Part shown: piece after piece, positions 1-64,000 of the stretch
Layout of the letters: each line of letters begins with the position of its first letter
Numbering within the stretch: position 1 is the stretch's first letter
Source: Kingdonia uniflora
Taxonomy: Eukaryota; Streptophyta; Magnoliopsida; Ranunculales; Circaeasteraceae
Length of the DNA stretch: 64,000 nucleotides
Assembly: GCA_014058105.1 (NCBI GenBank)
Contig: JACGCM010000655.1
Location: forward strand, 2,192,501-2,256,500
Direction: 5' to 3'
The notes under the pieces: model-generated
Seen by the model: only the letters and a program-made list of their open reading frames with translations
Database searches by the model: none
Told to the model about the DNA's origin: nothing
Program-made: the position numbers and the translations under genes

Positions 1-1688
1 ATCATTGAAAAAGCGCCTGATGGTTGCTCCCCGTACGCAAGTTTCAAAAAAGTAAGCCAAGAAGGTAGAGCTAGCACCAGAGAAGGTAAGGAGGAGTTAG
101 CCACAAGGTGGGTAATGTATCGAAAACAGGATTTGAAGAGGGTTGCTCGGGCAGGTAGTTTAGAAGCCGTACAGGCGATGGAAGAGCAGAGCCAACTTGC
201 GTACGGAGAAGGAAATAGAGATTCTTGGTTAAGCCAGGAAAGCAGAAGGAGATAGAATGGGACTGATCTAGCTGCGCTAAGAAGAATGGATGGGCCTGAT
301 CACTCCGGCAGAGTTTAAAAGGGCCTGTAGCCAAGTGAACTTAGGACGTATAGGCTGATTGGGTAGTTAGAGGCATTTGGGCTATGCAGCCATCTCATCT
401 CCTTGGTCTACTATACATAGCGCCTATACTTGGTCTACGCTTCACTCTCGTCCTTTCTGCGCTGCGCTGCGCCTAAACTACTGGGCTCTCGTCTTTTCTT
501 CCTTGGTCTTGGCCTATTGCGTACTACTAGTCCACCTGCGCTTGCCTTAACAAGAACTCTCCAAAGCGCGATGTATGCATAGTTAGGCTGCTACGTGTCG
601 TCATTGGCCTTGGCTTTAAAAAGAGCTACTTTTCTCATCATTTCGGGGAAAGCGTTGCCTTACTGATTCCCCCAGACTCAAGAATGCGCGGGCAGCCTTA
701 GCATAGAGTCGACTCTTTGTCTAAAAAAAGCCATCTGGCTATTCGGCATGATCAAGTGGCTTTGTCTATGGGTGCGGGCATTTTTTAAGGGTCGCTATGT
801 CCTTGTATTTGGAGATAATAGAAAAGAACGCTTTTCGATCAATGGAAAAGAGCTCCTATAGAGATAGAGACAGTACCACTGCGTTCTATGTCCAACGCTT
901 TTTCGATTAGCTATACTAACTGGCTACGTGCTGGTCCGCTATTTCGCCATAGCCCATACTTTCGCGTCACATTAGACTTGACCGTCACCTTACCAACTAG
1001 GATCCTTGCGTGCGTCTTTTCCACATAATTATTTTAGACTTGATCGCCATCTTTCACTGTACGCAAGTTCTTTTAAAACACTCTTAGACTCTTTCGTCAC
1101 ATGGCCTACTGCCGGACCTACCTCAGATTGACTAAGCGCCTTCCTTCTTCTATAGACATTACAAGGATCCTTCGCTAATTCGCTATTTAGGATCCTCCTT
1201 TTAAAGCTAACTCTACCTTTTTTTGCTGCTACCCTTGGGTGATTCTTTTTTTTGGAGTGCGTGAATGAGTCGATTCAAGAGAGGGGTTGAGCTAGGGGGG
1301 CTCCGCCCCTAGGCTCACAAGCTCGGCTTGACTTGCGTACGGTGATCGTAGTTTGGGATGTGCCCCTTGGGATCCAGAGAAGGGGAGTATAAGGTTTGAG
1401 CACGAGCTAAAAAAAGAAAGAGATCCGCGTACGCAAGTCCTAAACTACTGTTGAAGCTAAGAGTAAAGGGAAAGAGATCTCGAGCATCACCTGACTCTTT
1501 TTAAACCCAACCTCCAGAGCGATATCGAAGGAAAGGTAGTTTAGAGCGCTTTTTTTGGAGGTCGATTAGCATGTCTTGTCCACAGGCTCGCTTTTGCTAC
1601 GTGCTAGGTAAGAATAGAACGATCTTGAGATTCTGACTTCCAAGGAGCTTACCCAGCCTTCGATCTTTGTACGCAAGTCGACAAGTTT
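1..1688. other. Spacer made of short dispersed repeats
   Basis: I recognise no gene here. The stretch carries several copies of the ACTTGCGTACG unit (near 32, 190, 1331 and 1429, plus TGTACGCAAGT variants near 1057 and 1668), AGGATCCT palindromes near 993, 1152 and 1186, and CTATAGCTATAG-like strings. The first 20 bases share the string GCGCCTGATGGTTG with the composite repeat at 21550, but the sequence to its right differs. An open frame on the minus strand (71-334) is interrupted by a repeat unit and has no family features, so I do not call it a gene. Confidence 0.6.
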
Positions 1689-2477
1689 TTGAAAAGAGTC
1701 TTGATCTTCCGGGATTCTCTGAACCTCCTACCAGGGAGTCTAGCTGAGTTGGCCAAGACTTTCTGCCCCGAATTGGGTGTGAAGGGAGAATTTAAGCATG
1801 AAGAAGTGACGGTGGCGACGATAGAAAAGCAGAAAGAGCCATTGCTTGCCTACTTGCGCCAAGATATTAGGCTTTTGGCTGGTGTCGTGCAGCGAGCTCA
1901 AGACCTTTTTTGGGAAAAGTATCGAGTTGACATCACTTCGTGTTTAACCCTTTCAGCCCTCGCCATGCTCATCTTTCGAGCCAGATTCTATAAAGAGAAA
2001 GCTTTCCCTATTCATATACCAACCAAGAATCAGGATGCCTTCGAAAAAAACAGGCGTTCTATGGAGGGCATTGTGACGTCTATAGGCCCTACGGAGAGGG
2101 TCTTTACTATTATGACGTCAACTCTCTCTACCCCTTCGTAATGGCCCACTTTCCAATGCCGGGAGGTAGGCCAACGTGGCACGGAAATTGAAAAGGTAGG
2201 GAACTCTCCGAACTATTCGGCTTCTTTAAAGCCTTAGTAGAATGCCCTCCAACCCTAGAAAAGCCTTTTCTTCCAATAAAAGACAAGAACGGCACTTTGC
2301 TATTCCCTAAAGGCAAATTCGTTGGGGTGTTTTTTTCGGAAGAGCTTCTATATGCGCGGGAGTTGGGCTATAAAATAGTCCTTCTAAGACTATACTTTGG
2401 GGGTATTCTTTTGATAAACAGCCGAGTCCATTCTCTTACTTTGTTAGAGAAATCTACAATCACCGGCTACAGGCTAA

Positions 2478-2486
2478 CTTGCGTAC
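2478..2486 (+). repeat. 9-bp micro-insertion CTTGCGTAC in polymerase relic 1
   Basis: It lies between A2477 and G2487 just before motif B. Removing these nine bases turns codons Ala-Asn-Leu-Arg-Thr-Glu-Lys into Ala-Lys-Glu-Lys, the sort of sequence expected upstream of the conserved NSLYGRFG motif. The frame is preserved. The empty state is inferred from family pattern; the second relic does not cover this position. Confidence 0.7.
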
Positions 2487-2828
2487 GGAGAAAGGGGATG
2501 TTGCAATGTCGTTTTTATGTAAGATTCTAATGAACTCTTTATATGGGCGATTTGGTATAAAAACCGAAAGCACTTTGACGGAAGTATGCGAGGAGGCGAG
2601 GTACTTCAAGTTACTAAGGAGGGATGGATTCTTAAAAGCTGAGAAAATAAGCGATCGATACTATTTAGTGAGCTATTTTGGCCATATTGGAAATTCAAGG
2701 GATCCTGACTGGACTCCACCACGGATCACCGCTATTCAAATGGCCGCAGCTATTTCGGGCTATGCTCGAAAGTATGTCTATCCAGTTACGTCAAGGTCCG
2801 ACTGTATATATACAGATATGGATTCCGC

Positions 2829-2837
2829 GTACGCAAG
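2829..2837 (-). repeat. 9-bp micro-insertion (GTACGCAAG) with empty site in relic 2
   Basis: It lies between C2828 and T2838 right after motif C. Relic 1 reads Ser-Ala-Tyr-Ala-Ser-Phe-Leu-Glu-Asn-Pro. Relic 2 at 50879-50905 reads Ser-Ile-Phe-Ile-Glu-Asn-Pro. The only length difference is the three codons of the unit. The empty junction in relic 2 is C50885|T50886. Confidence 0.88.
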
Positions 2838-3162
2838 TTTTCTAGAAAACCCACTACCAGAAGACCAAGTATCCTCCACCGAGCTCGGTAAGTGGAAATT
2901 AGAAAACAAAGTGAAACGAGCGGGGCATCTTCTTGTTTTTTTACAAAAAGCTACTCACTAGAAGTCAAAGAAGAAGGGGGGGTCGTGAAACATAAGGGAC
3001 CGGCAAAAGAACACGCGAATGCTGAGTGGTTTCGGGAGCAATATAAGGACCTCTATCGCACGAAAAGCGTTGAAGTCGAGTTTCACTTTCTGGTGAATTG
3101 GGCTAACCTGACAATCTCGAAAAAAGTCACTCAGATCAGGCTGGGAATCAAAATAGGCACAA

Positions 3163-3170
3163 GTAGTTTA
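3163..3170 (+). repeat. 8-bp micro-insertion GTAGTTTA in polymerase relic 1
   Basis: Relic 1 reads GGCACAA-GTAGTTTA-GGGAGCCGG. Without the 8 bases the frame runs Gly-Thr-Arg-Glu-Pro-Val-Phe-Asp into the conserved tail WIDTVPKEVLDL. With them the frame shifts, which is what is observed. The exact boundary is ambiguous by 2 bp because AG occurs at both ends. Relic 2 carries a different unit at the homologous position (51238-51248). Confidence 0.8.
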
Positions 3171-3969
3171 GGGAGCCGGTGTTTGATAATAAATACTTAT
3201 GGATCGACACGGTTCCTAAAGAAGTCCTAGATCTCGGGGGTGAAGACAATGCGGTACGCGAGATAGAATCAGAGATCCTGGAGCAGGAGCTAGCGAAAAG
3301 CAATAAGGAGAATAGGACCGCTATGTCAATAGAACGTATCGAACAAGAATAGGACGCTACAAGAACGTATCGAACAAGCCTTGGAAGTGGAGCACAAAAG
3401 GAAGGGGAGAAGACAAGCCGAACAATAAGGGTGGAAGACAAGCGCCTTGGAAGTGGAGCACAAGTAGAAGACTTCTACTAGCCAGCAAGAAAGAAAAGAC
3501 AAGTCACCGGTCAGCGCTTCTTTTTTCCTAGCCCGCCAAAAAAACTAGTCATGCCATTAGCGCTGGACCCTCAAGTAGGCGATTTCTTATTAGTAAAGAT
3601 ATGGAAAGCCATAGGAAAGAAAAGCGCCTACCTGAGGTTGATGGTCATCTTCTATTCTTGCGCCGCTATTTATATGCTTTCGGCGCTTTGGACCCTTTTT
3701 TTAGAAGCCAAAACGCTACTAGCACCAGGTTATGCACGCTACTTTCTTAAGGCGTTTGTGAGGTAGGTTCTTCTTTATAGGCTCCTTCGCTTTCAGGGTT
3801 TGGTCTTCACAGGCCGTCTATGCCTAAAAAAAACCGACGAATAGGTAGCTTTGGGGCAAGATCTGTGTTTTGGAACTTGCGTACGTGGAGTTAAGTTGCA
3901 TGTCTTAGATAGCAACCCGCTAAAACACACGCAAAGAAAGGCAAGATCGAAATGGGTCTTGGTAGCAAA

Positions 3970-3990
3970 CTTGCGTACGAACTTGCGTAC
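3970..3990 (+). repeat. Two adjacent 9-bp units three bases apart
   Basis: CTTGCGTAC occurs at 3970-3978 and 3982-3990, separated by GAA. Removing both leaves AGCAAAGAAGAAAAGAAGG, a simple purine-rich string in which both insertion points are A-G steps. This fits two independent insertions at neighbouring AG dinucleotides. Confidence 0.7.
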
Positions 3991-6900
3991 GAAAAGAAGG
4001 GAGGAAACTATATCCAACGCAAGAAAGAAACCAACGCAAGAAAGAAAACTCTATAGATCTGCGTCGGCTTTATAGCTAGAACGAAACCCGCTTAATTAAT
4101 ACTGGTCAACCGAAGTCTTACGGTACCCTAACAATAGGATACTCTTTCGGATCCACAAGGTGCTGCGAGCATATAAGCCCTCCAAAAAAAGACGCCCGTC
4201 TTCTTTTTCGTTCGATCCTTATGTTGTTGCATTGGCGAGAGTGGTAGGTATTTTCTTCTAGCTTTTAGAACCATCTAGGTAGGATCCTAAACTACGAGCT
4301 AGCAAGGAGAGGAGCCGTAGGTAGCCTAGTTAAGCATTGTAGAGTCAATTAGAGCTAGAACTCTTTTGGAGGTGGACAACAAGATAAGCAGATTGAGTTA
4401 GAACTCTTTTGGACTTGCGTACGGTGTTTAAACTACATCTGTGATTTTCCATAAAATATACATTACGCTAAAGCTAGGGGGTTAGAGGGAGGATGTTGCT
4501 AGTGGTCTATAGGCGACCAGCGCTTTCTCGTACTATAAGAGACAAGACAGACACACCGCTTCGATTACTATAGAGAAGAGACTATAGACATTAGAGAAGA
4601 GACAACACGGAGCTTCGACGCGTTGTAGTCGTAATGTCTATAGTCGCTCGCAGTTCTGCCTTTCACCCTACGAGTCCTACAGTGGCCAAGGCATGAATGA
4701 GTAGTTAGGGGCCTCCTTAACTACGCTGCAACACACCCATTGCCACCCGTCATCTTTGCTTTGCCAACGCTTTTTCTATCTCCAAAGCTATGCTATTTCG
4801 ATCCTTAAAAAAAATAGGACAAACGTAGGATTAGGATAAAAAAGAAAATAGGCGTTGAAGCTAGTAGTTACAGCTAGATTTCTCATTCGAAGCCCTAGGA
4901 AGAGATGCTAACCCGGCAGGTGCGACTAGCCCCAAAAATATGAGAAGAAGAGGCGCGGAACCTTCGGCATAGTGGTACGCGTGAATAGCGATCGCATCCG
5001 GGCTACAATAGGAACTTAAACCCCTTCTATATACATAGTTTTAAATAGCTCTTTTATTTTTGGCGTACGCAAGTCTAACGGCTATTCTAACAGAAAGCTA
5101 CCTCTCTTTCTTGCTGTGGATTTGATCTGCGTACGCAAGTTTCTAAAAAAAGGGAGCTAGGATCCTTTCTTGCTGCTTTGCTTTCTAAACTACGCTGGTG
5201 ATTTCTTGCTCTTCCTACAAGATCTAACACTAGGTCTCTAAAGCCACGAAAACTAGGTCTAATACCTTATCCACGAGAAAGAAGAACAATAAAAAGCAAC
5301 CGGTAATGCGGTAATGTTTGGAGACAACCAACTGATAGACATTACTTAGGTGCCGTCGTGGCATTAAATCGTCGGTAAGTAGACCCACCAAGATAAGCGA
5401 GATTGAGTTAGCTTTCTTTTAGTGGAGTTAAGTGAGCCAGAAGCCAGAGGAGTTATGGTATTTTTAAAAGCAAGCGACTTGCGTACGGTGAGCCGAGGAT
5501 CCTAGGCGAATAGCGTAGAAATAGCAATAGTGTTAGCGGTAAAAGAAAGAGGATCCTAGGCTTTTGTAGTTTAGAAGACGATGGAAAAAATGAGAAGCAG
5601 GTAGTTATGGTATTTTTAAAAGCAAGTGGAGCTAGTAAAAAAACTTGCGTACGAGGATCCTAGCTATGGGTTGTTATATATAAGGATAAGGAGGCTCGGG
5701 TTACCCACTTCATGGGTTACCGGGGGTGGTGCTGTTATATAAACGTTGGAGGTGCGAGTTAAAGGAAATCAAATAGGAGGCTTCAAAAGGAGTTACCCAC
5801 TTCAAGGGTTACCGGAGGTTTAAAGGCTTTCTTTTCTTTTAGAGCGTCAGTTAAACTTGCGTACGAAGAAGGTACTAAGGAAAAGAGGTGGTGCTAGTAA
5901 AAGAAAGAGGATCCTAGTAGCTTTAGCAAGGTTAAGGCGTCAGTTAAAGAAGCCGGACTTGCGTACGTTTAAAAGGGTTAAAGCTAGCTTCTGTTAGGAC
6001 TTGCGTACGTTAAAAAGGGCTAGAGGTGCTAGCTTCTGTTAGGACTTGCGTACGTTTAAAAGAGTTCTGTTAGGGTTTTAAAAAGAAGCCGGAGGAACTA
6101 AGGAAAAGAGGTGTTTTCCAAAGCCATTAGCCAAAGGCGAGTTAGGAGTTATGGTATTTTAAAAGCAACCGGAGGTTTAAAGCCATTAGAGCTCTTTTCT
6201 TTTAGAGGTGGAGCTATGTGCGCTAACTTGCGTGCGGTGTAAAAAGCCAACAACAAAGGTCAGCTGGAAAAGACCTAAGATTGGGTCCTAAAAGAAAGCT
6301 CGGATGTCTCTAGGCCTAGTTGCATCCGCTGCTTCAGTTGTTGGAAGTCCAAAACTGTTAGGAGCAGCATTGGTTTAAGGCTTTCTACCAAAGTCGAAAT
6401 AGGCTACGGGTCTACAGTCGAAATGGGAGCACAGCATTGGTTTAAGGCTTTCTACCCAAGTCGAAATAGGAGCACAGCATTGGTTTTGGCTTTCTACTCT
6501 GTCTACGGGTCTACCGCCTATTTTCTCCTTTCCGCTGCTTTTTTAACGTACGCAAGTGACGCCTATTTTCTCTATAGCGCTTTATTTTGGAAGATGGATG
6601 ACGACGTCTTTTCCTTAGCTTAGCTAGTAGGGATACGTTCGGTGTGTTGCACAGCATTGAAGCTTTCTTTTGGCAGTGCTTCAGTAGTCCAACCCCTATG
6701 TGGCAGTGCTTCAGTAGTCCAACCCCTATGCTTATGGAGTCCAAAGCAAGACTCCGAAGCCAGGCTTTTTACAAGGAAAAGGAGTCAAAGCTTGCAGCTT
6801 CTTTCATAGCGAGTTTGGAAAGAGTAGCTAGGTAGTTAGAGCGCATTTTTCTTTCTAACTACTTTTGGCCTTGAGTTCTTTCTTGGTGGATTCTTTACTT

Positions 6901-8201
6901 GCCGGATATTCTTTCTTGCTGGAACTCACACCCTGCACTTTTAAAACCGAACTTGCGTACGACGAAACCTGGGACCTAAACCTGAACACGAAACCTATGC
7001 ACTTTTAAAACCGAACACGAAACCTGCACACGCCCTAAACCTGCACTTTTAAAACCGAAGAGTTGTGCCATTATAGACATCGGTTAGGTTGCCCTTTTAA
7101 AAGGGATTTCTCCTCTAAGCCCCAGATAAGCGAGATTGAGTTAGTGCCAGAATGACCGGGACATTTGCAAGACGATCACGGAGTCCGGAGTGCCATAGAT
7201 TTGAACGAATCAACTGACGCCCTAGTTCACTTTGATTCAAAGAAACTGTAGTTTGGAAGCCGGTAAACAATGAAAGAAAAGCAAAAAGAAAAGCGTGAGT
7301 TTTTTTTGTGGATAAAAAGAAGGTAGCCTAAAGATTAGAGAGGTGTTAATAATTTCTTTTGAAAGAAAGCTGTGAAAGCGTGGAGCGTAGATCAAGGATC
7401 CTAGTGAGAAGAAGGAGTTATGTCTTTGGTTGCTAAAGCTAGGATCCTCAGAAGGTAGTTTGGAGGTGTTAATAATTTCTTTTGAAAGAAAGCTGTGAAA
7501 GCGTGAGCCTAAAGTCTTTTAGCAAAAGAATAGGTTCAAAAGTTTGAAAAGAGCTCTTTTGAAAGAAAGCTAAAAGAGAAAGCGTGAGCAAGGATCCTAG
7601 AAGGATCCTAGCTCTAAAGAAGGCCGCCAAAAAAAGGATCCTCTTTTTTTTTGGACTTGCGTACGGTGGGAGTTATGGTATTTTAAAAGCAACCGGAGGC
7701 TTGGGTGTGTTTTAGAGGTGATGCTCTTTTGGCGATGAAAGAAAGTTGCAAGTGCTTAAGGGTTAAGGTGTTTTCCAGCTGTTAGAAAGCCATTAGCCTA
7801 AAGGCCACTAGCGTAGCAAGTAGTGGTAATGTCTAAAGCCATTATTTAAAACAAAAGATAGTTTAGCGGAGGGTTAAAAAAAAGAAGGAGTAGTGTTGGT
7901 CCTTTTATATAGAAGTTAAGCGTGACTTGCGTACGTTTAAAGGTATTTCAGACCGTAGTTTAGAAGCAATTAGAGGCTTATCTTAAAAAAAGAAAGAGGT
8001 GGAGTAGCCAAAGGCAAGTGGAGTTAGGTTTAGGTAGCCGGAGGGAACTCTTTTCAAACTTTGGACCAGAGGTGGACAGAGCCATTTAAAACAGAGGCGG
8101 GGTGTGGGGTAAGGTAGCCTTTCAAAAACGCAGAGGTGTGGAGCTCTTTTCTTTTAGCTCTAAATAGGAGGATCCTTAAAGAAAAGAGTGAAAAGACGTA
8201 A

Positions 8202-8444
8202 GTGCGAGTTAAGAACATTTGCGCTAAAGAGATGTTGGTCCTATTCTATGATATAGGAAGACCAATTTCGAGCGCTTCGAAAACCGAGTTATCCAGTTTT
8301 AAAACGCTTTCTTTCTTTGCCGCTAGTTTAGGAACCCAGGAGGAGCCTCCCTTGCGTGTCCAAAACAACTCTCTACGTACGCAAGTTCTTTTCTTAGTTG
8401 GGGAAACTTGCGTACGCGGAAAGAAATTTGATGACCAGAGCTAA
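8202..8444 (+). pseudogene. Open-frame relic with partial second copy near 62.4 kb
   Basis: The frame contains the hydrophobic-leaning string LSSFKTLSFFAASLGTQ and ends FDDQS-stop. DNA at 62420-62575 shares CTTGCCGCTAGTTTAGGAAC-like and TATGACCAGAGC-like segments in the same order, so both derive from one ancestral sequence. Two 9-bp units interrupt this copy near 8374 and 8406. The protein family is not recognised and there is no convincing start, so this is treated as a relic. Confidence 0.35.
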
Positions 8445-8853
8445 CGAATAGGATGGATTCGTTTAAAAGCGTGTGGCTTTTGATGATGGAAAAGAAGCAG
8501 GAATACGGGCCGCTTAGAGCTTCGTTTCACTAGGGGGTTTGTCTATCAGTCTCTTTTCCTTCATCCCTTGAATCTACTGATAGACAAAGCTACTACGCCT
8601 ACACCCGACTTAGGGGGGATCCTTCTCTCTTTCTTCCACTCTTGGTGCAGCAAGAAAGGCCCTGCCCTATTCAAGACCGCTGTTAGCTAGTAGGCTATAG
8701 CAATGGTCACTTTATGCTCCTTTTAAGAAGTCTCTCCGTACGCAAGTCCGTAGTTCATCAGGTTCAGGAACCCATATCGTAGGCAAGCCCTGCTAACCAC
8801 GGGTGTGTTGAAGACATAGGGTAGTGAAAACAGCGGCGGAATAGCTGTTTTTT

Positions 8854-8907
8854 TTAAGGGAAGAAGGCTTATTTTAAAAATTAAGGGAAGAAGGCTTATT
8901 TTAAAAA
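8854..8907 (+). repeat. 27-bp tandem duplication
   Basis: The unit starting TTAAGGGAAGAAGGC and ending TTTTAAAAA is present at 8854-8880 and again at 8881-8907, head to tail and identical. Confidence 0.9.
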
Positions 8908-8941
8908 AGAGCTAGGATAGGATCTATGCTCTAAATAGATA

Positions 8942-9011
8942 GCTATCTATGCAGGATTTGTGACTCCCAACAGGTTCTGCTATCTATGCAGGATTTGTGA
9001 CTCCCAACAGG
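8942..9011 (+). repeat. 33-bp direct repeat, two copies
   Basis: The unit GCTATCTATGCAGGATTTG followed by TGACTCCCAACAGG is present at 8942-8974 and 8979-9011, separated by TTCT. The copies are identical. Confidence 0.9.
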
Positions 9012-10302
9012 AGAAGATCTACGCATGCTATCCCAGAGGACTTTAAATAGGATAATTTTAATTTGGCAAAAAAAGGCCTACACGATGCGATTGGCTAGGG
9101 CGTAGTCTGAACCTGCTGCGGCCTAGAGCTCTACCTATTCGTTCGCGCTATGTCTAAGCGTTGGTAGGGTGTTATAGTTTGGCGAGAGTTTTCATGCATT
9201 ACAGGCGCACTATTCTACCATATCCATCTAGGAGCTTCTTTCCCCCCTCTGCCTGACGATCAACATCGCCTACCTTTCCCTTTTTTAAACAGGTGGAATG
9301 ATCTTTTATTTCGTGCTACCCCCGCAGCTATACCTCTTGACCGGAATCCTCTTGATTCAAACAACTAGCATTTTTCGTTTTCGACGCGATCTCAAGGCAT
9401 AGAAAAGGCTAGCACAAGGGCGTCATAAGAAGTAGAAAGCATCTCTCTCATGCATGGACCAGAGAAGTTCTTACACCCCAAAAAGACATCTCGACACTGG
9501 CTTCTCATTTTGGGGGCCCCATCAGCAACAAAAACAAGCAAAAAGAGAAGTGTCGTGTGCCAACGTATAAAGTAGCTATGTCTGATGAAAAGGGCAGGAT
9601 TGGTACTCGCTCTGCACCACAGGTTGTAAATGCTAGGGTTTTTACCCTAGGATCTCATCTCCGGTTGGGAATGCAATGCTAAGGTCTAGCTCCAACTATT
9701 CTAGGTATGGCTAGGGTATCCTAGGACTTCTCCTTTTTGGAAGCGCTGTGGCTTCACTCTTGGCCTTGTCTATTCTATAGCTATAGTCTTTTGGATCTAG
9801 AAGGCATGGGCGCTTTTCTTTGGCTTGGACTTAGAGGAAGGATCCTATGCGCTGGTCGAAAACAAAAAATGCAACTGTAGAAAAGCGGCGGCGTTTGTTG
9901 CTGCAGAACTGCTGAGGACTAGTAGTAGCCCATCTAAGCAGAAGGTTTTTGTAGTTTACTTGCGTACGGGGAAGACTATACAAAACAAAGTGGGGCTAGT
10001 AGGCCCGGGGAATACTAGGACTTCGAAGAGCAATCACTTTTTGTCTATCATACGTCGATACCGTTTTTGTCTTTGCGGCTTCACCCTATTGCCCGGGAGA
10101 GCTAAGGTTCCGGGTTCTAATTCTCTTGACGAGATCCATCTCTAACTACTTCCAGCTATTCTTGATTGCTGGGCTTTAAAAGGAGGAGCCGAAGGTATAG
10201 CTAGAGTTAGGTAGCCGTTAGGCGGGGTTAAAAGGTAGTTTAGCAACAGAATAGGTAGGATCCTAAACAACTTGCGTACGGTGAAAAAGAGCTATTTTAA
10301 AA

Positions 10303-10353
10303 CGGATAAATAGTGGATGATGGAAAATAGGATCCAAACTACAAACTACGTAA
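10303..10353 (+). repeat. 51-bp repeat shared with 56050-56100
   Basis: This segment is identical to 56050-56100. It joins two arms at a GGATCC core: GGATGATGGAAAATA on the left and CAAACTACAAACTACGTAA on the right. It illustrates how the short units are combined into longer repeats. Confidence 0.9.
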
Positions 10354-12228
10354 TGTATATAGTAGCGCGGGAGTTTTTAAAAGAGTAAAAGGAGGTAGCC
10401 GAAGGTGGAATCCAGAGGTGGAGCTACGATGTAGGATCCTTGCTCTTCCTTACTTAGCTGACGCTTCCAACGCTTTAAGGCATGCACCACTGAAAAACCT
10501 TATGTGAACAAGAAAATAAGGGGATCGCTTTAAAATAGGTCTCTAAATACACGCAAACTAGGTCTAAAAAAAAAATCCACGCACTTTAAAATAAGGTCTC
10601 TCATTCACCGTACGCAAGTCCGGGAAAAACGGTCTCTACTATAAATCCACGCAAACTAGGTACGCTTTTAAATAGGTCATATATAAAAGAGTGAGACATG
10701 ACGATCAGGTATAGGGTACGATGACCAGAAAGTGAAAGATGACGGAAAAGATTACCTGGTTGTGACGCCCCACCTCCGGTGTCCTCTCGCTATTGACGAG
10801 AAAACCTTTGCACGTCACGAAGCGCACATGACCGGAAAGTGGATACAGTGTTTAAAAAGGCCGACGCATCTTTCCTTTTCGGTTCCTTCCGCCGTATAGA
10901 GGCCGTTCAGGCTGTGCATTTCTAAGACCTAAACACCAGCACTATAGAGACCAAGCAGGCCAGGCCTACTAATTCGTCATCTTAGACTTTTCCGTCATGC
11001 GTGAAGTTTCTCGTGCTGGGTTTAAAAGGAAAGCAAGAGCGTCTCTTTGATGAGCGCGTGAGCTATGTAAAAACGCCTTGGAAGCCTTAGCTCTCTCCAA
11101 CACACCCAGTGCGTTATAGCCACTAGCCCTAAACTACGCAAGAAAAGAATAGGCTTTCTCAAATCCGTAGTTGTAGTTTAGGGCGCTTTTGCTTTAGTGA
11201 AACTCCAGTAAGAGATCTAGGAAGGATCCTCGGTGGCTACTTCTTATCATCCGTCTCTAAACTACTTAACTCCTTTTAAAGCCCAACTCTTTTTAACGTA
11301 CGCAAGTCCGGCTACTAGCAAGAAAGAGAGAAATCGTTGGCTAAACTTTTGCGCAAGATACTTAGTGGAATAGCTCAGCGTCTCTTACGTTGTAAAAGAC
11401 AAGAAGGATCCTTGGCGGGGTGATAACAAGAGAAGAAGAAGAAAGACAAGAATTTGCTTGTCTTTTTTCTACGACCGCTACGCTCCTTCTAGAGTGATAA
11501 GCGAAAGTAGCAGCGTGGAATCTATGGACAAAGGTTTAGAGCACTAGAAAGGTACTTGCGTACGCCGAAAGATAAGGTAGCAAAATAAGGTTCTGTTAGA
11601 GCTAAGAGATTGAGTTAGAATAGCACCAGAGGTAGCAAAATAAGGTTCTGTTAGAATAGACATTACGCCAAAAGAAAGCTAAAAAAAGCGTGACTTGCGT
11701 ACGTTTAAAGTAAGACAAGCATGAAACTTGCGTACGAAAAGAGCAAACTCATTGGACACCGGAGGCTAAAAAAAACCTGAGGTGGGACTTGCGTACGTCA
11801 AAAGGAAGCCAGAGGCATGAGTAAAAAGAAGCGAGATAAGCGAGGACAAAAAGAGTCAATTAGAGCTGTGAGTTAAAGAAGCCGGAGGAAGGGCCGGGTG
11901 ATCCACTCTGACCATCATGAAGCTCGGGAAGCTCGGGGGAAAGTGAAACTCCGAGGAAGTAGACGTCCGAAGACTTGCACATTTCAGAAGTATAGGACTC
12001 GGAAGACATGTAGGAAGAAAGAAGAAGAAGAAGCGGACCCACAGGTAGCTATTTGCTTCGTCATAGGCTTCGACCTTTCATTCCCAAGCGCCTTTAGCGA
12101 TAGGTCGTCTACTTACTATAGCTATGTATTGAGTTAGAACTCTTTTGGAGGTGGACTTTTTTAGGAGGCGGAAAGAGGCTAGGGGTGTGCTGCGGAAAGA
12201 GGCTAGGAGTTAAATAAGAGTCGGGGCG

Positions 12229-12439
12229 ATGGTTGCGTCGTTGGTAAGTCAACCTTTTTCGCTCCAAAAACCGGGGACTCCCCTCACTGGAATCAGAAAT
12301 ATCGTTCTCGCGACAGAAGAAGAAAGAAAGGATTTGCAACCTATTCGCCTAGTAAGGGAGATCGGAGCGAAAACAGGAGAAGTCCTTTATGAGGAAACCC
12401 ATTACCCCAACTATCAAGATGACCGCTACATAAAAGGAC
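12229..12439 (+). pseudogene. Protein-like open frame, family unknown
   Basis: The frame is free of the dispersed units for about 200 bases and reads like a real charged protein (RNIVLATEEERKDLQPIRL, then VREIGAKTGEVLYEETHYP). After roughly residue 75 it runs into an A-run and repeat material, so the end is broken. It could be an eroded plasmid or nuclear gene piece. No family is recognised. Confidence 0.35.
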
Positions 12440-15400
12440 AAGCGGTCTGCAAAAAAAGGGCTCTTTTGGTTATTTCTCAGAGCCTGTCCTTTTATCCACC
12501 GTCTCTAAAAAAGGAAGCGTTGGTTGTAATGGCTTTGGTTCCCGGTCTTTTTTTTTTTTACTGGGAAGGTAAGTGGGGAACGTTTGGCTTTCCCGTACGC
12601 AAGTCTTTATAACAGGTGGAATGATCATAAGATTTTCTTTGCTTTCCTTTCGTTAACCCTTTTAAAGCTGGACTTTCCTTCCTCTATTAGGACTGCCGTA
12701 TAGCCATAATCATCCTATCAACTCTTGTTTTTCGGCCGAGACTAGTCCATAAGAACGGGAACAGAAAGGCCATACCCTCAGGTCAGGCTTAGTGAAAGTT
12801 GGAAGAATCAACGTACGCAAGTTGTTTTTTTTTCACTTGCGTACGTCGATCAAAGTCAGTTGATAACTAGTCGCCAACTTCTTATTTTGGCAAGAACCTA
12901 CGCGCATCTTCTAGATACATCACTGTCTTACCCGAACCCACCCCTTTTTGTTGCAGAAGGATCCTAGCTAGAAGCACTTCTAACTCAACCAGCAACTCAA
13001 GAGAAGTGCAAGCAAGGAAGGAAGGACGGGTCTTCAGTCCCTTTGGTACCTCACCCGCATCATCCTTTCTTTTTCTTTCGCGCAAGGTTTCCTATATAGC
13101 TCTGATCCCGTTTTTCTTTAGGAAGAGACAATAGTAAAAGTGCTAGGTAGCCAGAGTCTAAAGCGTCTATGTATATAGAAGGGTTTAAAAGGGTGTGTTT
13201 TAGAGGTGTTTTCCAAAACTACGCTGCAAAGCCTAAAATATACATTACGGCCAGGGGTTAAAGCCAGCTAAGGAGTTTCAAAATAGACATTACGGGTAAA
13301 AGGAGTTAGCAAACTTTGGAGTTATAAATAAGATGAAAGAGCTAACTTGCGTACGGAAAAGCAATAGCTGGAGAAGGGCACTAGTTGCGCGTACGTAAGT
13401 AAACTACTTATCCATCATCTAAAAACAAGTGTGAGGATCCTAAACTACGAGCTCAAAGGTGGAAGTGGGTCAGATTTTGCGCTTAAATTGGAGCTAGGAT
13501 ACGGTTAGGCTACCTCTTTTCCTTTTAGCGCTTTCCTTTAAAAACTACCTCCCTAACGCGCTTTAGCACACCCCTAAGCTACAAAAGTAGTTTACTTGCG
13601 TACGAAAAAAATACCTTTTCTTTCGCTGTACGCAAGTTCTTGGCAGCTTGGAGCTACTACCTCTAGCTACTAAAAAGGCGCTTTCCCCCCTGCGCCTAAT
13701 AGCCCTGACCCTACCGTCGTCTATGTAGTGGTAAGGTCATATCCAAAACTCCGCAGCGAATGCCTCTTGTGTACTACTAGCTTTTTCGAACTCAAAGCTA
13801 GTAGATAGTAGACCAGGCTTTGCATTCAAAACCTCAGGTTCGCGCGGCTAAGAAAGACAAGAGCTACTTCTAAACTACGAAAGAAAAGACAAGTTCGCCA
13901 GTCAAAGACAAATATAGGCTCTCTAACTTGTTCGTCTGACTCTTTTAAACGTACGCAAGTCCGTAATGTATATTTTGAAAGCCCTCTAACGAAGTGGAGG
14001 GTACCGAAGCTACTTGCTGCTTCCAAACTACGACCCACGTCTGACTATAGCTATAGAAGAGAAGGAGCAATTTGCTAAACGTTCGACGCGCCTTAGCTTC
14101 GAACTTGCGTACGCAAAACTGGCTGCAGCTTTGCCGCCTTGGCTCTTTCGAACGCTCCCCCAACATTCCTTGTGATGATTAGACATAGCGAGTGTCTCCT
14201 AAACTACTTCTAACACTAGCGCTATCATTCTAGTACCACTTCCCCTTTGCTCGACTAAGATGGGCCCCTAAATGAGAAGACAACGTCGACGTCTTAGGTT
14301 GGTAGGATCCTTGCTATTCAAGCTCTTTTACCTTTCTAGGTGGGCCAGCTTGACCTTGAAGAGAGCTATCGCACGTATAGGATCAAAGGAACTCAAAGCA
14401 CACCTGCACCAATACCACTTTCACTCCGGCTACCTTATCTTTTGCTACCGGCTACCTGCGCTTCTCCAAAGATTAGAAAAAGAGAGCCATCCGAGACGAG
14501 AGGTCTGAGGCCCCTTTTTTTTAGGTTTCGTCGGTTTTGCTTTCGCCGTAATGTCTATTCTAAAGGTTCTGAGCAGCAAGAAAGAAAAGGTTTATTTAGT
14601 AGTTTAGGGGGTTATGAGTGTGTTTTTGAGCTTCTAAAAAGAGCTAGAAGTGCCTAAAAAAAGAAACCTTCAAAGCCTATGTAGTGGTAGTGGTCGGTCT
14701 AGTACGAAACCTGAAAGCGAATCCTGGTGCATTTTGCTTTCTAGCGCCTTTCCTTTGCCCTTACCCGTCGCCGAGGCCTCTTTATAGCGACCTGCCGACA
14801 AAGACGCAGACCGAGACTCCCCCAAAAAACCAAGAGGAGCACAACTATACCTTGACCACAACCATCTTGTCAACTAGAGTTTTTCCTACTGGTGACCCTA
14901 TAAGCCCTAAGATTCGACTAGCTCTTTTCTTTAATCCTAGATTCGACTCGCTCATTTTCCTACTGGAAAAAAAACCCTAACATTCGACTCGCTCAACTCA
15001 AAAGGAGTTCTTTTCGCCGGTTAGAAAAAGATGGATGCATATCAAAAAGCATTGTTACCTCTGAGTCTTGTTTGCGAAATAAGGTAGAGGTCGAAGGCTT
15101 GACGACTCGATTAGACGGCATAGGACCGGAGTTGGAAATAGCGCGTCGAAGGCTTGACAACTCGACTCGGTTAGACGGCTATACTTGACAACTCGATTAG
15201 GACGGCTATAATGATAGCAAATGTTTCACCCAACTAAGCCCTACGAAATGGAGTTGCTGCAATCAAAGTTCCTCTTCCTAGACACTGACGCTAGTAATTT
15301 TCTCTTTGGTCTACTCGAAGGGCGGCCGAAGACCAACTTGCGTACGAAGAGCTTTCAACAAAAAGTACGCAAGTCCTATTATCCATCGTCTCTTTTAAAA

Positions 15401-17809
15401 CACTTGCGTACGGTGATCCTTATGGGTATTTTGGAACCTTCTCTAGATAAACTAAAGGTAAACTTGCGTACGGTGAAGCAGCGCAGGTGTGTTGAAGACG
15501 AGGTAGTTATAAAAAAGGTGGACCAGAGGTGGACACTTTAAGTAGCGTAGTTTGGAGGTCGCTGTAAGGTTTCAAGTAGCTCAGAGCTAGAACTTGCTAC
15601 TTTCAAAAGTGGACTTTTTTAGCAGGCAGGACTTGCAGGTCATTGATAACTTCCTTGCAGGTCATTGATAACTTCAACTACCGGTTGGTCTTCTTCTTCG
15701 AACATCTGCTTGCCGTCACTAGGAGTTTAGTAGTTTAGAAGGATCCTTCCTCTACGCAGCTTTTTCTCCTTATAGTTCCTCAGTCATCTTGCGCACTTCT
15801 TTCGGCTTCTTTTCCTTTGTGCTCCTTTGTCTGCGCACTTCTCCTCGTCAGTAATTAGAGGGTTCTTTCTCGGTCTAAGGCGGGGAACTAGGTCTAAAGT
15901 TTGGCGGGGAACTCGGTCTAAAGTTTGTTAGTTTAAAGGGGGGAATATCAAACCTCTAGTTACCAACTCATTAGGCTACAACTCCTCGTCTTTTTTTAGA
16001 AACCTTCCTATTTTCCATCGTCTTTTCATTCGATCAAGATCTACAGGCTCGGGTGCATAGACTCTCCTTTTACACAGGCTCACCTCTATCGACTCTTATT
16101 TTACACTAGCTCACCTATGTTAGTTTAAAAAGGGACTTGCGTACGGGGATAGTGGTTCGCTACTTGCTGGAAACGTAGGATCAAAGAGATGTGGTCGGAA
16201 GCCGGGTTCACCCACTATGGCGACTGCCGCTTTTTTCGTTGAGAGAATAACCGCATTCTTTTCGCCGTACGCAAGTACCTAGAGGGAAGGAATCGGAAAT
16301 TGAAAGGGGGGGGATGGCTTTCTGTGGAAAGTTGGGTACCGCAATCAATGCAACGGAAGGTTTAAGGCTTGCGCAAGCTCTTCCTACAAGGTTTTTTCAG
16401 CGCTTCCCACAAGGTTGGTTCTTTCCTCGTACGCAAGTAAAGAAAACGTCCCTACTAGGTCTACCAAGAAAAAACTGGTCTTTCGTCCCAAAAACCTGAG
16501 CCCTTTTTTTACACTCACTATGCGTTACAGCTGCTGGCTATCCTTAACAGTTAGCGGATGACGGTGTGTTGCAGCCTGAATTGCTTACGAAGGTCTGTTT
16601 GCTGGTCCAAAAAAAACAACGATAGGGCGAGATTACGAGAAGAGGGGAGTACAAACCCATAGGTCGACGATGCTAACCCGGGGGAAAGACGGGGGTCTGT
16701 CAGTTGCGGCTTGCCTCTAAAATAAGCGGAGGGTTCCTTTCAAATAGCTCAGAGGAGTTATGGCTTTGGTTGCTAAAGCTATCAGAAGGTAGTTTGGAGG
16801 TGGAGCTACTATGGACACGTGAGTCAGAAGCAAAATAAGGAACTTGCGTACGGTGGAAGTAGTTTAGAGCTATTTTTTAACTGGCGTTGACTTGCGTACG
16901 GAGAAAGCTGCATGCATCGAACAACCTAAATCCGGAACGAAAGGAAAAAGGAGGAGACTAGACTTGAAGTTCCAAGGTTGAGTTAACCCCGTGTCCGCAC
17001 ACTATGAAAGATCCTTTCTCGTGCTAGTGCTAGTATAATCCACAGCCGGATTATTTACTTTCAATAGGCAATAGGCAGTACGGCATCAAAAGAATAGAAA
17101 AAAAGAATAGAAAAGGAAAGAGTAGTTTAGAGGCCGAACCAAACCCACTAGGTTTCGGCAGTAGTCATGTCCATAGGATTCTTCTTTGACCTAGTAGCTT
17201 TTCGAGTGGGAGGATCGCGAACTTACTAACTAACTAGCATTTTTAAACAACAGAGAATAACACTCTTATTGCCTGATAGACGCTGCTTGGCGCAACTCGA
17301 CGAAGAAAAAAAAACCCGCAGCTATGAATCACAGAGATCTTGGGGCCTATTGGTCCACTAAAAGACAAAGGCGGCCTCTAACTCATTCGCGGACGCTATT
17401 TGGCATGGTAGTTGGTAATGTCTATAGGTCTTTTCCAACTTGCGCTATTAGCCAATGCTTGTCGCCTAGCCATTGGTCTTAACACGCGCCAACATGCTGA
17501 CGTGGTTGTTCTTGATGTCCTATCTCCAACTCTCCAACTCATTAGCTCGGGGCATTCTCTTACGTAAAGTTAAGTAGTTCTTCAGAAAGTTAAGTAGTTC
17601 TTCAGATCGTCTAAAAAGCGTTGCAACCTTCGGACTGCAAAGAGTTTAAAAAAGGGATCAAGCGTTGTTGGAATCAAGCGTTGTTGGAAAAAGCGTTGAC
17701 CAAATCTAAGTTCTTTCGTTTGCTTTTCTTTCGTTTTTAAACGTACGCAAGTCTGTTAAAAAAGAAAGCCGTACGCAAGTTTCAAGAAAGTAGTTTGAAA
17801 AACACCTCT

Positions 17810-17831
17810 GTAGTTTAGGATCCTAAACTAC
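17810..17831. repeat. 22-bp perfect palindrome centred on GGATCC
   Basis: The sequence is GTAGTTTA + GGATCC + TAAACTAC, identical to its reverse complement. It combines two inverted copies of the CTAAACTAC unit around the GGATCC core. The same palindrome occurs at 39317 and 63639. Confidence 0.95.
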
Positions 17832-20800
17832 GCTTCTAAACTACAATACTTGAAACTTGCGTACGGCTTCCAAACTACGACCTACGCCTGTCTATAGCTA
17901 TAGTCGCACTAGTCCTTCCGTAGCTAACCTAAGTAAAAAGTTGCATTAGTTAGGTGTCCTCTAAGATCTACCCCTTCTACTCTTTCTTGTCATCGCCTTA
18001 GTACTCAAGTAGTTTAGGCGCATTCCTTAACTACGTGGTTAGACACCCATGACTATGCTAGGATCCCAACCAGCTGTAGGAGTGAATGGTGAAGTTAGAC
18101 ATCCAGTCGGGAGATCAGAAGTAGTTGAAGCTAGTGCTTCGTCTAGTCTTTCATAGGTTCTTGGTACACGTAGCGCATAGTCTTTGCCTATAGGTCTAGT
18201 CTTTCATAGGTTCTTGGTCCACGTAGCGTAGCGCATAGTCTTTGCCTACAGGTCTAGTCTCGCAACTGCTCATAGCGTTCTTTGGTGCTATATGAGCAGC
18301 GGAAAAGAGGCTTTCTAACTGTTAGGAGGCTCAAAAGGGGCTAAGAATGGCACTCGGCTTATGGGAGCCAGGCTAGACTCAAAGGAAAAGACTACGTACG
18401 CATACATAGAGGTGAGCAAAGCAGCGATGCGCATCTCCAACCTTTAAGCAGCTGACTTGCGTACGGTGAACTGAACAAAGCTGCGATGTGGAGGTCTAGT
18501 TATGCAAAGCAGCGATGCGGATCTCCGTACGCAAGTATTTGCTCATCTTGGCTCATCCGAACCGCACAGCCTGCGGGCGCTAGCATCTATACCTGTCTTC
18601 TATTTAAAGCTATAGAATGCCTCGGAGATCAGGACCCTAAGCAGAGTGAAATAAGGGGATCGTAGAAGGAGCGGAGCAACTTGCGTACGGTGAGACTAGA
18701 GTCGAGATAGACGACGAATGAGAGACAAGATTCCCGTCCTGGATCTCGTGTAGGGTTCGATTCCAGATTAAGCACAGAGCTTATAGCTATAGTGTGGAAC
18801 CATAGAAGAATCGACAGGTAGTTTAGGAAGCATAGCGCGTCTGCTTCTAAACTACTCTTTATTGCTCTTTATTGCACTCTTTCTTTTGACTCTGCGCACC
18901 ATCTTATCAAAAGGAACTGCTTCTCCAATGGCACTTTTTCCTCCGCGCATCGTCTTATCAAAAGGAACTGCTGCTCCAAAACCGCTGGCAGACATGTCCG
19001 ATCCCCGTCATCCAGAGCTAGACTTATAGACACTTTCTCATTCGACTCTCTTTAGCCGGAAGCACGACTACTCGTCTTTAGTCATTTTGATCGCAGCTGC
19101 AACCCCTTACCTGCAGGCGCACCTCTCCGAAGCGTAGACCGTCCCTAAAGGTATTCTAGGGATCTGGTACAGCGCCTCGGATCCTTCCGAAGCATGACCT
19201 GAGAGGCGAAGCAAGACGCGAATACCCATCACCGTACGCAAGTTTCTTTTAGAAAGACATCATCAGCACACCTCGGTTGGCTAGCGTCTGTCATCCGCAG
19301 TAGATCTGCTTCTCAATCATCCTTGACGCGTCATGGGGCTTCTTGCTTTGCTCAGCTCCCATTTTGCACCAAAGTCCCACTAGAAGGCTACTGGGCTTTT
19401 TGGGTCCTCAAGAGCACCCAAAAGCCAAGGATCCTTGCTTGACTTGCTCCCTTTTTAAAGTAGCAACCCCCCTTCCCGCTATAGTGGACACTAGCTTCGC
19501 AGCTATCTCTTGGTTTGGTTCATTCAGATCTTCTTCCTTGCCCTACTACCGCTTGGGTCTCATACGCTTCTCTGTCTATGTCTCGTACGCTTCTCTGTCT
19601 CGTACGCTTCTCTATCTATGTCTCGTGTCTCGTACGCTTCTCTGTCTATATGTCTTTCTAAAAGAAAGGGGTGATGATGGATTTCTAATGGGGTTATATG
19701 GGGAAGCGCAGAGGTCAACAAAGAAAAGACTCATCTTGTTTTTTTGGTAGTGGCTTAGGCGTCTTCTAGCTACTTTTACACCCACTTTCGATCTTATTAC
19801 CTAAAGCGGGTCTGTTCAAGTTCACACTGGATCTTTCCCCGATTCTTTGAGTAAACGAGGTAGCCGTTAAGTAGCCGCAGGTGTAATGAGTGCCAATGAG
19901 AACAAGTTGTAGTTTAGAAGCAAGGATCCTAAACTACAGAGCGTCACTTGCGTACGCTGAAAGGAGAGACGGGCTTTTAGCCAAAGAAAAGAAGCTATGA
20001 CTTGCGTACGTTGAAAAAGAGCGTCACTTGCGTACGCTGAAAGGAATAAAGAAAAGAGCTATTAGCCACCGACCTACCTTCACTCTCGGCTACCTATAGC
20101 ACCGACCTACCTTCGCTAACGCTAGCCTTCACTCTCGGCTACCTATAGCGGGAATGAGACCTATGCTAGGATCCTAAACTACGCTATCATAGCCACTACG
20201 CCTTGTTTTTCTTTAACCTACGTGTGGCATACTATAGACATAAGCAAAGAACGACCAATGCAAATTCTGGATAACCTACTGGCATGCCATTTCCTATCGC
20301 ATATGCTAGCGACGCTTCGCCAAGCACTATAGCAATAGAGCCTACTGAAGACTGGAGGTTCGATTCCTAAACCACGGCTAACGCTCCAACAAAAACCCGT
20401 AGCTTCAAACCTTCCTACTCACATCTCTAGCTACCGTCTTCGACGACCTACGCTACCTTTTCTTAACGAAAGAAAATCGGATCAGGCGCAAAGATATCAT
20501 ACGCATACTTTCCCTGCCGGCAGTCGGTCCCTCGTCTTCGTTCTTGCTATTTCCGTTTCCTACGCTTTGGCTCGTATAGCTCACGACCTCGACAAGCATA
20601 CTTAGTAGGTCTTTTAATAATGCATACGATAATGCTCGCCTATCACCTCTCCTTTGTATCAATCTAAGATAGTGGTTCAGACGTTCGCTACGTTAACAAC
20701 TGTCACTTTTGCAACACACAGCAAGAAATCTTTCTTTTAGCGAGAGAGTGCTAGGTCTACACAAGCCTCAATAAAGGGTCGTTCCTTCTGTCCTTCGTTT

Positions 20801-20881
20801 TAAAGGGCCTGGGTGTCATCCTCTATCTTCCTTGAATCTACGCACTCGGCTTCTCCTTGAATCTACGCACTTGGCTTCTCC

Positions 20882-20929
20882 GTACGCAAGTCTTTTCCTT
20901 ATTTCGCACTCGGCTTCTCCGTACGCAAG
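20882..20929 (-). repeat. Two 9-bp units filling sites that are empty next door
   Basis: The string CTCGGCTTCTCC runs straight into T at 20856|20857. The related strings ending at 20881 and 20920 are followed by GTACGCAAG (20882-20890 and 20921-20929) and then T. The left flank matches for 12 bases (one mismatch in one copy) and the insertion point is C|T each time. The right flanks diverge after the T, so this is weaker than the case near 49.7 kb. Confidence 0.65.
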
Positions 20930-21549
20930 TCTCCTTCGTCAGTCTGCGCTCGGGTCCAAACATTTGAATGCTTCTAAACTACTGATGAAGCACCCTCTTT
21001 CCCTGTAGTCTGGGCTCGGATCCTCTATGTCTCGGATCCTCCATGTGGATAGGCTATACCTTAATCTCTGTATTATAGACGGAGCTTGGGTCACGCTTAT
21101 CGCCGTAATGTCTATTTTCTACGGCTTTCTTCTTCTTTTCTTTAATCTGACTTCATTCTTCATTCATTAGCCTTGCCTCGCAGCCTTCCTTTTAAAGACC
21201 TCATTCCCAGGCATTTCATCCGGTACTTGGTGCGGATCTCCAAGGTCTAGTCCGATAGGCTAGGTGGGTTAGTCCTCCTCTTCCTTTCCCCAAAACCTTT
21301 GGACCAATACCAATCTGAGGCTCTTTCGGCGTACGCAAGTTCGCTTATTTGCTTCTTCTGAAACTCCCCCCAAAAAACTATGACTCTCTTCTTTTCTTAT
21401 AAGCCCTACAACGTAGAGTTCTGGCTTATAAAAAAGGCCCTGATTCATCAACAGCCTTTTACAAGAGAGAAAGCCATATAAGGAAAAGCAGAAGTCAGAG
21501 TCGCTAAAGGCTGTAGGTCCAGATGCAAGCCCGGGTTTTTTTTAGAGCG

Positions 21550-21599
21550 CCTGATGGTTGTACTTGCGTACGCCGTAATGTATATTTTAGGCAACTAGT
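21550..21599 (+). repeat. 50-bp composite repeat, inverted copy at 39337-39386
   Basis: The order is CCTGATGGTTGTA, the 9-bp unit, GCCGTAATGTATATTTTAG, then GCAACTAGT. The complete 50 bases occur in inverted orientation at 39337-39386. A shorter form, from TTGTA to GGCAAC, occurs at about 55150, 55271 and 55780. Confidence 0.92.
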
Positions 21600-22296
21600 A
21601 GGAAGCCATTGGATGCATGAGAGCAGCAGCTTCGTAGATCGATTAACCAAAGCAAAGACCATACGACTTGGGAGTCATCAGCGTCTAAACATTGTTAAAA
21701 AATAGCTCCAAAAGATCTTTCTCTTCTTAGAAAGAATAGCCTATTGGTGGTCCTTGGTCCAAGCTAGCCGTCAGCCTGTGGAAAGATGAAGATCCCGCGC
21801 GCGGGTCCGTTGCTAATCTGGACTAAGTAGAGAAACCTACCTGGAAAGATTCAGATCCTGTGGGTGGTCCGGTGCTAATCTTGACTAAGTAGAGAAGCCT
21901 ACCTGGGAGACCATATACAGCGAAGCTAGATCTGGTGGAAGATAGGCCTAACCACAAAGAGAGACAAGAGCGAGTACGAGAACTTGCGTACGTCGAAGGG
22001 ACTTGCGTACGGGGAAAGGATGGGTACTCGTCTGGAAGCCGTAGTTTAAAAGAGTGAAAGAAGGAAAGCCATAGGTGTGAGTGAACGAAGGAAAGCCATA
22101 GGTGTTAGAAGTTCGTGGAAGTGAGACCAGTCTTAGTGAAAGGGAGAATGACCCAGTAGTTTAGGACAAGAAGTCAGCTCTAAAGACTCTGACGGCGAAT
22201 TGATAGAACTTGCGTACGATGAAAGCATAGCGCAAGATGTATCTGTAAGATCCGCTACGGAGCCTACCTCCGGCAAACCACTAGTAGCCCACTAGT

Positions 22297-22455
22297 AGCT
22301 GCCAAAAGGTTCGACGCTTATCTCTAGGATCCTTGACGCACCGCCGGACCACGTAGCTTAGGAGCTGCCAAAAGGTTCGACGCTTATCTCTAGGATCCTT
22401 GACGCACTAGTAGCTGCCAAAAGGTTCGACGCTTATCTCTAGGATCCTTGACGCA
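22297..22455 (+). repeat. 44-bp direct repeat, three copies
   Basis: Copies lie at 22297-22340, 22363-22406 and 22412-22455. Each starts AGCTGCCAAAAGGTTCGACG and ends TAGGATCCTTGACGCA. They are identical; the two spacers differ in length. Confidence 0.92.
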
Positions 22456-23196
22456 CAGTCAGACCACCAAGAAGGAGTTAAAAAAGAAGATGGGCCCATA
22501 CCTTCTCTTTGTTGATGGAAGGATCCTAGGAATCCTTGTTAATAGGAAGATGAATTAGCCGAATGATAGCAGCGGAAAGACTCTGGCAGTGAAGTTGTAG
22601 GATGTATGAGAGGCTCAGTCAAGTTGGTAGTATAGAAAAGCCAGACTTGCGTACGTGGAAAGCAAGCAAAAAAAAAAAAAAAGACCCACGGAACTAGGAT
22701 ACTATGCTAAAGTGAGCTAAGTAGCTTAGAAATTGATCGACCTTTATCTGCCTAGTTTTAAAGGAGTTGTTGCAATGTCCTAAGTCTCAAAAGCACGCTG
22801 AACCTTGGATATGTCTATATAAGAAGTGCACTTTCCCACCTAGCTTAGGCACGATCGTGATCGCTACCAACCCACTATGTTAGAACGCCTAGAACCTCAA
22901 GTGGCTTTTCTTTATTCCTTCTTATCGCCGCCAACCCACTATGCTTTTTAGAACGCCTAGAACCTCAAGTGGTCATTTTCCTTTTGGTCGCCAAAAAAAA
23001 AACTAGTAACTCTTAACTCTCCCCTCGTCCTGTAGAAAGATAGCTCCAGCAAAGATTTGTGGCCATTCCTTCTCTAAGCTACTTAACTCCTTTTAAAGCC
23101 CTTGTAACTCACCTGGCTTGTAAATCACCTTGGAAATGGAAATAGAGAGCTTGGCCGGCTTTGTCCGATCGTAGCGCTTTTGGTCCGGTTCTTCGT

Positions 23197-23430
23197 CACA
23201 GCGGACAAATCGTAGCGCTTGGTCTGCTAGGATCTATCTCTGCAGCCTTGGTTCCACCACAGCGGACAAATCGTAGCGCTTGGTCTGCTAGGATCTCTGC
23301 AGCCTTGGTTCTTGCTTGCAGGTTACGCCTAGGATCCTTGGGGGGTCTTCGGTTGCGTCTTGGCTGCACTCCTTCCTTTGTTCTCTCGTATTCGGTTGCG
23401 TCTTGGCTGCACTCCTTCCTTTGCTCTCTC
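23197..23430 (+). repeat. Two families of duplicated blocks in tandem
   Basis: A block starting CACAGCGGACAAATCGTAGC is present at 23197-23253 and 23258-23310, the second lacking a 2-4 bp stretch. A further block containing CGGTTGCGTCTTGGCTGCAC is present at 23349-23388 and 23392-23430. Open frames on both strands here are products of the duplication. Confidence 0.85.
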
Positions 23431-24017
23431 ATACGGTGGGAAAGGAGACAAACTAAGATCCTTGCTACAGGGCTGAATATGCGTGCACTAGGAACCCCTA
23501 GTAAGACTCCGATCGCTATGATTTCAGGGGCATTGTCCTAACATTTAGAGGATGCGCTATTTGAGTCCCACACCAAGCAAGAAAGACAAAAAATAAGATC
23601 TGCACTATGGCTATAGACTATAGAATGACGGAAAGAGCCTAGCTTAAATGTTAGGACCATTTCCATTTGGCTTACCAACATAGCTTAGGGACTGAAGGCA
23701 ACTATGGCGACTTTGGGGTCATTCGTTCGTAAAAAAAAAAAAACCCTACTCTTCTCGCGTCAAACAGCCGAGGTCTAAAGACTTGCAGGATTCTTTCCCA
23801 AATGTTTAGAAGCTAGCCTACTGGAGCTTGCCCCAAATGTTTAGAAGCTAGAAGTTAAAAAAGAAACCTAAAGAGGGGACACCGTACGCAAGTAAAGGTC
23901 ATTATGCGCTGCTAAACTACTTAAAGCCGTTGGCTGCTCCTAAACTACTAAAGAGAAAGCGAATGAAGGCTACAAGAACGTTGAAAGGCGCATTAAGAAA
24001 GACTGGTTGGGCACTAT

Positions 24018-24121
24018 CTGAAAGGACTTAACCTTGAATAGCCGAAAGGACTTAACCTTGAATAGCCGAAAGGACTTAACCTTGAATAGCTGAAAGGACT
24101 TAACCTTGAATAGCTGAAAGG
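24018..24121 (+). repeat. 24-bp tandem repeat, about 4.3 copies
   Basis: Units start at 24018, 24042, 24066, 24090 and 24114 (partial). Each reads C(T/C)GAAAGGACTTAACCTTGAATAG. Because 24 is a multiple of three, the minus strand reads an 8-residue LFKVKSF-type peptide repeat; I regard that as incidental. Confidence 0.93.
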
Positions 24122-25849
24122 GCGCGAAATCGAATTGGTTTAGGCCAAAGCAAACTAGCATTCTCTCGCTTTAAAGACCTGTCTAGTGGGATTATTACTG
24201 TTTGACGTTGGGAGTAGTTTGGAAGCCGGAGTGTGCTGCTAGTTTTTTCATCGTACGCAAGTCTCAGAAGGTAGTTTGGCGGAAGTTTCTTTCGTGCATG
24301 GTGTTCTCTAAACTACTAAAGCATGGTGGTTAGTTTAGTTGCACAGAGGCCTAGGTTCAAAGATCTTCCTCTAAATGTTAGGCGCGACGCGGTGCATTCA
24401 AAGATCTTCCTCTAGCTGTGTGTTTTAGGCGACGCGGTGCACAACAGACGTAGAAAAAGGCTCGTATCTACAACTCTTAGAGTGACGAAATCCTGCAGGA
24501 AATCTTGCTTGAGGTATGTGGGCCCCTTGGCTCTTCTTCCTACCGCTTAGAGCTGGTTATTCGACCTAAAGCCAAACGCGCGCTAAAAGAAAAGCTATTC
24601 TAACAAGAGCAGCCTAAAGCCAAACACGCGTGCTAAAAGAAAAGCTATTCTAACAAGAGCAGGCTTTTGAGTACCAGGACCAGCAAGAAAGAAAGACATT
24701 CTTCTGGTTTCGCTTCTATAAGCTATGGGGCCTATAGTTCTTATGGCTGGGATGTGTTGCAGCCGAGGTCTAAAGACTTGCAGGATTCTTTGCTCACTTT
24801 AGGACCATAGCAGGATTCTTTGCGCACTTTAGGACCAAGTGGTTTAGCGCCAACTATGGGTGCGGAAGGGGTTAGGCTACGCTGCTGGGTCTGGTTAGGC
24901 TTTTCTTTTAGACCTGCCTCTTTTTAAACTACTAAATAGCGCACCCCTTTAAAAACCTAGAATAGAAAGCAAAATGCACCAGCAAGAAAAAAGCCAGTTC
25001 TTTTGGAATAGACATTACGCTGAAAGAAGTGCGAAATCGAAAGAAACTTGCGTACGGAGAAGGCTGGTTATCTTGCGCAAGCTAGGGTAAGATACCGGAG
25101 GGAGATCCTAGAGCTTTTATTTTTCTTTTAAATCTGAGGGTTTTCTATATTTCGCATAGTAGATGAGGCAACTTCCTCTAAAGGTTACGAAAGCGCTTGC
25201 TTGTTTAAAAAGGCCCTGCAAAAAAACACCATGCTTCGGAATAGGTCAAGTCTGTGGACCTAGCCGTACTACTCGTTCCATCTATAAGAGATCCTCTGCT
25301 TTTCCTTCTCTGTCTCTTTTCCTTAGCGCTTCGATCTTTACCCGCTTTTAGCTATCTGGCCTCTAAACTGCTCCAAACTACAAACTACGTACTCCTTTGT
25401 GCTTCGATCTAGTTGAAATCCACGCTTCGATCTATAGGTGAAATCCTAGCACAGTGGATAAGGAAAAGAAGTGAAATCCTAGCTTTGATCTAGGCGAAAT
25501 CCACGCTTTTCTCTTTGCTTTGATCTATCTGTGAATCAAAAATCTTTGCTTTTCCCCCGTTTGATCTAGACTGAGGGCGCTCATATGTAGGGAGTCGAGA
25601 AGTCCAAGGATCCTTTCCTGTACCCGAGCCTCTCCTTGGCGCCAGACCTTACCTAGCATGAGGAATCTATAGCTCCAGCACACCCCTAACATAGGCGCAG
25701 TGCTTCTAAATCTGATAAAAGACCTGTCCTCTAAACTACAGCCAACTTCCTTGGAGAATCACTAGAAAAGAGAAGAGAAAGACGAAAGAGTAGTTTAGAA
25801 GCAAGATACTAAAAAAAAAAACACTTGCGTACGCTGATTAAAGAAAAGA

Positions 25850-26185
25850 GTCAGAGCAGATAAATAGCGAATGTAATGTCTAGTGGCTGAAGAAGGAAAG
25901 ACAATGCAACTGCTGATTAAAGCACAGTAGTTTAAGGAGGAGTGTAGTTTGTAGTTTTAGAGGGCAGATAAATAGCGAATGTAATGTCTGAAGGCTGAAG
26001 AAAGCAAGAGACTAGTTGGTCCTCCAAACTACAACTACCCGCTTGCTGATGAAAAAAGAGTGTGTTGCAGAGGAAAGCAAGAGACTAGTTGGTCCTCTGT
26101 TGCTGGTCGGAAGTCAGAGGTAGCGGTAATGTCTAAAGGCTGAAGAAAGCAAGAGACTAGTTGGTCCTCCAAACTACCCGCTGGT
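25850..26185 (+). repeat. Partly duplicated blocks with variable ACTAC content
   Basis: The string AATAGCGAATGTAATGTCT occurs near 25870 and 25975. The string GCAAGAGACTAGTTGGTCCTC occurs three times (near 26004, 26075 and 26150). It is followed by CAAACTACAACTACCCGC, by TGTTGCTGG, and by CAAACTACCCGC. The three versions differ in presence and copy number of the ACTAC element. Confidence 0.75.
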
Positions 26186-28572
26186 TAAAAAAGAGTCAGA
26201 GGCTTCAAAGGGGGAAAGACAAGGATCCTATTTTAAAAAGACATCTAGGCCTAAAAAAACCGAAGCTCAGATCCAGTCTCTAATCTACTAGCTACCAGTA
26301 GACTTATCCATTGCGATGTCAATATCAGCTCTTTTCCTTCTTTGAGATGGCCGTCGTATTTAAAAACAGACACTTTGCTCTCGCCAACACATTGGCAGAT
26401 ATCCACTATTATACACTTCCCGAGGCGGAAAAGACCTCGGGTTCACCGTAATGTCTATTTCGTACGAGGATCCTTCCTTTTTAAAGGGTCATGTAGGCGC
26501 ATCTCTATCTCTTGGGTGAACCAAACGTACCTGTATAGCGACAAAAAAAACCCTACTTAGTTCTAGTTGGCACCTATAGCCCGGGGGAAAGGAAAGGTGG
26601 GAAAAAAGCATACCCTTTTGCATGGTTGAGGTTGGCAAGGATCCTAGAGACGAGTAGATCCTGGGTATAGACGAGTGGCTGTGAGAAGCATGACTTTCAC
26701 AAGAAATTTCGCTAAGGTCAGGGTCGAGGTGGTTGGAGTCGTGATAGAAGAAACCAGACTACTGCCATAGGAGCTTATTGATAGTGAGCAGTAGCCAAAG
26801 ATCAAATGCTGGCTTTTTTTAACAGAAAGCATGTCGGACGTCTACTTCTTAGGGCGCCTAGATCCTTTTAAAGCTAGCTCTTTTCGTACGCAAGTTTAAT
26901 GACTCTTTAATCCTTCTTCTGCTTTTCCGTAATGTATATTTCAGTCTTTATTTTTAAGCGCCCTTTTCATGTCGTACTCTCCGTGCCTAGTAAAGGGTGT
27001 CAGCTAGAGATTGAGTCTTTTTTCCTTGTCGAAGTCTGACTAGTTAGGGTTCCCGAGAAAAAAGACTCAGACCACCGACTTGTGTTAGTCTTCAAATTGG
27101 TCTCTATTTTGGTAAACGCTTTTTCGAAAACACACTCCCGAAGTAGTTTGGAAGCAAAATAAGGTTCTTTGAGCGTACGCAAGTTTCAAAAAAAAGCCCG
27201 AAGAGCTAGTAGTTTAGAAAGCTGCCAGGAAAAAAAAACACAACGCATTGATGATTTTGCAGAGGAAAAGCAAGGCTTCGAATAGCAACAACTGGAGGCG
27301 CCTCTAAACTACGTCTACACTATTGACTAGGTCAAAAGCACAGAAGAGTGGATTAGAAGCGAGCACTAGAAAGCAGCGCTTGAATGGGAAACGTTGGCCG
27401 GAATCTTTCGTTCTGTTGGAGAGGAGCAGCTCTTGCCTAAACAGAGAGTTTCTTAGAAGAGTAGATTAGAAGAAAAAAAACCCTACGCCTTAGATAAGGG
27501 GAGAACCCACCTAAGCGTCCTCCTCTTAGCGATCACCCGACCGAACGCGTTGGCATGTGTTCTTAACTCACTCACACCAGCATAGACTCGATGTAGTCGA
27601 ATGATTGGCCTATGAAGACTGGGGGTTAGGGTCTAGTGGTTTGAAAGTCGTCCTAGGCTAGGTTTGTCTATACTATAGTTATAGTCGCGTAGTTTAGGAT
27701 CCTTGTGCGTAGTTTGTAGTTTAGAGCTCACGCTTAGATTCAAACTCGAGTGATAGTTTTTTTTTACGTAGTTTAGGATCCTATTTTCCATCATCCACTA
27801 TTCTCTTTCTCTAATAGAAGCCCCTTATTTAACGTACGCAAGTCCTATTTTCCATCATCAAAAAACAGCACACTCTTTTCTTTAATACTTGAAACTTACG
27901 TACTGCTACCGTACGCAAGTTTGAGCGTACGCAAGTTTCAAAAAAAAATATACATTACGCTCAAACACTCTACCTCTAATTGGTTCCACCGCTAAACTAC
28001 TCCGCTGTTCTTTCTTTCTTACTCTTTTCTACAATGCTTATTAAGGCTACCTTCACTCGAAATCTTTCTTTGGCCTATGTGCCTCATAGCATAGACATAC
28101 GGCGGTGAATGCGTTGAAAGAGGGGCGACGTAGCGCCTAGCCTGACTCTATAAAGGCCTATTAGACCTAACTCTTTTAAATAGCTATAGCGAACAAGTAG
28201 GATGACCCAGAGTAGCATCCATTGAGAACAAGTAAGATGACCCAGAGCAGCATCCATTCCATTCGGTTGATTGTCTCGTCTAGCTGGTCGGTTGATTGTC
28301 GTCTAGCTGGTCTTATTGGTCTAGCTCGGATAAAAACTGGTCTCTCTCTCCGTTATGCCATCGTCTTGAACCTGGTTAATGCGCGGATCGTAGGGGTGGG
28401 TGGGGCCTCTCTTATGCGTTGCAGCTCTTCTTACCATAAGCACCCTTAAAAAAACTCTGCCTTCTTCTGTCATCCACGAGTTTTTCCTGAAAAAAGATAC
28501 TTGTAAACTCCGGCTTCCAAACTACCTAACTCAATCTAGCTCTAAAAAAAAACGCTCACTTCCTAAACTACG

Positions 28573-28830
28573 CAATCTTCAGACTCACTTCTTTTCCTTC
28601 TTCCTTCAGACTCGCCTACTAGCAACCTTCCTCACTTCTTTTCCTTCTTCCTTCGGAACTCACCTACTATGCAACCTTCAGACTCGCCTACTATGCACAA
28701 CCTTCAGACTCACTTCTTTTCCTTCTTCCTTCGGAACTCACTGCAACCTTCGGAACTCACTTCCTAAACTACGCAATCTTCAGACTCGCCCCTAAACTAC
28801 AACTACCTATGCAACCTTCAGACTCACCTG
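28573..28830 (+). repeat. Pyrimidine-rich imperfect tandem repeats
   Basis: Strings of the type CAACCTTC(A/G)GACTCAC and TTCTTTTCCTTCTTCCTTC recur with variable spacing. Some copies are separated by CTAAACTAC units. The plus-strand open frame across this block is low complexity. Confidence 0.8.
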
Positions 28831-30900
28831 CTATCTACTACTGGTCATCATGCTCATAGGCTTTCTGAAAAAAGGAAAACGTAGTTGTAGTTAAGGACAC
28901 TTCTTTTCCTTATTCCTGCTTCCTGGTCGGTCTTACTACTACCTGCGCATTCAGGCTCGCTTGAACCAACTTGCGTACGCAGAGACTACTAGCGAAGCAA
29001 CAAGCAGAGACTACGACATCGCTTTTGTCTCTAGTGCCTGTCCATCTGAATGCTGAATGCTACAGGCCTTCCCCTATTTCTCATTCCTTAATCTCTTCTG
29101 CATGGGACCCTCAGGTACGCTATTCTTCTTTTCCCTAATGGCGCCAGTCTAGCTTGGACTTGCGTACGAAGAAGCTAGAGCTCTACCAGGATCTCTCTAT
29201 GAAAGCGTAACGGAACGGAAGTCAGGATAAGCAGAAGTTCTTCCATCCGAAGTCAAGGTGTAGCCCGATGAAAGGAAAGAACTAGAAAGTCTTAGCGGAA
29301 AAGAAGAGGCATAAAAAAAAGGGCCAAAAAAAGCATACGCTTCTCTATATGAAAAGGTTTGGTTGGTTAACTTGCGTACGCGGATCCCTCCACTTGGCTT
29401 TGACGCTTCTAACCACTTGTTGCTTACACTTCTTCTTGAGTCATATCATACTAGATCTAGTAGTTTTAAAAACTACTTGCGTACGCTGACCTAAGCGCAG
29501 TTTTAAAAGGGCCACTTGTCCTTCTTTCTCTACGAGACTTGCGTACGGTGAAGGATCATCGCATTGGTCCAGGCTTCAAGTAGTTGGAGGTGCATCTGAC
29601 CCTTTTCGTACGCAAGTTTAGACAAATCCTTTTAAAGCTTGCGCAAGCCTCTTCCTCTTTTTTAACTCCGCTACAACACACTCCTTTTAAAGCCTCTTTT
29701 TATCTATAGACAAATCCTTTTAAAGCCCTGATCTCTACTTCTCCTCTCCGGTCGGACACCACTCCGAGGACGGTGTTATTCATCTCTTCGGCTGTAGTTT
29801 GGGAGGATCCTTGCTGTGTGTTTTTTTTATAGGATCTTCCTTTTTCAGTAGTTTAGACTGCACATGGTGTGTTTTTTTTTACAAGGTTCATTGCATCAGT
29901 TGGTTCAGTAAGTAAGGATCATAGGCAAACAATTGGCAGTGCGTCAAAATGTAAACAGAAACTTTCTCTTCTTGCTGGTCCTCAAGGGAAAGGCGGGTGG
30001 GTGGCTTTTGGCGTATCGCTAACGTAGCTGACCTTGACATCCCGCATTCTTTTTCGAGCAGCGCATTGAGCTATAGCTATGTTGCGTCATCGCTAAGGGT
30101 TATGCGCTATTTGATGATTCTACAGACATTTTTGGTGGCGGTAATCCTCACTGACAGAAAGACGTCTACGACCTATCTCTGACGCATTGACATCTCGATA
30201 TGGCTGACCGGTCCTCTAAAAAAACGTACGTGGTTGAAGCATCTGAGCCATAGTGGTGTGTTGGTGGCCCTTACTTTCTTTGCACGAGCCTATTCTTCTT
30301 CTTATCCTTATTGACCGTAAGCTATTTCTGTGTTTTGGGCGCATCCTCCTAAACCACTCCAAGGAAGAGGCTCGCAGCTCTCATCTAGTCTAAAGTCTAA
30401 AGAAGAGCGCATTCTTTGCACGAGCCTATTCTTCTTCCTGATCTCAGCGTACGCAAGTTGACCGTAGGCGATTTCTTGGGCGCTATCCTCCGCCAGCCTT
30501 TGGAAGAGGCTCGTAGCTCTCATCTAGTCTAAAGAAAAGAGCGCATCAGAAAGGGGTTCACCATACGCAAGTCGCGTGGGCCGGGCCTGGAAATGACGTC
30601 AATAGCGTAGTTTGGAGGCTGAAATTCCACCTCTAAACTGTTTGTTGCGAGTATCCTATTCCAGCTTTGAGTCGTAGAATTGGACTTAGCGCTGACTGAT
30701 TCTATAGCGGCGTTCTACTCTTAGCGATTCAATGACTTCCGTGGCTATAGGTCCGCGTACGCAAGTTCCGCCAAAAAAAAGCTTTTCTTTAGACAAAGGC
30801 TCAGCAGTGCTCCCAAACTACGGTCGGAACCAAACTACCAAGACTGCTCTTTAGACAAACTACCTCTTCGCTCGACTGAAGCACTCCACCACGACTTGGC

Positions 30901-31325
30901 TAGGCCTTATCCTTAATCTTGCATTAAGATAAGCTAGGCCTTATAGTATAGCCTAGGTTCTTGCGTTTTGTCTAGGCCTTATAGTATATCTTGCGTTATT
31001 TGTCTAAAGAATAGCCTAGGTTCCTGCGTTATTTGTCTAAAGAATAGCCATCGTTCTTGCGTTATTTGTCTAAAGAATAGTATAGCCGTCGTTCTCGCGT
31101 TTTGTCTAGGCCGTCGTTCTTGCGTTATATAGTATAGCCTAGGTTCTTGCGTTTTGTCTAGTATAGCCGTTGTTCTTGCGTTTTGTCTAGTATAGCCGTT
31201 GTTCTTGCGTTTTGTCTAGTATAGCCGTTGTTCTTGCGTTTTGTCTAGTATAGCCGTTGTTCTTGCGTTAACGGCCGTTGTTCTTGCGTTTTGTCTAGGG
31301 CCTAGGTTCTTGCGTTAGCGGCCTT
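30901..31325 (+). repeat. Tandem array of 29-bp and shorter variant units
   Basis: The cleanest part (about 31145-31270) repeats a 29-bp unit made of GTTCTTGCGTTTTGTCTAG followed by TATAGCCGTT. To the left the array holds diverged variants with CCTAGG or TTATTTGTCTAAAGAATAG in place of parts of the unit. There are no unique spacers between constant repeats, so it is not a CRISPR array. It looks like slippage or unequal recombination. Confidence 0.93.
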
Positions 31326-33875
31326 CTAAACTACTTTTTTTAGAGATCGCTCCGGGTGCTTCCACCCGGGCTTACGTTCTTCATCTATGTCATGGCTCTT
31401 TTTTTTCTCGTCCATCTTCCTTTCTTGACTTGTCGCTTGGACTTGCAACTGAGATTGGACTTAGCACTAGCTTCAACGTACGCAAGTTCAACACACTCCT
31501 TTTTAAAGCAACTACGCACTAGCTTCAACGTACGCAAGTTCCTCCAAACTACTTTAAAGCAACTACTCATTCACTGAGGTGGGAGTCGCCTCTAAACTAC
31601 GAGTTGGACCAGTAGATGCGACACTTGCTACGCTACCGTAGACCTTTTGTCCTACTTAGCTCAGGCGCTTCTCAAATCTATCTGACTCCTACTCCTTAGG
31701 TTCGACTTTGGTACTTATTCGTATCTTGCTTAGCAGCTTATAGGCCTACTTGACTCGACTACTATAGCGCTTAGCTAAGCCACTCTCGCATTACCGACCC
31801 CGACTCTAGTAAGTGGTTCTTCTCAACGAACCATATGCACAGAAGATGGCTCCTGTCTTGACATGGCTCCTGTCTTGACATGTCTCCCTAACTACGGGTG
31901 GTCTATGCAATAAAGACAAGACCTGTGCGTCTCGTCTGGCTTTCTTGCATAACGGAGTCAACTATGGCTCTTTTTTCCAGCAGCTTTTTTAAGGGCGACT
32001 TCCAAACTACTGTTACGACTTCTAAGCTCCTCCGCTTATCACCTTCTTGCATCGCTAGGATCCTAAACTACGACTTCTTGCATCGCTAGGATCCTAAACT
32101 ACGACTTCTATCGACCAAGGCTGACTTTCCTCTGGACCTTGTAGTTCGTGTGTCAATGGAAATCTCTACGATAGGCAGTCAGTCATGGATGTCGTTCGAC
32201 CTGCCGGGTGCTAAGCCAAGGATCCTAGCGTTAGCGCGACTTCTGAGTCATTCTTGCTACTTGCTCTCTAACTACACTACTAGCCAGCAGACTCTACTCT
32301 TCCTAGCCTTATAGTCCACTCTCTGATCCCCGGCATCGGGCTTTTGCTTATCCACTTCTCGCTTCTCTCTTGGCTTTAAGTAGCTCCGGTTCCCTAAACT
32401 ACGAGGTGGTGTGTACGCAACCTTCACTGACTTGCGTACGCGAATCCCATTCCTAACTACTACAGCAGTGTCAGGATTGGAACTCCAGGGCTTTCTCTTT
32501 TAAAAGGGTTACCGGAAACTATAGAAGAGATGCAGTCTATCCATATCGCTCATGTCTCTGGCTTCGCGCTTTGAGCCAATGATCTGCGTACGCAAGTTCC
32601 ACGTACCTGTCTGAGTAGTGGGTCTGCCCGAAAAAAAAACGCGCCTGGTAGGCCATTTTCTCTTCCTTCTTTTGGGATATCATCCGCATCTCACTCACTA
32701 GGGTCAACGCGTCTTCTTGCTGCTCCTGAACACACTGCTGACATCAGTCTTAAGATCCGCTTTCTTTTATCGCTATCCTTTCTCTCCGGTCTGGCAGCGG
32801 TCAACCAACCTGAGTAGACCAAACCTTCTAGGCCTAGATCCAAGAGAGGCTGAAACTTGCGTACGGGGAGTTGTAGCTTTAGCAACTACTAGAGATCGTA
32901 GTCAGACCTGTACTCGCCAAGACCAGATCGAAGAGGGTTAGAACGTAGAAGGGCTCGTGCACGAGTTCATGGAAAGGCTGTCAAGGGGTGTGTTGTCGAC
33001 GACTTATGGCTAGGGTCGACTACTACTACTATAGTGAATGGCGTACTAAGTAAGGGGAGCAAGCTGCAAAGTTTAGCACTTGCGTACGCAGATCCTAGTG
33101 AAAAAGAAAGGATCAGAACTCATGGCCAAGATATGAAGCATCAAAGCATAGATGAGATGGCTATTCTACCACCACAGGCAGCGAAATGAGCTCATAGCGA
33201 GACTTGCGTACGCTGATCAGTCCTATGGCAAGGAGTCGCCGAGTCCAGATTAAAGTTATTTTTGGCACAGCCGGAGGGCTTTAGTAGTTTAGGACTTGCG
33301 TACGTTTAAAAGGGTTACAGTGGAAAATAAGGCGAGTTACTTGCGTACGGAGATTAGAATCAATTTATGACCCTGAGTTAGCTTTCTAAACTACTAAAGG
33401 AGGAATAGCTATAGCAAGGATCCTAGCAAGAGTTAGGCTCCTAAACTACAAGAAGAGGTGGTATTTAAAAACAAGAATAGGTTCTGAAAGACCAGAGCGT
33501 CACTTGCGTACGTCAAAAGCAACAAAAAAGGGCACCGGAGTAAGTAGGTAGCTTTAGAGAGCTATTTTTGAACTTATTCTACTATTTAATATTTCATTCC
33601 TACAGTGGAAAAGATGATGGAAAATGTAGTTTGGACACCCTACTTAAAATAGATGACGAAGCCTTTAGACTTGCGTACGGCTTTAAGTAGTTTGTAGTTT
33701 GGAGTCAGTAGTTTAGCGCAAGAATAGGTTCAATGTGGAAATATACATTACAAGGAAAAGAGCTATTTTTTACAGTGGAGTAGATTAGAAGCGCGAGTTA
33801 GTAGTTGTGGATAAAAAGGTACAAAGGAGTACTTTGGAAGCACTAAGGAAAAGAGCCGCAAGTAGTTTAGGATGA

Positions 33876-33899
33876 TGGAAAATAGGATCCTATTTTCCA
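33876..33899. repeat. 24-bp perfect palindrome with a different arm on GGATCC
   Basis: The sequence is TGGAAAATA + GGATCC + TATTTTCCA, identical to its reverse complement. It shares the GGATCC core with the GTAGTTTA palindromes but has other arms. A 9-bp unit follows directly at C33900, and a CTAAACTAC arm with another GGATCC lies shortly after. Confidence 0.93.
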
Positions 33900-35069
33900 C
33901 GTACGCAAGTGTGGTAGGATCCTAAACTACGAGCTAGCTCTAATAGTAGGCTAGTTTTTTCATCGTACGCAAGTCTCAGAAGAAGCCACTGCGGGTTCAG
34001 GTTTTCAAAAGACAAAGGTAGCCGTACGCAAGTTTCAAGTATTAAAGAGTATTAAAGAGTAGTTTAGAGGTGTGATTCAGAAGAGGCAACTCCTACAGGT
34101 TCAGGTTTTCAAAGGGATTAAAGAGCATTAAAGAGCATTAGTAGTTTAGAGCGTACGCAAGTTTTCAAAAAAAGCCTTAGTAGTTTAGAGCATTAGTAGT
34201 TTAGAGCTTGCGCAAGCATTAAAGAGTAGTTTAGAGGTGGACACCGGAGGTTGCTAAAGCTATCAGAAGAAGCAACCCCCTTTGTCTTTTGAAAACAGGT
34301 TTGTGACCTCGATCTCGTGTCGGCCAATGAATGGATCTAGAGCAATGTCCATGATGTAGTGGTAATGTCTATACCAACCAACCCGGGTTCGCCTTTTTCT
34401 TTCTCCGCTCCTTTTTTTTAGGGCCTACACACCATTCATTATCGAACCTGTTTGGCTTTCTAAAAGTTGAACGCAATAGCATTGAACGAGCTTCATTCCG
34501 CGCTGGTCCATCCCCATCGCTATAGTGGTCATTGGGTGGTTTAGCTGCTCTTCCTGTCCTGTTTTTTTTTTAGGACGAACGAGAAGTTTATGCGCGTCTA
34601 CGGCAATGAAAAAGCAACCCCGCCGATCTTAGAGAATCCTTTATAATGGTGCTCCATCAGGCTTCAAAAGGTTCGATTCCGCGTCTTTTTTTTACCTTAG
34701 CGCTTTCGTGAAGGAAACTCTTTGCGTTCGCCATCACTCACTATAGGGAATGTGCTCACTCAGCTATACCTTAAGGCCGTAACCCACCCCAGCGTTCATT
34801 CTTATTCTCACCGCACGCAAGTCGGCTACTCATCGCACCATAGATACAGAAGGGTGAGCGTCAGCAACGACAGATGAGCGCCTTCCTAGTCTTAGTCTTA
34901 ATTGCTTGTCACGTCTAAGACCTTGCATAGGTTACTTTCTTAGCAACAACTCCTGTCATTACTATACGCGATACGCATTAGACGCAGCCCGACATCCGCT
35001 AACATGCGATACGCGTTAGACGCCAGTCAAAAGAGTCCGACATACGCTAACGCTCGCCCTACCATACTA

Positions 35070-35190
35070 TAGCTATAGGCCTGTGGTATCCTATGGTCGT
35101 TGATGAAAGCTATAGGCCTGTGGTATCCTAAACTACTGGTCGTTGATGAAAGCTATAGGCCTGTGGTATCCTACTGGTCGTTGATGAAAA
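35070..35190 (+). repeat. Three tandem copies differing by the TAAACTAC unit
   Basis: The unit is AGCTATAGGCCTGTGGTATC plus a tail ending GGTCGTTGATGAAA. Between GTATCC and TGGTCG the three copies have TA, TAAACTAC (35129-35136) and TAC. The rest is identical, so the unit is either a recent addition to one copy or has been partly lost from two. Confidence 0.88.
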
Positions 35191-36234
35191 GACCTTCCCC
35201 GCGACAGTTGTTGCTAGAGCTGTCTGATACGATCATAATAGCAAGTTCTTCGTTGCTCTTGCCTGTCCTATCAGTCAAAGATTCCCGTGCGTCTTGCTAG
35301 GATCCTTCGTATGCATGAGTCGTTAGCGCCGTATGCTGCTTTGATTCGATTCAGAGAGTTTTGCTCACCGTACGCAAGTCACCTATAGCTAGTTTAGTTT
35401 GTCTTTAATCTAAAGACAAGTGCATACGCTAGTTGGCTGGAGAGCCTTTGCCTTCTTACGAAGTGTGCTTCCCAAACTACAGTTTAGAGAATCCAAATTC
35501 CAAAGGGAGTGCACACGTCATCTGAACTCTCGTTACGTAGTTTGTAGTTTAGGGGGGCGTCTTTCTTAGTACGAGCTATCTCAAGCTATCTTTTTAAAAC
35601 GGCTATCTAGAGTCGAGCGAGTTCTTGCATTACCAAAGATAGCGCGCCCTGGCCTATGAGACTCTAGTAGAGTCTCAATCAATGTCTATAGCGTCAAAGC
35701 TATACATAGGCGCACCGTGCCTTGGTCTTCCGTGGCTTCTTTTTTCTTTCTGCGCTAGTGCTTTCTAAACTACGATAGGATCTATAGCTATCCACAGATT
35801 AAAGACAAACCAGTCGTTGAATCAAGGGCCAACAGATAATCCCTGGGAAGCAAAAAGAGTCGACCCCTAAAGTATCGGCCGTTCGTCCGCATTAAGACTA
35901 GGCTGTAGTTTAGAGGGGCGGTTTTTTTTAGGACTCAAAAGCATGCTGAATCGACACAAGGTAGCATGCTGAATCGACACAAGGTGGCCGAACGACAGTG
36001 TAGGCTAATGGCTGAGTTAGCGCCAAAGGGTTGGAGTTTAAAGTAGTTAGAGCTAGACGCTTATAGTGCGCCAGTAGGTTATCGGAGCCAAGGGCGGGTG
36101 TCGTGTATGAATCTTCGTCTTTTCATCGTACGCAAGTGAGCTATAGTAGCGAATCTCTCTATTTCTTTATAGAAAGCGACGGAGGCTCAGAGAAGAACGC
36201 CCTCGTCGGTCGATCAGTGAGCGAGCAGTCAATG

Positions 36235-36310
36235 CGAGGTGTAGCGCAGTCTGGTCTAGCGCATCCGCTTTGGAAGCGGAGGGCCGCAGGTTCAAATCCT
36301 GCCACCTTGA
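36235..36310 (+). tRNA. trnP-UGG: tRNA-Pro (UGG), mitochondrial type
   Basis: It folds as a standard cloverleaf. The acceptor stem is CGAGGTG with CACCTTG (one G-T pair), discriminator A. The anticodon stem is TCCGC/GCGGA around the loop TTTGGAA, anticodon TGG at 36271-36273. The T-arm is GCAGG/CCTGC with loop TTCAAAT. The 5' half (CGAGGTGTAGCGCAGTCTGG) matches the native mitochondrial tRNA-Pro of plants rather than the plastid form. Base 37 is A where tRNA-Pro normally has G. No repeat unit interrupts it. The CCA end is not encoded. Confidence 0.93.
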
Positions 36311-37601
36311 TGTGTAGGTGCCATTGCAATGACTTGCGTACGATGAAAGCAATGCGATGAAAAGAAAAATTGACCGGAAGCGTATAGGTGCGCATCAGAG
36401 AAAGATCGCAATCTCAGCAGAACTCGGCAAACGACTTCGGAAGAGTGACTCAGGCAAGACGAGATCAGAGCCTAGACGGAAGAGGAGAGTCATTGCGGTA
36501 GCAAGTAAACTAACTTGCGTACGGTGAAGGTGTTTTCCAAAGGCTTTATTTTTTAAGGGAGGTGTGGTGAGGTACAAAGGAAAAGGGGTGTTTTTTTTTT
36601 AGCGGCTATCTTATCTACCGTGCTAAGGATAAAGGCACGTTTGGAGTCCTCAACTATTATAGGCTATAGGCTTAGGCTATAGGCTGTTTTCTTTTTTTTC
36701 CCTGTCTAAACCTTTTGGCCAAAAAAAGGCCTAGAAGTGCATTCTAAACTACGCTAGTAGAAGTCGTGCTACAGAGCAATATACCGACCACGATAGAAGT
36801 AGTTAGAGCACCCAAGCTTAGCTCTTCTGGCATTCCATTCCTAAACTACAACTACCTTGCTTACGCACCTACATAGACAGAGAAGATAGATAGCTGCCTT
36901 TTTTTTTTTCATGAATAGAACACTCATGAAATATTGTGGAATTAGACTTTCCTCCTCTCCCTGATCTAAGCGAGGATCCTAGCTAGAAGTCTAGTCGATC
37001 TTAGTTGACCAATACCTGCAAGTCCTACTCTATAGGTGTCTATAATAGTTTGTAGTTTGGAGTAGTTTGTAGTTTGGAGTGCACTACTCCGGCCTCAACC
37101 AACTAGGAAGAAGTGTTCTTCACGTAGTTTAGAAGCGGTCCCGGTTTTTTTTGCTACGTAGTTTAGGCACCTCTTTTTGTAGAAGTGGTTTAGAAGCACA
37201 GAAGAAAACAGGCAGAACTTGCGTACGGAGACGGTAGAAAAGTTTAGAGATCGTCTCAGCAAGTAAGGGGCTAGGTAGGAAGAAGCTCAGTAAGTGGGGA
37301 TCTTTCTTCTTAAAAAGCCTATATAGGCGAGGACGACGCCTAAAAGACGGTGGAACCAATTAGAGTCTGGACTTGCGTACGTTAAAAAGAGCTCTAATAA
37401 AGAAAAGACCAAGAAGGCAGCTTTAGACGTGTGTTTTTTTTTGAAGCGTCAAAGAGGCTTAGCGGCCATGAAAGATGTAGAGGTGCAGGACCCGTGGAAG
37501 AACTTCTCCTTAGACATTAGACCTAACCTAAAGAGACGGTGGAAAAGAAAGGTTTAGAAGCATTCCTAAACTACGGTTTTTCGCTTGTAGTTTAGGAAGC
37601 G

Positions 37602-37808
37602 ATGTGCCAAATGTTTGGAGAGTCAATCTTTGCAGAGAAATGCGCCAGGACAGGAGTGGATGACTTACTTCAGAGTAAGAGGACCAGAGATGGATACTAT
37701 CTTGGCTCTATTGACAGGAGCTTGCTGTGCTTGCACTTCAGTCGCTGGTTGGGTGAAAAGTTGATTCCATCCATAGATAGTCTACGCATGAGAGGAGAGA
37801 GCACCTAG
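37602..37808 (+). CDS. Hypothetical 68-codon open frame
   Basis: The frame starts with ATG and reads a balanced sequence with GVDDLLQSKRTRDGYYLGS followed by LHFSRWLGEKLIPS, with no dispersed unit inside it. No family, signal peptide or membrane span is evident. The immediate left flank is a GTAGTTTAG unit. It could be a fragment of an eroded gene; expression cannot be judged from sequence. Confidence 0.25.
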   Translation: MCQMFGESIFAEKCARTGVDDLLQSKRTRDGYYLGSIDRSLLCLHFSRWLGEKLIPSIDSLRMRGEST

Positions 37809-39316
37809 CTAGCCCATGACTAGGAAGGTCAGTGGAGGAGTTTAGAGGACAGCTACGCTTGGGCTTTTCTTTAGGATCCTAAAAAAAGAGTAGTGGGTGG
37901 TGGAGTTATAGAACATCTAGCCATGGCATGGAGAGGGAGTGATCAGTCTATTCGTGTGCAGCTTGCTCGTCTATCATAGAGAGAAAAGAGGAAGGACATA
38001 GACGCATCCATAGACTAAAAATATACCCCCCTTAGTCTATTATCCTATGATCTAGAACATCTATCCTGGATAATCTATCCGTAGGGGTAATGTATATAGA
38101 AAAGCGTGCAAGCAGCTACTCAGTTAGCTATCGCGTAGTTTAGAACAAGAATGCATAGGTAGTTTGGAGACTCAGGCGCATAGCAGAGATGCTCGACTAC
38201 TCACTCAAGATGCAAAGACCAGAAACTACTGGCGCAAGATCTACTGGTGGCCTAAAAACTGGCGGAGAAGGAGTGAAGACTAAGTAGACCTCCGTAGGGG
38301 CTATACTCTCCGGAAAAACCTACGAGACCGTGGCGTAGTATAGAAGGTGAGCCTAGGTAGTAGAGAAGCCGAGGATCCTAAAAGTAGTTTAGAGAGCACG
38401 ATGAGACTGGTGGAAAGACACGGGTAGCCGAACTTGCGTACGGTGAAGGTAAGACGCTCCTTTTTTGTGGAACCCATGACCCCAGGTTTGAATGTAGAGG
38501 AGGTGATGACGTATTCGTGTATCAAGGTGGACAAAAAACAGGAAGGTGTCAGCAACACACTACGAGAAGTAGTTACAGCGAGGGGTAATGTCTATACTGC
38601 ATTGGAGAGAGCCAGTGAGTGAATAGGCAAAGGGCTCCACTATTTAAAAAGCAAGCTACCAGACTTGCGTACGTTTAAAAGAGTTAAAGAGGATTCTAGC
38701 TAGGATCCTTGCGTTGAAGAGAGCCAGTGAGTGAATAGGCGAAGGAAGATGATTCCTTCTAGCTAGGATCCTTGCGTTGGAAAGGAAGATGACTGACGCT
38801 AGGATCCTTGCGTTGGAAAGGAAGATGATTCCTTCTAGCTATTATGGATACGGATAAAACATGTGCTTTCCCCTACAGGTGGGTCTGCAAGAAGGAGAGA
38901 CCCCTTTGACTTTCGTGCCCTAACTCATTTTCTATAGACAAATCTTGCGCTACCTTCCTTTTTTATCCGTTCCGGAAACTTCCTAGCATACTTTTCGGAA
39001 TGGAGGCTTCTCGCCGGTCCAGAGAGGCCTAGGGAAAGACTCTACATGAAGGATCCTACCTATGATAGAATGGCTTAGAAGGATCCTAAACTACGCAACT
39101 CTTTTTAAAAACCACTTGTTTTTTTTGGCGAAGTGCAAGCTACGAAGTCAGCCACCAGGAGGAGGTGTGAATCTCCCACCTCCTAGCGCTTTTGCTGGTC
39201 CTCTAATTGGTTCCACCGTCTCCTACTTCAGTGGCTACTCTTTAGACAAATCCGGCGCAACTATTTACATTACATTCGCTATTTATTCGGCTACCTTCCC
39301 CTTCTATAGACATTAC

Positions 39317-39338
39317 GTAGTTTAGGATCCTAAACTAC
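39317..39338. repeat. 22-bp GGATCC-centred palindrome, second copy
   Basis: It is identical to the palindromes at 17810 and 63639. A TAGACATTAC unit abuts its left end and the 50-bp composite repeat (39337-39386) overlaps its right end by two bases, so three module types are joined without spacer. Confidence 0.95.
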
Positions 39339-39386
39339 TAGTTGCCTAAAATATACATTACGGCGTACGCAAGTACAACCATCAGG
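39337..39386 (-). repeat. 50-bp composite repeat, inverted copy of 21550-21599
   Basis: It is the exact reverse complement of 21550-21599, including the internal 9-bp unit and the AAAATATACATTACG-type unit. Such inverted pairs could support recombination between distant parts of the molecule. Confidence 0.92.
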
Positions 39387-40869
39387 CAGTAGTTAGAAAC
39401 GCCGTTAAAAAACCACTTCTTTTCTTTAATACTTGAAAGGCTTCTGGCTCTCTATAGACATTACCACTACTAACTCTAGATCCTAGATCGCTTACTTTAA
39501 CCCTTTTCTTTAGCTTTTCCTTTTTGTTTTTCTGTAATGTATATTTAAACCGGTTTTTTTAGCCTCTGTCTTTAACCCAAGCCTCCAGCTATTTCTATAT
39601 ACATTGTTAAAAAATAACTCAATACAATACCTATTCTAAAAGACGGTGGAAAAAAGTAGTTTAGAAGCAAATACCTCTTTTCGTTAATGCTCTTTAATCC
39701 CTCGTAGTTTAGGAACGGAGCTACTTAAAGCCCTCTCATTCGTCTATTGGAAGAGAGACATGGGCTTTACCTGACCGGAAAAAAAACTCTACTCGTCTTT
39801 AGTATAAGGCGTAGGAAGCTCCGTACGCAAGTCCGGAGATCACAAGTCAGCCATAGAGAGGACCAAGGCTCAGACCTGACAGAGGACCTTAGGGATCAAA
39901 GGGGAGCTTGCTAGTCCACAACTACCCCTTTTTAGGAGCGGATGACTTGGTTCAGATAGAGATATTTCATACGCAGGTAAGAGAGTGCAGATAGAACTTG
40001 CGTACGACGAAACCTGATCCGATCTACCTCGAGACTAGCCTACTGGCTGGAGATGGTAGTAGAGACGCAGCCGTAGCAAGACTATATATAGCTATAGCAT
40101 AGTCATGGCATGGAAGCGCACCCTAAGCATATGAAGAAGGAGCTAGGTGAGATCAAAAATCCCAAGTAGACTATAAAAAGCCAAGGAGATGGTTGATTCA
40201 TCACAGGATCCCCGAAATGCAAGTTCAAGTCCAGACCCTTTTTTTACACACCCAGCTTGGTGCTTATCAGAGAAGAGTAAAGATGAGATGCATAAAAGAA
40301 TGGCGTAGACCATTTGCGGAGACCTGCTAGGGACACTAAGGACGGAGTCATGTCCAAACATTTGAGAGAGGTACGTCCTTATGGTTCGTTGAGAAGGCGC
40401 GGAGTAGCTTCTAATAGTTTAGAGGCCTAAAGGCGTGAAGATGCGCATCTTATATGGCAGCTAGCTCTTAGTCTAGGCCTGGTTAGGCTACATAGCATGA
40501 ATAGGTTCCTAGGTAGGGACCCCAAAAACTATGTGCGCAGTGACTATTACTAGAGTGCGCAGATGACTAGAACTTCGTAGTCGTGGCGTAGACGAAAGCC
40601 ATAGGACCAGCCGCTACGAGTGCTCAGATTGCTCTTATTTAACACTTCGGATGAGCCCTAAAAAGGATCAGTTAGGTTTTTTACTTCTAAACTACACACC
40701 GTAATGTCTATTTCATTCCAGGTCCAAAAAACAGCAGCTCTTTTCTCTCTAGTTCTACTTACGCACCCAGTAGGAGGTGAGCCAAAAAAAAGCCTTATTT
40801 TCACTCCTTTTTCAATTTCTAGGGGTATGCATCTTCCTAGGATCCTTGCTATACTGACGTAGAGGGCCC

Positions 40870-41095
40870 AAAGGACAACTAGGAGTCCAACTTTCTTATG
40901 ACTATAGGAGTCCAACTTTCTTATTCCAACTTTCTTATTCCGGAGCATCTTCCCGCTAGGAGTCTAACTTTCTTATGACTAGGATTCCAAACTTTTTTAT
41001 GACGGAGCATCTTCAACACAATAGTTCCGGGAGCATCTTCTGAAAAAACTAGGGGTCCAACTTTCTTATTCCGGAGCATCTTCTGATTCTGACTT
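40870..41095 (+). repeat. Imperfect repeats of TCCAACTTTCTTATG and GGAGCATCTTC
   Basis: The strings AGGAGTCCAACTTTCTTATGAC (with variants) and CGGAGCATCTTC alternate irregularly about ten times in total. The order of the pieces varies, so this is a scrambled rather than simple tandem array. Confidence 0.8.
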
Positions 41096-42224
41096 CTTTT
41101 TCTACTAGAGTAGTTGGTATAGGCGTAATGAGCTCAGTTCTTTCGCAGCTTGCAGTGTCTCCCTTCTTCGTTCTTTTCATCTTCGTTCATTCTTCATCCT
41201 GATGGTGGATAAAAGAGGGTGAGTGGCTTCCAAAAAGAGCATAGGTGATCAGTGGTCTTTTTGAAACGCTAAGGGCTTTCAGATGCTGGGTGTGGGTCCT
41301 TTTAGGATGAAGCTATAGAGAAGCTATAGAAAAGAGCTAGCGCCTTGTCCAATCCAGGCCTTTTTTTAGCCAACTTGCGTACGCTACTAAGTAGACTATT
41401 CAGTTCCGATGGATCAGTGGCTACAGGTCCCAGAGTTTTTTTAGGGCAGCAGCATGTTGGAGGTCCCAGAGTTTTTTTAGGGCAGGAGTGTGTTGCGAAC
41501 CAGATCTTGTACTTGCTTATGCCGCAGTTGAGATAGAGACCCACATGCTGCAGCAGCATGACGGAAGGGGTATAGCGACGCAGATAGAATCTATAGCCAT
41601 AGGACAGACCTCAGACCTAACATAGAGATAGGGGCGTAAAAAAGCACCAGCTTTTAAAGCAGTATCAGTCAAGTAATGGTTCCAAGGGTTCAAGGCAAGG
41701 ATCCTAGTGGTGCAGTCCTTTCGTTCTTACCAGCACTTGACAAATATCGAGCTCTCTTCAACCAATGACTTGCGTACGGAGATCATGGTGTGTTTTAGAC
41801 CAAGCGCAAAGGTTTAAGAGGGGATAGGCATCAGTAGCATGTCAAGCAAGGATCCTCACTATAGAAGGATAGCGAATCCAGCTCTACTGTCGTCCAGCCT
41901 CCTTTTTTTAAGCCTATGACAATCGCTTTATCTATAACACAGGTATGCATGGAACTACTACGACTTGCCGGTAGTTTGGAAGCAAAAATAGTTTCACTGT
42001 ACGCAAGTGCGTACTTTTTGTTGAAAATGGAACCAACTTGCGTACGGAAAAAGGAAAAGAGCTATTAATAAAAACACTTACGTACTTTTGGGTGTCCAAA
42101 CTACAAACTACAACTACTTAACAGCTACAAACTACTTAACAGCTACTTAACAGCGCAAGTTTAAAACAAAAGTAAACTCTAATCCACTGTAGGGGTGTGT
42201 TTTGGACCTGGAATGAAAAAGAAA

Positions 42225-42375
42225 AGCTCATCGCAGCGCAGCCTAAGGTAAAGGTAAGGAAAGCTCATCGCAGCCTAAGGAAAGCTAAGCTCATCGCAGC
42301 GCAGCCTAAGGAAAGCTCCTCGCAGCCTAAGGTAAGGAAAGCTCACCGCAGCGCAGCCTAAAGAAAGCTCATCGC
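42225..42375 (+). repeat. Short tandem array, AAAGCTCATCGCAGC type
   Basis: About six copies of AAAGCTCATCGCAGCGCAGC followed by CTAAGG occur here, some lacking the internal GCAGC duplication or carrying GTAAGG extensions. It is typical slippage structure. Confidence 0.88.
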
Positions 42376-43063
42376 AAATCCAGGACGAAAGACAAGAGTC
42401 AGCATAGGCCCGAAACGAGACTTCTTGATCGAGTCTTGGATCTATGGAGCACCGACTTAAGCGATTCTGATCTATGAAGGATCCTTGTTTTTTTGTCCTG
42501 CCGGAGCCCTATAGGTATTAGGTATAGGGGGAGCATCCACTTCTTTGCATCCGAAGTCCCTTGACCTAGGCTATTTCGACTAGGCTCCCTTTTTTTGAAA
42601 CCCTACCTAAAGAGCATCAAGAAAGAATCTCCACTTCCAAAGGCCGAATGCGCTACCTTGAAGTAGTCTATAGTGCTTTAAATAGAAGTTTAAAAGGGTG
42701 GGAATGGGTAGTTCACGAATGGAGTTCAGAAGTCTGTGGACATGAGCACTAGACTTCCATCTTGAGTGGCGCCCTAACATTGGACCAAGTCTGGCCTATC
42801 CATCCCAAACACACACCTAGCTTATTGATTCCTTCTTTCCTACGTAAAGAAAAGGGCTTTAAAAGACGGTGGATAAGGAGACTTCGGATGCAAAAGGGGG
42901 ATTGGGGAAGAGCTCAGCTCTTGTGGCCTGTCATGGAGTTGCCATGGGGAGCCTATAGCCTATAGCCTATAGGAGGATTTGTGTCGCCGCTATGAAGTCT
43001 TACCTTTTGTCGCTCCGCCGAGCTGCGCTATGAAGCCACGATCGCTACTATAGCTATAGCCAC

Positions 43064-43267
43064 TCACCTTAGGATGGGTAAGCCTGAGCGAAGTATGAGC
43101 CCTTTGTTTGAGAAGAGATAAGGATCCTTGCAACTTTCCTGATCAACTACCAATTTCAAACGTTGCAAATAACCCTCGAACATGGCTTTAGTAGAGACAA
43201 CGCCGCTATACGCTGCTGTAGAAGACAGTAGACGTCTTTCTTTCATGATTCTTGTCACTAGACCCAA
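43064..43267 (-). CDS. Hypothetical 67-codon open frame
   Basis: The minus-strand frame contains STAAYSGVVSTKAMFEGYLQ and VVDQESCKDPYLFSNKG, a composition like a coding sequence. It is largely free of dispersed units except AAGGATCCTT near 43121. No family is recognised. It may be a retroelement or nuclear fragment, but that is a guess. Confidence 0.22.
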   Translation of the reverse strand: MGLVTRIMKERRLLSSTAAYSGVVSTKAMFEGYLQRLKLVVDQESCKDPYLFSNKGLILRSGLPILR

Positions 43268-45801
43268 GCGCCTTTTGTAGTTTAGAAAGCCAACGTAGTT
43301 TAGAATCCTTTGCTTTCTAAACTACGCTGGGCTTTAGTAGTTGTAGTTTGGAGGCATGAGTTAGGCGATTGATTGCTGGAACGTAGTTTAGAATCCTTTG
43401 CTTTCTAAACTACGCTGGGCTATTTCTTGCTGTGGTGTGGAACTATTTATTGCTGCGCTTTCTAAACTACGCTGGATTTTGCAAGTGCAGACTATAGCGA
43501 AAATTGGGAAAATCCCCGCTCTTGAGACGTGAACTAGAATCTTCCCACTTCTAAGCTAAACCCCTCCCGCCATCCGTAGACCCATCTTTACCGCACACTG
43601 TATTCAACATTGACCTCATAGCAAATAACTAGTTTCCCATACTTATTCCCAGCTCGGCTCCAGCAAGGATCCTAAACTACGGATGATAGTGGGTGGTTTT
43701 CGCAAAGAGTAGCCTACAGAGGAATAGGATTTTGCTCCTAAACTACGCTCGACGCGAGGTTTCCTTCCTATAGAGCATAGCTGCTCCTAAACTACGCTCA
43801 CTATAGACAGTAGACTTACGTAGTTTAGGATCCTATTTTCCATCATCCGCTAAACTACTTATCCGTTAAAAAATCACTACACCTTTAGACAAACCTACTA
43901 GACTCGCTTTTCACTACTAGTTTTTTTAGGTCCAATCACAAGAAGTGGATATCCGCGTAAGAGAGCGAGAGTAGCGTAGTTGCTACGCTACCCCAGAGGC
44001 ATTTTCTCATCTTTCTTTTTTTAGGATTTGACTGCGATTTTCGCTCCTTAACCTATAGCGCTAAAGCATTGGAAAAAGCGCGAAATTTTAGTAGTGACAT
44101 TCTTAGGTCGACTGAAAGGAAAGAAGAGAGCAATAGGTAGCTTTTTTTGGGGGCAGATTCCGTCCACAATAAAGAAAAGCAAACCCACTACTTCTTTTTT
44201 TAGCCATATGGTCCTTACTATGCTTCGACACGTAAACTAAGTGCATCTCTAGCGCAAGATGAGGTTGTCGAAGAAGACCTAGCAAAGCAAGATGAGGTAG
44301 TCGAAGACTGGCGAGTGCCGCTGCGAGACGAAGATCTATGCCCTAGCAAGATGAGGTAGTCGAAGACTGGCGAGTGCCAAGGAAGCGGAGGAGCCCAGAG
44401 GGAACCGGAGGGATTAAGGAAAAGAGGTGGCTTGTCCTTATATTGAGTTAGCGCATAGGAGGCGATAGTGCGAAGGTAAGAACGAAGTGTAGGCGAGGAA
44501 AGCATATGCAAGCGTCAAAAAAAAGCAGGCAAATGTAGGCGAGTCGAAGACAAAGGGAGAATCCGCGCACGATGAGAGTTTATGTCTATAGCTATAGTAA
44601 GTAGTAGACCTATCGCTATAGTGGGAATGAAAGAAGCCTATGACGAAGCAAATAGCTACGACCAACGCAAGACTGGAGCCAATGTCAGAAGGATCCTAAA
44701 CTACGCACGATGGGGTAATCAAAAAGCATAGAATGTCTTGTTAACGTAGCGCAATGAAGAACGAACGAAACTTGCGTACGATGAATAAGACTCGAACCAA
44801 AAGATTCTCGAGACCCGCGTTAGCGTTTTAAAAGAGTAGAGTCACAAGGATCCTAGCAATAGTCATGGGCTTCCTTATTTTTTAATAAAGCGCTTTTTAA
44901 AACCACCTACGGCTACCACTTCCGGCTACCACCTCCGGTGTCCTTCGAAGACAGAAAGACAGAATGCTACCTGCAACACATCAACGCCCTTTGACTTTCT
45001 ATATAGACATAGACGCGTCTTCCTCGCTCTTACTTGAAGGGGCATGCTACGTATTACGGTTGTTGGTTAGCAGGGGTGAAAGAGGCCAGCCTTGGCTCAG
45101 TAAAAATCCGTGGAACTCTGCTGAATTCTGCAAGACCTACACAAGGAACTCTGCTGAATTCTGCAAGACCGGCACAAAGAACAAATAGGGCACGCATCTG
45201 AACTCGGCGAATATGGATACCGAAATACCACGTCACCCTTTGTTTTTAAATCGTAGGATTTATTTGATTATAACTGAACCCAGCGTAGTTTAGAAAACAA
45301 GTATTGTGATAGTAAGAGTGCTAGGTAGCTTTTTTTAGAATAGGAACCATGCTGAGCTGGCTTTAAGCATTAAAGAAAAGAGTTCAAAAAGATGATGGAA
45401 AAGGAGCTATTTCTAATCTACCCTTTGACTTGTTTTTAAATCATTGGATTTCTTTTATTATAACTGAACCATCCACTATCCAAATTGCCGGATGGAAGAA
45501 TAACCCGAGGTCTAGGATCCTTGCCGGATGGAATAATAACCCGAGGTCTATAGCGGCGCCTGGGGTTATGAGTTTGAGCTATAGTGGGATTTAGCGCTTA
45601 ACTTGCGTGCGAAGAAGTGAGATCGCGCAAACGTTTTGATTTCCCGGATTTCGCGCTGAAAGAAAGATGTCTTTCAGACCGATCCTTGCTTGGTGTGGGT
45701 CTCTAGTTGATTTGCTTGCTCCTTACTCGCTCCGCCAATTGTTTGCTCCACCTCTAGCTCCCATTTTTTACTCTGGCTCTCTAACTACTAAAACCTCTTT
45801 T

Positions 45802-45832
45802 CTTTAATACTTGAAACTTACGTACGGCTACC
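45802..45832 (+). repeat. 31-bp composite carrying the ACTTACGTACG variant
   Basis: The composite CTTTAATACTTGAA + ACTTACGTACG + GCTACC occurs also at 46489-46519 and 63686-63716. It occurs at 27880-27910 with T for G after the unit. Inverted forms lie at 34017-34047 (with the common ACTTGCGTACG unit) and at about 50435-50459 (variant unit). The G-to-A change marks a sublineage copied as a block. Confidence 0.88.
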
Positions 45833-47397
45833 TTCTTTTGCATCATCCTAAAAAAGTAGTTAGAGTGCCTCTAAAACTACACTACTTCCCCTTCTTTATG
45901 CACAACCTCCAAAGAAGTAGGTAGTTTTGGAGTGCCTCTAAAACTACACTACTTCTCCTTCTTTATGCACAACCTCCCCTGAAGTGCTTCTTTCTCCAAG
46001 CTGCCTTTTGCACAATCCACCCGGAGTGCTTCTTTCTCCGTACGCAAGTGATCTTGTATTTGCTCTTCACTTCTTTTCTTTTCTCTTCTATTTGCTCTTC
46101 ACTTCTTAAAAACTCTAGTCGAGCATCCTTCTTGGCGTAAAAAAAGCCTGGGTTCTAGCTTTCATCTCAATCCTTCCCTCCAACTACGGTGATCCTTTTT
46201 TAAGTAGGCAATCTGCTTAGTTTGGCTTCATCCCCCTAAATAAAGAAATCATACTTCTAAACTACTCCTTAGTCTTCGTTCTTTAGCTCGTAGTTTAGGA
46301 TCCTACCTATTCTAAAAAAAAGCTACCTGGCTTTGCTTTCTGGCTTCATCCTGGGGTTTTATCTTTGTGATAGCAACGAGAGGAGTTAAGAAGCTTCTTT
46401 CTTGCTAGTGGGTTTTGCTTGCATAGTGCTTCTAAACTACTAAACTCCTTTAGACATTACCACTACCTCTAAACTACTCTTTAATACTCTTTAATACTTG
46501 AAACTTACGTACGGCTACCTCTTTTCATCGTACGCAAGTAATCGGAGGATGGACTCTATTGCGCTTCGGATGGACTCTATATTGCGCTTCGGAGGATGGA
46601 CTCTTGATGACCTGCTTTGTGGCTTTTGACTTCTGAAGGAGGTAAAGGCTGGCTAGAGGTAAAGGCTGGCTATAGGATATTTCCATTTTTTCCAAAGGCT
46701 TCCGGTAGGCTTTCTCCAGTTCTCTCGTGATTTCTTGCGCTTTTCTTTAGTCCTAATCCAGTGTTCTTCTCGTGATTTCTTTCTCCAGTGTTCCCTCGTA
46801 ATTTGTTGCGTCCTAAGTTCTTCTCGTGATTTGTAAATAAAGACAAAGGAAAAGGCAGAGTGTAGTTTACTTGCGTGTAGTTTCGGAGACTTGCGTACGG
46901 TGAATAGCACCCCAAAAGGTCCGAGATGATGAAAGCGTCTAAGCCTTGAGATGAGAGTTGCTAAAGCTAGGGATGGGGATCTGATGTAGCGTCTTTAAAA
47001 CAACTCGGACCTATCCCTACCTAAAGCCTTACGCGCTGAATCAGGCATCATAGATAATAGCGCTATAGCCTAACTAGCTGCATCTTGCCAGACCCCTAGC
47101 CCACTTATGTCATAGGGGAGGAAGGAAGGGCGAGCCTATACCGACACGATCCCCAAACCTTTGGTAAAAAAACACTCATTTCAAATAGCGACTATAGGCA
47201 GTATTTGTCCTGCTGTAGCCTATTTCAAACCAATGCCTTTTCACCGCACGCAAGTTACCAAGACAGCCGCCTATTTCAATCCAATACCCTTTGGTTGAAG
47301 CATCTGAGCTCTCGTTCTTTGGGAGCCTATCTCTTATCTACCTACTTCCTTCTTTCACTTGATCATCTGAGCTTGACCCACCTCTAGGATCTTTCTA

Positions 47398-47640
47398 TTG
47401 AGTAGTGGTTGTGGCGCACCAAAGGCAAGGCGCAGTAAAAAAAGAGATCCAATGTGGAGCAAACTTTCTATTCATCCACAGGTCCAGGTAGTGGGTTTGT
47501 CTATAGGACTCAGAAGAAAAGAGCTCAGCTCTTCTATCGAATGTATACATCCCGCCTTAGGATTACCGCGCTTTTTCATGGATCACCTAAGAATGCGTCT
47601 TCTAGCTACTTTTAGAGATCACCCCGCTAGAAGAGAATGA
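47398..47640 (+). CDS. Hypothetical 80-codon open frame
   Basis: The frame is basic and leucine-rich, with VQVVGLSIGLRRKELSSSIE and HPALGLPRFFMDHLRMRLL. It crosses one A-run but no ACTTGCGTACG unit. The string GCGTCTTCTAGCTACTTTTA near its end recurs at about 19759, which argues against conservation as a protein. Family unknown. Confidence 0.2.
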   Translation: MSSGCGAPKARRSKKRDPMWSKLSIHPQVQVVGLSIGLRRKELSSSIECIHPALGLPRFFMDHLRMRLLATFRDHPARRE

Positions 47641-48097
47641 AAAGAGGGTCTTTTTTTTGAATAGACATTACGGCGAGCCTTTTCAAAAAAAGGTCAGATG
47701 ATCAGAGGACCCAATAGAATAGGCTTTTTGATCAGGATCGAGGCATCTTCAGCTAGCTAAAGAAAGAATGCACTCTTGTTTTGCTTCTGGGTTCTTCAAC
47801 CTCCCCTTCCTGCCTGATTAGTGAGCTGGCTTCCTTATACTAGGCCGAGGCGACAGCTCTAAGTTAGCCGCAACATAGCCCGACCGCCTTTCCAGATCGC
47901 TCGTATTTTTAAGAAACCAGCAATGCTATGTCGTTCCGTCTTTCCTATAGCTATACCAATAGCGAGGCTAGAAACCCAGAGAAAGCGAGGCTAGAAACCC
48001 TTATAGATGGAGTGTGCTTTATTAATAAACTGCTGCGTGGGTGAAAGCCGGACTTGCGTACGTTAAATAAGGGCTTTAAAAGGAGTTTAGTAGCTAG

Positions 48098-48118
48098 AGA
48101 CGGTGGAACCAATTAGAG
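48098..48118 (-). repeat. 21-bp unit CTCTAATTGGTTCCACCGTCT family
   Basis: Full copies of this 21-bp unit (first part CTCTAATTGG, second part TTCCACCGTCT) lie at 37345-37365 (minus), 39201-39221 (plus), 48098-48118 (minus), 48396-48416 (plus) and 50469-50489 (minus). A shortened copy lies at about 27974-27991 (plus). Flanks differ, so it is a dispersed family separate from the 9-bp unit. Confidence 0.9.
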
Positions 48119-49752
48119 GAAAGGAGTTATTAATAAACTGCTGCGTGAGTGAAAGCCGGAGATAGAATAGCCATGAAGAATTTTAGGCAGCTACCGCCAC
48201 TATAGTCAAAGATTCCATCTCCAACTATTTGAAAGCGTTGGTTGACTCGGAAGCATAGGTTTTTCACCCTTTATCCACCGTCTGGAAAGCGTCTCTAAAC
48301 TACGCTACTTCTTGCTTTCCTTAGCTCTTTTCCTTTTCCACTGATACCTATTCTAGTGGGCACTACGGTAGCTTGTAGTTTGAAAGCTTCCTGTCCTCTA
48401 ATTGGTTCCACCGTCTACGTTTCCTAGCCGTTGGTTGACTCGGAAGCATAGGTTGACTAGGGCTTTAGTAGCCTTTAAAGAGACTTGCGTACGTTTAAAA
48501 GAGTGAAAGTAGTTGTAGTTTGGAAGCGTGGTTTTGGTTTGCACCTGTCCTTTTATCCACCGTCTCTAAAAAAGGAAGCGTTGGTTGTAATGGCTTTGTT
48601 TGGAAGGATCCTAGGAATGAAAAAAGAGCAGCCTATAACTTCGATGCTACTTGGGTCCCTCTCTATGGCACATGAATCACAGCGCGTAGTGCTATTCCAT
48701 GAATCACAGCGCATAGTGCTATTCATAGATAGTTGGTTCGCATATCCCCGACCTACCTTACATTCCAGCACCTAAAAAAAAGCCTCTGACTTATCCTATC
48801 CGTAAGCAGAGAGAAGAGAGGGACCCACTACGCTTATATGCTAAAGAAGCAAAGCAAACTAGAAGTCCTATGAGAGACGGGAGAGAGCAAAGCACTAATC
48901 AAAAAAGGGGTAGACCTAAGCCCAGTTTTCCATCATCTTTCGCTGTACGCAAGTCTTCTCCTTTTTCAACCATAGACTGAGCATGAGACGTGCAAGCCGC
49001 GAAGGACGTGGAAAGCAACGATAGACCCAGTGGGTCTCTCGTTTTCCATCATCCCTCCCACCACTTTTTTTAGAAGAGCCAGTGAGAATCGCTTTTTTGG
49101 GGGGATCGGCGAAGCTCTTGATGCTTGGTTAGTCTACTAAGCCGCGTGGAGAGCTCATAGTACGCGTAGCAAGACTGATGATGGATGCGCCGTTCTAGTA
49201 GCACCACTTCCTACTAGAATAGAAGCCAATAACGTAAGACAAGCGTGTTTTTTTTGCAGACCCTTTTAAAAGCCCTTACATCTGTCTGAGGATCCTTGTA
49301 ATGGCATAGGAAAAAGGAATGACCGTAAAGAGGCCCTAAAAAAACCACCAAGGAAAGCAAAAAAGTAGTTAAAGACACTCTAAACTACCTTTTTGTTGTT
49401 TTTAAAAGAGGAGCGAAGACCTGAACTAGCAACAAGTTCGCAGGTTTTCAAAAGAGGAGCTACGAATACCTGAGCTAGCAAGCGTAGAAGTAGCGCCGGG
49501 CCTAAACCAACTAGCTTGCTTCGCACATATCAGCTAGGTGGGTTGACTCAACTACTATAGGTTTGGTCTAGGTTTGGGCTCAGTTGCGCACTTGCTTCGC
49601 TCCTTGCAGGCTCACTTTGATCATCCATAACCAATACTAGACCTATGGCTCTGCCCTCACTCACCACGTAGGTGAAATCTCTCTAGTGCTATAGTTATGT
49701 GTCACTGATGCCCCGCCTTTGCTTCATTGTCTCTCTCTTTCCATCTATCGCC

Positions 49753-49799
49753 GTACGCAAGTTTGCTTCTTGCTCTTTCCATCTATCGCCGTACGCAAG
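49753..49799 (-). repeat. Two 9-bp units with a perfect empty site at 49714-49733
   Basis: The DNA CGCCTTTGCTTCATTGTCTC at 49714-49733 is uninterrupted. At 49787-49815 the same string is split after CGCC by GTACGCAAG (49791-49799). Removing the nine bases restores identity over at least 20 bases. A further copy at 49753-49761 follows ATCTATCGCC in the same tandem series. This is the cleanest filled/empty pair in the window. Confidence 0.93.
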
Positions 49800-50908
49800 T
49801 TTGCTTCATTGTCTCTTTCCATCTATCTAGAGGTAGGGATTGGGGATCCCGTTTTGCCTGTCTCTCTACTTGACCTCCTTGCTTCACTCCAGTTCCTCTC
49901 TTATACGTGTGGGCTGGCCAATACTACGCTTAGTGGGTCTCTAGCTACTTCCATCATATTTTTTTCTATCCTAAAAAAAGTAGGCGGATAGTCATGGGTT
50001 CCTTCTCTCCCTTTCCTTTCATAGAGCTTTCCTTTCATAGAGCTCTTATGCGCGTGGTGGCCAAAACACAAAACACAGACCTGTCTTTTTTTCCATCATC
50101 TTTCTCTACTCTGCTTCTGGAATGCCTATAGGGGATAAACTGCTCACTTGCTTCGTCACTTAAAGACTAGAGGCTTCGCTTCTATAGGGACTTGCGTCGC
50201 TGATTCTTTAAAGTAGCTAGGGGACTGATTCGCTCTTCCTCTATAGACCGACTACGTACATCGCGACTGACTTCTTTCCACACGCAACACCCCTAACTAG
50301 AGCATAGCTTTCATGCCAAGGATCCTTCTCATCCATACAGATTTGGCGATGGCGGATAGAGGTTCAAAAAAACCCATAGCTTTATAGCTATTCAGGAAGA
50401 GCGATTCGTTCGGGTGAGACCCCATTTTTGTGAAGGTAGCCGTACGTAAGTTTCAAGTAGCAACAAGTAGACGGTGGAACCAATTAGAGGGCTTTCTAAA
50501 CTACGCGCTGTGTTTTAGAAGCACGACTTGCGTACGTTAAAAGGTACAGTAGTTTGTAGTTTGGAGTACGTAGTTTGTAGTTTGGAGCATTTCAGACCGT
50601 AGTTTAGAAGCAATTAGGTAGTTTAGCCGCAAAAAGAATAGGTTCTGAAAGAAAAGAGCTAGGATTGAGTTAGGAGTCAAGGTAGGTGGTCAAGAAGGTA
50701 AGCAGGAAGATAGTACCCCGAAGTCGATATGGATAGGCGAGAGTTGGTGGCTATAGTCTTTTTTCCGAGAGCAGGTCTGGAGTGGAGCCCAGAAGTTTGA
50801 CGAGACAGACCACCTAGGATCAGACACCCATGTTGCATAGTCCTCTTCCAGACCATCCACGAGAATGCGGTACTTTCTTTCCATCTTTATAGAAAATCCC
50901 TTGCCTGA

Positions 50909-50946
50909 AAGCGAAGTATCCTCTGTAAAGCGAAGTATCCTCTGTA
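50909..50946 (+). repeat. 19-bp tandem duplication inside relic 2
   Basis: AAGCGAAGTATCCTCTGTA is present at 50909-50927 and 50928-50946. Relic 1 has a single equivalent. The extra copy shifts the frame; dropping one restores EVSSVEMGKWKLE. Confidence 0.9.
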
Positions 50947-50994
50947 GAGATGGGGAAGTGGAAGTTGGAGCACTTCGTCGAGCGTGGGATCTTC

Positions 50995-51003
50995 GTACGC
51001 AAG
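50995..51003 (-). repeat. 9-bp micro-insertion with empty site in relic 1
   Basis: Relic 2 reads ATCTTC-GTACGCAAG-TTAGCC, giving Gly-Ile-Phe-Val-Arg-Lys-Leu-Ala-Pro. Relic 1 has CATCTTC|TT at 2926-2934 with no unit. Removal gives Ile-Phe-Leu-Ala-Pro-Lys-Ser. The flanks are C50994 and T51004. Confidence 0.9.
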
Positions 51004-51137
51004 TTAGCCCCGAAAAGCTACTCACTGGAAATAAAAGAAGGGGGGTCGTGAAACATAAGGGCCCAGCAAAAGAACACGCTAATGCTGAGTGGTTTAAAGA
51101 GCAAGACAAGGACCTATCTCTCAAAAAAATAGTTGAA

Positions 51138-51146
51138 CTTGCGTAC
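51138..51146 (+). repeat. 9-bp micro-insertion CTTGCGTAC with empty site in relic 1
   Basis: Relic 2 reads GTTGAA-CTTGCGTAC-GTAGAA where relic 1 reads GTTGAAGTCGAG at 3069-3080. Without the unit the two translate as KIVEVE and KSVEVE and stay aligned, gap-free, to NLTIS. The empty junction in relic 1 is A3074|G3075. Confidence 0.92.
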
Positions 51147-51237
51147 GTAGAATAGAAATTTCGAGTAAACTGGCGCAACTTGACAATCTCTAGAAGGGTC
51201 GCTCAAATAAGCCTAGGTAAAAAAATCGGTACAAAAA

Positions 51238-51248
51238 TAGACATTACG
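51238..51248 (+). repeat. About 11-bp micro-insertion TAGACATTACG in relic 2
   Basis: It follows Ile-Gly-Thr-Lys and precedes GGGATCCGGTGTTTGATGAG. Removing 11 bases restores Gly-Thr-Lys-Arg-Asp-Pro-Val-Phe-Asp-Glu; the observed frame change fits an insertion of 11 bp (2 mod 3). Boundaries are uncertain by 1 bp. It sits at the same homologous point as the GTAGTTTA unit of relic 1. Confidence 0.78.
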
Positions 51249-51975
51249 GGGATCCGGTGTTTGATGAGGCCGGCTTCTGGATCGATACAGTGCCGAAGGA
51301 AGTACTAGATCTGGCTGGGGAGGATTTAGCGGTTAGCAAGATAGAATCAGAGATCCGGGAGCAGGAGCTAGATAAGAGCAATCATAAACTCGCGAAGACG
51401 GAGAGGGAGCTCAAGCTAGCTAAGAGAAGGAAAGCGTATTATGCTAAGAAGAGTAAGACTAGCTTTCCAATCCAAGCTGGAAGCGAGCTTCTGTATTAAG
51501 CAACCTAGCTACCTAGAGGACGAGAGATTACCTACCCTAGACCGATGAGACCGATGAGTGCGTAGATAGAGAAGGGGAGGAAGTGCTTTTGAGAGAAGAT
51601 CGGGTTCTCCGTACGCAAGTCTGCCACGGGACTCGGGACACATGGAATGGATGCACCTTGATCTATAGACGAGACTGAATGAAGCCTAGCGGAGAACTCC
51701 GGGAGATGACTTGCGTACGGAGATCGATCAATGAGAGCCAGATGATTCCCGCTACTGGACTTGCGTACGGAGACCTGTGTTTTCCGAGACTACGATGGTA
51801 CGGAAATGAAAGAAAAGAGCTGCGAACTTGCGTACTTTTTGTTGAAAAGGTATAGCAAGCTGCGGCGAAGGTCGAGCAAGAACACACTGCGGTGAAGGTA
51901 GAGCAAGCGGTGTGTTCGAGTCACAGCAACGCCTTTAAAACACGAAGAACAATAAGGAAAGCAACCCTAACCCAA

Positions 51976-52107
51976 CCTGATCACTGCCTATGGCTTGAGT
52001 TTATGGGTTCCGTGTACGCAAGTCTGGTAATAGCCTCGTAGCCTGATCACTGCCTATGGCTTGAGTTTATGGGTTCCGCGTACGCAAGTCTGGTAATAGC
52101 CTCGTAG
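51976..52107 (+). repeat. 66-bp tandem duplication containing the 9-bp unit
   Basis: Copies at 51976-52041 and 52042-52107 differ by one base, in the base just before the 9-bp unit (TGTACGCAAGT against CGTACGCAAGT). The duplication therefore postdates the insertion, and the single change fits a C-to-T transition in one copy. Confidence 0.93.
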
Positions 52108-52568
52108 ATAGAACTGACTACCTTTCTCTATGCTTCACTGCTTCTTTTTTTTGGTTGAACATGAGTTTTTATCTCTCCGTACGCAAGTTTCGCGCTATGG
52201 CTTAAGCTTGCTTGCCTTCGCTATCCTTCTTCTTTTCTTTCATGCTTCTTTTTTTTTCTAGAGATCATGTGAACCCGAAAAACCTCAGGTTGGTCTAGCC
52301 ACGATCTCTATTGAACCGAAACCTCAGGTTGGTCTAGCCATGATCTCTATATGATTGAAGAAAGCAGCCCTAAACTACTCTGGCTAAGAAAGTGAGAAAT
52401 AGGGACCTAGACCGCGCAACCGGTGCCCGAGTGCTTTGATCCTAATGAGTCGATAGTTGAGCCTCTTAAAAAAGGGGGAATCCACTTTCGGTTCAAACTA
52501 GCACATACACCTATGCCTTTGTGGACTCATCATCCATGTCTGATCTAAGCTTCTGACTCACCGATTCC

Positions 52569-52638
52569 ATGAGTCCTATTGTCCCTATGAGTCCTATTGT
52601 TCCCATGAGTCCTATTGTCCCTATGAGTCCTATTGTCC
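52569..52638 (+). repeat. 18-bp tandem repeat, four copies
   Basis: ATGAGTCCTATTGTCCCT and close variants repeat four times head to tail. The third copy has TTCCC for TCCCT. Confidence 0.88.
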
Positions 52639-55600
52639 TCAGCCTCGCTCCAAGCGCGTAACTCTAGCTGGTGTCATCTTTGTCCTACCCCTAAACGTTT
52701 CCTCTTTTAAACTACTAAACTCGCGCAAGACAAGAGAAGGCAAGACAAGCGCTCCAAAAAATAGCTACAGAGAGCCCCGTTCTCTACCACTTTTGTGTCA
52801 GCAGTTCTTTTTCTGTCTGGTCCATATTTTAGGAGATAAACCGGGCCTCGCTTTTGAATCTCTTGGCTTTCGCTTTTTTTTAGCCTCGCTTTTGAATCTC
52901 TTGGCTTTCCCTTAGGAGACCCTTATAGACAGTCTTTCAACGCAGGTTTTATCCAACGTAGTTTGGAGAGCTTTCTTATTTCTTTTAAAGACGCAATAGG
53001 CCTTTTAAAAGGGGAGCTTTCTAGCCAACTACTTGCGTACGGAGACCCATAGCTCGTAAGAAACTTTAGCCCTAAAAAAACAATTGAAGAGGCCTTAGGG
53101 ATGTGCTGCAGCAAGAACCTAGATTTCATGCATAAATTAAAGGTCTATCTTTCTTAACTCACACCTAAACGCACCCTATAGGACAGGACTTTCGTAGTTT
53201 GTAGTTTGGGGACCAATCTCTTCCTAAACAAAGCCTGCCGCTAAACTACAAAAAGCTAGGGTTTCTTTCGTAGTCTTAGAGCGCCTTCGCTAACGTGCTG
53301 GTCCGTTGTACAGCGCGAATGGTCCACCTTCGCTAAAAAGACTAAAAAGATAAAAAAGAGGAGTTTAGACAGCGCGATATCCTGGTTCTCCTTTAGCTTT
53401 AGTGTAGTTAGAGGCGCCTGCAAACTACTCTCTAACTACTTTTAAAAGACCCCGCTAATGGCAGCTCTTTTCCTTAGTGTTTTTTTTCCAAACCCTTTTC
53501 CTTTCTATTAGAGCGAGGTCAGAAAAGAACCACCAACAAAAGTGGTAGTTTAGGTAGTTTAGCCGCAGAAAGAAAATGGCCACTCCGACCTTCTCAACTA
53601 CGAACAAGAGCCGTTATGTCCAAAAAGCGAAATATGCAGAAAAGAATCAACCCATAACTTGCGTACGCGAAAACCCACTCAACTCTTTTCAAAAAAAAAC
53701 CCTAATCAAGTAGTTTAGCAACATAAAAAATATACATTACGCGCAAAAATATACATTACGTTGAATCAACCCATAGACCAAAACCCACTCGCCGTACGCA
53801 AGTCTAAAACTACGCTGCTTTCGCTATGAGCGTCATTGAAGGAAGGGGTATGCGTGGTACAGTATTTTCGTGTCCTTGAAATTGCGCCTGCAGGTAATGG
53901 TAGTAGGGGATAGGCTCAGGCCGCCAGGGTCTCAACTTGTTGCTGAGCGACTTCTAGCGACTCACGAAAGCTTCCTCTAAAAAAAACAAGACGGATTTGA
54001 AAACAGCTAGGCCCTTTTCAAAGCAAAGAGAGATTCAATGGCATGGCTTCAACGGTAGTGTGGTAATCTTGAGTTGGCTAATGTCTATAGGTACGACGAT
54101 ATTGAGATAGTGGTCCCTACCAATGCTTTGACGCTGTGAGCTTACAACGCTTTTTCAAAGGGGCCTAAACCAAACCCCCCCAAAAAAACAGCCACTATGA
54201 CTTCTCCTTTCAGCGGGAAACAGCCACTACGACTTCTACGCCTTCTCCTTTCGGCGGGGCTTTTGGTCTCTTCCAACTTGGCCTCGCCCGGAGCAAGGAC
54301 ATAGCAAGTGAATGACCTTCCTTTCCTAACTGGGTCGGTTTCAGAACTTGCGTACGGTGTCCAAAAAGCTTTCTTTCTTCAATAGCGACGGCAGCACACC
54401 CCTTAGACATAGCGACATCGCTAAAAAGTAGTTTGTAGTTTAGGGGAGTTTTTTTTTACCGAAGGGCTACAAAGAGGTTTCGTTCCTACTTGCGTACGGG
54501 GAAGAAAGAGTAAAAAGGTAGCCGGATTAAAGAAAATGAAAGACAAAGGAAAAGAGGCCTGCGAGTCTTTGTAATGTCTATAGCTATAGAAAGCGGCCCT
54601 ACAGGGAAGCATCGGCGAAGAACTGGCCTCGAAGTAGGTGAAAAAGCCAAGGACGTGCGTCTGTCTATAAAGGACCAGCAAGAAAGAAGATGCCTTTAGA
54701 CGGGTAGCTAGAATCTTGGATGTAGGCGAGATCGGCCAAGTGGAGTCGGACGAGTCTCGCTAGCTCGGTCTTCTCTCTTTTTTTTTTACCACCAGGAGTG
54801 TGCTTTTGGGTGGGCTGGACTTGAGACGTTGGTTTGAAACAAGAACCCATCTCTTTCGGCAACAAGAAACCATCTCTTTTGGCAACAAGAACCCATCTCT
54901 AGCAGTAGTTAGAGGCGTAGGCAGGTTGAACATAGTGGGCTATTTGAACATAGTAGGCTATCGCCGAGTATCAGCTGCTTCTAAACTACGGACCTTAGCG
55001 CCTGCGATCATTTTTTAAAGGACTGGACACTAGAACTAGAGATTCACTACTAGCCATTCCTTTAAAAGTAGCTAGAGATTCACTACTCTTTTGAAAGCCA
55101 AGACGTGCCCTAAAACACAGCTACAAAAAAGCGAAATCAAACGGCACTAGTTGTACTTGCGTACGCCGTAATGTATATTTTAGGCAACCACAAGTCGACG
55201 AGCCGATAGGCGAAGAACCACACTGGAAAGCCAGATAAAGACATAACCGGCAAGAAATCTTACGAGGCTAGTTGTACTTGCGTACGCCGTAATGTATATT
55301 TTAGGCAACCACAAGTCGACGAGCCAATAGGCGAAGAAACGCACTCGAAAGCCAAGACGTGCCTTAAAAAAAGCGAAATCTTACGTAGTGGTAATGTTTA
55401 TAGTGGTCGTTTTAAAAGCAACAAAAATAGGCGAAGAAACGCACTGGAAAGCCAACACGTGTAGATTTGAAGGACTCACTGTTTTAAATAGGGAGGACTA
55501 CCAATATAGACATTACAAGGATCCTTCGCTATTTATGCCAAAATAGACATTACGGAGAAAGAATAAGGAAGCGAACTCTATGCACTCTACCGGAGGGACA

Positions 55601-56049
55601 GAGAAGGAGACTATGGACGGCACTCTACTGGAGGAATAAGGAAGCGAGCTCTATGCACTCGACCGGAGGTAGTTATAAAAAAAGGTGGTTAAAAAACGGA
55701 GGTTAGAGCAGAGAATAGAAATAGAAAGAAAGTAGTTGTAGTTTGGAAGCTTGCTAAAGCTAGTAGAGCGAACACTAGTTGTACTTGCGTACGCCGTAAT
55801 GTATATTTTAGGCAACTACAAGTGGGAGCCGTAGTTTAGGATCCTATTTAAAAAAGATTAGAAGAAGGTAGCCTTTCGTAGTTTAGTGGCACAGAGGTGT
55901 TTTCCAAAGGCTTTAGCGACGGAGTTTTAAAAGGGTTAAAGGCGGATTAAAGACAAACAGCAGAGTAGTTGTAGTTTAGAGACCGATGGATGTAGTTTGT
56001 AGTTTGGAGTGAAAAGCCTAAGAACGCAGCGGTGTGCTAGCGAACACCT

Positions 56050-56100
56050 CGGATAAATAGTGGATGATGGAAAATAGGATCCAAACTACAAACTACGTAA
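56050..56100 (+). repeat. 51-bp repeat shared with 10303-10353
   Basis: It is identical to the earlier copy in the same orientation, 45.7 kb away, and flanking sequence diverges at both ends. It is long enough to support occasional recombination in a plant mitochondrion. Confidence 0.9.
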
Positions 56101-57514
56101 AGGCATAACGGGTGTCCAAACTACAAACTCTAATCCACTGTAGGAGTTAAATAAAGCTCCGGTAACCCTAGAGGATCCTTAAGGAAAAGAGCCAGAGTCA
56201 GTAAAAGAATAGTGAAAAAAGAATAGTGGTAGTTGTTTTTTTTTTCTAGGATCCTAAACTACGTAAGTCTACTGTATATAGAAGGATTTGTCTATAGATA
56301 AGGGTTAGGCTTGTAGGGGGCCAAGTTTTTTCGTAGCGGTCATGTACATAGCCATTGGTTTCAATCCATTGCTGGCATGTCTTTTTTTAGACTTCTTAGC
56401 TGCTATAGGATCTATAGGATAGAGTGACTGAAAGAAGCTGGGGTGTGTTGTGGAGCAAAAGCAAAAGCACGGGCAAATTCTTTTGCCTACTTAGCAGGAG
56501 CATATTTTAAAACAGGCTTTCTAAACTACGTGCTGGTCCGGTGCTCCAAACAATTGGACATTTCCATTTCTAGTAGCGCTTTTGACTCAAGCAAGACATA
56601 GCCCTCTGGTGGGTCCTTATAGCGCCTATAATCTTTGCCTACGCAAGAATCACTATCACTTGCGTACGGCGCAACTACAACTCTTTTTTTAGCGCTTGGA
56701 ACCTGTTTATAAAGATCTCAAGGCATTTGACCTTTGTCTTTAGTGCCGGAGAACGAGGAAAGAAAGTTCTAGGTCTAAACTATTGCCTTCTCCGTACGCA
56801 AGTTTTAAAGCCCTCCTTTCCCAACTGGAACATATTGATAAACCTCTAAAAAACCCCATCATAGTGCGGACTCTCCGAACTCCATACCTCTATTCTTTGC
56901 TTTGACCAGAATCATCCCAAGCCGCTATTTCGAGTTTTTTTACCAGCTACGGCTACAATGTTTAGGACCCCGCCTCTAACTACTCCGTGTCAGTCCTGCG
57001 GATGCGGGCAAGTAGTTAGAGGCAAGATATGCGTGTCTCCAAGCGCTTAGCAAGATAGGGATCCTTAGGACGTGGGTCTACGTACGCAAGTGGCGCAAAA
57101 AAACCCTACCCTGGGAAGAAAGCAAAGGCCAGAGTCACCAGGCAAATTTAATAGCTCCAAAGCCGCCCTTTAGCAAAAACAAGGTCCACTATCCTCCAAC
57201 AAAAGGAGGGCTGGCTTTCGCAGGCTAGGAACTATTGCTAGGATCCTTGCTCCAAAAGCTTTCTTAATTTAGAGTTTCTCCGTACGCAAGTTTTGCTAAT
57301 GGTTGCCCACTAGTGACTACTTGCTAGTAGTTTAGAGTACCTTTTTGGTTTCGTGCTGAGCCTCAGGTTAGCGCCGCCAGGCAGCTTAGGGCAAGTCTTT
57401 AAGAATAACCTACCTCACTCATGCTCTAAGCAAAAATAGCGACCATATCCAAAACACACCCCAGTCCTCTTTTCTTCTTTTGCAACTAGACTTCTCCCTA
57501 TTTTTTTATCTAGC

Positions 57515-57727
57515 TTGGGGTCAAAAAAGCAATCGCTCCAGCAAGAAAAAATTCTTGTATTTCGCCATATAGGTTATGAGCTTGAAGTTAGACAAAGCCG
57601 CTACCAAATAAGCAAGGGCGACTGTCTACTCACGGCATCACAGGCTCCTCTTGCTGCTCCTATAGTATGCGAAAGAAGCCGCGCGTCCGTGTGTCCAAAG
57701 TTTAGCGCACGAAAGACTCTACTATGA
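57515..57727 (+). CDS. Hypothetical 70-codon open frame
   Basis: The frame reads QSLQQEKILVFRHIGYELEV, then RQSRYQISKGDCLLTASQAP, and is free of dispersed units. There is no recognised family, no membrane span and no ATG context that helps. It could be coding DNA captured from elsewhere. Confidence 0.2.
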   Translation: MGSKKQSLQQEKILVFRHIGYELEVRQSRYQISKGDCLLTASQAPLAAPIVCERSRASVCPKFSARKTLL

Positions 57728-58513
57728 AGTGAGCGCTATGAGGCCTGCCGCACTAGGTCCCACAGGCTGATCCCCCCCTTGCTAGGGCCCCTATGTTGCC
57801 ACTTTCCGTACGGCAGACTCTACTCAAGAATGGGCTATAGAAAGCAAAGCTACACTATAGACACGACCGCTACGCTATAGAATATAGAAAGCAAAGCTAC
57901 ACTATAGACATGACCGCTACTTTTTTTAGAAAAGGCGCGTTTTGCTTTCAAACTACGTGCCGGGGCTTCAAAAGCGTGAAATCTCATTCTTTACGCGCAC
58001 GCAAGTCTAAAGAAAAGGGGTATAGCATTTTAAAGGGGAAGCGTTCATGGTTGATTCGTCATTGGCACGCCGCTGTGTAGGATGCAACTCTCTTCCAGCG
58101 ATAGCTAGTGGGTTTCTCTAAAGCAAGATTTCAATCTCGAAAAAGTAGTAGTTTAGAAACGGGCATAGGTTTCTTTCCACCAGGAGTCTTTGCTCGCGTC
58201 GTCTAAACTACCTTTGTGTAAGGATCGGTAGAGACTAAGCGTTGTTGATGAAGAATCGCACTATAGCATCCTAAAAAAAGAGTTTCGGTTCGGCCTGCTA
58301 GACCCGAAGCCTTGCTCTAATAAAAAGGAGCTTAGGCTGGGATTTGCTAGTGAAAAGCGTAGAAGGTAAAAAGCAAGGCGATTTAAAAGAGTCACAAAGC
58401 GCCGTAGAGGAGTCGCCACTAGAAGGACTATAGGGATAGGGAACTACTAGCTAGCGAGGATTTGACTAGCTAGCGAGGATCGCGGTCGGGGCCTCTTTTG
58501 TCTCTTTTCATAG

Positions 58514-58738
58514 GCAGGCGCCGTTTGTCCTGGCTGCGCTAAAGGTTTAGGGCTAAGTAGTGAGGTTACCCAAGAAAGAGCACATGCTCTAGCCGCTCAA
58601 TGCCACGAACTCTATCTGATCTGGAAAGGTGGAATGACTTCAAGATCGTGGTTACCTATTCACTCAGCTATGATGACCGCAGGCATAAAGCTTTCCGCTG
58701 CTAGTGTGTTGCAGGCGCCCGTGCCAAGTTCGAAATAG
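58514..58738 (+). CDS. Open frame of unknown family in repeat-poor island
   Basis: The frame is open between TAG at 58511 and TAG at 58736, without an early ATG. It reads SSEVTQERAHALAAQCHELY, LIWKGGMTSRSWLPIHSAMM, then TAGIK, which looks like genuine protein. None of the dispersed units interrupt it. It may be a broken exon or captured gene. It lies just upstream of the minus-strand frame 58821-59186, so the two face each other. Confidence 0.3.
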   Translation, partial: AGAVCPGCAKGLGLSSEVTQERAHALAAQCHELYLIWKGGMTSRSWLPIHSAMMTAGIKLSAASVLQAPVPSSK

Positions 58739-58807
58739 TGACAATCTTTCTTTGAAAATAAAAGGTTAACTTCCCCAGTTTATAATTAGAGAATTCTCCC
58801 GTAGACT

Positions 58808-58863
58808 GACCGCTCTCTTTTCATATGGGTCTGTACTGCTCTCTTTTCATACGGGTCTGTAGA
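58808..58863 (+). repeat. 28-bp tandem duplication in the island
   Basis: CTGCTCTCTTTTCATACGGG followed by TCTGTA occurs twice with two mismatches, covering the 3' end of the minus-strand open frame. Confidence 0.8.
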
Positions 58864-59186
58864 GATGAGGTCCTGTTAACGTAAGGGTGTCGTATACGCC
58901 TCCCCAGGGAAATCCTTCTGTTTACGTTCACCCAAGTCCTAAGACTGAAGACTTCATTTAGGGGCCCATTGACCCAGTTGCGAATTCGTTCATTCTCCCT
59001 GTTTTTATTCAGGAGATCTTGGCTTACTAGACTATCGTTTTCGTTAGCTCGCTTGAAGCTCCAGGCCCTAGACGAAATCCAGGTTTCAATATAGACAAAA
59101 GGAAAAATAAGGAAAAGACAACACGCGCACATGAGAGGTTTGAACGAAGAGGGAAAGCGCCGAAGACAGGAAAAAGCCTTGCTCAA
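58821..59186 (-). CDS. 121-codon open frame, family unknown
   Basis: This is one of the longest open frames in the window and contains no dispersed unit. An N-terminal hydrophobic stretch (CACCLFLIFPFVYI, residues about 20-35) could be a membrane span. It is followed by a charged region (FKRANENDSLVSQDLLNKNR) and a tail RTWVNVNRRISLGRRIRHPY. It begins at a TTG two codons after a TAG, so a true start is not evident and it may be truncated. I considered the mitochondrial ccm, rps, sdh, mttB and atp genes and matR from memory and saw no match. Confidence 0.35.
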   Translation of the reverse strand: MSKAFSCLRRFPSSFKPLMCACCLFLIFPFVYIETWISSRAWSFKRANENDSLVSQDLLNKNRENERIRNWVNGPLNEVFSLRTWVNVNRRISLGRRIRHPYVNRTSSLQTRMKREQYRPI

Positions 59187-59230
59187 GAGCTAGTGAATGA
59201 GAAGTGGAAGCCCGCCTATATTACTCCGTA

Positions 59231-60866
59231 GCGGGAAAAACTGGCGAAAAAAAAACAAGTTCTTTTCCCAAGGATCCTTGGACTCTTTGTCATGAAGTTG
59301 GACTAAGCAGTTTGGACTAAGTTCGACTAGGTGAAGATGGCGCTATGATCAAGAAAGCAAAGAAAGTCACCGGCGAGAATCCACAAGATTATAGAAAAGG
59401 AGCGCTTCTGAACCTTTAGAGCGTTGAGGCGTCGTTATCTTGCTAATTCTGAACCTTTAGAGCGTTGAGGCGTCGTTATCTTGCTAAATGAGGATGGGGA
59501 TCTATATGTTTGTCATGTGCCCTTAAGCCACAGCTATAGTGATTGCCCCCGAGTAGCCGCTAACTATGCGCCATAGTCTAGTAAGCCAAGATCTCCAAAC
59601 TTCAGCCTTTAGACCTCGGTTTGTCTTTGGATCGGCCGCCCACTATTGGTTAAAGGCTCTCGTCCGACCGGACTGACGAAAACTCAGGCTCCTCGGCGGT
59701 AAAGGGCCCAGCAAGAAATCAGTAAGCTTCTTTTCATATCGGTTAGCAACTTCTATAGGTTTCGGCCGATCTCAGAGACGCTATAGACCTCGGTAGCTCG
59801 GCTCATAACCTATATGGCAAAATAAAGGTTTCTTTCTAAAAAAAGGCGTTCACCATTCTTTTTTTGAAAGCTTCTATATACATTACAAGGATCCTAAACT
59901 ACCACCTCCAAAACACAAGACATTTCGGATAGTAGGTAGCTTACGTTGGTAGTTTAGAGGCGGCCTTCTAAACTACTAACTGACGCTAGGATCCTTGCTA
60001 TCCCTCCTTTAGCTAGCCTCCCCTTTTTAAACCTAACAGAATTTCACTCCAAACTACAAACTACAAAAAACAGCACACTCCGTACGCAAGTTAAGAAAGA
60101 AAAAAGGACACCCTACATTGACAAAAAAACCTTCGCCGATTTATCTTTAGTTTTCTAAAGCTATTTGTTTCGTACGCAAGTTAAAGAAATTTTTACACTT
60201 GCGTACTTTTTGTTGAAAATAGGTTGCGTTGCAAACTTTAGAAAACACCTCTAAGCTACTCTTTAATACTCTTTAATGCTCTTTAATACTTGAAGGGGCC
60301 CTTTGCTAGCCGTAAAAGAAACTATGGCTACCTATTTAGGGGTTGCTTTCGGCCTACTTCTAGATAATAGATATAGCCAACGAAAGACTATTCAAAGACT
60401 ATTCATAGACCTGTGCGAATCATAGACCTTGTGCGAACACCAAGTCGGAGAACTGCTGGCACGAAGCGTAAGCGACTCCATTCCAACGCACTATAGGTCT
60501 GCATTCCCCATAGCACGAAAGGTTTGAGCTGTGCGCCTATGAGGTGGGTAGCGATAGCAATAGCAAAAAAAAGCATGCAATTCTATGCCGAAGACGAAGC
60601 ACTACCATACCACTACTATAGACAGAACCGAACATAAACCATCCGCGAGAAGAGTAGAACATCCGCAAGAGTAGAAGACGTACGGTCGAAAACACACTCC
60701 TGCTTTCACTGTACGCAAGTTGGCTTTCTAGTGCAGTTCTTCAACTATAGGCTTTTTAAAACCACCTTGCTGGTCCGAAGACGTACGGTCTAAAACACAA
60801 ACACACTCCCGCTTTCACTGTACGCAAGTTGGCTTTCGTCAGACTATGCTATAGAAGAGATGCACT
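59231..60866. other. Spacer between island and trnW
   Basis: No gene seen. It includes a duplicated 45-bp block (TTCTGAACCTTTAGAGCGTT with a tail ending TATCTTGCTAA) near 59408 and 59450. It also has 9-bp units near 60080 and 60171 and the shortened variant ACTTGCGTACTTTTTGTTG near 60198, which recurs near 51829 and, as GCGTACTTTTTGTTG, near 42009. Confidence 0.6.
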
Positions 60867-60940
60867 CACGCTCTTTAGGATTTGAACCTAAGACCTTGGG
60901 TTTTGGAGACCCACGTTCTACCGAACTGAACTAAAAGCGC
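60867..60940 (-). tRNA. trnW-CCA: tRNA-Trp (CCA), plastid-like
   Basis: On the minus strand it starts GCGCTTTTAGTTCAGTTCGG and ends AGAGCGT plus discriminator G, 74 nt. The anticodon stem is TGGGT/ACCCA with loop CTCCAAA; the anticodon CCA complements 60904-60906. The T-arm is TTAGG/CCTAA with loop TTCAAAT. The sequence is very close to the plastid gene and fits the plastid-derived tRNA-Trp known from seed-plant mitochondria. A few changes (T at position 6 giving a T-G pair, AAGGTCTTAGG in the variable/T region) keep the fold. No dispersed unit interrupts it. Confidence 0.94.
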
Positions 60941-62184
60941 CTCTCTATTGCCGGGTGCGTCTCACACGTCTTCATATACATGATACAAGAAAGACCGAAC
61001 ATCTCTTTTCTTTAGGCCGGATCCTTCCTTTTATTAAAAATTGCATTTCCAAGGTATAGACATTATTACCACGTCTCATTTCCAAGGTCTTCATTGTAGG
61101 CATTGGTCTTCTAAGTAGGCATTTGCTTTCCTAGATGGAGTGAAGGATCCTTAAAGTAGTTAGAGGATCCTAGTTGCTTTTTAAATAGGTGTGTTGTTGG
61201 TCATCAACCCGACGCATTGGACTCTTTCGTCTCTTACCGTGCAGAAGAGATAAGGCAGATTCCGCCGACTATTCCTCACTAAGGGTAAGGGCCACTACGG
61301 CCTCTAGTAGTTAGGGGCCTTTTGTGCTTCTAAACTACCTTGCTGGGTAACATTTAAAGTACAGGGTTCCCCTTTTCTCTTACTACTTCTTGGCTTTGAA
61401 CTTGCGTACGCAGCTCTGCCTTTTCCAAACCTGGGCTACCTATGGATTCACCAAGTAGTTAGAAGCGGTTGCCAACTTTTACGTCATCGTTATCTTTCTC
61501 TAACTACTTTCCTCTTTTTAAAGTAGCAACCAACTTTCTGTTTTCCAAATCCTTAGTGCCAACTTTCTCATCTAGGTTTAAATCTTTAGTGCAAGGTTCT
61601 TTTCTTCAAATCCTACAGCAACTCCTACGTAGTTTAGAAAGCTAAATCCAGCCGAGGTATCTAGTGCAACACGCGCGCGTCTTCTAGAGATTGCGTAGTG
61701 GTAACTAGTAGTTAGAGCTCACACCTAAGCAACAAGGAGCTCTTTAAAAACATGTCTAGTTGGTAGCCGGTAGTTTGGAAGGATCCTCTTTTAAAATAGG
61801 ATCCTCGCTACCTCTTTTAAACGAGACTGACGCTATCTTTTTGAAACTAGCAGCAACTAGGCTTCTAAAAAAAGCATAGCGCATTCAGCGCAAAGTTTAG
61901 CGCCTTTTAAGTAGTTAGAGGGAAGAACCTCTAACTACTCCTGATGAAGAGCGTATTGAAGAAGCATAGTGTTTTGTTTTTGGGGCAACTAGTTGAAAAA
62001 GACACCCGTACCCATTGACAAGCGCCGAACTAAAGAGACACCCTAGACAAGCGCCGAACTAAACTATGTTGATAAGCGCAAGCGCCGAACGAAACACACC
62101 CGTAGGCTAGGCAACTCTCACTATTCTCGAGTTTTCAGGGGAGGGTTTTTTTTTTTTTAGGTATTGGGAGTAGTGTGCTTTAGA

Positions 62185-62335
62185 AGACACGTCACCGGTG
62201 TGCTATTGAGGAACTAGAAGACAAGTCACCGGTGTGTTGAAGACAAGTCACAGGATTTAGGAACTAGAAGAAAGACAAGTCACCGGTGCGTTCCTTTGAG
62301 GAACATAGAAAACAAGTCACTGGTGCGTTCCTTTA
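62185..62335 (+). repeat. Irregular repeats of ACAAGTCACCGGTG
   Basis: The string (GA)AGACAAGTCACCGGTGTGTT and variants occur five times, with GAGGAACTAGAA or GCGTTCCTTTGAGGAAC as spacers. Copies differ at single bases such as CACAGG and CACTGG. Confidence 0.85.
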
Positions 62336-62419
62336 GTCATTTCATAGCCAAGAATGAAAGGAAGTCTTGATAGGGTAGAGTCTATAGTAAGGAGCAATTC
62401 TTTTTTTAAAACACTGTCT

Positions 62420-62665
62420 TTCCTTGCCGCTAGTTTAGGAACCGCTGTGCGCAGTTAAGGAGCCTCATTTTTAGGGGGGGCGAGTCGTTTTTTTTTTAGA
62501 AGAGTTTCAAAAGGGGGGTGGAAATCCTAAAACACTTATGGTATCTGCGAATTTTATGACCAGAGCCATAACCCACTAGGGCATTCTGTTAGAGCTAGCA
62601 TTAGTAACAGAGCTGTAGGTGCAACTAGACAAGTCAAAGCGAGAGTTAGCGATATAAGCGGCTAG
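62420..62665 (+). pseudogene. Relic related to 8202-8444, ending in a 44-codon frame
   Basis: It shares CCGCTAGTTTAGGAACC-like and ATGACCAGAGC-like segments with the copy at 8.2 kb, interrupted here by a T-run. The last open frame (62531-62665) reads YGICEFYDQSHNPLGHSVRA then SISNRAVGATRQVKARVSDI, much longer than the equivalent end at 8.4 kb, which stops right after the shared DQS. Family not recognised. Confidence 0.35.
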
Positions 62666-62920
62666 GTTCAGCGCATTGCGCCAGTTGCAATAGCGATGGG
62701 TGAGTGAGGTAGCTTTCTAAACTACTAGAATAGGTTCTGAAAGACCAGAGCCATTTTTTTCATAAAAAAAGAAAGAAACAAAAGAGCTATAGCATAGCGA
62801 TAGTGAGGATCCTATTTCAAAAAAAGAAGGTACTACAGCAGTTGTAGTTTTTTTTGGAGGATCCTAAACATTTATTCTTTTCTTTTTCTCTGTACGCAAG
62901 TTTCCAACTTCTTCGCCTCA

Positions 62921-62994
62921 CGGGACTGACGGGACTCGAACCCGCAGCTTCCGCCTTGACAGGGCGGTGCTCTGACCAATTGAACTACAGCCCC
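62921..62994 (-). tRNA. trnD-GUC: tRNA-Asp (GUC), plastid-like
   Basis: On the minus strand it begins GGGGCTGTAGTTCAATTGGT and ends CAGTCCC with discriminator G, 74 nt. The anticodon stem is CCGCC/GGCGG with loop CTGTCAA; the anticodon GTC complements 62958-62960. The T-arm is GCGGG/CCCGT with loop TTCGAGT. It agrees almost base for base with plastid trnD-GUC except in the acceptor stem, so it is a plastid-derived mitochondrial tRNA. All arms pair, so it may be functional. Confidence 0.95.
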
Positions 62995-63006
62995 CTAAAA
63001 AAACAC

Positions 63007-63069
63007 TCCACTCGTTAGCGTTGGAAATCCACTCGTTAGCGTTGGAAATCCACTCGTTGGCGTTGGAAA
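63007..63069 (+). repeat. 21-bp tandem repeat, three copies
   Basis: TCCACTCGTTAGCGTTGGAAA repeats three times just upstream of trnD (in its direction of transcription); the third copy has GG for AG. The intervening CCCTAAAAAAACA contains an A-run unit. Confidence 0.92.
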
Positions 63070-64000
63070 AAGCATAGAAGGTAAGTAGTTTAGGAGTAAA
63101 AATGGGAGTACACCAAACCATCGTTATTTGTTCTTGTCTAGCTCTAAACCTTTGACACCTTTCTCAAAACTCAACGCGCAAAAGGTTTCAACAACCGCAG
63201 GTCTTGTCCTTATCCACCTTTTTTAAACTCTTAGCCCTAACAGAATTTCACTCCTTAGCTAGCACAAGGATCCTTCACTTATCTTTACTCTTTTAAACGT
63301 ACGCAAGTCCGTTAAAAAAGAACTCTAACAGAACCTATTATTGATCTTGTCTTTTAACGTACGCAAGTGACGCTCTAATGGCTCCAAACTACAAACTACT
63401 CCACCTTACACTCAGATTACACCGTACGCAAGTTCCTTCAGAACCAATGATTAGGATCCTATTTTCCATCATCCTAAACTACTAGCTTCACTATAGAAAA
63501 ATCCTACACTTGCGTACTAAACTACGAATAAGAGTTTACGTACGCAAGTTGCGTGTAGTTTCACTATGGAAAAATCCTACACTTGCGTACGTGGATTAGA
63601 GTTTGTAGTTTGGACACCCTAATGCCTTGTAGACTTACGTAGTTTAGGATCCTAAACTACCGCTATTAATCAGGTGGCCTCTTTTCTTTAATACTTGAAA
63701 CTTACGTACGGCTACCACCTCTGGTGTCCTTTTCTTTAGGAGCTCTTTGCTTTGCTTTGCTTAGAGCTATCGCGCTTCTTGAAGCTATCTATATATAGAG
63801 ATATTCGCGACCAGAAAGTGGAATAGGACTTGAAAGTCTAGGAGCGCCTAAGTATGTATAGGCAAGGCACTGGACTAGTAGCTCCCTATGCGGTATAGGC
63901 GTCATAGACTTGTTTATCTTTGGTGCCGCTAATCTACTTTTTTCAGCTATTTGCTCAATGGTCCGAGCCAAAAGCTCGATAGACATTACCAGTCCTCTAA
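63070..64000. other. Repeat-mosaic spacer at window end
   Basis: No gene seen. Dense in 9-bp units (near 63300, 63359, 63423, 63541 and 63581), CTAAACTAC units, the 31-bp composite at 63686 and a GGATCC palindrome. The minus-strand open frame 63789-63986 has no recognised family. Confidence 0.55.
63639..63660. repeat. 22-bp GGATCC-centred palindrome, third copy
   Basis: It is identical to 17810-17831 and 39317-39338. Here the left flank is TAGACTTAC and the right flank CGCTATTAATC, so only the palindrome is shared. Confidence 0.95.

Follow-up and report, generated by a model that had tools for sequence, protein, structure and literature searches.

A nine-base insert with a preferred target in Kingdonia uniflora mitochondrial DNA

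Introduction

One nine-base sequence, CTTGCGTAC, recurs throughout a 64,000-nt stretch of DNA from Kingdonia uniflora (the window, which is part of a 2.49 Mb contig with mitochondrial character), and this raises the question of whether it was inserted there and, if so, by what kind of process. The window contains 161 exact copies where 0.53 are expected, and 100 shuffles gave at most three. These copies span positions 33 to 63590, with 90 on the plus strand and 71 on the minus strand, and are spaced approximately at random (coefficient of variation 1.10; 25 gaps of fewer than 60 bases vs 22.4 expected). Across the whole assembly (GCA_014058105.1), ACTTGCGTACG occurs 10,686 times (5,349 + 5,337) and its reversed control 76 times (45 + 31), the former count deriving from this single assembly and taking in nuclear copies. 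The unit has a G+C content of 5/9 and lacks self-complementarity over its length.

The literature searched gave no account of this insert, and the papers listed among the matches to the nine-letter sequence are all unrelated judging by title and the start of the abstract. A two-copy pattern search of viral and prokaryote contigs returned 1 and 12 stretches, respectively, each with 2–3 copies and without swarms. An Rfam scan of 13 loci picked up two tRNAs but did not reveal a group II intron. A second short family, in which GTAGTTT replaces one A, is also present in the Kingdonia uniflora genome.

Results

Filled and empty sites in two polymerase relics

The window carries two relics of a plasmid-type DNA polymerase B, one identified by Pfam and homologous proteins and the other by homologous proteins alone. 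The domain PF03175 was found in three open reading frames of relic 1 (1629–2141, 2192–2530 and 2374–2961), which tblastn matched with all 120 homologous proteins. Relic 2 shares 74% DNA identity with relic 1, and two of its open reading frames gave no match to PF03175. The original prediction was that these relics define the unit as an exact 9-bp insertion at A|G, where the bar marks the point of insertion. The relevant features are as follows:

1659..3466, plus strand: relic 1, plasmid-type DNA polymerase B with frameshifts and stops (PF03175; tblastn)
50820..51538, plus strand: relic 2, C-terminal part of a plasmid-type DNA polymerase B (tblastn, 104/120 homologues)
2478..2486, plus strand: site 1, CTTGCGTAC unit, residues LRT (outgroups; nuclear copies)
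2829..2837, minus strand: site 2 unit, residues YAS (outgroups; nuclear copies; empty in relic 2)
50885..50886, minus strand: empty counterpart of site 2, C|T (no gap in 27/27 spanning outgroups)
50995..51003, minus strand: site 3 unit, residues VRK (outgroups)
2932..2933, minus strand: empty counterpart of site 3, C|T, adjoined by a few extra bases of relic 1
51138..51146, plus strand: site 4 unit, residues LAY (relic 1; DNA comparison, −9; outgroups)
3074..3075, plus strand: empty counterpart of site 4, A|G (no gap in 99/100 spanning outgroups)
1669..1677, minus strand: additional unit in the polymerase reading frame, with A as its +1 base

All coordinates and strands of the units and empty sites were confirmed at the four polymerase sites. 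The sites were compared with 192 homologous proteins, each counted only where it spans the site, and with the DNA of polymerase copies that lie on different contigs of this assembly and were taken as nuclear. Site 1, whose insertion had been deduced from the reading frame, lacks exactly three residues in 142 of 145 spanning outgroups (the remaining three differ by 2, −1 and −4), and the nuclear copies have an empty CTAA|GAAAAG with a net 9-base gap in 11/13 rows. At site 2, exactly three residues are absent from 121/123 outgroups (five in the other two), while the nuclear copies read GATTCAGC|TATTC and have a net gap of 9 in 14/15 rows, two of which represent one place. At site 3, exactly three residues are absent from 87/88 outgroups, with one residue absent from the last.

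Removing nine bases had been expected to give a gap-free pair of relics each time. This does not hold at 2932|2933, where relic 1 has surplus bases of its own (net 4–7 vs the nuclear copies, −5 vs relic 2), and the evidence for site 3 therefore comes from the outgroups instead of the pair. At site 4, the joined flanks align with relic 1 without a gap, and the empty 3074|3075 likewise shows no gap and a net difference of 0 against the nuclear copies (16/16 rows). Here the outgroups agree less well: among 101, three residues are absent from 71, two from 14, one from 7, none from 3 and four or more from 6. This region is a linker, the length of which varies among the outgroups. Outgroups that carry the extra codons, as would be expected if the empty copies were deletions, were thus absent at three sites and hardly encountered at the fourth (3/101). 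The unit at 1669–1677, which the original prediction missed, is spanned by 0/120 outgroups, as there is no alignment at that position.

Deletion in the empty copies is rejected by these same outgroup counts at sites 1 to 3 and by the empty nuclear copies. The related reading of the units as a conserved functional motif (promoter or binding site) is rejected by units in either orientation, units within dead reading frames and a unit nested in another. Nothing turned up in favour of these two readings, and taken together, we give them practically no weight. Microsatellite slippage was considered as a source of the units and was also rejected.

Insertions outside the polymerase

The exact 9-bp insertion extends to other mitochondrial DNA. 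In a scan of cut place against length, 14 of 415 sites fall at offset 0 and length 9, and no other length has more than 5, the count of a minor second peak at length 12. The same kind of offset scan in the window alone, which is poor in duplicated stretches, gave no above-threshold pair at offset 0. Joining the flanks of a unit yielded a gap-free empty relative for 22/413 units, compared with 5/413 random 9-base removals (one of them a variant unit). Examples from the window, with partners there or in other stretches of the contig (labelled L), are:

41997..42014, minus strand: nested insertion, a unit within an inverted unit at GTACGCA|AG
60187..60220, minus strand: un-nested counterpart of 41997–42014, with a single unit
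29608..29616, minus strand: unit in a repeat, the empty copy of which is L017:6287-6327
53736..53793, plus strand: empty copy of a repeat, the filled copy of which is at L015:5623

The unit inserts in either orientation, and target bases are neither lost nor duplicated. It is near certain that it is an insert in Kingdonia uniflora mitochondrial DNA. Containing no stop codon in any frame, it is comparatively harmless within reading frames, and none of the results points to an advantage for the plant. The cox1 gene has 0 units where ~2.9 are expected (P 0.057), although a flank with the same expectation also has 0 and such expectations are up to twofold off elsewhere (18.9 vs 35 in L015), so that the scarcity in cox1 is at most a hint of harm.

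An artefact of sequencing or assembly, basecalling included, might be suggested by the use of a single assembly. Such an origin is hardly conceivable, given that the same target class is unfilled in the nuclear polymerase loci and that the units in presumed nuclear copies of mitochondrial DNA have decayed as real nuclear DNA does, with CpG transitions within the unit making up 13/38 of the single-base variants.

The target and how often it is filled

The target of the unit is RA|RNNGAAANNAR, as deduced from 311 deduplicated sites out of 325 (AAGGTGAAAGCAAG is an example of this target class). Its main positions are +4 (G 0.68), +5 (A 0.87), +6 (A 0.62), +7 (A 0.50) and −2 (A/G 0.80). Position +2 is weak and +3 almost free, a pattern more consistent with recognition by a protein than with pairing to a fixed template. 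To the left of the unit, information resides chiefly at −1 and −2. The constant A and G on either side had been assigned to the target, and in the main this holds: the 23 empty relatives (22 from the joined-flank search plus 51138) have A|G in 17 cases, A|A in 2, A|T in 1 and G|G in 3. The base before the window units is A in 161/161, while the base after is G in 148, A in 9 and T in 4, and G is thus a preference. The G to the left of the junction in 3/23 reflects either divergence or an insert length that is sometimes not nine. The original prediction had overlooked that the target extends beyond these two bases, with A/G at −2, G at +4 and A from +5 through +7.

A target score trained on the window was applied to six stretches of the contig (L014–L019), where the best class of targets is filled in 32/74 cases, the next in 54/259 and the poorest in 8/5,919. 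Stretches with nuclear copies of mitochondrial DNA have 10/99 of their best targets filled, and C144 has 5/15. In the nuclear polymerase loci, 0/7,886 A-G steps are filled, 32 of which belong to the best class. Almost half of the best targets are thus filled in the mitochondrial DNA sampled, and none in the nuclear polymerase loci sampled.

Variant and partial units

Some units differ from the consensus by a single substitution, among which two variants stand out:

34813..34821, minus strand: variant CTTGCGTGC at its own target
6227 (plus), 45602 (plus), 47246 (minus) and 57997 (minus): further CTTGCGTGC units with unrelated flanks
46504..46512, plus strand: variant CTTACGTAC, empty in L018:3529-3570, which surfaced among the random-removal controls

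The commoner of these, CTTACGTAC, lies mostly within two repeat families and could be an ordinary C-to-T mutation. Once it is excluded, CTTGCGTGC accounts for 6/10 of the remaining single-substitution copies (P 2.7e-4 if the nine transitions are equiprobable; ~0.002 after correction for picking the commonest class). Because CTTGCGTGC recurs at unrelated targets, units seem to be copies of a source. Less firmly than for the target, the data show that the source of the inserted letters has a major version and one or more minor ones. Incomplete or lengthened units are rare: CTTGCGTA (minus C) was found 4 times, TTGCGTAC (minus the leading C) 6 times and CTTGC+1+GTAC once, compared with 326 whole units.

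Discussion

How the unit could be written

We favour target-specific cutting followed by templated addition of nine bases, by a postulated enzyme and from a postulated template, to which we assign a probability of roughly 0.6. A sequence-specific endonuclease would cut or nick the target, and repair would then add nine bases copied off a template, which may be an RNA or existing units. As the insert would split the recognition site, filled sites would be immune, and units would accumulate until the good targets are exhausted. A tentative and rather doubtful version of this process resembles prime editing, but in nature: a plant mitochondrial enzyme with an RNA template would nick RA|RNNGAAA and write the same nine bases repeatedly. 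Its RNA template would bear GUACGCAAG, template variants GYACGCAAG and GTACGYAAG (perhaps partly C-to-U-edited RNA) would surface as variant inserts, and the GTAGTTT family would be a sister product of a different template.

Alternatively, units may arise by template switching without a dedicated enzyme, in which, as a break is repaired or DNA is replicated, the new strand switches at ..RA to a copy already present, reproduces nine bases of it and rejoins at G..GAAA via short homology, the target motif being merely the flank common to the copies. Plant mitochondrial repair can be microhomology-mediated, potential donors number in the thousands and the consensus offers short homology on either side. 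Filled flanks also lean towards the target consensus relative to their empty relatives (17 changes closer, 9 further; sign P 0.17), and flanks may to some extent be copied along with the unit, though 17 vs 9 is not significant. However, the left side offers very little, only one or two bases, and conservation is absent at +3 and weak at +2, though the letters of a donor would be fixed. Furthermore, the unit has sharp boundaries where switching predicts variable lengths, and the nuclear polymerase loci are unfilled. We therefore regard template switching as unlikely.

If a free nine-mer of DNA or RNA were inserted by direct transposition or reverse splicing, this would account for the fixed length and sequence, the two orientations and the preservation of all target bases. 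No transposase or ribozyme is known to handle a molecule of this size, and the long 5′ match of group II reverse splicing is absent, with only −1 and −2 contributing, which makes this origin improbable. Still less probable is an origin of the units as scars, in which a larger element beginning CTTGC... and ending ...GTAC entered at A|G and was then deleted internally or excised imprecisely, with nine bases left behind. Transposons commonly leave footprints of a few bases, and these usually vary. Half and longer units are almost absent here (4, 6 and 1 vs 326 whole).

Comparison with known systems

In the homing of introns and endonuclease genes, insertion destroys the recognised site and filled alleles are immune. 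The Kingdonia unit resembles this type of drive in splitting the RA|R core and thereby destroying its own recognition site, but it has no coding sequence, intron or long flanking homology. Group II intron retrohoming uses intron RNA together with a match to the 5′ exon (IBS1/IBS2), in contrast to the left-side information of the unit, chiefly at −1 and −2. IS200/IS605-type elements insert 3′ of a fixed short target without duplicating it, and their HUH transposase recognises subterminal hairpins. The unit likewise causes no duplication and has a preferred target, but most of the preferred bases are 3′ of the insert, and 9 bp leaves no room for subterminal hairpins. The size of the unit and the absence of terminal inverted repeats and junction duplications also set it apart from DNA transposons and MITEs.

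Among short mitochondrial inserts, the Bpu-like elements of Cycas and Ginkgo are described in the available text as 36 bp long, carrying a Bpu10I site and AAGG as terminal direct repeats, and 486 and 504 variants are given for two Cycas genomes (PMC8297867). These elements, which are called mobile, share with the unit hundreds of dispersed, near-identical short copies in seed-plant mitochondrial DNA (PMC8297867); the unit differs from that description in its 9 bp, its lack of a terminal repeat and its more than 10,000 copies in the assembly, nuclear ones included. Yeast GC clusters are portrayed, in the text available, as G+C-rich palindromes with AG/TAG terminal repeats that are read as target duplications (PMC8811140). 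As described there, they too are short mobile mitochondrial inserts with AG borders that enter reading frames (var1 in yeast), unlike which the unit has neither a palindrome spanning it nor a target duplication, the single A and G at its flanks being already present in the empty relatives (17/23). For Annulohypoxylon stygium, comparison of mitochondrial genomes similarly revealed small inserts, of 44 kinds and 12–106 bp, many with inverted repeats and with at most eight copies in the text available (PMC6140425). The short mobile elements compared here far exceed the Kingdonia unit in size.

Meaning of the nine-base insert

To our knowledge, there is no accepted mechanism for the short dispersed repeats that fill plant mitochondrial genomes, and no transposase, ribozyme or intron is known to move a fixed insert as small as nine bases. 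Whatever writes so small an insert is interesting in itself. The insert is base-exact, its empty target is known, the motif predicts filling and nuclear copies preserve old states, making the process experimentally testable. It could also be tested in the 60 Kingdonia uniflora plants that, according to the available text, have been resequenced (PMC9866071).

Nine-base insertions in two polymerase relics

The nine-base insert CTTGCGTAC, here called the unit, interrupts two broken copies of a plasmid-type DNA polymerase B gene in the window:

1659-3466: relic 1, with units at 2478 and 2829 and empty points at 2932|2933 and 3074|3075
50820-51538: relic 2, with units at 50995 and 51138 and an empty point at 50885|50886

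All four units and three empty points lie where the original prediction had placed them. It had also held that removing nine bases leaves the paired relics free of gaps; this fails at 2932|2933, where relic 1 contains additional bases peculiar to it. Outgroup polymerases came from two homologue searches. The search with the relic, in which scoring was limited to the 7,999 candidates with the most shared words, found 544 homologues (120 listed), and that with a nuclear copy found 338 (120 listed, 72 of them new), resulting in a total of 192. Exactly three residues are absent from 142 of the 145 outgroups spanning site 2478, from 121 of 123 at 2829 and from 87 of 88 at 50995. At 51138, the predicted absence is seen in 71 of 101; the remainder differ, the linker here being of variable length.

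Polymerase copies on other contigs (L034-L050), which have a GC content of 0.34-0.40 and contain no unit in the fetched DNA, are taken as nuclear. They are empty at the positions of both 2478 (CTAA|GAAAAG) and 2829 (GATTCAGC|TATTC). At 2829, the gap relative to the nuclear copies is nine bases in 14 of 15 rows (two rows representing one place), counted as net length, as the aligner set some rows four bases aside or split them. These copies make up 17 diverged rows, mostly 63-67% identical to the relic, with short pieces reaching 83%; one of them, L040, is identical over 196 residues to the Kingdonia uniflora protein GIB67_002978. C196, the contig of the window, also holds a short third stretch of polymerase (positions 1986371-1986521) with 70% identity to the relic.

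Exact insertion outside the polymerase

When the gaps separating paired duplicated stretches of the fetched DNA were listed without bias, CTTGCGTAC emerged as an exact nine-base gap in three cases outside the polymerase, as well as at 2829 inside it; the more recurrent gaps in this list nearly all belong to the nuclear polymerase family, a single place in many copies. With the flanks of 413 units joined, 48 units had a spanning relative of any kind and 22 a gap-free one, compared with 33 and 5 for 413 random nine-base removals, where one of the five was itself a variant unit, CTTACGTAC. Junctions in the 22 empty relatives and the 51138 pair were A|G (17), G|G (3), A|A (2) and A|T (1). When the cut was varied from -2 to +2 in offset and from 5 to 13 in length, a sharp peak (14 of 415) appeared at offset 0 and length 9; the runner-up length at any offset was 12, with 5 sites. 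Finally, one unit lies within another, inverted unit, the un-nested state of which is present elsewhere in the window. Readings of the empty sites as deletions, and of the unit as a product of slippage or as a motif, do not survive these results.

Five copies of the repeat GCCGTAATGTATATTTTAGGCAACTA in the window (21563, 39365, 55156, 55277 and 55784) have a unit at an identical position; related copies at L021:7863-7901 and L019:3778-3819 lack it.

Abundance and genomic setting

The window, positions 2192501-2256500 of contig C196, contains 161 units (90 on the plus and 71 on the minus strand), against 0.53 expected in 64 kb. The base 5′ of the unit is always A (161/161), and the 3′ base is G in 148, A in 9 and T in 4 cases. 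Across all contigs of the 1.003 Gb assembly, mitochondrial and other DNA taken together, ACTTGCGTACG occurs in 5,349 + 5,337 copies and its reversed control in 45 + 31. Six 10 kb samples of C196 (L014-L019) hold 12-36 units each, at a GC content of 0.435-0.452. The window also contains three tRNA genes; a Pfam scan of ten window ORFs matched the polymerase and nothing else. cox1, the one conserved mitochondrial protein gene searched for in the assembly, is present as an open frame of 537 codons on another contig, C2609, amid DNA with the same repeats. From unit density, GC content, tRNAs and this cox1 setting, we infer that C196 is mitochondrial. As C196 alone has 2,494,347 bases, the mitochondrial genome probably reaches the megabase scale.

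Target preference

We compared 311 deduplicated sites from 124 kb with all A-G steps, resulting in a target of the form RA|RNNGAAANNAR. Counted from the insertion junction, the signal comprises A or G at -2 (0.80), G at +4 (0.68) and A at +5 (0.87), +6 (0.62) and +7 (0.50), with weaker preferences for A at +10, A or G at +11 and G at +2 (0.43), while +3 is nearly free. A target model trained on the window was tested on the 160 units of L014-L019, leaving out sites whose 16-base flank occurred in the training set. The filled share rose from 8/5,919 in the lowest class to 54/259 in the second-highest and 32/74 in the highest; these shares are slightly high, because filled sites were included regardless of their +1 base but empty sites only where they form an A-G step. 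The highest class is filled at 10/99 in stretches with nuclear copies of mitochondrial DNA and at 5/15 in contig C144; of all 7,886 A-G steps in nuclear polymerase loci, none is filled.

By the same model, cox1 should hold 2.9 units and holds none (P 0.057), and one of its flanks likewise has none for 3.5 expected; as the model's error elsewhere reaches a factor of two, this shortfall is a hint only. Filled copies tend to have flanks nearer the consensus than those of their empty relatives, at 17 changes compared with 9 in the other direction (P 0.17), a lean that would also arise if better targets were filled first.

Variant units and age

In 131 kb of mitochondrial DNA, 327 units are intact and 26 carry one substitution, two kinds making up 21 of the latter: CTTACGTAC (15) and CTTGCGTGC (6). 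CTTGCGTGC occupies unrelated targets that belong to the proper class, which is unlikely to reflect repeated mutation (P 2.7e-4, or about 0.002 once the choice of class is allowed for) and suggests that units are copied from a source of which a minor version exists. CTTACGTAC occurs chiefly in two repeat families, plus three unrelated targets (L015:2108, L017:5071 and L029:6635). On the GTACGCAAG strand, each variant is a C/T difference; that such differences reflect RNA editing of a putative template is a guess.

In 110 kb from contigs that are taken as nuclear and carry copies of mitochondrial DNA, 48 units are intact and 38 have a single substitution, the latter falling into 16 kinds. Thirteen of these 38 variants are CpG transitions within the unit, and a few of the 38 may be chance matches. 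It therefore seems that units reached the nucleus over a prolonged period and decay once there, while mitochondrial units seem young or kept uniform. Contigs taken as nuclear with such decayed units are sampled by L020-L027, L031, L052 and L053. The decayed units may offer a clock for the insertions.

A possible mechanism and known systems

A putative enzyme could cut or nick the target at RA|R, after which nine copied bases would be added from a putative template. Such a process would account for the constant length and clean junction of the insert, for a target that is one-sided and saturated, and for the variants. The spacing of the motif (-2 to +1, +4 to +7, +10 and +11) appears to resemble protein contacts more than base pairing. 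The unit itself is free of stop codons in all six frames.

The nearest comparators are Bpu-like elements (PMC8297867), yeast GC clusters (PMC8811140) and fungal short fragment insertions (PMC6140425), all of which differ from the unit in size, repeats and target. In searches of open-licence papers, the titles and abstract openings of the matches listed describe neither the unit nor the mitochondrial genome of Kingdonia.

A second short family

The hexamer GTAGTT is likewise overrepresented, with 736 copies in 151 kb of mitochondrial DNA compared with 30-195 for each of four hexamers made by rearranging its letters. At least five pairs match a lone A, followed by AGG or AGA in the empty copy, with GTAGTTT in the filled one, which is thereby six bases longer:

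window 39317: GTAGTTT in place of a single A
window 17826: GTAGTTT in place of a single A
window 16859: GTAGTTT in place of a single A
L017:4850 (C196 sample): GTAGTTT in place of a single A
L019:6749 (C196 sample): GTAGTTT in place of a single A

A length scan of this family peaks at six (15 of 435). Relatives exist for 29 sites; among the 22 of them listed, several consist of the hexamer repeated in tandem and prove nothing. A palindrome, AGGATCCT, is also very common (275 sites in fetched mitochondrial DNA and nuclear copies, for example window 5654-5661) and is often joined to the GTAGTTT family as TAGGATCCTAAACTACG (22 times); its length scan in the fetched DNA gave no exact insertion length. 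If the second family is confirmed, the Kingdonia mitochondrial genome would be writing short sequences of more than one kind into its own DNA.
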